Shown here: one piece after another, positions 1 to 64,000 of the stretch
How the letters are laid out: each line of letters opens with the position of its first letter
Numbering within the stretch: the first letter of the stretch is position 1
Assembly: GCA_002118135.1 (NCBI GenBank)
Contig: BDIU01000413.1
Coordinates: 18,822 to 82,821 of the forward strand
Length of the DNA stretch: 64,000 bases
Source of the DNA: Trebouxia sp. TZW2008
Lineage: Eukaryota > Chlorophyta > Trebouxiophyceae > Trebouxiales > Trebouxiaceae
Direction of reading: 5' to 3'
Position numbers and translations under genes: made by a program
The notes under the pieces: generated by a model
The model's input: the letters and a program-made list of their open reading frames with translations, nothing else
Database searches by the model: none
What the model was told of the DNA's origin: nothing

Positions 1-1433
1 GACCATGTGTAAGGTGCAAATACAGTGTGGGTACCTCAGTAAGGAAAGCTGAATACAGGCAACCTTGCAGCATTAGCGCCAGGCCAACATGTGGTCTATA
101 CAAGCAGCCATTGCACAACCCAACAGACAAACATTGGAGCAAGTGTAGACTTGGCATTGCTGCTGAATGCAAAGCATTGAGCCTCAAACGCTGTTCTGTG
201 ACTTCTTAAAGACAAAGCTGATGCAATGCCTGCTCACCGCAACACAGTGCAGCAAGGTAGTTGCTCTCTTGCGGTCAGCTGCCTTCACAGAATTTGACCG
301 AGCAGCTGCCATGAGCTTGCTGTTGGCTTCGGCATGACTTGCAATGTCATCAAGCGCAGCGTTCACTATCTCAATGGTCAGCCTGCCACGCATGTAGCTG
401 GACACAGATGCCAGCTCTGCCTGTGACACGTACCTGAAGAGCAAGCAACATTGTTGTCATGCATACAGTTGACAACAACAATAACAATACCAAGAAAGTG
501 CACGTTCTAGCATACATTGTGAGGTGTTTGTGGACCATGTCCTGTGTTGACGGGCTTCTATTGAGTGTCATGGTATCTGCATCTGATGTTTAACTGTTGA
601 AAACCATACTGACAAACAATGTCATTCCAGGTCTGTTTATTAGGACAATCAACATGCTGTGCCCGTTCTCAGCTGAAGTGCAGGGCTTTGAATGACACAT
701 TAGAATAACTTCATGCCATGCAGTCGCTATTGCCACCAGAGGCCAGGTATTCTTGTTGTGACGTAAACCAGTCAATCCAAAAAAGTGCAGCCAGATTGCC
801 AGTGACGAGACAGTTGCAATACAAGCATGGACAGCAAACCTGCGAGGCGCTTTCGGTCGCTTCTTTTTGTCTCCGGCTGCCTGCTTGACAGCTGCTGGCT
901 GATCTACATTGCTTGTGTTGGTGTTTTCTGCACCATCAGGAATGGCTTCTGGCTCCCTATGCACTGCTGCTGATTCCTGTGCAGTCTGCTGTGCAGCCTG
1001 TGGCTTGGCAGGGGCTGCTTCAGGCAAGCGTGCCGGCAGATGTGTGCTGATGTATTGTAGCTGCTCCCGCTGCAAAGAGCAAGCGCTGATCAGCGCCTTT
1101 GCTTTCACAACAGCCTGCTTCTCCTGAGTGATGAAGCGCTGTATATCCCTCAGCTTCTGCTCTATAGCTGATACACTAGCGTCCAGGGCGGTGAGCTCCT
1201 GACTGCTGCTGCCTTTGGAAGCACCTGCTGGTGCAACAATCTGTTGCACGTGAACTCCATGTATTCAGTGTGTTTGAACCATGCAGGCGCTAGCAGTGAT
1301 CAGCTTGATCACACCATTGCGGCCTGGTGCGGCACTCACTGTCTACACGCAGCAAGGTCAGTTCTTGCAGCTCCTGAATTTTGGCAGCGAAAGCTTTGGC
1401 GACGCCGTCCAGCCCTTGTTGTGCTACGAACAT
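1..1433 (-). CDS. SKA1: SKA1-like spindle and kinetochore-associated protein (partial, 3' end off window)
   Basis: Three exons read on the minus strand: 1433-1340, 1227-840 and 433-238; later exons lie beyond position 1. Exon 1 starts at ATG 1433 and gives a short helix (LDGVAKAFAAKIQELQEL). Exon 2 continues a coiled coil (TALDASVSAIEQKLRDIQ, then LQYISTHLPARLPE) and a Lys/Pro linker KKKRPKAPRR. Exon 3 opens the C-terminal microtubule-binding winged helix with YVSQAELASVSSYMRGRLTI. This matches the architecture of plant SKA1 homologues: N-terminal coiled coil for SKA complex assembly, linker, then a microtubule-binding domain. The family couples kinetochores to dynamic microtubules in mitosis. 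Splice phases agree across both junctions (CAC|GTGAGTG-type donor after exon 1, CGCAG|GTTTGC after exon 2). The C-terminal third of the domain is missing from the window. Assignment rests on remembered family sequence; the exon 2 start is ambiguous by a few bases (CAGCAG acceptor). Confidence 0.85.
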
Positions 1434-1882
1434 CGCAAGTCAGATCGTCAAGCTGCGAGCAAGCTGAACCTGAGGCAAAGCGACACAACATCACAAAGAC
1501 GCATGCCACTTGTCGGAACCAAGCGTGATGCGAAGCAGAGCGCCTGCAGCAACGTCGTTGAACGTTCTTGCCCCAAGTGCTTGGCTTAGAGTGACAACAG
1601 CACTTGAACGAGGATGAACGAACTGAACAAAAGTGAATTGGTCTCGTAGCGTTCACATCACTGGGGACCCCTGCATGTGGCGCACTCAAGGTTCTTGCTT
1701 CGCATGCATCAAACGTCGTGTGCATTGCATATGCGCATGCAGCACATCCGGGACAGAAAAGCGGTGTTGCTGAGCGCATGCCGGCATGCCTCGGCAGATC
1801 AGCTCTGACCTACCCTCAGCCCAGGCGTTGCTGTCGCCGTGTGATATCACCAAGGGCATCAAAAGCTGCGGGGGCTAGTGTC
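1434..1882. promoter_or_regulatory. Divergent intergenic region between SKA1-like and C2orf69-like genes
   Basis: About 450 bp separate the two start codons, which face away from each other, so both promoters and 5' leaders must lie here. The frame upstream of ATG 1883 stays open back to about 1718, so a longer N-terminus for the right-hand gene is possible. I see no TATA box or other specific motif I would defend. Confidence 0.5.
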
Positions 1883-3878
1883 ATGCTGCAAGTCCTGAAG
1901 GGAACCTTTGGGGCTAACAAAACATACTGGGTGAAGCGACCTGCTGCAAAGGTATTATTGCTGTCTTGCTGGTACTTGCAGCCATTGCACACATGACGGC
2001 TTCTGATGCTTTCGCCTCCTGTTTTGCACAGGGCGTCGTGCTCTTTTTTCCGGGTGATCAAATTGAGCATGCCTCTGCTCCAGAGATCAGAAGGTTGCAA
2101 GATCCAAAGACGCAAGCAGAGCTTATGGCAAGCAAGTTTCCAGATTGCTCAAGCATTGTGTAAGCTTCACATGCTGTTATGTGATAGCAGGGCAACATTT
2201 GACCTTTCCCGCATTAATGCAGCGTCATGCCATCACGTCTGGAAGGCAGTTTTGCATGTTTCGACCATTTTCTGAACAAAGTGACAAGGTCTGGGGAGCC
2301 TCTTGGATATCAGGGAAGCTCATACAAGGTAGCTGAGTTGAACAGATCTTCAGAACCTGCATTACTAACTGTTGTTCACCAATCAGGCTGCCATGAAGTA
2401 GCAGATGGCAAATAGACAAGAGCAAGTTGCATGCTGCATCAGTGCCACTTGATGAAAGAAAACAGTGTTCATGAACTGAAAATTTCATTGCCTGCATGAG
2501 CTGCAATGACATTAGAGTCATGCAGTGTGCTGGCCCTGACGTGCAGCACTTCATTTGCAGGCTTCTTTGCAGATCACATCGTTGTTGCAAGCAAGTCAAG
2601 CTGCTGAGCGCAAAGACCTTGTCTATCACCTGGTTGGCTTCAGCAAAGGTATGCTCAGGCCTGAGTTGCATCTCAACCCACTTGCATGTCATTCTGCACC
2701 TCATGCACAGCTTAGTGCCCATGTAAGCTGAAACGGAATTTGTGTTGTATCCAGGGGGGGTGGTCCTGAATCAGGTAGTTTGACACCCGGCACTTGAAGC
2801 AATGCTTGCCTTGTGTCAGACAGCCTCATATGACATTCTGGACCAACAACTCATAAATTGCTTATGCGGCATCAGGTTCTGAGTGAGATGGCAGCATGCC
2901 AGGAGCAGTCAGATGCTGTCTCTTCTGAGGCTATACACTTTTTACAGGTCAGCTAGGCAGGGTGCACGTGCAGCATTCCTGAGGCCGCATTTGTAATTAC
3001 ATACATGGGCATAGCCTTGATATACACAATCTGAAAGTGCTGTTTTGGCAAGCTCCAGCTGCTACAGCTCTCACACAAGTGCTGCAGGAACATGGACAGT
3101 ACAAGGCGTTTGTGTATGCATCTGACTTTGACCTGTGTAGAATGTTGCAGAGGTTCATTATCTCGATGTTGGGCTCAATTGTCGTGGCGCCTACTTGACT
3201 GACCCTCGGATTGTACAGTCCTTGAGTCAAGCTGCTGCTGAGCGCTGCCCAGCCTTCAGCATACATCTGCATGGGACACCAAGGCAATGGGGTGAGCAGC
3301 ATGTTGACAGGCAGTGCATTGCTTATTGCTGTTGCTTATTGATATTGCTTATTGCCAATGCTTGTCATATCCCTTTGTTCGTCTTCAGTCATTAAAGTCA
3401 GCATTGGTGAGTGGAGAGATCACGACTGAGGGACACGTCAGCGTTCCACTGCACATGGCGCAACATTGCTTGTCACAATGTACAATGAAAGATGGCTTGT
3501 CATAGTTTGCAGCTATGGCAGTGCAAGCTGCAGCAGGTGCATTGCCTGAAGCTGTTTGCTGTAGATGCTCTACACTGTCAGCATCATAATGATTGTGTAG
3601 AGCATAGTGTCATACCTAGAGTCATGCCTTGTTGGAGGTAGTAGCCTGCAGACATCTGGAAGTCCATGTTTCGGCTGTGCACATGGGAATCAGTGGGTAT
3701 GGCATGTTGTGATGCAGATGATAAAAGGCGGCCGTGGGTTAGGCAGGAGAAAGAGCGGTTCAAAGCACTACTGCTCAATCAGGACTTGCCAGTGCACGAG
3801 CACAAGTATTTTGATGGGGAAGAGCCAACTCTGTTGATGCACTTTGAGGCCATCGAGTCAATGCAGCGTTCTGCTTAA
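1883..3878 (+). CDS. C2orf69: C2orf69 / UPF0565 family protein (alpha/beta-hydrolase-like)
   Basis: Eight exons: 1883-1951, 2032-2159, 2223-2328, 2573-2648 (or from 2561), 2755-2774, 2876-2947, 3153-3291 and 3718-3878; all phases agree, giving about 256-260 residues. The start GVVLFFPGDQIEHA, the stretch SIVVVMPSRLEGSFACFDHF, the nucleophile-elbow-like VGFSKGGVVLNQ and YLDVGLNCRGAYLTDP follow the order seen in animal C2orf69 proteins, which carry an FFPGD motif and a GFSKG serine elbow. In humans the protein is mitochondrial and its loss causes a mitochondrial disease; the biochemical activity is unsettled. Here the leader is short; an open frame back to 1718 could supply a targeting sequence. 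The C-terminal exon (DDKRRPWVRQEKERF, ending ESMQRSA) matches the family's end. A TGTAA, a poly(A) signal used by many green algae, occurs at 4094, about 215 bp after the stop. Confidence 0.85.
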
Positions 3879-6098
3879 ATTTGCATGCAAAATTATCTGC
3901 TGTTGACCATCTTGAGGAGTACTTACAGTGACAAGCAGATGGAAGAAATTGCAGTACATGCATCTCATGCAATGCATTGCCAAATGAGCTACAGCGGCAA
4001 ATTGGTTGTTCAGTAAGGAGAGTTTGCTTGCTTGCAATCGCTAGGACGTTGCAGCCAAGCAGGCGTCAGTGGTGTCCGCAAAGCCGAAGAAGCTGTAACG
4101 GCACCGGGCAACGATGACAAACATGTTACAAATGACGAAATACAAATTACAAGCGTAACGGTCGAGGTAGGGATGCTGTCCTTTCTGACCCCTTCTGTCG
4201 CTTAGCTGTCAAGACTTGCTGCACAGCATCTGGCAAGCGCCGATCGGTCGTCATCGCGTCTTTCAGTGTTCCTGGCTCAACATCTCGACAAGCACCCGGC
4301 ATCTGCACTGACACTGCTGGTGAGATCCTTGCTGTAGATGCTACCTTGTCTCTGCGTTCAGCAACCGTCATTCCTCTGGCGCACAGCTTGCCATTCGAGA
4401 AGGCAGATGAACGTGCCGTACTCGTTTCTACTCGGCATCGCTTGATGTCGTGCTATCATGTTTTGTAAGATACCCTCGTCTGGCGGCACCTGTGGTTGCA
4501 GTACACTCGTTGTTGCCTTGCGTACAGTCGTAGCACTCCAAAACTTCACATCATGTGCTACATGCAGGCATTCAATAGTGCACCCCTGCAGCGGCTCAGA
4601 TCTGTCATCTTGCCTGCCAGATCCGCTCTCGTTTATCATGTCAGCAGACTCGTCAGCACGACCCATCATGTGGAATCCACAGGCGGCAACGCTGAGCAAC
4701 GAGCCCTTTTCAGATCCCTTCTTGCAGCTTCTGTCAATGTCACCCACAAATACGAAGCTCCTGGCACAAAGCTGTAGTGCAAAGTCCGCTTCCAGCAGCA
4801 CTGCAGCAGCTTCCTGGCCAGTCAACCCAGCGCATACTGCTGACGGCAAAGCCAAGCAAGAGTTTGTGCCACAGCAGCAAACCGTTGGCTTTGAAGGGCC
4901 AAGGTAAAAGCATAATTGATGCAGTTGCTTCAAGCAGTTAAAGCAAGATGCATACCTGCAATCTGCAGATCAGCAAGCTGCACGCCAACTAGCAATCTGT
5001 TGTTGCAGGGAGCCAGCTCAGGGCGCTACAGACAGCGTCACCCCTGCAGGCACGTAAACAGCAACTCATGTGCCTGCAGGCGCTGTGCTGTCATGTTGAC
5101 GCTGCCCATGAGAGCATCAGCTTTCAGCGCACAGTTGTGACCATATGCATGTGGTCGGATGCTGCTAAGTTGCGATGGTCTTCAGAAGATTGTATCATAA
5201 GTTGCAGTCAGTAGTTAGTGTGGATGTTCAGAGTAGTCAAAGCATTAGCATGCAAAGGTATGAGCATTGCAAGGCAGCTAGAGGCCTTGCTTCTAATGGC
5301 ATAGAGGCGAGTTGTGTGTGCACCACTCTAAGGGAGTTGGGAGCTTGGGGCTCTATGAACACATTCCCCAAGGCAACTTAGTTCGCTCATGACCTTTGTA
5401 TCCCTATGAGATGCCATGCAGACATCTTTGGCATGCATCCTTTTCTCTCAAGGCATACTTGGACATCATTGGCAGCATTCAAACGCTTGCCTAGCTGATT
5501 ATAAGCAGTGATCATGTAAGGTCATGACCATAGGGTTTTGGTTACAACTACAGATGTCGAGTCTTCCATGTATCTGCATACATAGCTGGCAACCATGCAC
5601 GTTTTTGAGAATTTGCTGATGACATTGTTCCTGTCTGACAAGTTTCTGATCATGTTTCGAGTGACAACAAAACTCCTGCAAGGATCCTGAACTATGACAG
5701 TTTGATACACTCTATATTAGTGCACAAGAAACAGCTGTTTGGCATGCCAATGCACATGCGCATTCAATCAAGATGCACTGCTGCTCGTAGTATCAGCCAA
5801 GATGTCACAGAATCTGAGCCAGAGGTCGAGAGTCACCAGTACGATACAGTACAGTCAATAACTGATGATAGTCAACACGGTTACACAAGCATTGTCAGAA
5901 TACCTGGGAAGATCACTTGCTGTTGTTGCTGCGATCGATTCCGTGTGATATTGGATTGCTTTGTGCAGCATTTGCTGGGCGAAATCTGGGAGGGCAAGCG
6001 CTATTTAGATTCCAAGTGGGCCGATCAGTCATAAGAAGCCTGCATAACGTAATTACTGACTGACCTTACTCCAGGAGTATTTCCGAGCGCATTAGCCC
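3879..6098. other. Mostly unassigned 2.2-kb region with weak open frames
   Basis: It contains the 3' flank of the C2orf69-like gene, then open frames on the minus strand at 4147-4930 (described separately) and a plus-strand frame from ATG 5735 to 6034. That frame has an acidic segment (TESEPEVESHQYDTV) and a Cys run (CCCCC) followed by RFRVILDCFVQHLLGEIW. I recognise none of them. Between 5140 and 5700 I see no exon I would support. The last 60 bp before 6099 hold the promoter or leader of the pirin-like gene. Confidence 0.35.
4147..4933 (-). CDS. Unrecognised candidate gene (two overlapping open frames)
   Basis: A 191-codon frame runs from 4933 to 4358 on the minus strand without introns. 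It overlaps a second minus-strand frame, open from about 4450 to 4147, that ends in a basic tail (DAVQQVLTAKRQKGSERT). The first frame includes VLLEADFALQLCARSFVFVG and a polar, acidic middle. An upstream piece around 5020-4962 ends at a good donor (ATTGCAG|GTATGC) and could be an earlier exon. I could not splice these into one protein or match them to a family. The plus strand is also open over 4458-4907, so strand is uncertain. It may be a real lineage-specific gene or chance open sequence. Confidence 0.25.
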
Positions 6099-7743
6099 AT
6101 GCGCGGGCCATCTACAGCGCTAGTTGTGTGCGCTCTGCTTGCGCTCGGTCTCTGTTGGTCTGCGCTTGACATGCGCTTGCTGTCGCGGCTTACATCCAGC
6201 GCAACTGTCCCCCATCGATCACTGCAGCCTACCGACGCAAAATCCAGAATGGGCAGTCTTCGCAAGATTCCGCACGGTGTTTACTTCGACTCTTGCTGAG
6301 TTTTGCGAGCAATCGGCCAATTTTCTGCCCGCGTCACAGTACCAGAGCATTTGCTCGTAGCGTTGACGACTCATGCTTGTTATCGCAGATTCGCTGCACG
6401 TAAGCAAGCCCACCTGGTGGCTGGAGTCTAGATTCCACTTCTCATTCGCAGACTATTACGATCCTGCACGTTCCAATTTTGGCGCGTTGCGGGTTGTCAA
6501 TGATGACCTTGTAAAGGGCAAGGCTGGTTTTGGGTAAGCATCTTTTTCGAGCAAAAGTTCCCAGCACTCCAAAGCAAGTTTTGTCTATCGTTTGCTTGGC
6601 ATACTTCTGCTAAGTCTTGTACATGACTTGAACAAGTTCAATGCCTCACGTAGTGCCCAATGTTGCTGTATGCAGGACACACCCGCACCGTGATGCAGAA
6701 ATCTTTTCTTACATTGTTGATGGACATTTGAGTCACAAAGACAGCATGGGCAACAGTGAAGCTTTGCCGCGGGGATGCGTGCAGTACCTGTCTGCTGGCA
6801 CAGGCATCACTCATTCGGTATGTATGTATAACAACCCTTGTGCATGCACAGTACTTTGTTTTCTGTCCAACTCTGCAGCAAGTTGTTGCAATGCTGCATC
6901 AGAGACTGCATGATCATGAACAGCAGTTGTGCTAGCAAGTGCATGTGCTTATTGTTAGGCTCATCAAAGTAAAGTGGCTGCCCACCAGAAAATGGGTGAC
7001 AAAGATGAGCTGGAGATTGCATGAGCTTCTCATTAGGCTCATTGTAAAGCACTGCTTGTCCACAGGAACTGAATGAGAAGGATGAGCGAACAAGATTTCT
7101 GCAAATATGGATGACGCCTGACAGGCGAGGTCACAAACCTCAGTATGGCAGTACCAAATACAGCAAATCAGACAGGCATAACAAGCTATTGCAGATACTT
7201 GGAGGCACAGGGAGCATGCCTGCCTGGGAAACAGCGTCATCTGGAGCAGGCATTCAGCTACATCAGGTGTGTACAGGGTTTTGGTAAGATGACATGTCGT
7301 GGATGTGGTTGGTATGCTCCACATGCCAGAACAGTGTATGTTGTGAGCAGCGTTACCAAACCGCGCAGCTCCCCCTATATGCACATTTGCTGTTTGCACA
7401 GTAGCGCATAGTGACTACAATGCGAAGATGCAGGATGAGCCTAGGCCAGCAGTGTTGAGCTGTTGTTGATTCACAAATGACTGAAGCATTTGTGGTGTGT
7501 GTGCAGGACGCCAATGTGTTTGTATCAGAGGCAGATGCAGGAGTCTCTCAGCAGATTCAGCTGGGGCAGAAACGACAAGCCTATCTTGTATGCATTGAGG
7601 GAGATGTTTCAGTGAACCAAGTTGAGTTGTCCACGCGTGATGCCATAGCAATGGTTGCAGACGGGGCCAGCGAGTTTCCAGTTCAACTGACAGCAGGGCC
7701 TCAAGGATGTCATTTCCTCATCATTGAAATGCAAAAGGTCTGA
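6099..7743 (+). CDS. Pirin-like bicupin protein (YhhW/quercetinase type)
   Basis: Five exons: 6099-6276, 6389-6533, 6676-6817, 7066-7266 and 7507-7743; 300 residues, phases agree. Residues 1-59 hold a hydrophobic segment (ALVVCALLALGLCWSAL), so a signal anchor or targeting peptide is likely. The pirin domain follows: WWLESRFHFSFADYYDPARS, then the iron-binding cupin stretch GTHPHRDAEIFSYIVDGHLS with SAGTGITHS, FLQIWMTPDRRG, and a degenerate second cupin (DANVFVSEAD to the stop). His-x-His and the following Glu of the metal site are present. Bacterial YhhW binds a metal and shows quercetin 2,3-dioxygenase activity; plant pirins are also linked to G-protein signalling. Which applies here is not decidable. 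The intron at 6818-7065 contains a near-duplicate of its own 3' end. A TGTAA lies at 8173. Confidence 0.9.
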
Positions 7744-8677
7744 GGCTTTTGCCATCAGATGACAAAGATTCTGGCTGCTTGGCTTGCGTCTGTGTATTAT
7801 ATCCATTTTGGGCCTTGTGAATCTGTTTACGTGCGTTAGGTATTCATTGCCGTTACTGTTCGAGTAGCGACTCTGAGAGTGGCTTTTAACGATGGGCCGT
7901 TATAGTACAATGTACAATTTACTAGTACAATTCGCGCTGGACACACTATCATAGCATGCACTTGCTGACATTGATGATGCGCATGCATATGATCGGAGAT
8001 GCAGACAATTGTTGCACTGTCAAGATGCAGCTGTGCAAATGATTCAATGTGCAGCATTGATTCACACCAGGATTTGCACAGACCGTTGAGGTTGCATGCT
8101 TGATGAGTCATGATGGCCTGATGGTCTGAAATCAGGTCACCAACAGAGAAGTGTTGCTTCAACCAAGATCAGTGTAACAAGCTGCTGTACACAGCAGAAC
8201 TGACAAAGCTTTGACATCAACAAGGCTCGCAATCGGCAGGAAATTGCGTAAGGAAAGTTGTATACTCCTTTGAAGCAGACAAAGAGCAGTCAGAACATCA
8301 ACATTGATTGTCAGGATAGCTGCAACAGCAAGGCGTGCATGACATCATCAGGGTGTGCCCAATGTGTGCATGAATCCAATCATTTCCTTTTGACCAGTGT
8401 GTTGCATCCACTACAGAGTGTGCAGCTCCAGAAACTAAGCTTTCAAGCAATGCTAGGATACAGAGGGCATGCTGTAACTGCCGCGGTGGTTGATAGGTCT
8501 GACAATGTCCAGCGCACAACCCTGAGTCCAGTGCCTCTTGAGCTACCTGCTGACTGGCCTGTAGAGCACATACAGCGTGACTGAAAAGCTTTCGACCAGA
8601 ATATGCCATTTCAACTTTGTTTTCAGATTTTGTTGGATGCAAACGTCAGGTGCAACATCAACTTCAGCGCCAAATTG

Positions 8678-8792
8678 ACAAGGCTAGAAACAAGCACCAT
8701 CTTGACAATGCCAGAGCCAAGCACTAACTTGACAGACATGGAAACAAGCACCAACTTGACAAAATCAGAACCAAGCTCAGACTTGCCTGGCG
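8678..8792 (+). repeat. Degenerate 36-39-bp minisatellite, possibly coding
   Basis: Three imperfect units each carry an 'acaagcacca(t/a)cttgaca' half followed by a 'ccagagccaagcac' half. In one plus-strand frame they read LETSTILT / PEPSTNLT / METSTNLT / SEPSSDL, a Ser/Thr-rich repeat followed by a stop at 8797. Whether it is translated is unknown. Confidence 0.55.
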
Positions 8793-9519
8793 AATAACAC
8801 ATGTGGGCGCCTTCTGAAGCTGGATGCAGCCTGGGAGCTGCACATCGTAGCCAGCACCTGCAGACAACAAAAGCTTCAAGAGATGGTCACAAGGTGGGAG
8901 GGAAGGTAGACAAAGCACCATTGAGCAAAGCGCAGCAGGCTGCAGTTCCCAATTGCATCCTAAAACTGACCTGTTCAGCAGCACAGCAGCAAGCAGACTT
9001 GAAATGGGCAAGCGTGAAATCTTGACTGGGCTAAAGGCCTGCAGCGCTTGCGGTTACAAATGTCACTTGCGCACTGTTCGACGCCCCTTGCGCACTGACT
9101 GTTGCCCCTTCCTCAAAAGAAGCTACTCACCTGAAATGCGTCCTGTTTTGCTTGCTGTCTTGACTTGCTTGCTGTGCAAAATCCTGTAGGCAGGAATGCA
9201 CACAACTCTGACCACAGTGTAAGCACCTACTCCATTTCGCACAATAGCGAGAATCAGCGCATAGCCAATACCTGCAAATACCTTTTTGCATACAGGCTTG
9301 GCTTCCCAGAAGGAGCGCCTTGACACTCATTGTCCATCCGCAGAAAGAGCACAGGTTTTCTTTGAGGCAATTAGCAGCCAGACAAAAACAACAACTTACA
9401 TTGCACTCACCTACCTGAGCTAGTCTGAGTAGTACTGCTACTCAAAGCTGTTCTTTGGTGCAACCTTTTTGCACCACGGCCGACAAATCAACCGACCTTG
9501 TTTCAATATGTGCACAATG

Positions 9520-9870
9520 AAAAAGGGCTTCCGCCGACCTTATCCCGCAAAGCTCGCCATAAATGGCTGGCTCATGGCCTTACTGCACCGGACCAGTCAA
9601 AGGCATAACACCCTTGCAGTGGCCGCACGCATTCAGCAGTACCAGGGCAGGGTGTCGTATCCGAGGCTTCCACCCAGCAAGCTTGACGCACACGACCGGA
9701 AGCATAGCAAATAAGCTCAGTGGCTGGTTTCGACCTCCGCCGACCTTATTCCGCAAAGCTCGCCGAAAATCGGCTGCTGATGGCCCTACTGAACCGGACC
9801 AGTCGAATGCATGACGCCTTCGCAGTGGCCGCACGCATTCAGCAGTGCCAGGGCAGGGTTGGCCTACACC
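9520..9870 (+). repeat. Tandem duplication, two copies about 195 bp apart, same frame open in both
   Basis: About 130 bp starting at the sequence 'cgccgacctta' (9532) recur at about 9735 with roughly 85% identity by eye. In both copies one plus-strand frame is open and reads RRPY(P/S)AKLA, then LMALL(H/N)RTS, then AVAARIQQ(Y/C)QGRV. Many differences change the amino acid, so constraint on this frame is not proven. No known family recognised. Confidence 0.7.
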
Positions 9871-10183
9871 TTACTGCTGCAAAACACACGCGCTGCTTGC
9901 AACCTAAAGTCACCCATACAATAGCGAAGCCATATGCAAACTTGGGCTAGAAGCAAGCAACACCGGTCGAGCGGCCGTGTAGAGAAAGGTAGCTCCTGTG
10001 CCTTACAGTGCTGGCTTCTAACACCTTTCTCAAATGACCCCTGGCCGGGTCCCCATATTTAGTATCATTGTGACTCATGCAGCGTCCTTGATGGTGTCAA
10101 GCGCTCTGAAACCAAGTCCACGACACATTGTTGCCACCAGTTCTTGCGGGGCCTGCGACCCAAGCCCCGAACTAGCACGTATC

Positions 10184-13100
10184 ATGTCTGCCTTCTCGTC
10201 TGCCATGCATGCAGGAGCGATGTATCAGACGCAGATGACCCGCCGATGCTCCTGTCACCGACTTGAGCACGCTCGACTATTGTGAGTGTGCTTGGACATA
10301 TCTCAGCGTTGCTTCTGGTCTTGTTCACAGCACATTATTGCTTTATGCCTTGTACACTGTTTGTGCACGCACGGATCCGTGCGCGAGCTTCAGTGTTCTG
10401 CTTGACTGCAACAAGATCTCGGTTAAACTGATCACGACGGTCTCAAGCTTGCCGTCTCGAGCTTCTGCTTGCTTGTCTGCAGCCGGCAAGCACCACTGCA
10501 TCGTCTGAACCTTCGGCCTGCCTTACAGCACCATGTGGATCAGCACAGAAAACGCAAGCGCACTTCTGCCTCTCAGCAAGACCCAAGCGACGCACCAAAA
10601 CGTGAAGAGCAAAGACAGCAATTGCCTGCTTCAGAGGGCACAAGCGAGCACGACAACACTGCAAGTCCCACCTCAGTCTCAACAGACCCAAACACTGTGG
10701 ATTGGCGAGAGTTCAGGTGATTGCACATTCTCAAAGCTTGCAGCTCAAGCATTTACGCCTGTGCATGCAACAACAGCATGGTCGTCAATACACAGCTTAC
10801 GCTACTTCTGCTGTCATGAGCACCATGATTGGCATGCTATTGCTGTTGCTGCCCAGGCAACAACACTGCGCACAGCTTCCAGTCCTTGTGTTGATGGTCA
10901 CAGTGTCATACTGTATCTTTGCAGCCAGCTCCTCCAGTACATGAGCGTATTCCTTTCATCTGGCCAGACGTAACCCACACATTCATGCAACATTGGCTTC
11001 ATGCAGACAAAGGGCATTCACTCTGTACGCACCATTTGGCAAGCCCGTGCTGCTCATTCACTTGTCGTCACTGCTTCCCTCATCCAAAGGGAAATCCGAA
11101 CATCAGTGAAGCCTTCGCAGCAAAATTTGTCAAAAAAGCATTTGCAGCCTCACATGCATGTCAGCTGTAGTACGGGCCAAGACAGGTAGCAAATGATAGA
11201 GGGCAATGAAGTGAAGGGGCCACTCAAGCGCATGTTGTTTGCATTACAGGGCAAGACTGATAGCAAGTGATAGAGGGCAACAAAGTGAAGGTGGCACTCA
11301 AGCAGTCAAGGGTCGCTGGGCACACAATGTGGTCAAGCCAGAGAAGGGGTGCCTGTTGTTATCACACCCTCTGATGTTCAGCGAGCGGCAAACATACTTC
11401 TCACAGGTGCAGTGTGTGAAAGCAATTTGCATGGACCATGATCAAGCTGCCTGAACATAGCTTGTCTCTGCTCACGATTTTGGTCCTGATTGCATATGCA
11501 AGTCAGCTCACATCTCTGTCTAGGGATGTCATGTCCTGAATGCCCTGCACAAGTCTCTGGTGAATCCACACTTTCATTAGTCAACAATGGTGCGAACAAG
11601 GCATAAAATAGCACCAAGATGGCTTGTTAGACATTCTCAGCATGTCCCTCATAGGCTTGCTGAAAAGCTGCATTGTCAAAACCTCAAAGCGCCTTTAATG
11701 TATTGCTTGTTCTTGGATGGTCTCATGCGTAGCAGGCAGTCACTGCATCCTATCAAATCAGCATGCTCCCATAAACTCTACTTTGTAGGAAAGTCACGTA
11801 CTCATATACTGCTCACATGTCTTAGCACATGCTGCAGGCATTGATGTTTGGTCATGACGATAAAGCAAGCGCTGGCTTGATCTTGACTAGACCCACAAAG
11901 CATGTTCTGGGCAGGTTGATTAGCGCTGATAGCCTGTTTAACTAACGTACCATGACGCACGATGCAGGCAGTCATCATCTTGATGTGTAACCGTGATGAC
12001 AAAATGAGCGCTGGCTTCATCCTGAACAGACCCACAGAGCATATGCTGTGCAGGTGGATTGGCGCTGATGACACATGCCCACTCACATACTGTAGCACGT
12101 GCTGCAGGCAGTGATCTTCCTGTTTGATCATGATGACAAAGCAAGCGCTGGCTTCATCCTGAACAGACCAACAGAGCATGTTTTGGGCAGATTGATTGGT
12201 GCTGACGACCTGTGCCCAGAGTTTGCAGACAACCCCTTGTATCTGGGAGGGGATGTGGGCCATGACACCATGCATTTTTTGCATGGCTATTCTGACATAC
12301 AGGTGGGTCTGTGCATGTATGGCGTGACAGGCCTGTAACAGCTGAGGTGGTTTCTACCCACAATGCATGACTTGCCTGAAAAGACGATGTTGCATGAATG
12401 TCGTCTATTTTGAAAGATTGTTGCTGGGACTACTGTATGTCATCAATGCCACAGCGCAGGGTCTGTGTGGGCATGCGTTGCTGCACACAACAAGCAGCAG
12501 GCACACCTGTCCATCCACGTTTCCATCATGCAAAGCATTATCACTGACCAAAACTTTGCAAGGCTTGTATGCACGTACATACATAAATGCATGGTGATTT
12601 ACAGTAAGCAGTGCATACAAAACTGCATGTAATGAGCAGTGGTGTCTCATCAGGTCGTGAGGATGTCTTGTTGCTATGCAGGGTGCTCTTGAGGTTGTCC
12701 AAGGCGTGTTCATGGGCGGATATGAAGAAGCCAGGGCTGGCATCAAGACAGGGACAAAGGATGCCAGCCAGTTCAGGTGGGTGCTGTCAATCATTGCATG
12801 TTTACAAGTCATGGGACCCAGCTGGCTCTAACAAATGTGGGGATGAGTCACCCAGACAAGAAAGTTGTTCTGCAACACCAACCCATACCAGAGTCGTGCA
12901 TCAAGAAGTTGTGATCTGACGTCTGTTGCCAAAGCTGCAGCTGCAGCCTCTGTGCTGTGAAGCGCTGGTCGCGGGTGCTGTAAAGCAGACATGGCTAAAT
13001 TTGGGGATGGGACACCGTGCAACTCCAATGACTACTCTGGTCATGCATTCAGGCTGAGCAGTCCTTGCAGTACAGCTCTAGGCACATGCATTGTTGTCAT

Positions 13101-13592
13101 TTACTTTCCATCATCTGTAAACTGCAGCATCTTGTTGGCAAAATTGAGCTGCGCTGTTTGTGGGGATACATGTCATGACCAGGAGGTAAACAGTCTCCTC
13201 AAGGCGGGGGATTGCTGGGGCAGGCTTGCTAGCCTCGGCTTCTGATTTTCTGCAAAGTCTGCCTTGTATACTCGCCATAGGTATTTGCTTATGTAGGTGC
13301 TTCCTTATGTCCCAAAGATATGGCTGAACGGGCAACAGGCCGACATAATTAATGTTTTCGTTGCAGGTGGTTTAACAGATATGCAGGCTGGGGCCCAGGA
13401 CAGCTGGAAGCCGAGTGTAAAGCAGGTGTTTGGTTTACAGCAGCCGCCAGCAGTGATGTAATACTAAATCAGCAAGATCTGGCTGGCAGGGACATGTGGC
13501 ACGCCATTCTTGACTTGATGGGGGGTGACTACGCATCGTTGTCCAGAAATGTGAAAGATGCTTATCCCGAAAACATGCCCAAAGACTCATAG
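10184..13592 (+). CDS. UPF0301 (YqgE/AlgH, DUF179) protein, plastid-type
   Basis: Six exons: 10184-10281, 10483-10716, 11250-11406, 12108-12302, 12682-12776 and 13367-13592; 334 residues. Exons 1-2 code a basic, Ser/Thr-rich leader typical of a plastid transit peptide, ending DWREFRARLIA, a junction seen in plant UPF0301 proteins. The domain follows: GCLLLSHPLMFS, ASAGFILNRPTEHVLG, NPLYLGGDVGHDTMHFLHGY, GVFMGGYEEA, YAGWGPGQLEAE and the end ILDLMGGDYASLSR. The bacterial founder family has no agreed biochemical role. The start ATG 10184 was chosen as the in-frame Met nearest the leader; an open frame extends back to 10034. The exon 2 acceptor is inferred from a strong donor at 10282 and matching phase. 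Decayed copies of exons 3 and 4 lie just upstream of each (separate entries). Confidence 0.9.
11172..11231 (+). repeat. Decayed copy of UPF0301 exon 3 start
   Basis: The segment 'gatagagggcaatgaagtga' and flanks repeat the acceptor and first 50 bases of the exon at 11250 with several substitutions. It lies about 75 bp upstream, inside the intron. Confidence 0.8.
11831..12090 (+). repeat. Two decayed copies of UPF0301 exon 4 (acceptor plus exon start)
   Basis: Copies at about 11831-11935 and 11961-12090 match the exon at 12108: each has a 'gcaggca' acceptor, 'agcgctggctt(c/g)atc', 'agacccacaaagcatgttct' or an equivalent, and 'gattggcgctgatgac'. Both lack a continuous frame in the right phase, so they look like pseudo-exons. 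Period about 130-150 bp. Confidence 0.85.
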
Positions 13593-13846
13593 CATGCCTC
13601 ATGCAGCGTGTTTGTGCATGAGCCTTTTACACAATTGTGTTCCATGTGGCCCTGCTTTGTACATTCTGCAGACGTGCTTGACGGGTTTGAAAGCCCAGAT
13701 GTGCGATCGTTCTACCCTCAGATCCAAACAGACCTTATCTGACCAAGGAGAGGACGATACTATGCTGATTGATATGTCCATTTCATTCATTACATTTTGG
13801 CCCTACAAGCTGCTACAAACACTGCCTTAATTCTATGCTATCTGAA
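13593..13846. other. Convergent 3' ends of UPF0301 and galactokinase genes
   Basis: Only about 250 bp separate the stop codons of the two convergent genes. No further feature seen. Confidence 0.6.
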
Positions 13847-16800
13847 TCACATGTGTAGCTTAATGATAGCACCACCACTAGCAGGCTTTGAAGCAAAGAT
13901 CACTTCTTCCAGCTGGTCGCCTTTCACTTTGCCGTCCTTTATACACTTGTCAAAGTAGTTCGACTTGAGAGCAGTGATGAACTGAGCAGCATCAGCTTGC
14001 TTGATGAGGGATACAGCACAGCCACCCCACCCTGCTCCTGTCAGACGGCTGCCCAGTGCCCCTTGCTTCTTGCTCTCTGCAATCAAGGTGTCTAACTCCT
14101 CACAGCTGCACTCGTACAGCTCCCTGCACAGCATCTCAAAGTCATTGACCACCACAGTACTTGGATGCAAGACTGCAGGCAGCTGTCTTGCAAACAACAT
14201 AAATGGCCTGATGGCATCAGTCTTTGGCAATGTGGTAAGTACAGCTGCTCTGTACTGGTCTCAGAGATGCTGACCTCCAACCGTTGCCCTATGTGATCTT
14301 AATGTGAAACAGTGACATGAATGTACAGGAACATGACGCACAATGGGCCTATCGTCCACCTCATGGTGCAGCATGCTGTGACTTGTGTCAAAGGCATGGC
14401 TGCTCGTGTGGCCATGAGATCAACCCTGCGCAACCCTGAATGTCGTTTGATTGCAGCTACACTATTGGTGCAACTGCAAGCTTCAAGGCCATCAACAAGT
14501 GGCTATCATGTTATCAATCAGCAAAGCCATCACTGGTTATTGTGTTGCCACATGGTATCAGCTGATGCAATGGGCAAGAGGTAAGTTGCAGCATCACACC
14601 TGCAGCTAGTCTGGCTGGTGTCATTGTAGCCGTCATTTCAGTACATGTGCCAGAATGGGTAAATGTGCTCTCATGTTTTGCTCGTTCGTCTTGCATATTG
14701 GTAGCACTGCTTTCATGATGATGATGATGAATAACATTGTGATTGTCACCTGCAGCTAGTCTGACTGGCATCCATGTAATCACCCAGCTGCTTCAGTTTA
14801 TCCTCCTGTGACAGCTGCTCATTGTTGCACACCCTCTGGAACTCCTTCACGCGTTGTGCCTCAGCAAAGACATGCAGGGTGCGCTGCTGTAGCTTGAAAC
14901 CTCCTGCTCTGGCCGCTACAGGAATGGAGCGCTGTTGACTGGGGTTGTCCTCAAACAGCTTGGTTAGGCTGGTGCCCAGCAACCCCTCAATCTCTGCCTG
15001 CACACCACATGCATCTCTGTGTCTACTAGTCTGTCTACCAGTCTGTCTGCTATTCTGTCTACGAGTCTGCATATTGAGCATGCAGGGTGCATTGCTGTAA
15101 CTTGAAGCGTCCTGCCTTTGCAACCACAGGATTGAGACTTGGGTTGTCCTCGAACGCTTGGTCAAGCTGGTGCCCAGTAAGCCCTCAATCTCTGCCTGCA
15201 CAGCACAAAAACAGAAGCTGTGAGGCCCTGCCCCAAGGACATTGTAGCTTGAAACCCCCTGCTCTTGCAGCTACAGAAATGGAATGCTGTTGGCTGGGAT
15301 TGTCTCTAAACAGCTTTGTCAGACTGGTGCTCAGCAGTCCCTCAATTCTACCTGCACAGTATGCAACACCTGGGTTTTACTCTGGCACTTACAAGGCTGT
15401 CAAAAGCAACGCGAAGAGCGCTGCTGTGGCTTGAAGCGTCCTGCCTTGGCCGCTAAACAGTTTTTGGCAAAAGCAAACAATAGTTCAAGGCCACACACAA
15501 CAGAATTACCATCCAATCTAGTCAGGAGATCAGATTTGACAGTCCTTAAAGGCATCTTTTGGAGCATAGGTACCTGCTCATAGGGCGCCTCATGCAGAAA
15601 TTGCTTAGCTGACTGGCAGGCGGCATCACTGGCTGACTGCTGCGACGCATCCAGCTTGCTGACTGCTAGCTCCTCGACCTCCTTCAGTATCCTCACGCCA
15701 ACAGCCTTCTCCTGCATGATCACTTGCAACCCGAACCCGTCAGCCAGATGCGGCACAACAAAGCTGTTTCATGAGCAGGAGTGCCTGAATGAAGAGCAGG
15801 ACCGATGTGACCCATTGGCAGCAAGGCATTGCATGGTGGGTCACATTGCACAGTGTTCTGCCAGCTTCTGCTGTTGCAAGTCAGTCACTACATTGGTCTA
15901 ACCCATCCTTGCTGTGTGAATACCATGACTTCTTGTGATTTTGATTTTTTGTTCACATCCGGTGACTTCGGGAACATGCAAAGGGATGCCTCATTATCTG
16001 TCAAGACACTGACAGCTGATTGTATCTGTACATACTTGGTTACTGAGTTCCAAGGCCTGCCTAGCAAGCATTACTTGATGGGCGGACAGGCGGACAGACG
16101 GTCAAACGGTCAAACAATCCGCGAGCGAGCAAGCAAACAAAAGAACCAATGAGATGAAGAACTCTGTACCTTGGACATGCCAAGCGTAACAGCTAGCACA
16201 GCTGCAGCCAGCTTGCACTCCACCACTCTCATGTTGTACCGCCCCGCTGCTGTCTCTGCCTTGTTGGAGACTGTCAGGGAGTTGGCAATGACAAAGACTG
16301 CGCCTTCAGGCAGCACCACATCAGACGCTCTGATCTGCACTCACAACACAAAATGTTCACTGCAGTCATTAAGGAACACCCTGAATTGCTGTCTGTGTTG
16401 TGTTGGACACTGTCAGGGAGTTGGCAATGACAGGAATAGCACCTTCAGGCAATGTCACATCTGATGGCATGATCTACACTCACAAAATTAAGAGAAGTCT
16501 TTACGTGCTGTGCCTACGCGACTCATGTTGTACCGTGCAGCTGCTGTTTCTGCCTTGTTAGAGACTGTCAGAGAGTTTGCAAAGGCCAAGACTGCGCCCT
16601 CAGTCAACGCCACTTCAGACGCTCTGATCTGCACTCACAACATCAAGAGAAGTCATCACATGCTGTGCCTACACAGCTCATGTTGCGCCGCCCTGCTGCC
16701 GTCTCTGCCATTTTGGACACTGTCAGGGAGTTGGCAGTGACAAAGACTGCGCCTTCAGCCAGCACCACATCAGATGATCTGATCTGCATTTAAAGAAGGA

Positions 16801-19800
16801 AGTCTACTGACTGGAACTCAGAGCTCCACTGTTTCTGCCTCATTGGAGACTGTCGGGGAGTTGATCATGACAAGAACCGCGCCTTCAGGCAGCACCACAT
16901 CAGACTACCCCAAACACACTCAAAACAACATTGCAATGCTGTTGTGAGTGTAGATGGGGACGTCTGATGTGGTGCTGCTTGAAAGCGCGATATGACCATA
17001 GTCACATTGCACAATGTTGCTATGGTCATACTTGCAAGTGTGCATCTGCTCATGTGCTGTCACTGACAAGGTGACGCTGAGACTGACCAGATTGCACTCA
17101 ATGAGCTTGGCAACTCAAGATTTGTACCCAGCTGAGTTCACACAGAGGCACACTTTTTGCTACAATCAAGTTGTGCTGACACTTAATGCGCCGATGAGCT
17201 TTATGAGCTTGGCACTGTGAGGCTTTGGGGTTTGTACTGATGCACATGAATGATGCATTAACACAAGCATTATCATCATGATGCTGGTGCTAACACTTGA
17301 TGAGTTGAACTTGATGAGCTTGGCAATCTGGGCCATGCCCGTCATGGAATTGCCAATACACACATGCAATGGTGCTAAACATGTGCCATTGTGGTGAACA
17401 AACTGCTGGAATTTACTGAGCTATACTTGATGCAGTTGACAACCTAGACCATGGGTGCGCAGCTAGTCTTACACTGATACGTTGCTCTTGCATAGGAGTT
17501 GGAACGATGGTACTAATGCTGCAGCATACCGTAGTAAAGCCAATGAGTTTGGCATTGCACAGTTTGTCTCGCAACTGGTGTTGCACATATGATGATTGTG
17601 AGGTCAGAGCTTACTGGGTTGAACTCAATGAGCTTGGCAATTTGAGGCATTGCCATCATGGAGATGGCTTGGTCCATCCCCCCAGACTCTGTGCCCACAT
17701 ACCTCTCACATGTAGTCGTGAACTCAGCAACGTCCTGCAGCAAGAGTGTTACAAGATTGTGACGCTTGCAATAATGGCAACTATCGTGGAGCCTGCTCTG
17801 CTTGGCGCATTCCTGAAAAACGTGCTTGACACTCAGCCACGTCTCGCACCATCAGCACAGCAGCTTTGTGACGCAAGTCTTTACAGTGCTGCTGTTTATG
17901 GCCCTTTGAGCGTGGGCTGCTGGCATAGACTGCAACTGACATGGAACATGTTCTGTTTTGCACAAGCCTCTCACACTAAGCTATGTCCTGCAGCCTCAAC
18001 AAGAGACCTTTGTGATACTTGCGCCCACAGAAACACTGTTCAAAATCTGCATTGCCGATACGAGACCTTTTTGGCACAAAATCAAGCAACGAGGCTGTCC
18101 ACAGCCCCTTTGAGGTGGGCTGCAATTGACCTATGGGGCATGTGTTGCACAATCTAAAATTGCTGTACCACAAGCTGGAGGTTTGTGTACGATGGACAAT
18201 TGGGTTTTGGTGTATTGCAGGACTGACACAGGGACTTGGCACAAGTATCCTCATTAAATACAACGTGTTTGGCAAATGCAGTCTGGCAACTCATCAAGGT
18301 TCCATCAAGCTCCCTTAGCCACATCATATGGCAGATACTCAATATCTGATTTTCAGATCCTCTTAAGCACGTGCAGCAGCAACTGACAATCAGAGCTGAG
18401 AAGGTGTTGAGCAAGCAGCAGAGCTGAAACAGGTAGTAGGAGTCAACGGTAGCGACCAAAATTCACAGCAGTCAGATGCATTTAGTAGCAGCTGGGCAAG
18501 CAATGGCGCAAGACGAGAATCATGCAAAACGTCTTGCTTGGCTGTGTATAATTAGATGCTACACACAAGGTAGGCGCATGACTGTGAATAAGTGCGTGAT
18601 GCTATGCATGGCGCACATAATCTTGCTTGGCTGTGATATTCAATGTGACTGCTATTAATGCATGATAATGCAATGTTGCGCACCATCATGCTTTGCTGGG
18701 GGGCGCCAAAGGCCGCCAGCAAGATGATGTGACTGCCCCATACGGTAAACATGACTGTGGTGTGACAGTGCATGGCTCATGGCGGTTACTATGCGCATCA
18801 CATGTGTATGATGCGCACCGTCTTGCTTTGCTGGGAGGCGCCAAAGGCCGCCAGCAAGGCAGTTGGACTATAATATATCTACGACAGATGCACAACTGCA
18901 ACTGCATGCATGACTGTGACTGCATGCATGACACGGTCATCAGGCGCACCGTCTTGCTTTGCTGAGGGGCGCCAAGGGCCGCCAGCAAGGCAAGGGCAGC
19001 CACACACACAAAGGCAGAGGAACTAGACAGGCCCGCCCCTGCACCGCATGCCAAACCCTCTCAGCCTACAACCCATGACCCTACTGCAGTGCATGTTGTG
19101 GTTCTCTTTCAGGAAGACTTTCCTATTGTAAGTGGGACTTGCCTAACTGCAGGGTGCATACACTCACCCTGGTGCATTGTCCTGCTGATCTGTCTTGCGG
19201 CAAAGGGATAGCTTCGAAAAGGAAGTCCTATCCCACATGGGCCTGACCCATTTGCAGGATAACCACAATGACCTTGTTGAGGTTCCTTGTGATAAGTTTG
19301 TTTTTCTTGTCGCTGTTGCTGAAAAGACTCTGCTTGTTCTGTTGGAAAAGGCTGTCCTAGCAAAACTGGGTCTGACCAATCGAAGCAGCAACTACCTTTC
19401 AAGCTAAGCTACAACCATTGTCCAAAGTTTTGCATGTTGTTCAAAGAGGGATCAGAATTCTGAGAACGTGTGGAGAACAAGGGGCCTGAAGTGTCTTACC
19501 GATTTGGTGACAGCAATGCCAAGCACCCCAAGAATGGCCAAAGAGGCTGAACAGGTGAAAGCTGCAGAGCTAGATAGGCCAGATCCTGCAAAAGGGAAAA
19601 GAACCTAGACCAAGGATGAGGGCACAAGGGACTCAACAGTCACCCTGGTACTGGGTCAATTGGTAGCAGTCTGAATTGCAAGACTGAGAAGCGTCACGCT
19701 ACTTCACACACTTTTTTACTTGTGGTGGCAGATACTGAAAGGGCCAAAGTTGCTGCAGGCAGGGAGCTCTTATGATGTAGGACATGGCGGCTGAGAATGA

Positions 19801-21363
19801 TGATGATTTCGCTAGACCAGCGGCAAAAGGGACAAACATAATGATGATGAAACACATGGGATCAAAACGCATTGTGACAATTCTGCTGAGAAAGGTGCAG
19901 AAGCAGGGAACAACAAGCAGTGAACATAGTGAGATGATGACAATGGCTGTACCTGTTGGGACCTGGCCATGCAGCATGACTTGAAGCCCCACAGGTGTTG
20001 GCGCCTTGCCTTGCCTCTCAAGAAACTCAAACACACCCTGGAGTCAAAAACCAGGCTTACATGCTGCAAATCAGGTCTGACTTCTCTGGGTTCGCAACAA
20101 CAGCTTCACAGACACAACTTGACAGATCCAGCTTGATCAATGCGGCTTCATACTGCAGCTTCACAAGCACAGCACACAGCAGCCTTGCACTGACACAGCT
20201 CTTGCTTACCTTGTATGCTGCCAGGAAGTAGTTTGCCCAGGTGTGGTTTTCTAAGTCCACTCGCTGCAGGGCAACAGAAGATTGATTGCGCGTTGTAATT
20301 ATGCATTGGGCATGTGAAGCATTGCGACTGACTGCATTGCAAAAGGCCACGGAACGCAGGTGCGAATTTTCACTACACATGCAAAATATCATATTGCCAA
20401 CAGGCAGCAGGGAGTGATGACCTTGTGGATTAGCATGGCAATAGGCAAGGGAGCATGCAATACCTGCTTGGGATCAAGGCTGAATGTTGCGGTTGGGTAT
20501 TTCTTTTCATCCATGTTAGAGACAGTCAGGTTGTCACCGCCTTGTTTGATGGCAACGACAGTGTCCTGCAGACAAATGAAGCTGTGATGTGAATCACAAG
20601 CAAGCCTGGGCACGGATTTTGTGTTGATGCCCGTCTTCTCAAGGCTGTTGCACTTGTGATATGTCAAGGGTGTAGTAGTCCAGCTACAAAGTTGTGATCC
20701 AAATTCATGCAAGATGTTGTTGCTGAGTGCAGCTACGCATGCTACCTCATGCAGAAAAGAAAAAGAAAAAGAAAAGTCTACGCCAATAGGCATCATAAAG
20801 GGAGCCTCTGTCTAAAGAGGCAACCCGGGAGTGCTGCTTTGAAAGCAGCATCCTCATGCATGCACATGTATTGCAAATGACAGAAATACATGTAAATCAA
20901 CTATGAAGCAATGCTACTGCAACGCAACATCGGCAGTGACATGTACTTTTGTGTATCTGCATCTTCATGTGCTTGCAACCAATTGCATCAGAAAAAGGCT
21001 GACCTGGCGAATAGCCATGGGCAGCACAGCATAGCCTTCATAATCTATGTGCTCTCCAATCAAGTTAACTCTGCCTGCAAGCCGATCGAAATCTCATCAC
21101 GTCTCCTAGCCAAATGTGAGCATGCCGCAGAAGTGTCTGACAAGCTGACCTGGAGCCCGTGCAAACAATGTCGGCCTTGATCCGAAACGCTCCGAGAAGC
21201 CGTCTGAAAGCCGTGCGTATCGCTCTTGTGCTGCAGGAGTGCCTGCGGGTTTGATCGATCAGCATAGCACATCGCATGGCTCTGCTGGATGCACAGCGTC
21301 AAACGCACCGTCGACGCCGTAGACCGAGGTCAACTCAGTATAAGTAGGTACTGTGTCGGCCAT
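13847..21363 (-). CDS. GALK: Galactokinase (GHMP kinase, plant GAL1/GALK2 type)
   Basis: Twelve exons on the minus strand: 21363-21309, 21230-21150, 21074-21004, 20565-20464, 20263-20210, 20037-19953, 19585-19500, 17734-17615, 16334-16170, 15711-15574, 14997-14750 and 14123-13847. This gives 493 residues, close to plant galactokinase. Start [16 protein letters not shown]. Motif 1, [14 protein letters not shown], falls near residues 46-59 (sugar binding); motif 2, [10 protein letters not shown], near residue 150 (phosphate loop); [14 protein letters not shown] has the catalytic-region Asp; motif 3, [17 protein letters not shown], is near residue 430. It phosphorylates galactose (or N-acetylgalactosamine in GALK2) at C1 using ATP, in the cytosol. 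An alternative exon at 19038-18950 could replace exon 7. Introns 7-11 hold many decayed exon copies. Shares a 303-bp divergent promoter with the trigger factor gene. Confidence 0.95.
14583..15362 (-). repeat. Decayed copies of galactokinase exon 11
   Basis: Partial copies of exon 11 (14997-14750) occur on both sides. About 14640-14583 repeats its 3' end and donor ('cacctgcagctagtctg' read on plus). About 15200-15087 and 15362-15240 repeat its acceptor and first 80-100 bases ('ccctcaatctctgcctgcac'). All carry substitutions or small indels and no full-length frame. Confidence 0.8.
16375..16920 (-). repeat. Four decayed tandem copies of galactokinase exon 9
   Basis: Copies lie at about 16380-16470, 16510-16640, 16675-16800 and 16820-16920, upstream (in gene sense) of exon 9 at 16334-16170. 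Each repeats the acceptor and about 90 bases coding (I/V)[18 protein letters not shown] to ETAAGRYNM, then breaks off at the same point before the exon's 3' half and donor. Two copies keep the frame open. A short inverted fragment of the unit follows at about 16950-16990. Period about 130-150 bp. Confidence 0.9.
17075..17460 (-). repeat. Decayed copies of galactokinase exon 8 3' part
   Basis: Segments at about 17080-17130, 17285-17355 and 17410-17460 contain 'ttgatgagcttggcaa' variants matching the end of exon 8 (code for QIAKLIEFN) with its donor side. They lie downstream of exon 8 in gene sense. A further partial copy of the exon 8 start lies near 17840-17870. Confidence 0.7.
18690..18875 (-). 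repeat. Two copies of the 3' half of alternative exon 7B
   Basis: The stretch 'ggcgccaaaggccgccagca' recurs at about 18704 and 18837, matching the 3' end of the exon at 19038-18950 (coding [13 protein letters not shown]) and its donor side. The 5' part with the GLSSS motif is absent from both copies. Confidence 0.8.
18950..19038 (-). CDS. GALK: Candidate mutually exclusive exon 7B of galactokinase
   Basis: This 89-bp segment has a clean acceptor (GGTGCAG) and donor (ACG|GTGCGC), enters in phase 1 and leaves in phase 0, exactly like exon 7 (19585-19500, 86 bp). It codes [19 protein letters not shown], then [11 protein letters not shown]; exon 7 codes [19 protein letters not shown], then [10 protein letters not shown]. 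Both fit the family's motif 2 followed by a helix. Codon usage differs widely while the pattern G-x-GLSSS-x-AF-x-C-x-A is kept, so selection on the protein is likely. Including both would duplicate the phosphate loop, so they would be alternatives. Expression is not shown; it may instead be a recently dead duplicate. Confidence 0.6.
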
Positions 21364-21666
21364 GGTTCCAATGAACGGTATACGACCTTGCTCTGGCTGC
21401 CGTGCCTTGATTTCAGAACAGTTTTGTCAGATCTGGCGATCAATGCCAATTGCTTCTGATCAGAAACGTTGCTGCTCAGCGTCGCAAGCGCGATTTCAAC
21501 GCGCAGTCTCGCTGTTGCACATTAGTAATTTGCACTCTCAAGCTATCTGAAATGTCGAAGATGAAGAACAGTTCAATCTTGAAAGCCGCTCAGCAGCAAA
21601 GTTCAACGTTCAACATCAGTCTGCACATCGCAGCTTTCAGATATTTTGAGGCACAGCTGTGCCATC
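21364..21666. promoter_or_regulatory. Divergent promoter region, galactokinase / trigger factor
   Basis: The two start codons are 303 bp apart and face away from each other, so both promoters and 5' leaders are in this space. No TATA-like box stands out. Confidence 0.6.
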
Positions 21667-24600
21667 ATGAGCAGCCTTCCCATCCACTGCTCAGCAGAGG
21701 TATTGCGCGGCAGTTGCCGCTGCCAGGCCCTGCCGTCCCGGAGATCTTTTGGATCTTTGGTTGTTAGGGTAAACCCGAACCGCTTGCGGCAGTCGAACCA
21801 GGTAAGACTGACATTGGCAGGACATTGCGCTATGCGGTCCAGCTCATCTTGGCATTCGCTTGGTCCCCTGCAGGCTCAAGTCAGCAGTCGTCAGCCCAGA
21901 TGTAGACGAGCTCTGCAAGTATCGGCAGCGGTGGCTGAAGCGCCCGCTGCAGCGACAGCAATGTCAGCCGATGGGTTTGAAATCAGTCAGGAAAGCATCT
22001 CAGAGTCGCGACGACGGCTCGTCATCACTGCTTCTCCGAGAGTCTGCAAAAAAGCCTGGCAGCGCATGATAAAGCAGGCTCGCAAGGATCTCAAACCGCC
22101 TGGTTTCCGAGACTTGAAGTCGGTGAGCTGAATAGCAAGCAGGGCTGCTGAGTCCAGATTTCTGACCCTTGCAGCAATGCATGGTGCTGCTTGCATCCAG
22201 GTCTCAGAAGCAATTCTTTTGCCATATCTTGGTGGCGAACTAGGTGCTAAAGGAGCAGCAGTTGAGGCTCTGATCAAGAATCTGCCCAAGGTAAGCAACT
22301 CAGCACGTTTCAACTGCTTTGAGGCATCTCAGCTGCAGACACGTGTGATTCATCCTGTCAAGCATACTTGGGCTTTTCTGTGCCCTGGGCAAGAGACTGT
22401 CCGCATGCATTGACCCATCCCAAAGGCGATGCATATGAATAGGATCGTAGCGTACACGTTCTCAGCATTGAGGGGCCCTTGCCATCTAACGACAAAAATG
22501 AGCACAAAGACTATGCTTTTCTACATCATTCTGCCGATCAATGCTGGTATGGCTTCATGGCCAACTTCAGCCTGTTTATGATGCATGAACAAGCTGGCGT
22601 TGCAAGACAAGACTGATGTTACACATACTTAGCCCTTTCATCAATTTGTGGCAAGATGGTAGTTTTTACTGAATCTAGTCACCTGTGCTGAAAGCTGTGC
22701 AGATTCTTGTTGGTTTCAAGTCTGTGTATTTACAGGAAGTCTCGGCGCTGACGGCTGACGCAATAACTGAGTCAATTATGCCTGATGAGCTCACTTGCGA
22801 CATGGTGAAGGCTTTTGATGTGATTAGAAACCACTCACCTATGCCATCGTGTTTGTCAGTATCAGCAATGTGACAACTTAAGCCTATGTTTGTTGCAGGA
22901 AGTAGCAGCTCTGACGGCTGATGCGATCACTGAGTCTATTGTGCCTGATCAGCTCACTGAAGCATGGTGAAGGCTTCTGATGTGATCAGACACCAATCAC
23001 CTATGCCATCATGTTTGTCAGTATCAGCAATATGACAACTTCAGCCTGTGTTTGTTGCAGGAAGTAGCAGCTCTGACGGCTGACGCAATAACTGAGTCTA
23101 TTGTGCCTGATGAGTTGACCGACGACATGGTGAAGGCATTTGATGTGGAGAAACCATTCACCTATTCCATTGTCTTCGACTTTGAGCCTAAGCTCAGGTG
23201 GACGCAGCCCTACAAGGGTTTGAAGGTGTGCCACCTTCCCTTCCGCTGTCCACAGATTGACTTTCTGAAAGAGGTCACTTTTTGGCCAAGATTGACTTCA
23301 TATTGTATTTTGGGTGTGAGTCATAATACTCTGGCACAGACGTCAGCAATCATGCACTGAAGAAAGCGCTGAGGCACATGCACTGAGACATGTGCTGATG
23401 ACAGTGTGTTGCTTGCGTTCCAATCTCTGACTGCGTTACGGTCTCAGACTGCGTCACTGACCTGTACTGCAGGTAGAGATTCAATCAGCGGCTCACGAGA
23501 ACCCATGCCCCAAAATGTGTTATTGACCATTGCTAGTTTTCACTTGCAACAGGTAGAAGTTCAGACAGTAGACGATGACAACACAGACGGCGCCAAAGTG
23601 GAGCAGAAGCTAATACAGCTCAGAAAAGAAAAGACATTGACCCTTGGTATGTTTCTGACTTGCAACAGATTTAATCAGCAAGCGATGAGAAGACAGTCTG
23701 TGCCACCGCGGAGCAGGAGTTATTCGTGTGTCGTTTGCACAGTACAGACTTCAGCCGCTGACCTATGCTGTTTCTTGACTTGCTTTAGGTAGAGGTTCAA
23801 ACAGTGGGTGATGACAAGACAGACCGTGCCAAAGTAGAGCAGGAGCTTTTACAGGTGAGGAAGAAGAAGGGAGGGCTGAAGGTGGTGCAGGGCAGAGGGC
23901 TGCAGAAGGGCGACGCAGCCCTAGTGGATTTTGATGCCAAAAGGCAAGACACTGGGGAGATTTTCCAAGGCGCCAAAAGGCGCAAGACGCACATGGACAC
24001 GGACTCGGCTGACATGCAGTTCCTGCCTGGTTAGTCACCCTGCCTGCCTACTCAAGCTTGCTTGGTTAGTAACCCCTGGTGAACTTTGACGCCAAAAGCC
24101 ACTGGAGATGTTCCCAGGGCGCCAAAAGGCGCAAGACACACATGAACGTGGACTTGGCTGACATGCAATTCCTGCCTGTTTAGTCACCCTACCTGCTTTG
24201 TCACCCCTGCCTGGTTGGTCACCCTGAGTAGCAAATGACGCCGATAGGCAAGATGTCAACCTCAGCATGGGTAGTGTTGTTCATAATGATGATCATGATT
24301 TTGAGAGCCAGAGCTGTGGTGTAGGTGTAGCAGAGGCAATGATTGGCATGAAGGTAGGGGAGAGCCGTGACATCAACCTCACCCTGCCAGACAACTTTGA
24401 GCCAGCTGCCTTGCGCGGTGTGGACGTCATGTGCACAGTGGGTGTTACAGAGCTGTTTGAGTATGACCTACCTGAGGTATTCTCCTGACTTGGTCGCGTC
24501 ATGAGTATGTGCCATGCTGTTGTGTTCTTGAGCTGTGTGGGTGTGACTGTGGTTCTTTCTGTCTGTCTTGCACCACAACAGTTACATGACGGCCTGCATG

Positions 24601-27498
24601 CACCACTTGACCAGGATTTTGCATCAAAGAAGTTGAGTGTCAGACAAGAAACTGCTGATTGCATTGATCTGCTGAGCTTTCCTCAGCACTTTGTTGCACA
24701 ATAGCTATGTCATCAGAAGGAATTGCGCCCGACACTGAAGGGGCTAAAGCCCTTCACCATCAAGAGTTGCAGATGCAGACTGTCAAGACTGCACAATGGA
24801 ACTTGGCAGGGGAATTTGACATATCCAGACCTTTGACCATATTGCATGGCTCGCAGTTGGACAATACATTGGCACAACAAGTTGCACCCAACAGCGGAGG
24901 TGCTGAGGGAATTGCGGCAGCAGCTGCCCAGAATGCAGAGCGCCAAGCCTGCATAACAGGATCATGACTGTTGAGCGACCTTGAGCGATCACGGACTTCA
25001 CCAGAGTGTTGATCCCTGTTGGAAACCCAGTAGAACACACTGTGCATGGTTTGCAGTTGGACAGCAAGCTAGCACAAGATTCAGCGGCGGAGCTGCAGGG
25101 CTTTGGCAGCAGCTGCTCAGAATGCAGAATGCCAAGACCGCACAGGACTGTGACTATTGTGTATGTCTTGCTACGCACCATTTATCAAAACTGGTTTTGT
25201 CTTGCAGTTGGATGATAAGCTGGCACAAGAAGTAGCGCCTAACAGCGGAGGGGCTGAGGGACTTCGACAGCAGTTGCTCAGAATGCAGAATGACAAGACT
25301 GCACAAGACAATCAGGAAGCTGTGGACGAAGCCATGATGGCAGCTGTAGTCAACCTGGTGGATTGTGAGGTGCCCAAGAGCATGATTGACGAGATGGGCA
25401 AGTCTGAGTACCAGGCTCGTCTACTGCAAGCGCAAGCCAAGGTTGGCTGCTGCTCTTGTGCGTAATGTCTCATGTTCAGGCATTCGGCTCAATGCTAGCT
25501 GGAATGGGCTGCTTGAAATCTTGTAGTGGAGTTGGGTGCTTGCAAATGTGCTGCCAATGTTCCTGCTGTTTGCTATCGTGCGCCGTGCAGTATGCACAAC
25601 CTTGCTTTAAGGCAGGTTGAAAGATAAGAGCAGCATCAGCAACCAAAGCAACAATTGTTCATGACTTTGGCAAGTAGAGTTGGATTGGTATCATGGGTGA
25701 CACCAATTCAACTGGACTTGCCAAACCCATCTTTGTTGCTGATGCTTATGTTGTACCCCATACTGCCTGAGTGGCCTGGTATGATGTGACTGCAGTCACC
25801 ACTGCTGTCAAGTTTCTGACAGATGCTATGCAGGACAGCTTCATGTGCTCCAAAAGTTGTATTGCCTTCCGCCCATTTGCCCCTTACATTTGCCCATTTC
25901 TGCCCCACAGACACTCATTTAAGCACAGATGTGGCTGTTGATTGTTTATGGCAATTCGCTGCTCTGATTCACGGCACCCATGCCATGCACACCAGAACCC
26001 CTTGTCGTCGTGACAACAAACTGGCCTTAGGGACACGCAAATCTTGCACTTGTGCTGGCCCTTGCCACAACTTACATCATCATTGGTCTGGCAAGACAGC
26101 GGGTGTGCCACACAGACATGGCATGTGTTTCAGAATGCTTGATCCACTGTTGTTACCAGTCACGCTTTTGATTGCTTGGTGCAGGGGGAGATTGACTATG
26201 AGAAGGTGATGCAGCTAGCAACGCCTCAGTCATTGGAGAACTTCACTCGCCGCAAGTAAGCTTTACCAACATGCCCAGTGAGCTTTACTCATGGGCTAGT
26301 GAGCTGTATTAACATTCTTCACCCATGTGCCCAGTGAGCTTTACTCATGGGCTACTAAACTGTACTAACACTCCTCTCCAACATGCCCAGTGAGCTTTAC
26401 TCATGGGTTTGTAAACTCTAGCGATGTGCCTCAACGTGATGAAGTTATGCTGCTCATGCTGCATAGTCTGATGCAATAGTCTTTGGGCTTGCAAAACTTT
26501 CTGTCAGCTCTGCGGGCTCTTTCAGCATGCACTGCCTTGCGTTCAAATGCTGTAAACCAGCTGGTACTCAGTTCCTATTCCCATGACGGCTTGATGATAT
26601 CTTCACATGTAAGGCAGCTCTGTCCTTCTCTGCTGTAAGAATTACAGAATCAAATTTTGGGCCCCAAGCAAATCAGAGCTTGTGCTATTCTGTATTCCTT
26701 TGGCAATTGTCAATGACTTCACTCCTGTGCTTCTGCAGCTTTGTGGATTTGGCGCAGTTGCTCAGAAGACATACCTTTCAACATATTTGTGCTGCAAGGG
26801 ACCTGTTCACAGTCACTTTCAGTATGGTGCCTGACATTGTAGACTGTTTCTGTCTATGTTGGTGACATTCAGCAGCATGAATCTGGTTTTGTGCATCTGC
26901 AATTTTGAGGAGCTGGCGCAGCTGCTCAGAAGGCAGATGGCCTTCAAGCAAATCTTTGCTGTGGAGGGCGTGACAGTCTCGGATGCTGAGATTATAATAG
27001 CCCTCACACGAGGCTCCAGATATGATGCCCAATGTCCTGGAATGTTCTGCTCTTGTTACTGACAGTCAGCAGCATGACTCTGGTCTTGTACATTTGCAGT
27101 TATGAGGAGCTAGCGTAGCTGCTCAGAAGGCAAATGGCCTTTGGGCATATCTCTGCTGCGGAGGGCCTGACAGTCTTGGACGCGCAGATTGGAGAAGAGT
27201 ATCACCGCCCTCGATCTGAGGCTCAAAATATGACGCCTAACAGTGAAGACACCTTTTTCTCGTTGTTGACTGTCAACTGCATGACTTTGGTCTTGTGCAT
27301 TTGCAGTTATGAGGAGTTGGCGCAGTTGCTCAGAAGGCAAATGGCCTTCGAGCATATCTTTGCTGCAGAGGGCCTGACAGTCTCGGATGCGGAGATTGAA
27401 GAAGAGTACAACAGTGCTGCCAGGGAGTTCACAGAGCAGCAACAGGAGTTTGACAAGGACAAGTTGCGGGAGCAAGTCATTGAGGCTTTGAAGGTGGG

Positions 27499-27532
<34 letters not shown>

Positions 27533-28078
27533 GGCTCCAGCTTTCCTCTCCTTTTGCAGCGCATCATACATTACTTGACATGGACAAAGAAAACTAATGG
27601 TCTACTTCCTCCACAAACGCAAGGTGGCTTACCATTGTTTGAAGCAAGCTGTAACTGAGGGCTCGCATACAGTTCCCCGACCCTCCAGTAGGGATGCTGT
27701 TGCAATTGACAATCTGCTGCTGCTGCTGCTGCTGCCATTGTAGTCAACACTATCATCATGACTATTATAATTGTCATTGTATGTGGGTGACGTACACATT
27801 CAGCAATGCCGCCTCGGTATGCTCTTGCTTCCATCTGCGGAATACCTCGTTTTGCCCTGCACACATGTACTGAAGCAACATCTGGGTCCAGTGTCTTCTG
27901 CCCTCCTCGCCCAACATGTGCTCATGCACAATAGCACTTGTGCCACACACACCTAGCAATGTGTGCTAGAAAGTGTGGTGGTTATGACTAATGTTACTAC
28001 TCTTGTTTACAGGGACCCAAGATCCTAGATTGGCTTCGGCAGCACACTGAAGTGATAGTCAAGCCAGTGCAGGCGTGA
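21667..28078 (+). CDS. tig: Trigger factor-type chaperone / peptidyl-prolyl isomerase, plastid form
   Basis: Ten exons: 21667-21801, 21874-22122, 22201-22290, 23061-23225, 23789-24029, 24325-24476, 25208-25441, 26185-26255, 27307-27493 and 28013-28078; 529 residues, phases agree. Residues 1 to about 85 are rich in Arg, Ser and Ala, a transit-like leader. The N-terminal ribosome-binding domain follows: RRLVITASPRVCKKAWQRM, then KPPGFRDLKSVSEAILLPYL. Residues about 214-344 (exons 5-6) form the FKBP-like PPIase domain (KGDAALVDFDAKR, AEAMIGMKVGESRDINLTLP). The C-terminal helical arms follow (LDDKLAQEVAP, VPKSMIDEMGKSEYQARL, EELAQLLRRQMAF). In bacteria trigger factor binds nascent chains at the ribosome exit; a plastid role is inferred. 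The last exon is short and ends VIVKPVQA. Most introns contain decayed copies of the flanking exon. Confidence 0.93.
22727..23030 (+). repeat. Two decayed copies of trigger factor exon 4 start
   Basis: Copies at about 22727-22865 and 22890-23030 repeat the acceptor and first 110 bases of exon 4 (23061). Both retain 'ctgacggctgacgcaataac' or close variants and 'atggtgaaggctt'. The second copy has an internal deletion that shifts frame. Both run into the same intron sequence ('tcagtatcagcaat(g/a)tgacaac'). Confidence 0.9.
23465..23735 (+). repeat. Decayed copies of trigger factor exon 5 start
   Basis: Segments at about 23470-23520, 23550-23645 and 23680-23730 match the beginning of exon 5 (23789). 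The middle one is best preserved and would read VEVQTVDDDNTDGAKVEQKL in frame. Confidence 0.8.
24075..24190 (+). repeat. Decayed copy of trigger factor exon 5 end with donor side
   Basis: About 100 bp repeat the exon 5 3' end, with 'ggcgccaaaaggcgcaagac' and 'gacatgcaattcctgcctg'. The donor is changed to TTTAGT. It lies downstream of exon 5. Confidence 0.85.
24845..25150 (+). repeat. Two decayed copies of trigger factor exon 7 start
   Basis: Copies at about 24850-24950 and 25050-25150 repeat acceptor plus about 100 bases of exon 7 (25208), including 'cagttggac' and 'cagctgctcagaatgcag'. Both have lost the reading frame. Confidence 0.85.
26245..26425 (+). repeat. Tandem repeat of about 63 bp at trigger factor exon 8 donor
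   Basis: Starting at the exon 8 donor (26256) the unit 'gcccagtgagctttactcat' with flanks occurs three times with small changes. The first unit overlaps the splice site itself (AAGTAAGCTTTACC). Confidence 0.8.
26725..27215 (+). repeat. Three decayed copies of trigger factor exon 9 start
   Basis: Copies at about 26735-26790, 26895-27000 and 27095-27200 match exon 9 (27307): FVDLAQLLRRHTF, FEELAQLLRRQMAFKQIF and YEELA-stop-LLRRQMAF. The third has an in-frame TAG and the second loses the end of the exon. Period about 170-200 bp. Confidence 0.9.
27500..27533 (+). repeat. (CTG)n microsatellite in trigger factor intron
   Basis: About ten uninterrupted CTG units lie immediately after the exon 9 donor. 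A shorter run (about six units) lies at 27715-27735. Both are intronic. Confidence 0.9.
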
Positions 28079-29279
28079 CAAGGCTACCAACATGTCTCAA
28101 TGATATGTGATCTCGGCGGTTTCCCAATGCTAACTCATCAGTGCAGTTTTGGGAAGCTGCTTCCAGATCATCAACCAGATAAACGTGTCTCAAATTGCCA
28201 GCAGGAAAGTAAGGAAAGCTGGCGCAGCGCTCCTTCGTAATCCGCCTACTCACCACTAACTACTGCGAGGAACGTACAACAAGCAAAGCAGATTTGACAA
28301 TGACTGGCAATAAGGGTGCAAGTCAGGGTGCAGCATGATTGGCAGCCAAATTTGCACTCAGCAGCCGGCACTTGAAACTCTTGTAGGTTGCCATTCTGTA
28401 TTGCCAGCTCAAATTATGCTGTTCAAGAGTTGCAACTTTGACAAGGTTTTGCTCCGAAGCTCAGCTGGCAGACAAGAAGCATCTTTCCAGCTTTTGTGCC
28501 GCCGCATCAATGTGTTTCCTGATCTCGCTTGTGACCACATCCTTGTGACGCATTTGGTTGCATGCGCACAGACATTGTTGCTGCGCTCGTTCGGTCAGCT
28601 TGCAACCGTTGAACGTCATTTGTACAATTCTATTCATAAGGTTTGCAAGCAAAATTTGTGGGCCATGCTCATGCTGATGCTGTCAGCATGCAGATACAGT
28701 TTGAACCCCATGCCCAAACCTCGTGCATTCAGAATGTTGATTGTTGCAACTGCCATTTGGGAACAGCTGCAGCGCTGGGGACCTAACATGTCACAATGCC
28801 TCCAGGCTGTGTGTCAAGATATCACGTGCAGGTTTGTATGATTTTCCATGCACAGCAGGGCTCAGCAGGGCGTGCTGAAGGAGAATGTCGCAAATGATTT
28901 GTGGTTTTGCCCAAATTACAGCTATCCTGAAGCATGAAACGTAGACATCTATACTGAAAATCTCTGCACACTGCAAAAGTCAATCTATAGCTTGAACACC
29001 AACGTTCAGTCAAATCGGCTGAACTAAACATGTCAACAAGATTTGATGTGCTGTGCTGACGTGTGCTGTGCAGACAAACGTCTGACAGCCGAAAAGGCAG
29101 CGTTATAAGCAGCTGCCATCAGTAACCAAAGGACTGCACAGGCTGATAGCAATACATTGCACCCAAACAGCACTCAATTAGATGGGTTCCAATTCATTTG
29201 TTGCTAGTCTGGACCAGCATCCCTGCACTGCGCATAGCGCCAGCAAAACTAGCTGTGAGCTATTTGCTTAGCTACTTGC
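28079..29279. other. Interval between trigger factor and eIF5A (convergent), with unassigned frames
   Basis: It contains both 3' flanks. A plus-strand ATG frame spans 28335-28841 (168 codons, hydrophobic, Cys-rich). On the minus strand a frame from about 28720 to 28461 reads QILLANLMNRIVQMTF, then KDVVTSEIRKHIDAAAQKLE before a stop, and looks more like a soluble protein end. They overlap, so at most one is likely real. No family recognised. Confidence 0.3.
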
Positions 29280-30960
29280 TTATGCAGACCCTGCAGCAGC
29301 CTTGACAGCAGAAACCATCTCCTCTCCCATGGCCTGCAGTCACAGTTGTGTTGGATGTTGGAAAGCCAGAACAGCTCCACTCAGAGCAAGGTGAGTAACC
29401 AGAAGCAAGACGAGTCCAAGTGAGTAAAACAGCATGATCTGTGTCGTTCACAGATCATGCTATGTCATCCTGCCTTGCGCAGTGCATTTTTGAACTGAGA
29501 ATAGCCATGCTGTTCTGAGTGTAAGGTAAGAAGCGAACAATGCAGCACAGCCTGGCATAAATGCACCCAACGTGCTGCAGTTGTGCTACGCTCACAATTC
29601 ACTGCATGCATACGATGCAATGCATACAATGCAATACATACAGCTGTGCAGTGCATACAGCTGTACAAAGCGCCACTATAATGATTGTTCACCTTGAGCA
29701 CAGTGACGACCAGCTCCTTGCCATCATCAAAGTCCTTCTTGATCTGCTCGGCCAGCTTGTCAGCGTCATCAGTTCCCTTGGGCAGACCCAGGTCATCCTT
29801 GGTGTTGCCACCCTCGTCCATCAAAGACAGCTGTAGCACACAACTTGCCTCAGCTCCAGGCAGGTGCAACAGGCATGTGACATGCAGCAAATCAAATGGT
29901 CAGTACGCACTCGGCAATGCTGCACTTGACTTTACAGCAGAAAAGTTTGCATCGATTGGGTGCATGTGCAACAGCTCTATGCATGTGCAACAATCATGGG
30001 AAATCAACTCTCATCAGAACCAAACTTGCATTAAATCCATGCGTGTGCAGGCAGGTGAAATTGAGCCAAGCAGTAATCAGCAACGAATCTTGGCTGCAGT
30101 TGGCTGTCTTGCACTTAGCTCATGCGAAGAGTTTCCAATAGATGTGTGATGTCTCATATACGGGCTAAGTGAAGCGAGGCACAGTGCTTACGTAGCCATC
30201 CTCGGACACGTCCAGCAGAGTGTACTCCTGGCGGTTGACGTGAGGGATCTGCACATAGCAACCCAAACTTGAGGCAGTCTGTTTAGAACATGGGCAGCAG
30301 CACAGCTGGGTGCCATGACAGAATTTTTAAGCACAAGCTTCCGCAGGCAATGGGCTGCCAATGCAGCATCACAGCTCACTGCAATAAAGTGTTGACAGTA
30401 ACAGCGTCAACAAAATTACTGCCCTGGTTGAACTCTGCACATGCTGCAAAACCCAGCAATGGATACAGGCAATGAAGGGATCCATGCATCACGGCAAGTT
30501 TGCAAAGGTGAGACTCACGTCACAATTGTGGGACGAGGGAGTCAGATCCTCATACTTCTTGCCAGTGAAGATGTCAATAGCAACAAAATGACACTTGGCG
30601 TGACCGTGCTTGCCAGTCTTTGAGGTTGAAACGTCAGCAACCTGCAAGCATGAAGACGCTGGTTTGCTCAGAACGCAGTCCATTCAACATAAACCTAACA
30701 CATCATGAAAGCCACAAGCACTTGGGAGCAAGCTTTGCGACTCGTGCGCGTGACAGGTTCATGGACAGGATTTGTGCTGTGTGCGCAGCACACGTGCGTG
30801 CGTCAATCAAGGCGTGCGCTCATTGCCTCACCTTGCAAGGGCGGCCCTTGATCACCAAAAAGCCGTTCTTACGAACAGTTCCTGCCTGCTGTGGGTAGGT
30901 CAAGGAAGCACCAGCGTCAGCACTCTCGAAGTGTACGTCGTGTCCAGCAGTATCAGCCAT
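29280..30960 (-). CDS. EIF5A: Translation initiation factor eIF5A
   Basis: Five exons on the minus strand: 30960-30832, 30641-30519, 30248-30192, 29830-29693 and 29333-29280; 166 residues, slightly longer than the usual 157-160. Start [19 protein letters not shown]; the hypusine loop [12 protein letters not shown] is intact with its modifiable Lys, followed by [20 protein letters not shown]. The C-terminal OB fold is in exons 3-5 ([19 protein letters not shown], end [17 protein letters not shown]). eIF5A, modified by deoxyhypusine synthase and hydroxylase, promotes elongation through difficult peptide bonds and termination. The gene is unremarkable apart from a longer linker ([20 protein letters not shown]). 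Its introns are short and show no obvious exon copies, unlike neighbouring genes. Confidence 0.97.
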
Positions 30961-33741
30961 TATGTGTAGCAGCGGGACGAGAGACGCTGCTCGTAGATCG
31001 CGGGGTAGTGCTTGCAACCCGCCTGAGCAGTGAGCGACGGCTGCTTGCGGCTGTTATTGCGAAAAAACAGTTATTACGCCAGCCTAATCAGGCTATCAGA
31101 GGGTCAGGTGGAAGTCACACCAGGAGGTGCAGCATGAACGTGTGAGCGCCAACATCTGCAAGGATGTCACACCGGTATGCCTGTTGCTTTGGACAGCGCA
31201 GGCCGGAGCAGACACTTAGCAAATGCATGCACATTGATGTTTTGGCGAAGATGAACGGTATGCACTGCAGTGTTGGTATGGCATGCTGGCAACCACATGA
31301 TGAGTCTGCAAGGCTTCAGCTTTGGCCACACATTTCGGAACTTTCCAGCATGGTCATGTGTCATGGCACTTGGCCTGAGGTGCTGCCATCTAGGGATGCA
31401 TGCTGGCATCCCGAGAGCATCAAAGTCAGTTTTGCAAAACGCCCATCAATTGAAGTTGACGCTGCAATACAGACGTTGTAAATATATATAAAGAGTAACA
31501 AGTGTGCAGCTATTACAGCACTTGAAGTCAATGTTGCAAAATGCTGTTTGCAAGCTAAGAGAGCAAGTGTTGACCATTTCAGAATCAAAATTTTGTGACA
31601 AAATGGATGCAGATCTACAATAGCCACATGTGTAGGTCACAACTTGTGTCTGAATGCTGTACTCTATCATGGCATGACCCTGTTGTAACAGCTCAAGCTG
31701 ACCTGCAGGTGAGTCTAGAAGCGAGTCAGATACTTTTGCTGTGCTGAATGTCAAACTGTGTATAAGAATACTCTGCACAGGCACAGCCAATATTGGCAAT
31801 GCAGTGCATGCTGCCCCATGCTTATGTTCAGCAAAGCTGTTGAGCAGTGAGTGACACATCGTGTATTGACCAGTCAGGAACTTTTCAGCCCAATACAGAG
31901 CCAACATACTTCGGCGATAGAAGCATCCCTCACTACACAACAGCCACTGACACTCTAGCGAAATGGAATTGCAGAATGCATCCATCTGGCGCTCCAGAAC
32001 AGAATGAAGCGCTCTGCACCTCCCTTGTGCTCTGAGCGCAAGGAGCTATGGTGCAGTGGTTGTCGCCCTTTTGGCTGAAACAAACCTTACAGCTCTGTGT
32101 TGATATAACAATAAATGATTACACGTTTCAGCACATGTGCTAGGTGTGTGTGGCCGAAATCCTATCCTGCCAGGCCGGCTTGTTCTAATTGATATACACA
32201 GTCCCCCTCAACCCTGCCTGCTCTTGATCCTGTCCTGAAGCAAAAAGTATTAGCCCAATTGTGGCAGGATGAGCTTGGTGTAATTTTAGGCCCATAAATT
32301 GTATTGAATGCCAAGTAACGGCCACTACAGCCTCCCACACTACCATGGTGGCTCTGACTGTGCTTGCCACTTCTGTCTGGCTCCACATTTGAGAAACCGG
32401 AGTGTTCATCAATGCAGTCAACTCGGGAATTTGCGCTGCAAAATGAGATGACTAAAGTCAGTCACACACCTCTCTGTGCACAAGCTCCAGCAGTCTTTTG
32501 TCTGAGTTTGGGAGTGAATGACAGGTCTGCTGTGACAATGTACATATTTCATAGACTGGCCTCTGCTGAAGATACTAAGCGTCATGGGTCAGCACTGAGA
32601 TGCCCTTCACCAATATGGTCCTTGAGCTTCAAGCAGTTGAGACAGCAAAGGGGCCATGGCCAAAGTGCATAGCCTGCGCAGTAGCTCTGGCAAGTCCTTG
32701 CTGGCTGCTGAAGCTGATCACATCAGTGTAAGTACAGACCGCTTCAAATGCACACTGCTGGTACAAGTCAGCTCTATACTTATACAGGCCAAATAAACAG
32801 GAAACACTGCGTGGGTGTAGTATTGAAAGCCAACTTTGTCAAGGTTAGAGTATGTGCAGCACGCATCTTGCAGATGATGCAAGCCTGCCAGCCATGCGTG
32901 CTTGTATGCCTTGTAGCCGTAGTCGCTTTGTGCATGCAGAAGTGCTGGTTTATGGGGGTTTCAGCCTGCCTTAAATGGCCGCTATTGCGCTTTGCTTCCT
33001 CTTCGACGTGGCACATAATGCTTGGCTGTATAGGACTCGAGGACGCCTGCTGACAGCTTAGCTCTCAGCCCAAGCCACAGCTCGATACAGCTGCAGCAGC
33101 AACAGTCACAGCATCTGTAAAAGCGATATTCTATGCATGAGCGTGCGTCTCACGCGCCAACTTAAGTGAAAGCTGTGCCTCAAAGACGGTCATCGCGACG
33201 ATTTCCTTGAGCCTCACACGCATGGTGGTGCTCCAAACTGACGCCTTCGACTGTGTATGCAGCATACAGTATGCTGACTGTATGCTGCAAGAGTAGCGAA
33301 TCTAGCGGTGGCCGCAGCTATGTAATGCCGTTAGTACTTTATGCTCAGCGCTTGCAGGCAGCTGGCGAACTGTTCTTCACAGATCTGGACGGCTTATTCC
33401 AGTGTTGTACCTTGCACGGCGAAGCTTCCGCAGACGCACCCTATTTAGGGCGCGTTTCGCAAATTGGCGTGACGCGGGACGTCACAAGTCGTTGTCGTGA
33501 TATATTACGTGACACTTTTGGTGCAGCTCACAGCTTAGATGGCCTGTCTAGTCCTGCCCCAGGAGAAGTCGTTCGAGGTATTTTGGTTTCTGTCTATTAC
33601 TTTGGTAGATGCGGGTTTGTATTTGAGCCCGCAACTTGACCCACATGGGCTTTCGCTGTACTGTAGTTCGAACACGGTGCCTTCAAGACGGACGACGAGT
33701 CAGGCGTTGAGCGACTGGTAGCTAGTTGTCAAAAGCGCGCC
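30961..33741. other. 2.8-kb region without a recognised gene
   Basis: It includes the eIF5A promoter. The minus strand has a 179-codon ATG frame at 31985-31446, Cys- and Leu-rich, unrecognised. At 32421-32162 two minus-strand frames are open after a possible acceptor; one reads VVWEAVVAVTWHSIQFMGLK. On the plus strand a frame from ATG 33271 to 33639 reads LYAQRLQAAGELFFTDLDGL, then VRGILVSVYYFGRCGFVFEP. None matched a family I know. The segment just before 33742 should hold the promoter of the PNRC-motif gene. Confidence 0.3.
31446..31985 (-). CDS. Unrecognised 179-codon open frame
   Basis: ATG at 31985, stop at 31446, no intron needed. It is rich in Leu, Ser, Cys and Thr, with hydrophobic patches. 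In this intron-dense genome an intronless frame of this length without a family match is weak evidence for a gene. Confidence 0.2.
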   Translation of the reverse strand: MDAFCNSISLECQWLLCSEGCFYRRSMLALYWAEKFLTGQYTMCHSLLNSFAEHKHGAACTALPILAVPVQSILIHSLTFSTAKVSDSLLDSPAGQLELLQQGHAMIEYSIQTQVVTYTCGYCRSASILSQNFDSEMVNTCSLSLQTAFCNIDFKCCNSCTLVTLYIYLQRLYCSVNFN

Positions 33742-34299
33742 ATGCCAGTCTCGGCAGGCGCGGGACGTACTCTTGTGCCTTACTTCAGCAGCTCAGACGA
33801 ATGTGTAAACGAGACTCTGAGTAAATCGCACGGGGAAGCTGCAAGGTGCGATAGCTTTGCAGGGCTTGCGTGAAAAGCTTTGTGACTGCACTTGCATGAA
33901 TCTTTTGCGAACGCACCATCACGGCATATTTCAGGGCTGTAAAGCACCATCACGGCATATTTCAGGGCTGTAAAGTGCTTGTGTGCTCGTAGAAACAGAA
34001 GGAAGGCCGGTAAGAAGAGCGTTGCAAAATCAGAGGAGATGCGCTCCCAAGCTGGCAGCCCACCCAAGCAACTTCCAAAAGCTGCTGCAGCAAAGCAGCG
34101 AGGGACTTCATCTGGTAGATCTGCAGTTCTGTACACTTCTCACAGCAACACTGAAGTAGCACAGCGCCTGAGCGACATGAAGTCAGTGAGTGTTGGCAAT
34201 TCAAATGATGCAAAGGCCTGGGCTGGACCCAGCTACTATACTTCCCCCCCTCCAGAAGACTTGCCAATGCCCACACCATTTTTGCTTAGTGTATCATAG
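33742..34299 (+). CDS. Small basic protein with PNRC-type EVH1-binding motif
   Basis: Two exons, 33742-33845 and 33993-34299; 136 residues, phases agree (donor GCAAG|GTGCGA, acceptor CTCGTAG). After a short Ser-rich N-terminus comes a basic stretch (NRRKAGKKSVAKSEEM) and near the C-terminus WAGPSYYTSPPPEDLPMPTP. This matches the short linear motif of proline-rich nuclear receptor coactivators and their plant relatives, (Y/F/W)AGP-x-F-x-SP-x-P-x-x-LP-x-P, which in animals binds the EVH1 domain of the decapping factor DCP1. A role in mRNA decapping is an inference from that motif alone. The intron contains a perfect 31-bp tandem repeat reaching close to the acceptor. Confidence 0.7.
33914..33975 (+). 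repeat. Perfect 31-bp tandem duplication in the PNRC-gene intron
   Basis: The unit starting 'caccatcacggcatatttca' and ending 'gggctgtaaag' occurs twice head to tail without a mismatch, 17 bp before the exon 2 acceptor. It must be recent. Confidence 0.95.
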
Positions 34300-36368
34300 T
34301 ATACAGCACTGACAGCAGCTTGCATGTCAAGCTTCTGCGTCTTGTCACCCATTCTATGGCTTTTTTGTCAGTCATGATTTTGTTTGCACAAAGCTTGGTT
34401 CAGCAGCGTCTTTTCAAAAGCTGCTGATCAATCTTTTCTATAGAGCCATGTATACTGATAGCTAGTGGTCAAAGTTTCTTTTGTGAGTGTGTTCAGCCAT
34501 TCCTTCAGCTTCTGGTTTGCAAATCAGGTTGGAGTGTTGCTACTGTGTGCAGCTTTTGTGGAAGGGCTTTCCTCAGTGTATTGTCAACAGAAGCTTTATG
34601 ATCACTTGTGCCACATATGGAGCAGGCTGTGCACATTCAGAGCAGTTCTCGTGCAAAGGTGTTTCAGCAAAGTAGTGGTCAGATCTTCAGCTGGGCTTTA
34701 CTTGTACATCCAATTTGGAGAGATTGCTCATCACTAGCCATTGCTAGTGTTGGCACACGCATACATTTGGTGTTAGATTGTGAGGCTGTGCTGCCTTACG
34801 CTACATGCCTTTCATGATGGACAAGTGGGAGACATCCATCAATGGATTTGTGGGAGGATCAGATCCTTGTGATCTGATCAGCAAATGCAGACTTGTCTCT
34901 TGGGCGTTTATGCTCCAGTGTGGTAGGATCAATAGCGATTCGTATTTGTAGTGTGATGGATTATATGCTGCGACAACATATTGCCATAGTTCGTTAGTTC
35001 ATGCGTTGCATAGCTTATGCGCAATTGTAAAAGTGAAAAGCGTATTTATTACCTCAGATGCTTACGTGACGTACGTTAAACGCTCTGCAGCACGATATAA
35101 GCATGTCACAGTAGCGTGTGGCAGACCATGTGGGTCACACGAGCTTGACTGTGTCAAGCACAGAGCATACCAGGCTGGCTCAAGATCGTTATTGACATGC
35201 ATACACTTTCATGTGACTAGATGATTTTCACCATGCACCTGTCAAAATTTAACCAGGAAGCCCCCCCAAACCCCCTTCCCCCTCGTTAGCCATAATCTGA
35301 ATAATATATACGCGTGCAAAGCAAGCTGGCCATCGTTCCTTGTGGTCAGTGTTTGCGAGTGGACAGATTACGACTGCGCAACGCGTCAGCATTCCATTAG
35401 GCTTGCCCCGTTTGGATCTACAAACTGCGCATGTCTTTTAAGAAGAAGGCTGAGATCTGAATTGAGGTGTGGCCTACCTAGGAGCCATGCTGGGGGAACT
35501 ACAGCACTGTCGATGATGGCAAACATCTTGCAGACACTGGCAACGGCTACATGTGCTGCTTGCATCACCATGCATTTACATATTCTGCTCTGCATAAATC
35601 ACTGTTGTTGCCCTCAGCTGTAATTGCACTGAACAGTGTCAAACCAGAGCAACCTTTTTGCAGATGTGTGAAGAGATGCCTGGACTGGTCTTCAGACAGC
35701 TTCAAAGGGTCAGATCTGGTCCTCAGATGCAACAGCTAATGTCAGCTGTACAGGTAGTACACGAGGGTGTGATTGTAAGTATTCTTGCGAAAAGCGTTTG
35801 ACTATGCCTTTTGCAGACAGCACGCCATTTTGAAGCGATCCCCAGTGAGAACACATGACTACTATTCCTGACAACAGCCAGACTCAGGCCAACATCTCAG
35901 TTGCTGTGTTTGCACCAAAATGTAAATGCCGCTCTCACAAGGTAGCAACAACACACTTGTCAACATACTGAGAGGCTAAATGCCTTAGTTTGACTCAGGT
36001 AGCAGGAGTCTGGACGGAACTTATGTGTCATGCTTGATGAAGGCATGGTGCGGTCAACGTGACCAACACTGCTCTCAGGATGCCTCATCCTTAAGTTGCA
36101 CTCATGCAACATAGCACAATTGCCAAGTCTTGTGCCTGTGCCTGTGCTGAGCCCTGATATCGTATGCAGTCATGCCACAAGGACATGTTTGAGTTGCTAG
36201 CAAAGGCAAGCTGGCTTGCGCCTGGTGACCTGCACAGCAGCAAAAGGTGTCTGGTGACATACAAGACGTGCAAAGATACTTGCATGTGGTGCAGCATTTC
36301 TGGCTTGCAAGCATGGCAGAAAAGGCGTGCGTATCGACAGCCATACCGAAGCAAACCCATACCTGCAT
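34300..36368. other. 2-kb region with one convincing orphan exon
   Basis: Downstream of the PNRC-motif gene I find no recognisable gene. One plus-strand segment, 35664-35753, has both splice sites and a 30-codon open frame (separate entry). A perfect 9-bp inverted repeat with a 5-base loop (GATCAGATC / GATCTGATC) lies at 34857-34879. Frames at 34822 (MDKWETSINGFVGGSDP) and 36174 (DMFELLAKASWLAPGDL) may be further exons of the same unknown gene. Confidence 0.3.
35664..35753 (+). CDS. Orphan candidate exon of an unrecognised gene
   Basis: Flanked by a good acceptor (CTTTTTGCAG) and a donor (TACAG|GTAGTA), phase 0 on both sides, 30 codons reading MCEEMPGLVFRQLQ, then RVRSGPQMQQLMSAVQ. The amphipathic, Gln-rich pattern looks like genuine protein. 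I could not link it to other exons with confidence or name a family. Confidence 0.35.
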
Positions 36369-36669
36369 CTAATGATGATCGCTGCTGGACTGTTGTTTTT
36401 TCGCCGCACTAGCAGCTCTCGACTGCAAAAGCCAGCTGGGGTCAGTAGCCTGCAAGGGTTGCCACGAAATACGTGCAGGTGGCCTGTCTGCTACTCACCT
36501 TGAGGTAGCCTAGCTTGACACCCCCGTACACAAAGCCGAATGATGCTGCAGATATCCGCAGTACCTGCACTTCAACACTTTTCAAGGGCGACGGGAGCTT
36601 CTCAAGCGATGCAAAGATGACCACATGCATCACCTGTGCCAAAGAGCTGGTTCCCGAATACGGATTCAT
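36369..36669 (-). CDS. Mitochondrial ATP synthase subunit e, plant type
   Basis: Three tiny exons on the minus strand: 36669-36634, 36564-36499 and 36422-36369, coding only 51 residues. The product starts MNPYSGTSSLAQ, continues VLRISAASFGFVYGGVKLGY (one membrane helix with the GxxxG-like spacing typical of this subunit) and ends in a basic tail closing DHH. Plant subunit e proteins have the same layout: a YSGTSTLA start, one transmembrane helix with an (I/V)YG...KL motif, a Lys/Ala-rich tail and a terminal His pair. Subunit e sits in the inner-membrane Fo sector and helps ATP synthase dimerise and bend cristae. All splice phases are 0. No single open frame covers the gene, so a simple ORF search would miss it. 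Confidence 0.85.
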
Positions 36670-37066
36670 GCCCGTGCAAATAACACGGCGTGTCCAATCG
36701 AGCGACGCTTGCGATCGAGCGCCTGGTGCTGATGCAATGCTTGAAAGGCAACACTACTTCCATGCCCTGGGCAGATCAGCTGCAAGGGTAAAGAGCCTAT
36801 GCCAGGGTTCCCTTCTGGAGTTATGCTTTCACCCTTGTCACAGGGCCTTGTGTCGTTCAACGCAAGCTGCGTCGAAGTCCGCTTGGTGCAAGCTGCTGTT
36901 ATGCATGTCTGCATATCTGAGAAGAGACAAGCGATGTAGGCAGCATCCCACCTGGTCATAAGACGTAGCCCGAACGAGGGGCTGATTGATCAGGCTCTCT
37001 GTCCGCAACGAGGTTGTGAAGAGTGGCTGGACATAGCATGCCCGCTTGAACGAGCAGTGCGTCAGC
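36670..37066. other. Divergent spacer, ATP synthase e / FTSHI
   Basis: Upstream region of the subunit e gene and of the proposed first FTSHI exon. A plus-strand frame crosses it without recognisable content. Both promoters would be here if the FTSHI start at 37067 is right. Confidence 0.35.
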
Positions 37067-40000
37067 ATGCGCGCAGGCTGCTTTGGTTGGCAGCCAGTTG
37101 CTTACCACTCTGAGCTGACCCACAAGCCCCTAGCCTGCAGACAGTTTCTCAAATTGCCAAGCAGACAGCAGCAAGGCTCTTACTTGCGCCAGGTAGTACT
37201 TGACGCGTCACTGTATGGTGGCACTGTCTGTGACTACACTCCTCTGACCTGTACGGTCTGCATGTTTTCAGGAGCTTCACAACACTCGCACCTCAACCCA
37301 ATACGGCCGGCGCCCACTTCTTATTAGGGCATCCTTGCAACATAACACACAGCTTCAGGACAACCAGCGCCCTGCCTGCTTATGCAGAGGGCGTGCTCGC
37401 CAAAAACATTCCCGCCACACTGTTGCCCAGGCAAGCTGCAACATATCGACTTGCGTCACATGTTGAGTCTACGTAGTTCCTGCATGTCATCACAGCTCCA
37501 TCATCATCATCAGTGACATGCGTTCTAGTGAGCTTACATGACTCAGCCAGGTGCATACAGAAGCAATGAACTACATGCAAGCTAGGTGCATACAGACACA
37601 ATGAACTGCTTGCAAACACATCTGCCCAAAGCAGAATCCTCGTAGGCAACCTGCTTCAGCTGAGCCTTGTGGCATCTCTCCACAACACAGGAGAGCTCTC
37701 AACCTTCAGCGCATATGCCATCAGCAGCAGCTGACGCAAACCTAGCGTTGCATGCTCTTCTGCCTCAATGCAAGCGTGGGACGCATGCTTGCTTGCATTC
37801 AGTCATTTTGAGCCAGCGCAAATGAACCACAGCTGACACCCGTGTTTTCGGCAGGCCTTCTGGTGGCAAAACAAGGATGAAGTTTCATTGCCAAAGGATG
37901 TGTGGGAAGTAACTGAACAGGTAAGTGTTGAAAGTCTGTAGCCTTGCTGATAATAACAGCCAAGCCGCAGAAGCAGTCAATCACCATTCATAGTGCTCAA
38001 CACGCAATGCGCATTACGCAATATGTGGTGTTTAAGAACTCCAGCCACTGAGATGCAGTGCAAATTGTGGAATACGCAATACATTGTCACCGATGCGTCA
38101 TATGCAATACGCAAGTGTTCTGAGGTACCATCAGCTGGGAGTAAGAGCATGGTGATTGTTTCTCTGAACAGAAGCCTTGTGCACTGCTTGCCACAGGAGT
38201 ACGATATTATCCAGTCAGAACGCAAGAGAGCCAAGGCGCAAGACAAGCGTATCAAGGCGGCTGGGCCAGCTTTCCAGGACCTTTTCATAGATGATCCAGA
38301 TGACACCGACTGGGAGCTTCCAAGTGAGAGTGAGCTTGAGGAAGCAATGGACGATGTAGAAGATTTGATTGGGTATCAACCTGGATATCAACACGTTGAC
38401 GCTTATATGAATCCAGACCAGTATGTGCCAATCGATGTTCTCGGCCCAGTGAAACAAGAGCCAGAACCCAAATGGAATCGCCTGCCCAGAATGATCTACA
38501 GAGAGTTTTACTACGGGCTGCAGCAGCGCAACTGGACATCCAAGCACTATGATCCATCAGTGGAGCCATGGGATCTCAAGTTCTTCCGTGACGTTGGCAT
38601 GGCTCGGTTTGAGGGGTACAGGGTACTGCTGACTAAGCCCGATGGCAGCCAGATGCGCGTGCATCTGCCCGAGTGTGGCTCAGATCACCACCTCAACACT
38701 CATCTCCAGGCGGTAACTTCTGGCAGCTCAGAGCATGAGGATAAGCTTTGGGGCACACTTGTTCGCACCAACTTCTTTGAGCCAGAGACCGAGTACGAGC
38801 CTTGGACCAACAAACCCCTCAGCTTTGTACAGTATGGCTACAACCAGATCTTTGAGCAGCTGTTTCAGGCGTTTGAGCAGCAAGTCCCAGCACATGTCAA
38901 GGAACAATATTGGCGGACGTGGCAAATGAACCCTGATGATGACAAGTACAGCTGTCCTGGCGACAAGAGTCTGTCGTTTTCCTTTCATCTGGGAGAAGAA
39001 CCAAAGGAATACTTCAAATGGGTTCCGCGATTTGCCCAAAAAGTTTATTGGGGCATAACCGAACCATTTAGGCATCGTCTTCCGTATTTGTGGCCAGTGC
39101 CTGTGGCCTTCGCGTTTGTTATATACCTTGGCCTTGTAAGGTAATTCAATTTTCTGTCAGCATGTCACGTCACCTGCCAGCTAGCTGTATCCGCTTGCGC
39201 ATTTGTTTGTCGATGAGCCATATCTTCGTCATTGTCTTTGAAACCTCTTGGGAGTATTATCATACACTCTCTCAATGGCATTCCAGACAAGCTTTCACTG
39301 ACATTGTTGGGTGACGGCTGCTGTTGTCTCTTGTTTTGCATGATTGTCAAACATGCATCATGTTTGTCACACTCCACTGTCCTGTTATACATTTGTTCAC
39401 GCATATGTACATCACAAACTCTCTGCAAGCATTGAGTGTCATGATTTGTTGTCATTGCGTGAAAATGTGCCCAGCAAGCAACTGTATGTGCATAGTCATT
39501 CTTTCATATTGAGAAGCTATGTCCAGCATGCGACCTTATGTATGTCATTGTTTGCCTTCATGTTGAGAAGCTGTGTCCAGCATACAACCTTATGTGCGTC
39601 TGGTTTGGTTGCCCTTTTTGAGAAGCCGTGTCCAGCATGCAAGATCATGAATGTCACTGTTTGTTTTAATTTCAAGAAGCTGTGCCCAGCATGCTTGTGT
39701 GCATCATTGCTTTGCTTCATCATGACACGCTGTCTCCATGCAAGCTGATGTGTCGAAAAGGCCAATGTAATGCAGGAAGCCAGATGTGATCCCAGAAGAT
39801 TTACAGGCAGCCAAAGAGTACGCACAATCTAAAGCCAAGGCGCGCAAAGAGGGCATGACCGACGTCAGGTTCTCAGATGTGGCCGGGCTAGACCACGTCA
39901 TTGATAGGTTGCAGCAGATGGTGACTTTCCTGCGGAACCCCACAGACGAGCGATTCACAAGGCTTGCAAGGCCTCCCAAAGGCGTTCTGTTGGAAGGAGA

Positions 40001-43000
40001 CCCAGGTGTGGGCAAAACTTTGATAGCCAAGGCTGTTGCAGGCGAAGCAGGAGTTCCTTTCTTTCAGGTCTGCAATTGTTTCTGCATCAAAACTCATTGG
40101 GGTTTAATTCCCACCATAGAAAGTGCAAACATTCCTTAAGACTGTACGCCCTACAACCTAACCAATCCCCCTAGCAAAAACCAAATTGTGAACTTTTCTT
40201 AGGGTTTTCCCAACCCTAGCGCACGAAATCTAGTGAAGTACAATGTCAGGGTTGCAATTCAGCATCGTTCATCTTCAACATGCGATCATCGACATGCAAT
40301 TGAGTGAGATTCACTGACCAGCCAGGCGCACACAGCAGCAGATAACCGCCTCCAAGCAAACTGTCCAGAGCCATGTCGTGCCAGCGTAAGCAAATTGTCA
40401 CCTCAACTCTATGCTGACCGTTCTGCAACTGCACCTGATCACCTTGACTTTAGGAAACCAAGTTCTTCAGTCATAACTGCATTACATAATTCGGCTACAA
40501 AGCACCTGGTGTATGTTTTACAGCCTGACAGCTCGCTCCTCTGCAGCTGCATGATTGTTGCAGGTCTGCCTTTCTTAAAGGCTGTTGTTTGCACTGTAGC
40601 AGCCGTCTCATCTGCAGCTTGATGCCTGAGGCAGGGATGCCTTTCTTGGAGGTTTGCGTCTGTACTGTAACAGCTTTCTCATTTGCAGCTTCATGCTTGC
40701 AGCAGATTTGCCTTTCATTGACATTTGCACCTGCATTGCTCATTTGCAACTTCATGCTTGAGGGTTGCAAACTCATAAATTGTTTTCTCTTTTCTGCAAA
40801 TGAGTGGCAGTGAAAAAAGCCATTGTGGGGATTGCGCTCTCCCTGATAGTCACATAGCTAGATTAGAACAGTCATATGTGAAGGAAGAATCATTATCAAG
40901 TTTGCAGAACATATGAGGAATGATTCCTCCTTCCTGCAGATGAGTGGCAGTGGTTTTCCAGAAGCCATCGTCGGAAACGCATTTAGAGTGTTCAAGTTAT
41001 TTACAAGAGGCATGATCTGAACATATCTTTTAAGCTCACAAAACGATTTCTCTTTCCTGCAGATGGTTGGCATGACTTTGTAGAAGCCATGGGGGGAAAT
41101 GCACTCGGAGTGTCAGCACAGTCACACGGAAAGATCAGGACCTGAACGTGGCTTGCAAGCTCAACGATTGATTCCTGTTCCCTGCAGATGAGTGGCAGTG
41201 AGTTTGTAGAAGCCATTGTAGGTGTGTGCGCAGCGCGTGTGCTGAACTCACATATGTAGATTAGAGTCTCATCACAATCCGCAAACTCAAAACATGAATC
41301 CACTTTCCTGCAGATGAGTGGCAGTGAGTTTGTAGAAGCCATTGTGGGTGTTGGAGCAGCTCGTGTGCGTGATCTCTTCAAGAGAGCGGCAGCCCAAAAG
41401 CGACCATGTATCATTTTTGTGGATGAAATTGACTCTTTGGGAGCTAAAAGGTCCACCCTTGGGGAGTCCACAAATGAAGAGCGTGAGCAGACGCTGAATC
41501 AGCTGCTGACTGAGATGGACGGCTTTGCATCAAGTGAGCAAGCATTGTCTTGTCTGATTTTTGACATGCTACATCATATGTACCCATTGTGATGCTCACA
41601 ACAAGCCAGCCCGTCAAGACAGGACTTGTGCCACACGCATAAAGCATGTTTACCAGAAGGTGTCATCAAGTGAGGAAGCATTGTCTTGTCTGAATTTTGA
41701 CATGCTACATCATATGTCCCCATTGTGATGCTCACAACAAGCTAGCCCGTCGAGACAGGACTTGTGCCTCACACATAAAGCATGTTTACCAGAAGGTGTC
41801 ATCAAGTCAGGAAGCATTGTCTTGTCTGAACTTTGACATACTACAACACATGTCCCCATTGTGATGCTCACAACAAGCTAGCCTGTCGAGACAGGACTTG
41901 TGCCACACACATATAGTAGGATTATTAGAAGTTGTCATCAGTGATCATCAAAGGAAGCTGTCTAGTCGTAATCATCATCATCATTGTTGCTGTCATTGTC
42001 ATTGTGATTGTCATTGTCACTACCATTGTAATCCTCCCCAATATATGCAGAGCCTGATCCATCACTTTCCTTCCCTCTGCCATTTCTTGCTTTTCCTCTC
42101 TCAGGCCTCTGGCTCAGGGGCTTTTGACTTGAGATTGTATCACAAGTTGAACTGCAGTCAACTTTGTATCAGGCTGTTGAGTGTCAATGGCACATTCATC
42201 TTATTTGCAGGCCCTGGGATTTTTCATGGCTGCAACCAACAGGGCTGATCAGTGCTAAATGGCTCAGGCTCTTGTTGCTCGTCTTTTCTCTTCTGGCTTC
42301 ACCCTGGACAGTTCCTCAGGGACTTTGTGTTCATATTTGTGTTCTTGCAGGCTCTGGTGCTCCTGTTCATGGCTGCAACCAATAAGTCACAACAGGGCTC
42401 ATGAAAAGGATGCTGTCTTCTCTGTGCTGAACAGAAGCGCAACTGCTCAAAGGCTGCTTGTGTTGATTACTGCAGGCTCTCAAGTTCTTTTCATGGCTGC
42501 ACTGAACAGGGCTGATGAACAGGATGCTGCGTCTTCTTTTCTAACCAGAAGCACAACTTCATTGGGGCTTTTGTCTTCATGTTTGCAGGCTCTGGACATC
42601 TTATATGGCTGCAACCAACATGGCGTATCAATGAAAAGCTGCTCTGACAAGACCAGGGCATCTTGCGGTTCTTTTCTGGAGACTCGCTGAACAAGTGCTC
42701 AGTTGCTTTTGTTCTTATGTTTGCAGGCTCTGAGGTTGGTTCATGGCTGCAACCAACAGGGCTGAACAGTTGGGCGCTGCCCTCACAAGGCCCAGGCATT
42801 GTGTCCTGCTTTTCTTCTGTCTTCGGGTCTCTTGTCAGCAATTCGCTCACGTGTTCTGTCCCCATGTTTGCAGGCTCTGGACTTTTCTTCTGGCCTCTTG
42901 CTGGACAAACACTTAGGGGTTCTGTCCTCGTGTTTGCAGGCTCTGGAGTTCTTCTATGGCCGCAACCAACAGGGCTGATCAGCTGGATGCTGCTTTGACA

Positions 43001-46000
43001 AGATCAGGGCATCTTCATTTCCAAACTCTTGCTGGACAAGTGCTCAGTTGCTTTTATCCTCATGTTTGCAGGCTCTGGAGGTTGGTTCATGGCTGCAACC
43101 AACAGGGCTGATCAGTTGGGCGTTGCCCTCACAAGGCCTGGGCATTGCGTCCTGCATCTCTTCTGTCTTCGGATCTCTTGTCAGCAATTCGCTCACAGGT
43201 TCTGTTCCCATGTCTGCAGGCTCTGGACTTCTCTTCTGTCCTCTTGCTGGACAACCACTTAGGGGTTCTGTCCTCATGTTTGCAGGCTCTGGAGTTCTTC
43301 TATGGCTCCAACCAACAGGGCTGGTCAGTTGGACGCTGCCCTGACAAGACCAGGGCATCTTGCATTCCTTTTCCAAGACTTGCTGGACAAGTGCTCAGTT
43401 GCTTTTGTTCTTATGTTTGCAGGCTCTGAGGTTGGTTCATGGCTGCAACCAACAGGGCTGGTCAGTTGGGCGCTGCCCTCACAAGGCCCGGGCATCGCGT
43501 CCTGCTTTTCTTCTGTCTTCGGATCTCTTGTCAGCAATTCGCTCACGTGTTCTGTCCCCATGTTTGCAGGCTCCTCTGGACTTTCCTTCTGGCCTCTTGC
43601 TGGACAAACACTTAGGGGTTCTGTCCTCATGTTTGCAGGCTCTGGAGTTCTTCTATGGCCGCAACCAACAGGGCTGATCAGCTGGACGCTGCTTTGACAA
43701 GATCAGGGCATCTTCATTTGCAAACTCTTGCTGGACAAGGGCTCAGTAGCTTTTGTTCTTATGTTTGCAGGCTCTGGAGGTTGGTTCATGGCTGCAACCA
43801 ACAGGGCCAATCAGTTGGACGCTGCCCTGACAGGACCAGGGCACCTTCGTTTCCAAACTCTTGCTGGACAAGTGCTCAGTTGCTTCTGTCCTCATGTTTG
43901 CAGGCACTGGAGTCTTGTTCATGGCTGCCACCAACAGGTCTGACGCTTTGGACGCTGCCCTCACAAGGCCCGGGCGTTTTGACTGGATCGTGCCTGTTGC
44001 AAAACCCAACCAGGCAGCACGTGTAGACATCCTCAAGGTGTGCACTCTCAAAACAATTGTCTTTTTTGATCGGCCCCAAGTTCATGATGCTCAAACAATG
44101 CCTAGTCATTGCGTTTGACTGGCGGGTGACTGTTGCCACGTCAACCAGGCAGCGTGTGTAGAGATCCTCAAGGTCGGCACTGTCAGTATGATCTCTTAGT
44201 GTTAGCAAGTGGTTGCCTCTGAAGACAGACAATTTCTGTACTGTCTGTAGATATGCTCACAATTTGCACTGTCAGAATGAGTTTCTTGCCTGTCTTTCTG
44301 TCTGGAACCCAACTGTCTCCCTGGCTTACTGTCTGCAGGCAAATCTAGGTATGCAGTGTCCAAATAATTGTCTGTCTTACTTTCAACAAGTCAAGGCTTT
44401 TGACATTCCATATCTTTGCATGTATTATATCATCCTCATCAAGATCAGTGATGTCATCGTCACCATTTGCATTACTTTTATCGCTGTCATTAATTTTTCT
44501 TGATGTTTTACATATTCTCATCATAGTTGATGTGCTGCTGTCCCGTGTGTGGTCAGTACGCTCAGTCCATTGGCAGATGAAGTGGACTTGGCTCAAGTGG
44601 CCATCAGCATCATCATTGTTGCCATTGTTCTTGCTTTTACATGGAAATCGTTCCTGCCGTCGTCACCATCATTGTTGCTTAAGCATCATGCTGATCTGTC
44701 ATGTGTACACAAGTACACATACGCACAAAGCCACTGTGGACTTGATTCAAGTGGCCATCATCAATATTGTTGACACTTTACTGCTTCTACTTTGAACTCA
44801 AGCTTACCATTACAAGACATCGTTTCTGCTATCATCACCATGCTGATCTGTCAAATGTGACCGGCACATACACACACGCCAAGCCACTGGCAGGTGTGGC
44901 GGACTCGGCTCAAGTGGCCATCGTCATCACTATTATTGACATTGTTCTTGCTTTTACTTGGAAGTCATTCCTCCCATTATCACCATCATTGTTGCTATCA
45001 TTATCATGCGTCATGTGTATACAAGTACAGACACGCACAAAGCCACTGACTTAATTCAAGTGGCCATCATCATGACTGTTGATCTTGTCACTGCTTTCGC
45101 TTGGAAGTCGTTTTTCCCGTTGTCACCATCATTGTTGCTTAATTGTCATGCTGATCTGTCACTTGTACGCAGATACACACACGCCAAGCCACTGGCAGAT
45201 GTAGTGGACTTGGCTCAAGTGGCCATCATCATTATTGTTGATCTTTTTAGAGTAAACTCTTGTTGTAAGGACACTCAATGTAAGGACAGTTTTGATGTAA
45301 GGACAGTGCTGTTTGGAACACATCACTGTGTTCTGACTGCAGTGGTCCCTCTGAGTAAGGAAAACTTGTTGTCTGGGCAATTTCTTGGTATCCAAGAGCA
45401 GTTGTTACAACAAGAGCTTGCTGTACTACTTTTACTTGCAAGTCATTCCTACCGTGGTCACCATCATTGTTGCTATCATTATCATGCTGATCTGTCATGT
45501 GTACACAGGTACACACTCGCACAAAGCCACTGGCGGATGATGTGGACTTGGTTCAAGTCGCCAAAGATCTGCCTGGACTCTCAGGTGAATCCTCACAATT
45601 GTCCCTCATCGGCATCATCTTCAGCATTCATTCATCTGGACATTGCATCAAGTGACTGTCACAGTTGCTTCATTGAGCATCACAGCAGGTGAACGGCCAG
45701 CGGACAAGTGCGCAGTGGTCAAGGGTCAGCACAGCTGTTCCTCTTCAGACGTGTTCAGCCAGCATTCAGGCATCCTGTCATGGCCGCTGCATGAGCATGA
45801 AACTGCCAGAGCCTCTGACTTGCTTTCCAGTTCATTATGCCTTGCAAAGAGGACAAGCAGATTTACACTGAACTCGGAACATATTTGAATCAGCAAGCTG
45901 AATGGACACAATGCACTGCAAGGAGATTGTACAAGCTTACTGGCTACAGTACACTTCAAAAAGGGCAACTTCCCATAGCTGGCCTTTGTAAGAGACGTGC

Positions 46001-49000
46001 GTTGACAAGCTTACTGGACGTAGGAGCTGAGCATTTCCCTTGTTTCCCTTCATTGCAAAAGAAATCAGGTTTATCTAGTCATGGGTGTCACAAATGTCTA
46101 TTGACGAGCCTACTTTTTGACACAGTGCGCTGCAAAGAGAGCAGGCAGTGTCATACAGTCAAGTTTCCGACAACTGCAATCAAAAAGCATGATTGATGCA
46201 GCATACAGCCAAGAGAGCGACCAGATGCATACAGTGAGTGGTTGCCATGAAGTGAATAACACGAAATTTGTATTCTTACTCTTAATGTCTTAGGCTTAAA
46301 GAGCCAAACAAGCTTGACTGATGCAGGAGCGTAGCTGGAAAATGTCATGAACTTGTAATTCTGCTCCCAACGTCTAAGGCTTGAACAGCACAAACAAGCT
46401 TGACTGATGCAGGAGCTGAGCTGGCAAATGTCATGAACGAGGCAGCTCTGTCAGCAATCAAGCGCGGCTCCAACACCATTGCCATGAAAGACATCTACGG
46501 TTCAATGGACCGGGTGACTCTGGTGAGCAAAAATGCTTCTGGAAAGTGTGTGCCAACAGGCTAATGTGCCTGATGTTGTAAGTCAGGCCTGCCTAGGATG
46601 GATTGGGCCATAAAGTCACATCTGTGTTGTTGTCACAGGCAATGCATTGCAAAGTGGAAGCATGAGATTGCAGTGTCTATGCACAAGTTTGCCATCTAAT
46701 TTCATGATTTGTCACTATCACTAGCAGCCTGGCAAATAGATACAGCAGTGATGTTAATGGAAGTAGAGAATACTGTGCAAAACATCATCTAGAAAGCATG
46801 ATTGCTCTTACTGATTTGTGCAAGAAGCCATGTCAAGAACTGGGCTGTTCGATCAAAAAACGTAATTTTGGATGTCCTGAAGACAATCAGGCTCTTTATT
46901 GTGTTGAACACAAAAAGCATCGCTTGATTAATGTTCACCATGCTTAACGAGCCAGCATCATGGACCTCAATTTGCTGCTTTGGAACAAAAGCAGTTGTGG
47001 TGCGACACCAAGTCCTGCCTTTCCAAACTCTGCGCTTTGTTGTGCAAGGCTTCCTATGTATTACCTGCCGTACATTTTGTCACACAGCAACTTGATTTCT
47101 TCAGAACTGTTACAATCACTGTTCTGCTCACACTTTGAGCATGTGCCAGGGCTTGAGGCGGCCACGCTTGTCAGAGCAGTCAGAAGCCAAGAAGGGCTTT
47201 GCTGTGTACGAGGTTGGCAAAGGTATAGTGGGCACACTGCTGAGGGAGCAGACTGGCCGCCTTGAGGCAGTTGACAGAGTCTCCCTTGTTCCTAGGGGCA
47301 GGTCAGTGCCCTCATATGTGCAATCTTACTGATCAGACGTCTGTGGTTGTCTTCTCTTGCACATCAGCATGTGTATTGATCCAATTGCATGCTGCTATCC
47401 CGACTGAGGGAGCAGGCAGGCCGCCTTGAGGCACTTGACAGAGTGTCCATTGTACCTAGGCGCAGGTCCGTGTCCTGCAGTCTACCATGGCACATAGCTC
47501 AGGCTCTGTCATTGTTCTTTTGTACATGTCAGCACATGTGTGAGGTTGGCAAACGCATAGTGGGCACATTGTTGAGGGAGCAAACAGGCCACCTTGAGGC
47601 ACTTGACAGAGTCATCATTGTGCCTAGGGGCAGGTCAGTGCCCTCATACGTGCAGCCCTCATACGTGCAATCTCACTGATCAGACGTCTGTGGTTGTCTT
47701 CTCTTGCATATCAGCATGTGTACTGATACAACTGCATGCTGTTATCCTGACTGAGGGAGCAGATTGGCTGCCTTGAGGCACTTGATTGAGTATCCACTGT
47801 GCCCAGGGGCAGCTCGGCGTCCTGCAGTGCGTGATGATCTACATTTAGTGCTTGCTGTTGTTCTTGCTGACACCTTGGCTCATGCACACGCAACATCATG
47901 CATGTGACGCTTGCCCTGCTGGATGAACAGACTGGCCGTCGTGATGCACTTGACAGAGAACCTATTGTTTCCTTAGGGCAGTCTACTTTTCTGCAGTCTG
48001 CGATGCCCCACATCTAATGCTCGTCACTGTCCAGCGGTTCATTTCACACATAGGCAGTCCTGGGCATGGTTGCTAAGTTACAGGTCATTGTAGGTGGCAA
48101 AGCAGCTTTTCTGGCAGCATCACGCGGTTGCTGTCCTTGTCGTGCAGGTTTGCATAGAGCTCCACGACATTTCTGCAAGCTGATGACAAGTACTACACCG
48201 TAAGCACACGGGGCCGCATGGTGGACTGGTCCTGTCATGCTAGGAAGCGGAGCAGCTTTGCTTCACCATGATGACTGCTGTGATTGTCATGTAGGTTTTC
48301 ATGGAGCTCCACAACATTTCTGCAAGCTCATGACAATCAGCCAGCCATTCCTTTCCATGCTGACTGCTGTTTTGGAAATGCAGGTGTCATGGAGCTCCAC
48401 AGCGTTTCTGCAAGCGCATGACAAGTGTCACACCATGAGCACACGGGGCCGCATGATGGAGCGCTTAGAGGTGGCCATTCCTCTCCATGCTGACTGCTGT
48501 TCTTGACATGCAGGTTTGCGTGGAGCTCCACAACGTTTCTGCGCGCTGATGACGAGTATTACACCATGAGCACACGTGGCCGCATGATGGAGCGGTTACA
48601 GGTCATGCTAGCAGGCAGAGCAGCCGAGGAGGTAGCCTTCAACAGCCCCACCACCTATAGCCTCAATGACATTGAGGTACAGTGAATTCTCTTGATGCAA
48701 CTGCTTTGGTCACCACGCAAGCTGTTCACATATCAAACTGTCCTTGCTCAGAGGAATCATTGGAGTCAGAGCGCAGTGATTGCTTCCCATTGGTGTTGTC
48801 ATTACATCAAACATCAAGCGTGAAGTGTCCTTGCAAGGAGATGATGTGGGTTGACTGAAATGCGTCACACTGGTCATGCAATGACGTTTGACTTTGACCT
48901 TGCTCATCTTTTGATCTCCACTCTTCACATTCAGTATCAAAGGTTCAAGTCAGCACAAGACCGAACTGTGGACAATTGGACAGTCGATGGTTCCGGTACC

Positions 49001-52000
49001 TACCTAGCTGGGCCTGCTGAGCCTGTCTAGCACATGTCTAACGACATCAAAAATTCGCCTTTTGCAGGATGCAAGCAGACTGGCCTTGAAGATGGTGACC
49101 GACTACGGTCTCTCAGACTTTGGCATCACCACATATGCGCCAAATGCAGGGGCGAGGCGCATGAGCTATCAGGCATGCTCGTGCTGTTTGCCTTTCATTG
49201 TGCATTCAATAGATTTCTTGTACCTGGCAGCGCGCAAGCTATCAGGCATGCTTTTGTTGTGCCTTTTGTTGTGCATTCATCAGATTGCTTGTACCTGGCA
49301 GCACACAAGCTATCAGGCATGCTCGTTCTGTTTGCCTGTCATTGCACAGTTGCCAGATCCCTTGTACCTGGCAGCGTGCAAGCTATCAGGCATGCTCATT
49401 CTGTTTGCCATGTGTTGTGCACGTATCAGAATACTTGTGCCTGGCAGCACACAAGCTATATCAGGAAACTCATTATGTTTGCCTTGCATTGTGCACTTAA
49501 CAGAATAATTGTACCTGGCAGCACACAAGCTGTCAGGCATGCTCATCCTTTCTGCCTGTCGTTGTTCAACCCTCAGAATGCTTGTACCTGGCAGCACACA
49601 AGCTCTCGGGGCATGCTCATTCTGTCAGCCTCCCATTGTGCACGCGTCAGAACGATTGTGCCTGGCAGCACACAAGCTATCAGGCATGCTCGTCCTTTCT
49701 GCCTGTCGTTGTCCAACCATCAGAATGCTTGCATTTGGCAGCGCACAAGTCATTAGGCAGGCTCATTCTGTTAGCCCTCCATCGTGCACTAACCAGAATG
49801 CGTGTACCTGGCAGCACACAAGCTATAGGGATGCTCATTCTGTTTGCCTTGTGTTGTGCACTTGTTGGAACGCCTGTACCTGGCAGCTCGCAAGCTATCA
49901 AGCATGCTCATTCTTGTCCCTTTTGTTGTGCACGTATCAGAATGCTTGTACCTGGCAGCACACAAGCTATCTGGCATGCTCATTCTGTTAGCCTTGCATT
50001 GTGCACTAATCAGAACGCTTATACCTAGCAGCACACAAGCTGTCAGGCATGCTCATTCTTTCTGCCTTTCGCTGTGCACTTAATAGATCCCTTGTACCTG
50101 GCAGCACACAAGCTATCAGGCATGCTCATCCTTTCCGCCTGTTATTGCGCACTTTCCACAGGCTTGTATCAGGCATGCGCATTCTGTTTGCCTTCCATTG
50201 CGCAGTTGCCAAATTGCTTGTACCTGGCAGCACACAAGCTATCAGGCATGCTCATTCTGTTTGTCTTGTGTTGCGCACTTACCAACCAATCAATCAATCG
50301 ATCAATTCAAAAAAGAATTCTATTGTTTTCTGACCTTCAGAAGCTGAACATTACACATCCTCACCATGATGCTGGCGAGACAAGGCTTGTGTAACACACA
50401 TGTGCCAGAAGTCAAAGATGGTCACTGACAGTTATCATGACGGTCATCACTATTGTTGTCGTCATCATTGTTGTCATTGTCATAGACTGCCTGAACCTCA
50501 TGGACATATAGTCATTGCCACTGTGTGGCACATGTGCTCAGCCTTGTTGGATGGCTCAAGCATGTTGAATTCCTCTCTCTCTCTGTCTCTTGTTGACAAG
50601 CGATTCTGTTGCAGATGGATGAGGACGCAATCGACCAGAATTTATTCCGTACTCCAATAGGGCAGGCCCCGTACAATCCCTGCAGTGAGACTTGGACCGC
50701 CATCAAGTGTCAAGCCTACACCCTAGTCACCGAGGCTTACAACAAGAATCTGGTGAGCCTTCACCCACAGTGCTTACTTCACTTCAATTCATTCATTCTT
50801 GACGAGTGCTAGAGAGGCTCAGCCTCAGGCTTCTGTTCACTTGAGTGACACAAACAGATGTCACGTCCAACCTTGTGACGCACCAGCCTGTGTCAGAGCA
50901 CATAACAAATTTCACGGTGCAAAGCACCAGCCCAAACCAAGCATATGTCAAGTCATTGAGGCTTATGACAAGAATCTGGTGAGCCTTCACCCACAGTGCT
51001 TTCTCTCTCCTCTGTGAGTTGAATGACACAAACACATGTCAAGCCCACCCTTGTGATGTACCAGCCTGTGTCAGAGCACATAACAAATTTCACCCTGCAA
51101 AGCACCAGCTCAATCCCAGCATATGTCAAGTCACTGAGGCGCATGACAAGAATCTGGTGAGCCTTCACCCACAGTGCTTTTTCTCTCCTCTGTCGCTTGA
51201 ATGACACAAACACATGTCAAGCCCACCTTTGTGATGTACCAGCCTGTGTCAGATCACATAACTTCTTGCAAAGCACCAACTCACTACAAGCATATGTCAA
51301 CATCTACCTTGTCCTGCACCATCTTCTGTCAAGAGCACATCCCAGGTTCCACCTTATCCCTTGCCAGCTTGTGTGAAGAGCATATAATAGCATAGTCACT
51401 CAGGCTTATGGCAAAAATCAGGTCAGTCTACTCCCATGGTGGACTTTCTTCACCGCAATGACAAAAGCGTTTGTCAAATTTCACCTTGTGATGCACGAAA
51501 TCTTGTCAAGAGCACACAGCAAGCCCAACCTTGTTCTGTAACAACTTATGTCAAGAGCCCATGCCAACCTCATATTGTACCAGCTCACGTCCAATACCTA
51601 TATGACGCCCTGCTACAATTATGTCAGTGTCCTGTGAACTTTGCCTGCCTTAGAGGAGCCAACCATGTTGCGTGTCCAGTCTCTCAGCAGCAAGCTGAGT
51701 TTGCCATGATCTGCTTGTGTTCTGTGCTGCAAGTGTTTCGGTGTGATCTGGGGTGTGCTGTGTGAAGCTAACCTGTTCATGCCTGAGAGAGCATGAAATG
51801 ATGCGTATTGTGTGTCCAGTCTCTCAACAGCACGCTGACTTTGCCATGATTTGCTGCACTTATTGCAGCTGCTGTTCATCTTTTGGCAAAGATGGTGAAA
51901 CAGGACTTGTGCGATGCACACCTATCACAAGTGTTAAGGCTGTGACCATTGTTATTCTTCTGGCAAACATCGATGAGGTTTGTTCATTCAACAGGAAGTG

Positions 52001-52876
52001 TTGAGGCGGCATAACAATGCTTTGAGGCAAGGGGCGCTTGAGCTTCTGAGGATTGACACCTTGACTGGCCCGGCTCTGAAGGACATCATGGACAAGAACC
52101 CACCCACAGATGGCAACCAGCAGGTACAGTAACCTCTTGATATAAGGACGTTCTCGATGTAAGTACAATGCAACTGGGAATCAAGCACTGCATTCTGACT
52201 ACAGTGGTTCCTCTGAGTAAGGACAGTTTGATGTAAGGACAATTTGCTGGTAATCAAAGCAATCGTTACAAAGAGAGTTTACTGCAATGTAGTATAGCGC
52301 CTCACAGCACACACCTGTTCTACTCTGGGGCCTGTCAATCACAGCAGTGATTGTTTGATCGAACTGCTCAGCATGACATTGCTTGTTAGTTGCAATTTTG
52401 CCATCAGCAGAACGAGGCATGCTCACTCAAGACAGGCATACGTGTTGAGGCACAATGTGTGCTGTGTTTCTCTGTTGGGGTCAGGCACTACATCTGAAGC
52501 ATAATCAAGGTACGCAGACGGTCCCATTGTTAGGCGCTCTTCAAGTCGTTCCAGACATTGCACCTGATATGCTGTGATTGCATGCAGAATAGCCCATTCA
52601 TGGTTGTTGTTTGACTTGTCGCAAATTTTATACATGATGCACAGTGAATGTATGTAGGCCGGGCCATTTGTTTTGTCTGAGTTGTTGCATCATGCCTTAT
52701 GCATAGAGGTGACATGCAGATTGGCTCATTTTCCAAATCTGTTCAAGCTGCTGCAGACACAATGCCTGATGCTCAATGATGCCATGCAGGTTGGTCCATT
52801 CTTCGGTGGCGGTGGAGGCGGCAATCCCAGTGGCTCCAATGCACCAACACCTATACTCGCTGGCAGCTCAAGTTGA
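37067..52876 (+). CDS. FTSHI: FTSHI: inactive FtsH-like AAA protein lacking the zinc site, plastid type
   Basis: Firm exons: 37855-37920, 38197-39140, 39776-40067, 41314-41533, 43904-44037, 45509-45584, 46413-46522, 47150-47301, 48514-48676, 49068-49172, 50615-50752, 51995-52123 and 52790-52876 (871 codons, all phases agree). ATG 37067 and an exon near 37271 (RRPLLIRAS, transit-like) are tentative. A long acidic N-terminal domain precedes the AAA module. Walker A is GDPGVGKT (39996-40019, Asp for the usual Pro), Walker B IIFVDEID, and the second region of homology [20 protein letters not shown]. The M41 zinc motif HExxH is replaced by YEVGK (47207-47221), so proteolysis is not expected; plant FTSHI proteins share this and act in plastid import/biogenesis complexes. 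The C-terminus ends in a Gly-rich tail. Introns occupy about 80% of the gene and consist largely of exon-boundary repeats; intron 49173-50614 is GC-AG. Confidence 0.9.
39505..39720 (+). repeat. Four tandem units of about 50-60 bp in an FTSHI intron
   Basis: Units share 'gagaagctgtgtccagcat' with 1-3 changes, followed by a variable 'gtcattgtttgcctt' part. They precede the exon at 39776 and may be very decayed copies of its acceptor region ('gcaggaagccagatgtgatc'). Confidence 0.75.
40785..41250 (+). repeat. Four decayed copies of the FTSHI exon at 41314
   Basis: Copies at about 40790, 40930, 41055 and 41180 each carry the acceptor region and the exon start coding [12 protein letters not shown]; 'cctgcagatgagtggcagtg' recurs almost unchanged. 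The last copy extends furthest (to GVCAARVL). Period about 130 bp. The exon used is the fifth and last unit, the only one with a full frame and donor. Confidence 0.92.
41528..41935 (+). repeat. Three tandem copies of the donor side of the FTSHI exon 41314-41533
   Basis: Units of about 138 bp start at 41528, 41665 and 41803 with 'catcaagtgagcaagcattg' or variants and include 'ttgtgatgctcacaacaagc'. The first contains the real splice site; in the third the donor GTGAGC is GTCAGG. Confidence 0.9.
42200..43860 (+). repeat. About 14 decayed tandem copies of the FTSHI second-region-of-homology exon
   Basis: Acceptors 'tttgcaggctctgg' or variants occur at about 42209, 42348, 42470, 42585, 42722, 42869, 42933, 43066, 43217, 43281, 43420, 43563, 43637 and 43767, most followed by 'atggctgcaaccaacagggc' and a degenerate LDAALTRPG segment. 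Only the last unit (43904) continues to RFDWIVPV and a donor. Some units are short (about 65 bp, ending after 'ggactt'), giving alternating spacings and a higher-order pattern. Several stay open for more than 80 codons purely through the repeat. Confidence 0.95.
44550..45245 (+). repeat. About five decayed copies of the FTSHI exon at 45509
   Basis: Units at about 44555, 44705, 44865, 45018 and 45170 each contain 'acacacgc(a/c)aagccactgg' and 'gtggacttggctcaagtggc', matching the exon coding [18 protein letters not shown]. Each then runs into 'catcatcattgttg' intron sequence. Period about 150-160 bp. Confidence 0.92.
45250..45423 (+). mobile_element. MITE-like element 1 (TA-flanked, terminal inverted repeats)
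   Basis: The 174-bp element begins GAGTAAACTCTTGTTGTAA and ends with its inverted repeat (reverse complement CAGCAAGCTCTTGTTGTAA) and is flanked by TA on both sides. The interior has repeated 'gatgtaaggaca' motifs. TA duplication and this kind of terminus are typical of non-autonomous Tc1/mariner-pogo elements. Related copies lie at 48680 and 52127. Confidence 0.75.
46295..46360 (+). repeat. Decayed copy of the FTSHI exon at 46413
   Basis: 'acaagcttgactgatgcagg' followed by 'agcgtagctggaaaatgtca' repeats the acceptor and first bases of exon 46413-46522 about 115 bp upstream. Weaker fragments occur at about 45930-46040. Confidence 0.85.
47385..47965 (+). repeat. Four decayed copies of the FTSHI exon 47150-47301, downstream of it
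   Basis: Copies at about 47398, 47528, 47748 and 47915 match the exon's 3' half (code for [15 protein letters not shown], then VPRGR) with its donor side. The second is longest and begins at [10 protein letters not shown]. Here the intact exon is the first unit, unlike most arrays in this gene. Confidence 0.9.
48130..48480 (+). repeat. Three decayed copies of the FTSHI exon at 48514
   Basis: Units at about 48145, 48292 and 48383 carry acceptor plus 'tggagctccacaacatttct', and two include 'gagcacacggggccgcatga'. All break off before the exon's second half (LAGRAAEEV). Confidence 0.9.
48680..48857 (-). mobile_element. MITE-like element 2, starting at a 5' splice site
   Basis: It begins CAGTGAATTCTCTTGATG directly after the GTA of the donor at 48677-48679 and ends near 'gtgggttgactg'. 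The interior, including 'tcaaactgtccttgctcaga', matches the reverse complement of the element at 52127. Left flank is TA; right flank is AA. Confidence 0.65.
49173..50280 (+). repeat. GC-AG intron made of about 15 tandem units of roughly 73 bp
   Basis: The exon ends AGCTATCAG followed by GCATGC. The same 'aagctatcaggcatgctc' recurs with small changes at about 49227, 49303, 49377, 49526, 49675, 49890, 49967, 50037, 50109 and 50238, with weaker units between. Each unit also has 'cttgtacctggcagcacaca' and 'tgtttgcctt'. Thus most units contain a copy of the exon end plus its GC donor. The acceptor is far downstream at 50614. Confidence 0.93.
50880..51425 (+). repeat. Three decayed copies of the FTSHI exon 50615-50752 3' end
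   Basis: At about 50945, 51122 and 51390 the sequence 'tgaggcttatgacaagaatc' (code for TEAYDKNL) or variants and, in the first two, 'tggtgagccttcacccacag' repeat the exon end, donor and intron start. Two donors are intact GTGAGC. Period about 175 bp. Confidence 0.9.
52127..52284 (+). mobile_element. MITE-like element 3, starting at a 5' splice site
   Basis: It begins CAGTAACCTCTTGATATAAG right after the GTA of the donor at 52124-52126 and ends with the inverted repeat AGAGAGTTTACTG. It shares the 'gatgtaaggaca' and 'gtggttcctctgagtaagga' interior with element 1. Left flank TA, right flank CA. Confidence 0.7.
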
Positions 52877-53530
52877 GCTCTCATAACAGCATGGGCTCAG
52901 CATGCGGCTGCGCCTTTCGCTTGAATGTGTTCCATTGCTGCTTTGCTTGAACCCAATGGCGTATCAGTAGCTCAGCGTATGCAGGTTGGCTTGCACGCCA
53001 TGACCTAGCCAGCATTCACGTTCTCAGCAGCAAATCTTGCTGCCTAGAGGACGCTTGTGGTCATCAGTAAGCTATTCATGAATCACCTGTCAGGAGCAGG
53101 CTCTATGCAGGACGCACATTTGCACGCAATGTTCCACATACAGAATTATCCTTGGCTTTCGCCTGCCATTATCATGTCAGTGTAAAAGCAAACAGAGCAG
53201 TTGCGGAAGGGTCTAGCAAAGAAGAATGATCATTCATGAAGCGAGTTATAGCCTTGCATGGCTTCACAGCATTCGGAATGAACTGCTACTAAAGCCAAAT
53301 TGCAATAGGCCTGCCCAAATTGAATGACGAAACAACCCTGCTGTCTGCATCAAGGGGAACGGACTACATTCCATCAAATGACAACCACCATTGGACAATT
53401 CTTGGACGGACCCATCCTGCAACTAGACTCACGGTGTAGTGACTGTATACTTGGCGACATACTTGTCCTGATTTGGTAACGGTAGAAAAGATCTGAACAG
53501 GAAATGGCAAGAGTCTGCAAGTTTGCTGCT
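52877..53530. other. Convergent 3' flanks of FTSHI and YbaB/EbfC
   Basis: No gene seen. A TGTAA at 53181 could be the FTSHI poly(A) signal about 305 bp after the stop. Confidence 0.4.
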
Positions 53531-55044
53531 TCAAAGGCCGAGAGGATTTGCTCCTTGTGGCAGTCCTAAACTTGAGGACAATTCCTTCATTCTTGACTTC
53601 ATGCCCTGCAGAACAGCAGCAGACCATAGCAAACAGGCATTCAAGATCAATGCATCATTGACAAGATTTGACATGAGCTCAGCCTGAAATGACATGCTCA
53701 AGCTGCCAACTGCACAGCCTGATGCAGATAGTTGCCCAAAGGAAGGTGATGGGCATGCCAACAGCAAGCACATGCAGCGACAGAAACAAACGATACTCAA
53801 CCCTGCCAATGCTTACAGTGGTACAGGCAGTTGCAGATGTGCTCGAAGGCCATCTACACCCATGCAGTGCAAGCTGATGCCACATTACCGCAGTGCACAT
53901 CACACCAGAAGTTTACCTCAACGCTCTTTGAATGAGCGTCCCGCATAGCTTCAGTCACCAGCGCTGACAGTTTCTACGACAAAAGAGCTGGTGTTAATCT
54001 CTGTCTGAGTTACAAGTCAGGCACAGGCGGGCTTTGCACCACATACACTCCAGAGCATAGAGCAAGCACACACAGCATGCATCCAAGGCACCTCAAACAT
54101 GCATGACTCAGCTGTAGTGGGATATTGAGCATGATGTGGGACCAAGTACAAGAGAATCACGTATGACTGAACGCGCGCAACATGTATGCAAGGCAGCAGT
54201 CTGCAAGACTGCACTGCCTTAGGATGTTGATTTTGATGTACATGCAAGTAACTCACATCCGATCCCTGCTCCATGGCTGTTTCTGTGATATCAACAGACT
54301 TAGGTTCTTGGTTGCCGGACATCACAACTCTGACTGTCTCGTCGTCTGAGTACCCCTCAAATTCAGCCCTGAAAGACGCAAACCATGTTCCTACTGTATG
54401 TGTAGCACATCATGAGCGCCATCAATGCTGAATGGTGGACATTGACACAGATGCTCATGACAGCAAACACGCCATGCATGGCATGGACCATTCAACACAG
54501 CATGCATGCATGCATGCTTGACAACATGCTGACATGCACGTTTGCAACTTGGCCATGAAACCAGAAACTGTGCATATGCACACATGCTGACATACCTGGC
54601 CAGTTCTTCTTGCGCTTTGGCTGCTTCAACCTGCACTAGTTGTTGCGCCTTCTTGACATTTTCCATTATATTACCCATGTTGCCTAGTGCCCCAAAAGGG
54701 TTTTTGCCTCCTCCCTGCAAAACATATTGAAACTCACGCTGGTTCGCATCCCAGAAGCACGGAGGCAGGTGTGGGATGTGTGTTCTCACTAGTGCATGCT
54801 GCAGATTGACAGCCACTCACCCCATCACCGCCTTTGTTGCCACCGAACAATGCACGAGTCTGCAATCTCTGCGACCTCTGACACCGCGTTGGCCTGCATT
54901 TCACCATTTGACATTGACATTCGGCCAGGCTGCAGCAAAGCGCAGTCAAAGTCTGACATACCTGCATGTCTGCTGCTGGGCGTGACGGACGAAGTTAGCA
55001 GAGGACTTGGTTCCTACAGCGGTTCCGATAGCGAAGCTGGCCAT
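53531..55044 (-). CDS. ebfC: YbaB/EbfC nucleoid-associated protein, plastid form
   Basis: Six exons on the minus strand: 55044-54962, 54893-54821, 54714-54596, 54368-54257, 53973-53917 and 53605-53531; 172 residues. Residues 1 to about 50 are a Ser/Arg/Gln-rich leader ending before GGNKGGDG. The domain starts NPFGALGNMGNIMENVKKA, a long helix (QQLVQVEAAKAQEELA), then beta strands (VRVVMSGNQEPKSVDIT) and the second helix (LSALVTEAMRDAHSKSVE), ending LSSSLGLPQGANPLGL. Bacterial YbaB forms a DNA-binding dimer; plant plastid versions bind plastid DNA and are needed for plastid development. All phases agree. Residues after TETAMEQGSD correspond to the loop before helix 2, so one very small exon could be missing there. 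Confidence 0.92.
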
Positions 55045-55765
55045 GTTTGTATCGGGAACGGGAGTAATGTCGCCGCTAACGTCGCCTGCTGTCTTATCTC
55101 CGTGCTTTGTGAAGTTTCTACACGGCAGCCGTGCGCCTCAAACCGCTTGTGGTGAACCCAATGTAAAAAGGTCAGTCATGCATTCCTTGCTGCATGGGTG
55201 CAGGGAAGTGCTATTGAGCAACTGCAATTCTGCTGCTGCATGTTTTGCTTTCAGGGCAAGCATCATTTACCCGGCTGTGTCAGAAAGAAGACAATCATAT
55301 GCTGTCCCAAAGTGGCTAGCATTCCACCAAATAGCATCACCAAGTATGGGTTGTGTGTTGGTCTGCAGCTACCCATACAAGCCCAGTACCTCACACTCTG
55401 CACACTTGCTTTGCCAAGTCTACATGAGCCAAATGAGCATCAGGTCTGTTGACTCACAAAAATAACAGCTGTTGCGGATTGCACTAAGGTGACGCGCCAC
55501 AGCAGCCAGGGACCGCCGAAGGTTGCAACTGAAAAGCATGCAGCAGCTCACTCAATGCCTCTCCAATTCACCACGAGCATCAACTGCTCCTGCTCAGACT
55601 TGGCTGCAACTCAGAAACGGAGCATTCACGCCAGTTATCGTCTACGATCAATGACCGGTCAACCGCAGACCAAAATCATATCTCTCAAGGTTCTGAAGAG
55701 CTGTACATTGGTGTGTGCGTCTCTCATCACTACTGTCACTCAGGTATCCCGCTGCACTGACTCCA
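55045..55765. other. Spacer between YbaB/EbfC promoter and 3' end of CHI-fold gene
   Basis: Both neighbours are on the minus strand. The right part is the 3' flank of the CHI-fold gene and the left part the promoter of ebfC. Plus-strand frames here overlap the ebfC leader and look like shadows. Confidence 0.4.
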
Positions 55766-57954
55766 TTACGCCTTGCTACCTTTGTCATCTTCAATTGCCA
55801 AATTGATGAGTCCTTTACCAATGCTCTCCTTGGCAGCTGGTGAGACAGGATTTTTGCCCAAATACACATCAAACAAGGTCTGGGTGAGCAAAGGAGACTT
55901 GATCACCCCCACCTGCCACATCAATTGTCTTATCTGTAGGATGCCTTGACATGTAAGAGGATGGCAACTCGTCAACTAGTACAAACATAAAAAGATGCAT
56001 ATGCTCAAATGAACTGGCTTGTACAGAAAGCTCAAGTGGCATGCAATAAAATTGCCTGCAACAAAAGTCATGCTATCATTGCTGTCTAGAGAACAAGCAG
56101 CGCCAAGCAAGGGTTATAGCAACTGTGCAGCAAGGCAGCACTTTTTCTACAGGAAATCTGCGCTATGCTACAAGCAAAGCTTGGCTTGCCTGCTTGTTGT
56201 CAATTTGCGTGATCAGAGAGCCATCTTTGCTGGAAGTAAAGTTCAGCTGCAAGCCTTTCCTGAACTTGACTCCATCAAACTGAGCCCCAAACTCTTGCAG
56301 CGGGGTGTCGCCGTTAGCCTGCACGCAAGGTGGCAAATGGACCCGAGAACTCCTTGGCCTATCAGACAGTTTGTACATCTTGCCACCATGCTGAATGCTG
56401 TTGGTAAGATGGTGACCGTGTATGAGCAGATTATGCTTCTGAATTCTTCAAGCAAATGAGTTAGCTAATGCCTTTCGACATACTCCACAGCCTCAGACTG
56501 AGCACATCCCCCATTCTATGCCTAGGCCTGTAGTCCTTGAGAGTGACAGTGCAAATAGCTGATGGGCATGGTGGCCATGGAGCAGTGTGCAGCAATGCAT
56601 GCGACAATCACAGATGACGCATTGAGTCCATATGACACAAAGCATAAGAGCGCATGTTGTGCACGTTTGATGGATGGGCATCCTTCAAGGCCTGCACTTT
56701 GGACTGTTATTGCATGACTTTGACATGCATGTTGGTTTTGGAGCAGTCTGCAGTGCATAACCCCTTAAAGGTGTCATGCGGTGCCAACAGTAACATGCTA
56801 TGCACAACGTACCTTGTTCATGGGCGGCGCTAGACGCTCTTCAAGGGCTGACCAGAAGTTCTTCTGGTTGACTCCACCAAAGCTGATGACCATGCGTAGC
56901 GACTTTTCCACATCATGTGACTTGGCTAGATCTGCAGGCGCAATCTTTGTGCCATCACTGCACTGCACAGCAACTCAATATCTATGCAGGCAGTTTGGTT
57001 CACTGCACCACCAACCAATAATAGGCACCACATTCCTTCCAGACCATACTTTTGCTAGCTTGCGTCAAATGTGGGCAAGGCATCAATGCTGAATGTATCT
57101 GAGGCAGATGCAGACGATCAACATGCAACAAGACTATGTTGCAATGATTGTTTCAAGCATGAGTGTTGTCACGCACCATCAAACACTCCTTGCTCAGGGA
57201 TGCCTTGAGTAGCTGTGATTTCAGCTTGCTTGCTGGTCAGCAGATGCTTGGCTGCTTTTGGGTCCACATAAAGCCCCACAGCATACACTGCATTGCAGCC
57301 ATTTCCAGCTGTTGCAGTGTTCTTCATACTTTCTGTTGCAGGAAGGTTATTCTATACGCATTGATGCCGTACACTAGCAAAAAAAGTTTATGGCGCTTAC
57401 GGCGCTTTGCATCATGCAACGAACCTTTGATGTTTTTCATGCCCATCAGCTTCTTGTTCCTGACACTGCAAAGCACATGACCAATCTCAGACAAACGGCA
57501 TGTGCGTCAACACTGCATTTGCCCTTGCTTCCTTAGGTATCAGACCATTGCATATGGGCTGGCAGTGTAGCAAAGTTGGCCAAATTGATCATGATGCACG
57601 AAATTTGATGTTATCAAGGCAAGGTGTCCAAGCTTGTTTGCCTACGGCTTGATTTGACAAGCCCTGAGAATGGCCAGATCCTCACCCGAAGCCCATGAGT
57701 ACTGGGCAATTCTTCTGTGTGAGCACACAGTACTCGTCGGGGAACTCCATCCCTGTTGCCTGCTCCTTTCTGCTCTTGTTGCTCGAAGGAGGCAGGTGCG
57801 TCATGACAGCACTCGACACGGACCCAAAGGGACCGAACGCAGCAAAGGGACGACGATGTGAGACTTGGGGTGTCTGATCAGCTGTAGGGCGAGCGACAAT
57901 ATCGGCTGCGACAGCACCATCAGGCAAACGGCAGTCAGGACGTGTCACGAACAT
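55766..57954 (-). CDS. Chalcone isomerase-fold protein (fatty-acid-binding FAP-like), plastid-targeted
   Basis: Six exons on the minus strand: 57954-57686, 57465-57425, 57287-57173, 56957-56813, 56318-56190 and 55912-55766; 281 residues. A leader of about 65 residues resembles a transit peptide. The domain runs EFPDEYCVLTQKNCPVLMGF, GVRNKKLMGMKNIKVYAVGL, SLRMVISFGGVNQKNFWSAL and ends FDVYLGKNPVSPAAKESIGK. The VYAVGLYVD strand and the (L/F)D-x-Y-x-G-x-x-PVSP segment are hallmarks of the fold. Plant relatives are either true chalcone isomerases or plastid fatty-acid-binding proteins (FAP1-3); the KNIKVYAVGLY context favours the latter, but I cannot check all active-site residues. The 56190 exon uses a GC donor (AAGCAG|GCAAGC). 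The 57173 donor was chosen to keep frame. The start lies 235 bp from the divergent Rieske gene. Confidence 0.88.
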
Positions 57955-58189
57955 CGCTGCAGGCGGAGATCAATCACTTTTCGCGCAAAGCACTTGCGAC
58001 AGGCCTGCGATAAAACTGCAGAACGCAAGCAACATGGCGCAAGCGTTACAAACGCCGGGGGTGCAGCGCTGTTGCAGCGCTGTGCCTGGATCACAGATGT
58101 CTTCAGCGTAGCAAGCATACACGATCGCTTGTGAAGGCCTCCGACCTTGTGCTCTGCTTGTACACACCCAGTGATACGAGATCTGAGCG
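57955..58189. promoter_or_regulatory. Divergent promoter region, CHI-fold gene / Rieske oxygenase
   Basis: 235 bp between opposing start codons. Both gene products appear plastid-targeted. No specific motif identified. Confidence 0.55.
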
Positions 58190-61100
58190 ATGATCAGCAA
58201 GTTGCTGTTTGCGCAAAAGCTTTTGCGGCAATCCGCTGTCGTTCGCGTGAGCGAAGCGAACTCAGCTGCTGCATCCTTTTTCATCAGACAGTCATCTGCA
58301 CCTTGTCAGGTGCGTTGTGGATTACCGCGTTCGCAGTGTCTGCAACATGCACGCAGACATTGCGCAGACCTGTCACGACAACCTGAGCTTTTGCATACCC
58401 TCACGCTACCTTCGGGCTTTGCAGCGGTCTTACCAAACAGGCGCACAGGAAGTTGAACCATGGCCGTTCTCCGGCAGCGCAATCGAAGAGGTGAAGTTTT
58501 ATGTCTATGCATGTCCAAAACACAACACGCAGTGTATACGTACTATGATAGCAATTCAAACCACAGACTGATGCCTCTCATGCAAATGCTGCAGGCTGAG
58601 ACGCCTCCCTCTTCTTGGTATAGCTCAGCAGCTGTCTTGCAAGCTGAGCTTGCTTCTGTCTTCAACAACTCTTGGCTGGTAAGCCATAGCTCTGCAGCTG
58701 CAGTTCAAAACGTCCTGTGATGCTTGCAATGCCTCACCACTCAAGATCAGTGGGATCAATTCAACATTATGCATAAGTCGTCAACACATAATGCAACATT
58801 GCAATTGTGTACTTTGCAGTTGATGGGTGAATCAGACAAGCTGCAGCAGCCTGGGGATTTTATCTCAGCACTGATCACAGACAGACCCTACGTGGCCTGC
58901 ATTGATCAATCTGGCGACTTGCGAGCATTTCACAATGTGCGCTGCCATCACCATTTCTCACCAGCTCGCAGGCTAAATCTGCTGTGTAATGCATGATCCT
59001 GTTCTTACGCAATTTGTGTATCAGGAGTAACTGCTACCCCTTCAGAAAAACCTGATGCTGTGCTGTGATGCAAACTGCTCATGTTGCTAGAGCACGGGCA
59101 GCTGCAAACACATCAAGCTTGCTCTGATACATGCTGCTGTGCTGTGATGCGATACGCTTATGCTGCTAGAGCACTTACGGCCGTGGACATGTCGAGCTTG
59201 CTCTGGTATATGCATTATGATGCAATGCACTTATGAAGCTAGAGCACTAGCAGCTGCAAACATATTGAGCTAGCCCGATATATGCTGCTGGATTGTAATG
59301 CAACGCTCTCTTGATGCTGAAATCATGGCAATTCAGAACGTATCAAGCTTTCTCTGACACACTCCTTGTATGTGTTTCAGGTTTGCAGGCATCATGCTGC
59401 TGCTGTCTGCACTGAGGCGCATGGCAATGCAAACTGCTTCCAATGTCCCTATCATGGCTGGACCTACGGTACGCCTGCTAACGTACAGCCAATCAGACTG
59501 CATGCATTTGACACTATGATTTTGCAAGGTTGGCGCTTGTCATTGATGCTAGTAGTCATCAGTAGTAGTCATCAGCAGGTGGGAGTGCTTCCTCATCTGT
59601 GTCTACATTTGACATGAATGAAGTATGAGCGCTAGCATGCGGCAGCTCTTTCCTGGGCACAGTGAGGATCCATGTTTCACGTGCAGCACAACTGCTTTCC
59701 TCAAGCTTGCTTGTACAGCGCTCACACATGCTAAGAAGGCCTGACACATTCAGTATTGCTGCAACAGCCAGAACTGACTTACACACTCCAAATGAGCTAA
59801 CTGATCCAGATCCAAATGCTTGTAACATGTCTGTGTCCAGCTTCAACATGCAAAGATTCCATTGCATGTTTGCAGGCTTAGACGGCAGGCTGCAGAAAGC
59901 AACAAAGCTGAAGGGCATCAAGTCCTTCAAGGCCTCTGAGATGGGCCTCTTGCCTGTTGCTGCAGAGAACTGGCAAGGCTTCACATTCCTGCATCTTCAT
60001 AGCGGCAGGCAAGCTACATCAAACATTTTCACCTGTGTCAACTGGTCTGATTGTGACTGTGGAGAACTGGCAGAGCTTCAGCTACCTGCATCCTGGCAGC
60101 AGCAGGCAGATACACCCAACTGTCTGGTCCATGTCAATACCTAACTAGAAAGTGCATATAACTCCGTGACAGCAGAGTGCCCAGCAGTGCATCACAGGTC
60201 GTCCCTGTTTGGGGTGATGTGGAAGCATGTATGACTGACATTGACAGTGGTGGATACAGGGTGGTGGATGCACATTCAGAGACTGCTTTGAATATGGTGC
60301 TGAAGCACTGCAGGCAGCCATCATTAGCCTGAAGGGCATAAGGTATGGCAAATCCCCCAACCACATTAAGTCAAGCGTAACTGCAAGCTGAGTCCTATTC
60401 AGTGACAATGGTGGCTGCAGAGTGCCCACATTCAAGGACTGGTTGGGCAACGGCGCTGAAGCAATGCAGGCCAGCAACATCAGCTTACAGGGCATGAGGC
60501 ATGTCAAGACACAGCACTACCAAATCAACTGCAATTGGAAGGTTTTCTGCGACAACTATCTGGTGCGCATCTCTGCTCACCTGTTAGTCCATGTGTTGGT
60601 GAGGGTGTGTTTGGTTGTCCTTTGATGGTCTAACAATCACCAGGACTCTTCAAGCGATGCAAGTGAGAAGGCAAGATTCTGTCAATGCAACAAAGTCTAG
60701 CACAGGGTTACAATAGGCGGTCATGACTCCGGCTCAGCATATACAGAAGTCTCAGCTTACCTCAGCAGCATTGCGTGATCAGGGACATGCATGACCAGCG
60801 AGAGCTGCTCATCTCTTTTAGGCTGGGCTTGCAACTTCAGCTGACAACAAATATGTCGATAGGCTGCAAGTATGATGACAAAAGTGTGCTGCAGCAATTT
60901 GAGGAACACTATGCTTCAACAATGGCAACAAGTGTGCTGCAACAGTGATACCAACAGTGTGCTGCAGGATGGAGGGTATCATGTGCCATTTGCACACAAA
61001 GATCTAGCAAGCGGTCTGACCTTGGACACCTACAACAGCCGGCTCTATGACAGGATGTCTATCCAGTCCTGTTCCACGCAGCAAGACGCCTCTGAGCCAC

Positions 61101-63033
61101 ACCAACGGCTTGGTCAGTGCTTGTGCCCCCTATTTCATGAAAAGCTATTTTCATGTGCATGAACTTGGCATTTGCTAATGCTTGTAGACGTTCCCATGCC
61201 CACACCGTCTCTCAGGCTTGTACCACTCAGCTTGGTGGTATGGCTTGGTCAGTGCTCACTCCCTGCTAATTCTGCTTTAGCGGTGTTTAGTGCATGATCT
61301 TGGCACTTCCCAAAGTCTGCAGACGTTCTTGTGTCCCAGATTCGACTGAATTTCGTGGCACTCAGCAAGACGCCTCTGAGCTAAACCAATGGCTTGGTCA
61401 GCGCTTGCTCCCTTTTGATCTGCATTCATGTTCATTTCTGCCTTTGTTCTGCAGGCATGGCTTGGTCACTGACATTCCATATCCAACCTCTGTGAGTTTG
61501 CACAAGTTTGCTTGCAAGTAGCATTGCTGACCACAGGGTGCTTGTGACACCTGTTGTGTGCAAGCAAGCATCTGTCTTTTGCTTTATTTCACTACCATGT
61601 TTGCTGCTCTGTTCAAGCTCTCGCAGTCACTTGTGTGCGGTCTGGGGGTTGTTTGACTGCACAAGCCGGGGCATTGTTAGAGTCCTTGCAGGCAGACAAA
61701 TGTATGTGCAAGCATGTAGGTGAGTTTGAGTCGGCGTAGCGTATGCCTGAATGTGATTGGGCACATGCAGTTTTGAATTTGGTACTTTTGTGTTTAATTT
61801 GGTGATGTGTCTCTGATTGACTGCAGGCAAGCAGCCGCCAGCATATGCCTTCGTCTACCCCAACCTGATGCTGAACCGCTACGGGCCTTGGTTGGACATC
61901 AATATTGTGGAGCCCACAGGCCCTCAATCATGTCAGGTCAGCAAGCAGTCTGGCTGGCTTTGATATTCAGCTGATCAGCTCAAGATGCACAAGTCACAAC
62001 TTGCACTCAAATCTGAATGCTGTGGCAATGAGGACCCCTCAATCATGTCAGGTCAGCAGTCGTGTGGCTTGGCTCGCAGACCAAAGTGGCCACATCAATG
62101 CAGACCAACAGGCATGTTGCTTGGCTCTACTGTCAAGTTCAACAGAGCACCTGCATTCAAACCTGAGTATTGTGGCCCTGAGTTCATGCTGGGTGCATTT
62201 TTGTTGACAGTTGCAGCAGGGCTGTACAAACAGTCCTACTGGTTGGCAATCATTCGTGTTCATTGTCATCACATCTGTTGCTTTGCTTGTGGCAGGTGCG
62301 CTTTGAGTACTATCTGCAGCAGGACTTTGAGAGCGATGAGGGGTATGTAAGAGAGAGCCTAGAAGCGAGTGACGCAGTGCAGCAGGAGGATGTGCGACTG
62401 TGCGAAGCAGTGCAGAGGGGCCTTAGGTCACCTGCCTATGATACCGGCAGGTAGCCCCCTCATCATTAGCCGTACTTGGAAACCTTGCAATCTGCTGCAT
62501 TCTTGATAGCTTTGGTATTGAGCTAGTTTGGTGATTTAGGTCAGTACAGCAGACTTAAGATCTGTTGCCATTGGGTTGCTTTGCCTGACATGCATAGAGG
62601 GGGCTGAGGTCACCTGCCTATCATACTGGCAGGTAAGCTCCAGCTCTTGCCATTGCACAAGCGTCCACCAAACATCTATCAACAAGCAATCATCAAGAGA
62701 CACAGAATCCTTGGCTGCCACCTTCATACCTGGTAATGGCTATCCCCGAGTCAGCGGTACCTTTGCCAGTCATGCAGTGTCATGTCTGCTTCAGGACCCG
62801 TTCGCCCCCCCCCCTCCCCCNNCCCGTCCCCCCCCCCCCCCCCCGCCCCCTCCACAAAGCACATCCACATGGCACGGGAATTGGCAAGGGCTGACCTGTC
62901 CAGAATCAGCCTCGAGCCCAGCAAGCTGTGTCCACACAATTGAGATGTTTCTGTGCTTTGCAGGTATGCTCCCAGCATGGAGCGTCCAATGTTCCACTTC
63001 CATCAGTTGCTGCACCAGGACTTATTCACATAG
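58190..63033 (+). CDS. CMO: Choline monooxygenase-like Rieske oxygenase
   Basis: Ten exons: 58190-58309, 58595-58678, 58820-58936, 59381-59468, 59876-60008, 60421-60562, 60968-61112, 61827-61936, 62296-62450 and 62964-63033; 387 residues. Exon 1 is a transit-like leader (MISKLLFAQKLLRQSAVVR). AETPPSSWY starts the enzyme as in plant choline monooxygenase. The Rieske motif is CRH, 17 residues, then CPYH in exon 4. The mononuclear iron site is GGYHVPFAH (His-x4-His) preceded by NCNWKVFCDNYL. Later landmarks are FVYPNLMLNRYGPW, DVRLCEAVQRGLRSPAY and HFHQLLHQ. In plants CMO oxidises choline to betaine aldehyde in the plastid using reduced ferredoxin, the first step of glycine betaine synthesis; that substrate is inferred here. 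The 60008 exon ends in a GC donor (GGCAG|GCAAGC). Decayed exon copies lie in several introns. TGTAA at 63201 and 63270. Confidence 0.9.
60040..60350 (+). repeat. Decayed copies of Rieske gene exons 5 end and 6 start
   Basis: About 60060-60110 repeats exon 5's end with 'agcagcaggcagatac', matching the GC donor region. About 60172-60220 and 60262-60350 repeat exon 6's acceptor and code ('gcagagtgccca', 'ggtgctgaagcactgcaggc'). So the intron holds copies of both of its own flanks. Confidence 0.75.
61190..61470 (+). repeat. Decayed copies of the Rieske gene exon 60968-61112 3' end
   Basis: 'ctcagcaagacgcctctgag' and 'ccaatggcttggtcagcgct' at 61352-61405 repeat the exon end, donor and intron start. 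Shorter 'atggcttggtca' fragments occur at 61240 and 61456. Confidence 0.8.
62030..62075 (+). repeat. Copy of the Rieske gene exon 61827-61936 end
   Basis: 'cctcaatcatgtcaggtcag' repeats the last exon bases plus donor about 110 bp downstream. The duplicated donor is intact. Confidence 0.85.
62590..62640 (+). repeat. Copy of the Rieske gene exon 62296-62450 end
   Basis: 'gaggtcacctgcctatcata' followed by 'ctggcaggtaagc' repeats the exon's last 25 bases and donor about 180 bp downstream; the copy's donor (GTAAGC) is stronger than the real one (GTAGCC). Confidence 0.85.
62806..62852. repeat. Poly-C tract with undetermined bases
   Basis: A C-rich run interrupted by two N at 62821-62822, inside the last Rieske gene intron. 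It is probably a sequencing or assembly weak point; true length is uncertain. Confidence 0.9.
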
Positions 63034-64000
63034 CAGGGCTTCAAAGGGAGTAATGCCTTCTGCATACGCATGTTGAATTTCTGAAGGCACATTGCAAACC
63101 AGCTCTTGAGAAGCGATGGAAAGTGCAAACAAGCCTTGAGAAGCAATGGGAGCGAGATTGTGTTTCTCAAAGCTCTTTCTGCACTACCCTGTCAGACAGT
63201 TGTAAAGCATCGGACCTTGGACTGCCACAGCACACGGTGCATGTCACCAGAACATGACAAAGGCAGGACTGTAAATGCTCCCTGGGCAGTTTACAGCTTG
63301 CTACAGCATATTGCAAGCAATGTACCTGATGATAAGACTAATTAGTCTTGGTCCTCAGAAAGGCAGGCAGCACACAAGCAGGGCTGTAGACTATGAACTC
63401 CTGAAGAGTTTACCTTGGTAGGTAGCTCAGAAGGGGCAAGCAGAGCAAACGCTGTTTAGGAGTTTACCCAAAAAAGTGAGCAAGCCGCTAAGGCTGCAAC
63501 GACAGGTAGCAAACTCACTTGTATGCATGTACATGTCCTCTGGAATTATTGGTTCCTATGCTCCAGGTGTGCCCAGTCTACAGCAAAAGTTTTCACAGAG
63601 ACCTCTTTGTTTCACCGTTGAACAACATAGCTTCAGCGTGTCGCTGTGCGAATGTGTGAGTTTCCAAGATTATTGGTGCTTGTTTGGGGCGTAAGACACA
63701 GCTTGGGTAGTGCACATGTGTGGTGTCATAGGCTCCTACAAATCAGCAACGTGTGTCAATCAGAGGCTCGAACTAGCTGTCACAATCACAGCCTGTGACG
63801 TACGCTGTGAGAATGCAATGCAGCGCACACGAGCGAAAAGTTTTTGTTGCGAGCGATAGATAATTACACGGCGGAATAGCAGGTCCAGTTGAGTAGCCAG
63901 TCCCAGTTGTTTTTGTGTTCCAAACTGTTGCATACACATGAACTTGAATAGTAGAATCCCCAAAAGCGTAGCCAAAATAGGACTGAATGGCACTAAGTAC
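63034..64000. other. 3' flank of Rieske gene and unassigned end of window
   Basis: Two TGTAA signals (63201, 63270) follow the stop. Beyond about 63300 I see no supported gene. A minus-strand frame ending at 63760 has a hydrophobic N-terminus (ILATLLGILLFKFMCMQ) but no ATG in the window. Confidence 0.35.

Follow-up and report, generated by a model that had tools for sequence, protein, structure and literature searches.

Tandem echoes of exon edges in introns across the genome of a Trebouxia alga

Genes and arrays at the locus

The window is a stretch of 64,000 nt from Trebouxia sp. TZW2008 (GCA_002118135.1, contig BDIU01000413.1, positions 18,822-82,821; features are given in window positions), in which the genes for galactokinase, trigger factor and FTSHI are accompanied by tandem arrays, many of which copy a splice site together with part of the adjoining exon (Table 1). 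A sequence-only reading of this DNA had described such copies, here termed echoes, in the introns of several genes, and these three were among the genes it picked for showing the pattern. Exon coordinates of the three genes were taken from spliced alignment to homologous proteins, with FTSHI exon 1 placed by an ORF match, and the resulting homology-anchored set comprises 30 introns and 22 local tandem arrays. The donor echoes of galactokinase exon 8 consist of a main copy (17301-17348) and two weaker ones, with similarity that ends at the splice site. In the acceptor array of FTSHI exon 4, the number of echoes matches the earlier figure of about 14 copies; the array has a higher-order period of ~350 and keeps TGCAG|GC in 14/14 echoes. 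The weakest call is the FTSHI exon 9 donor array, with 16 exon bases, because the 3' end of exon 9 is uncertain (the aligner took a GC donor).

Two further gene names proposed from the sequence, UPF0301 (Pfam DUF179) and Rieske oxygenase, are supported, and an array crosses a predicted UPF0301 acceptor. In the Rieske oxygenase gene, the gene finder also placed an exon within the echo. The eIF5A gene was said to be free of echoes, and its exons (Pfam eIF-5a) indeed lie within 27409-39436, where self-comparison of the window detects no arrays and a separate repeat scan lists only short repeats with periods of 3-35; the self-comparison also detects no array between 51856 and 59049. Outside the three genes the window has 7 arrays, one of which spans an exon edge versus 0.5 expected (single analysis).

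Table 1. Genes, arrays and echoes in the window (window positions).
Feature	Position	Strand	Details
Acceptor-side array, UPF0301 exon (predicted 12191-12302)	11812-12218	+	unit 139
Galactokinase gene	13850-21363	-	12 exons; spliced alignment to P0138
Acceptor-side array, galactokinase exon 11 (14750-14997)	14871-15455	-	echoes upstream; exon part <=127 nt
Acceptor-side array, galactokinase exon 9 (16170-16334)	16228-16905	-	~5 unit lengths; exon part 107 nt
Donor-side echoes, galactokinase exon 8 (17615-17734)	17092-17662	-	last 48 nt of exon
Donor-side array, galactokinase exon 7 (18950-19038)	18644-18992	-	unit 135
Trigger factor gene	21682-28075	+	10 exons; spliced alignment to P0121
Acceptor-side array, trigger factor exon 4	22718-23176	+	unit 162; exon part 116 nt
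Acceptor-side echo, trigger factor exon 5	23524-23862	+	exon part 74 nt
Donor-side array, trigger factor exon 5	23919-24224	+	unit 155; exon part 111 nt
Acceptor-side array, trigger factor exon 7	24714-25317	+	exon part 110 nt
Array fully within trigger factor intron 8	26266-26420	+	
Acceptor-side array, trigger factor exon 9	26713-27408	+	unit 197; exon part 102 nt
FTSHI (FtsH-like AAA protein) gene	38053-52111	+	11 exons; exon 9 3' end uncertain
Array fully within FTSHI intron 1	39437-39752	+	
Array fully within FTSHI intron 2	40536-40760	+	unit 71
Acceptor-side array, FTSHI exon 3 (41314-41533)	40762-41376	+	
FTSHI intron 3 array	41528-41944	+	unit 136; exon 3 overlap just 6 nt
Acceptor-side array, FTSHI exon 4 (43904-44037)	42196-43981	+	14 upstream echoes
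Donor-side echo, FTSHI exon 4	43978-44185	+	shift 136
Acceptor-side array, FTSHI exon 5 (45509-45584)	44567-45563	+	
Two-unit acceptor duplication, FTSHI exon 6	46265-46438	+	shift 85; aligned length 89
Donor-side array, FTSHI exon 7 (47150-47301)	47203-48030	+	
Acceptor-side array, FTSHI exon 8 (48514-48676)	48084-48624	+	
Array past FTSHI exon 9	49157-50284	+	~15 unit lengths; unit ~75; exon overlap <=16 nt
Donor-side array, FTSHI exon 10 (50615-50752)	50725-51459	+	unit 178; last copy weak (E 1e-3)
Array fully within FTSHI intron 10	51668-51855	+	
Echo over acceptor of low-scoring predicted Rieske oxygenase exon (60421-60562)	60239-60507	+	shift 161

Anatomy and genome-wide spread

The echo arrays are real, as seen from self-comparison of the window (128 direct repeats at most 4 kb apart, one farther and three inverted, with 0 in three shuffles of the sequence), from exons defined by spliced alignment and from their recurrence elsewhere in the genome. 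In the three genes, 17/22 arrays span a splice site, and the echoes carry 16-127 exon bases, mostly with flanking intron; echoes of at least 15 exon bases (E<=1e-3) accompany 11/30 acceptors and 7/29 donors. The copies are direct and adjoin head to tail, which bears out the tandem duplication proposed earlier, and in many of the 50 single-hit arrays the alignment falls short of the full shift, which is the expectation for decayed copies. Their origin is local throughout the window and in one array compared to the whole assembly: among the matches listed for this 1,279-bp array in the 68.5-Mb assembly are itself and three nearby places on the same contig.

The wider sample covers 245.8 kb of this genome in 25 stretches, the exons of which were predicted, without an RNA check, by a gene finder trained on the three window genes, with an exon score of 25 as the confident cut-off. 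A self-trained gene finder drifted to extra exons, including echo copies, and was dropped in favor of the three-gene-trained model. Arrays cover 13.6% of this sample, and the pattern is genome-wide. Of 95 arrays, 93 are counted at score 25 (those wholly within a confident exon being excluded), and 35/93 span a confident-exon edge. Unit length in 124 arrays has a median of 139 bp (middle half 114-166); its main mode lies at 120-140 bp, and a second, minor cluster (15/124) is found at 60-80 bp. With shifts of up to 2,500 allowed in calling units, none of the 124 exceeds 500. Unit lengths of edge arrays display no triplet bias (remainders 0/1/2 in 14/10/15 of 39 arrays, score 20), and copy number does not differ clearly between edge and other arrays (median 2.6 vs 2.4, p 0.16).

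The arrays are not restricted to exon edges. Edge-free arrays make up 5/22 in the three genes and 58/93 in the 25 stretches (score 25); even at a loose exon score of 10, by which 53/93 span an edge, 40/93 span none. Thus, the description of the process as centred on exon edges captures an excess there and fails for the arrays as a whole. The proposal of intron growth is upheld, as redundant copies (array span minus one unit) in the three genes add up to 8,601 bp, set against 22,309 bp of intron, while a shift of the active exon finds no support. The rule that the last (acceptor-side) or first (donor-side) unit is functional, with a fixed break inside the exon, describes what any edge-crossing tandem duplication must leave by its geometry and, thus, is not evidence for a special process.

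Excess of acceptor-spanning arrays

Uniform array placement in repeat-collapsed introns predicts 3.7 arrays per edge type in the three genes, where 11 span an acceptor, 6 a donor and 5 neither, and 7.7 in the 25 stretches, where the counts are 26, 9 and 58. Pooled, 37 arrays span an acceptor versus 11.4 expected (3.25-fold; acceptor share, p 0.003), each with the 3' side of an intron and the 5' side of an exon in its unit, and 15 span a donor versus 11.4 (1.32-fold, Poisson p 0.18). One of the 37 spans both edges of its exon. Neutral simulations of uniform duplication, run through the same pipeline, give ratios of 0.90-1.20 for both edge types together, of 1.03-1.31 with half of the exons hidden, and of 1.10-1.26 (acceptors) and 1.01-1.16 (donors) with acceptor constraint and heavier deletion. 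The earlier claim of an excess at exon edges therefore holds for acceptors, whereas donors are close to the neutral simulations. In held-out stretches (L022-L029), 10/30 arrays span an edge versus 5.6 expected (7 acceptors, 3 donors); across exon-score cut-offs the held-out ratio is 1.44-2.34, with z 1.24 at the strictest.

Masking of exons (three genes and L005-L021) leaves 21/42 edge arrays and 39/43 other arrays detected; in this masked set of 60, the 21 edge arrays compare to ~12.5 expected, and the excess falls to ~1.7-fold by our own arithmetic. Masking and simulations together rule out detection bias as the sole cause. Older arrays that escape detection would mean shorter ancestral introns and, hence, a higher expectation. 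Non-edge arrays do not lean to the acceptor end of the intron (10/24 are nearer to it), so that a hotspot at intron 3' ends in general is disfavoured. Acceptor arrays break within the exon at almost uniformly spread positions (KS p 0.055), and no fixed cut site is seen.

Origin of the arrays and related systems

The arrays are probably best explained overall by frequent local tandem duplication of ~140 bp, near-neutral decay and a roughly threefold bias toward acceptor-spanning events. In the genome of this Trebouxia-related alga, segments of ~140 bp would often be duplicated locally in tandem and retained where the mRNA survives, that is, when wholly intronic, across an acceptor or across a donor. 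In an acceptor-crossing event, only the last copy would run on into the remainder of the exon and earlier copies would turn into intron; in a donor-crossing event, only the first copy would stay joined to the exon remainder and later copies would become intron, the joined copy presumably being the unit spliced in vivo. Later unequal exchange or re-duplication could generate up to 14 echoes and higher-order repeats, the echoes would subsequently decay at a near-neutral rate, and introns would, in net effect, lengthen from their edges. Acceptor-spanning events would be made or kept at roughly threefold the frequency expected from uniform placement. The causes proposed for this excess are candidates and unproven: mutation that favours the exon 5' edge, for instance through breaks or nicks at nucleosome borders there, appears likelier, and better retention is the alternative. 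A stronger form, in which mutation targeted to the exon 5' edge repeatedly duplicates about one nucleosome length (from the branch point/pyrimidine tract into the exon), such that introns grow at their 3' ends genome-wide and leave upstream decoy acceptors, is tentative; the case for one nucleosome-sized scale is weakened by the 60-80 bp unit group. Should the acceptor excess hold, it would link a DNA-level duplication mechanism with gene structure, perhaps via chromatin.

Geometry and survivorship alone, in which duplication is uniform, conserved exons keep edge copies visible for longer and the apparent excess reflects imperfect gene models and overestimated intron lengths, would account for the functional last or first unit, the fixed exon break and decay, and are consistent with the donor counts, near-neutral echo acceptors and the halved detection of edge arrays upon masking. 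This explanation is unlikely to suffice, as its simulated acceptor ratios remain below the 3.25-fold of the data and the threefold acceptor surplus appears in the three genes with homology-derived exons; geometry does not account for the whole edge pattern, and the acceptor excess remains. That echoes are kept because they supply additional 3' splice sites or branch points for alternative splicing or stronger exon recognition is improbable. Echo acceptor cores (25 acceptors) do exceed both flanks in identity (0.906 vs 0.746 for intron, p 0.0015, and 0.836 for exon, p 0.014), and the FTSHI exon 4 motif is kept throughout; however, ~0.87-0.90 is expected without function (own estimate) because the flanking exon is partly free at third positions, donor cores show no comparable difference from the exon flank (0.811 vs 0.802), edge units have no triplet bias, use of an echo acceptor would insert a truncated exon plus intron, and the 14 FTSHI copies are not independent owing to the higher-order repeat. 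Echo splice sites thus look near-neutral from their sequence. Tandem repeats are easily mis-assembled, yet an assembly artefact is scarcely credible, since the best copy pair is 71-92% identical in each of the 29 window arrays and read duplication in assembly would not yield units that differ. Transposable elements that bring splice signals with them, introner-like or otherwise, would give repeated intronic units with splice sites and are just as improbable as an assembly artefact: units match their own exon edge, near matches outnumber far ones by 128 to 1 in the window, and the array compared to the assembly has, among the matches listed, none outside its own neighbourhood. Arrays that are locally born and diverged fit neither source.

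Intron lengthening and the bypass of strong upstream acceptors by the spliceosome are usually studied via isolated, rare examples. This single genome seems to contain a large series of natural experiments that differ in age, each pitting a genuine acceptor or donor against 1-14 near copies, and the echo-filled introns offer a natural test of intron growth and correct splice-site choice.

Introners are dispersed families that repeat intronic units genome-wide. The algal units are similarly repeated across the genome but are local to one exon edge, and the same unit was not found in many unrelated genes (window self-comparison and, among the matches listed, one array versus the assembly). Intron gain by tandem duplication, as outlined in PMC3443670 and PMC2891723, shares with the algal arrays a DNA-level duplication the harm of which is removed by splicing, whereas the alga lengthens existing introns. 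The AGGT signature of such gain was rejected: among 115 listed introns, those with full contexts were compared, and none exceeds 0.5 in-register identity between donor and acceptor contexts (best 0.40; mean 0.256 vs 0.247 for mismatched pairs).

Small tandem duplications of break repair (CST/Pol alpha-primase fill-in, PMC8355091, and patch-mediated repair) resemble the arrays as short head-to-tail copies without elements, and a break-repair origin may apply here. The fill-in events, as presented in PMC8355091, come from mouse cells in which the breaks were engineered and left overhangs of 43 and 49 bp, whereas the algal copies have a mode near 140 bp and are decayed. In titles and abstract beginnings, a literature search found no recognisable report of such a genome-scale pattern. 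The statement that no named mechanism exists was too strong, as tandem genomic duplication is a named process and, in the potato RdRp gene, one such duplication crosses an intron-exon boundary, as acceptor-spanning units do in the alga, and creates a new intron via a cryptic donor (as summarised in PMC4974935). While the potato case, in that summary, involves one gene, one duplication and a new intron, the alga has up to 14 echoes, genome-wide, known from DNA sequence alone. The potato duplication is the closest known event, and its kind is here pervasive and multi-copy.

Echo arrays on the exon models of the window

The assembly that holds the window comprises 68.54 Mb in 527 contigs, and the window itself (contig C389, 18822-82821) is ~50% GC. 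Self-comparison of the window yields 30 clusters of local direct repeats in its 64 kb, with hits that are (i) near (128), (ii) far (1) or (iii) inverted (3); three shuffled versions give no hits in the same self-comparison. Exon models of galactokinase, trigger factor and FTSHI were obtained by spliced protein-to-DNA alignment, with FTSHI exon 1 set by its match to P0001 because the spliced aligner fragmented that exon. In protein comparison, the best-scoring named relatives are from Trebouxia C0006 for FTSHI (50% identity) and trigger factor (63%) and from Trebouxia C0004 for galactokinase (70%); in places, closer matches come from unnamed proteins of metagenomes or read assemblies (e.g., 91% across 59% of the FTSHI query). 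The source is accordingly a green alga from the vicinity of Trebouxia. The Trebouxia sp. C0009 homologues of trigger factor and FTSHI (ABBQ38_009428 and ABBQ38_009425) have gene numbers close together, which suggests that gene order is conserved.

Coordinates of genes, repeats and other features in the window
Feature	Position	Strand	Exons	Basis
Galactokinase	13850-21363	-	12	spliced alignment
Trigger factor	21682-28075	+	10	spliced alignment
FTSHI	38053-52111	+	11	spliced alignment; exon 1 fixed separately
FTSHI exon 1	38053-39141	+		match to P0001
FTSHI exon 4 acceptor echoes	42196-43842			repeats mapped on exons
Dispersed repeat	45278-45423; 48680-48808; 52140-52284
ORFs, YbaB/EbfC DNA-binding family	54020-54816	-		Pfam match
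Poly-C run, two N bases nearby	62797-62850

Repeats mapped onto these models include echoes (decayed tandem copies of a splice site and part of its exon, lying in the neighbouring intron) upstream of acceptors and downstream of donors, which bears out the acceptor-side and donor-side copies described in the sequence-only reading. At E ≤ 1e-3 and at least 15 exon bases, echoes occur at 11/30 acceptors and 7/29 donors of the three genes. FTSHI exon 4 is preceded by 14 echoes within a 2,370-bp intron, all of which retain TGCAG|GC despite overall identities of 68-88%; these echoes are linked by a higher-order repeat, and hence are not 14 independent observations, and this relatedness may explain the shared motif. 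The FTSHI region also carries a dispersed repeat of ~130-146 bp (75% direct, 77% inverted) that is unlike the local arrays and is possibly a small mobile element. Elsewhere in the window are ORFs matching YbaB/EbfC, a nucleoid protein of bacterial type, and a poly-C run that is probably a weak spot of sequencing or assembly.

Recurrence elsewhere in the genome

Arrays cover 14.1% of bases in 17 stretches sampled elsewhere in the genome (165.8 kb) and 13.6% in eight further stretches (80 kb). Exons of the stretches were predicted by a simple gene finder that chains exons and had the three window genes as its training set. On these training genes, it overlaps 28-29 of 33 exons (26 exactly) at K=4 with intron penalties of -8 and -11, the settings flanking the one adopted; a hold-out variant that took its own predictions as training data performed worse, with 15 to 21 false FTSHI exons. 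Pfam matches were returned for 8/8 predicted proteins of the stretches, selected by hand and shortened (VWA, SIR2, kinase, CobW, cyclase, squalene cyclase, aldo-keto reductase and PI3/4 kinase). At an exon score of at least 25, the arrays of the stretches are acceptor-spanning (26), donor-spanning (9) or other (58). Counted per exon edge at a looser E-value, echoes accompany 34/134 acceptors and 18/135 donors of the three genes and first 17 stretches (Fisher p 0.014). Inverted repeats occur inside two array-rich stretches (L008, 8 hits; L010, 4 hits), with none in the remaining 15 of the 17. The pervasion of introns of unrelated genes by echo arrays, as first read from the window, is real and widespread, and is mostly explained by tandem duplication and geometry.

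Edge arrays against uniform placement

When a duplicated segment runs from intron into exon interior, only the last copy remains continuous with the remainder of that exon; when it runs from exon into intron, only the first does. Thus, the rule that the last or first unit functions, and the fixed exon-internal break, are forced by any tandem duplication that crosses an edge. The frequency of crossing was compared with a null in which each array is collapsed to one unit and an equal-length segment, not wholly exonic, is placed uniformly and scored for crossing exactly one splice edge. Edge arrays number 16/22 in the three genes versus 7.3 expected (17 if FTSHI exon 9 is extended to 49172), a sample chosen for the pattern and not independent. 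The stretches, which are independent, give 25/63 versus 10.4 expected for the first set and 10/30 versus 5.6 for the held-out set (z 2.1; ratio 1.44 to 2.34 and z 1.24 to 3.21 over exon-score cut-offs). With genes and stretches pooled and the two sides separated, acceptors are at 37 versus 11.4 expected (ratio 3.25) and donors at 15 versus 11.4 (ratio 1.32).

Detection could contribute to such an excess, as slower change of the exon copy keeps edge pairs detectable longer. With exons masked before detection, 21/42 edge and 39/43 other arrays are still found, and by our arithmetic ~12.5 edge arrays are expected among those 60 at the earlier null rate. With the odds of edge placement doubled as a rough correction, z remains 2.2 in the three genes and, over the cut-offs, 0.8-2.2 in the first stretches. 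Forward simulations combined uniform duplication, neutral decay, deletion and constrained exons, some of them adding re-duplication and indels. Analysed with identical detection and placement steps, they yield ratios of 0.90-1.20 when every exon is known and 1.03-1.31 when half of the exons are hidden, although several exceed the genome in array coverage and intron length and not every feature is matched. Constraining 40 bases upstream of the acceptor under heavier deletion gives acceptor ratios of 1.10-1.26, compared with the observed 3.25; the observed donor ratio is slightly above the simulated 1.01-1.16. The acceptor excess is significant and goes beyond what tandem duplication and geometry account for.

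Mechanism, unit length and decay

The best-supported mechanism is one in which short tandem duplications would arise frequently by a break-repair-like route, survive because splicing removes their effect from the transcript, and expand through re-duplication. Small tandem duplications from break repair have been shown experimentally (PMC8355091). The AGGT form of the tandem-duplication intron-gain model is not the pattern seen here, and no description of a genome with a comparable load of edge-spanning arrays was recognised within the literature searched. The threefold acceptor excess needs an additional factor. One possibility is a mutational preference for exon starts; non-edge arrays show no lean to the acceptor end (10/24), which counts against a broad 3'-end hotspot. 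It is also possible that acceptor arrays survive longer via some use of the echo.

Unit length in 124 arrays has a median of 139 (5-95% range 72-219), with a main mode of 120-140, approximately one nucleosome, and a smaller group at 60-80; no triplet bias was found in edge unit lengths. Echoes are 80-83% identical to the working copy (the unit at the actual exon edge) in exon parts and 70-77% in intron parts. AG is intact in 60/72 and GT in 15/24 of echoes that reach the site, and in 41/50 and 12/15, respectively, of those spanning 20 bases on both sides. Identity of the acceptor core is 0.906 versus 0.836 for the exon flank and 0.746 for the intron flank; since we estimate ~0.87-0.90 for a constrained working copy compared to a neutral echo, we read the echo sites as near-neutral, neither purged nor clearly maintained.
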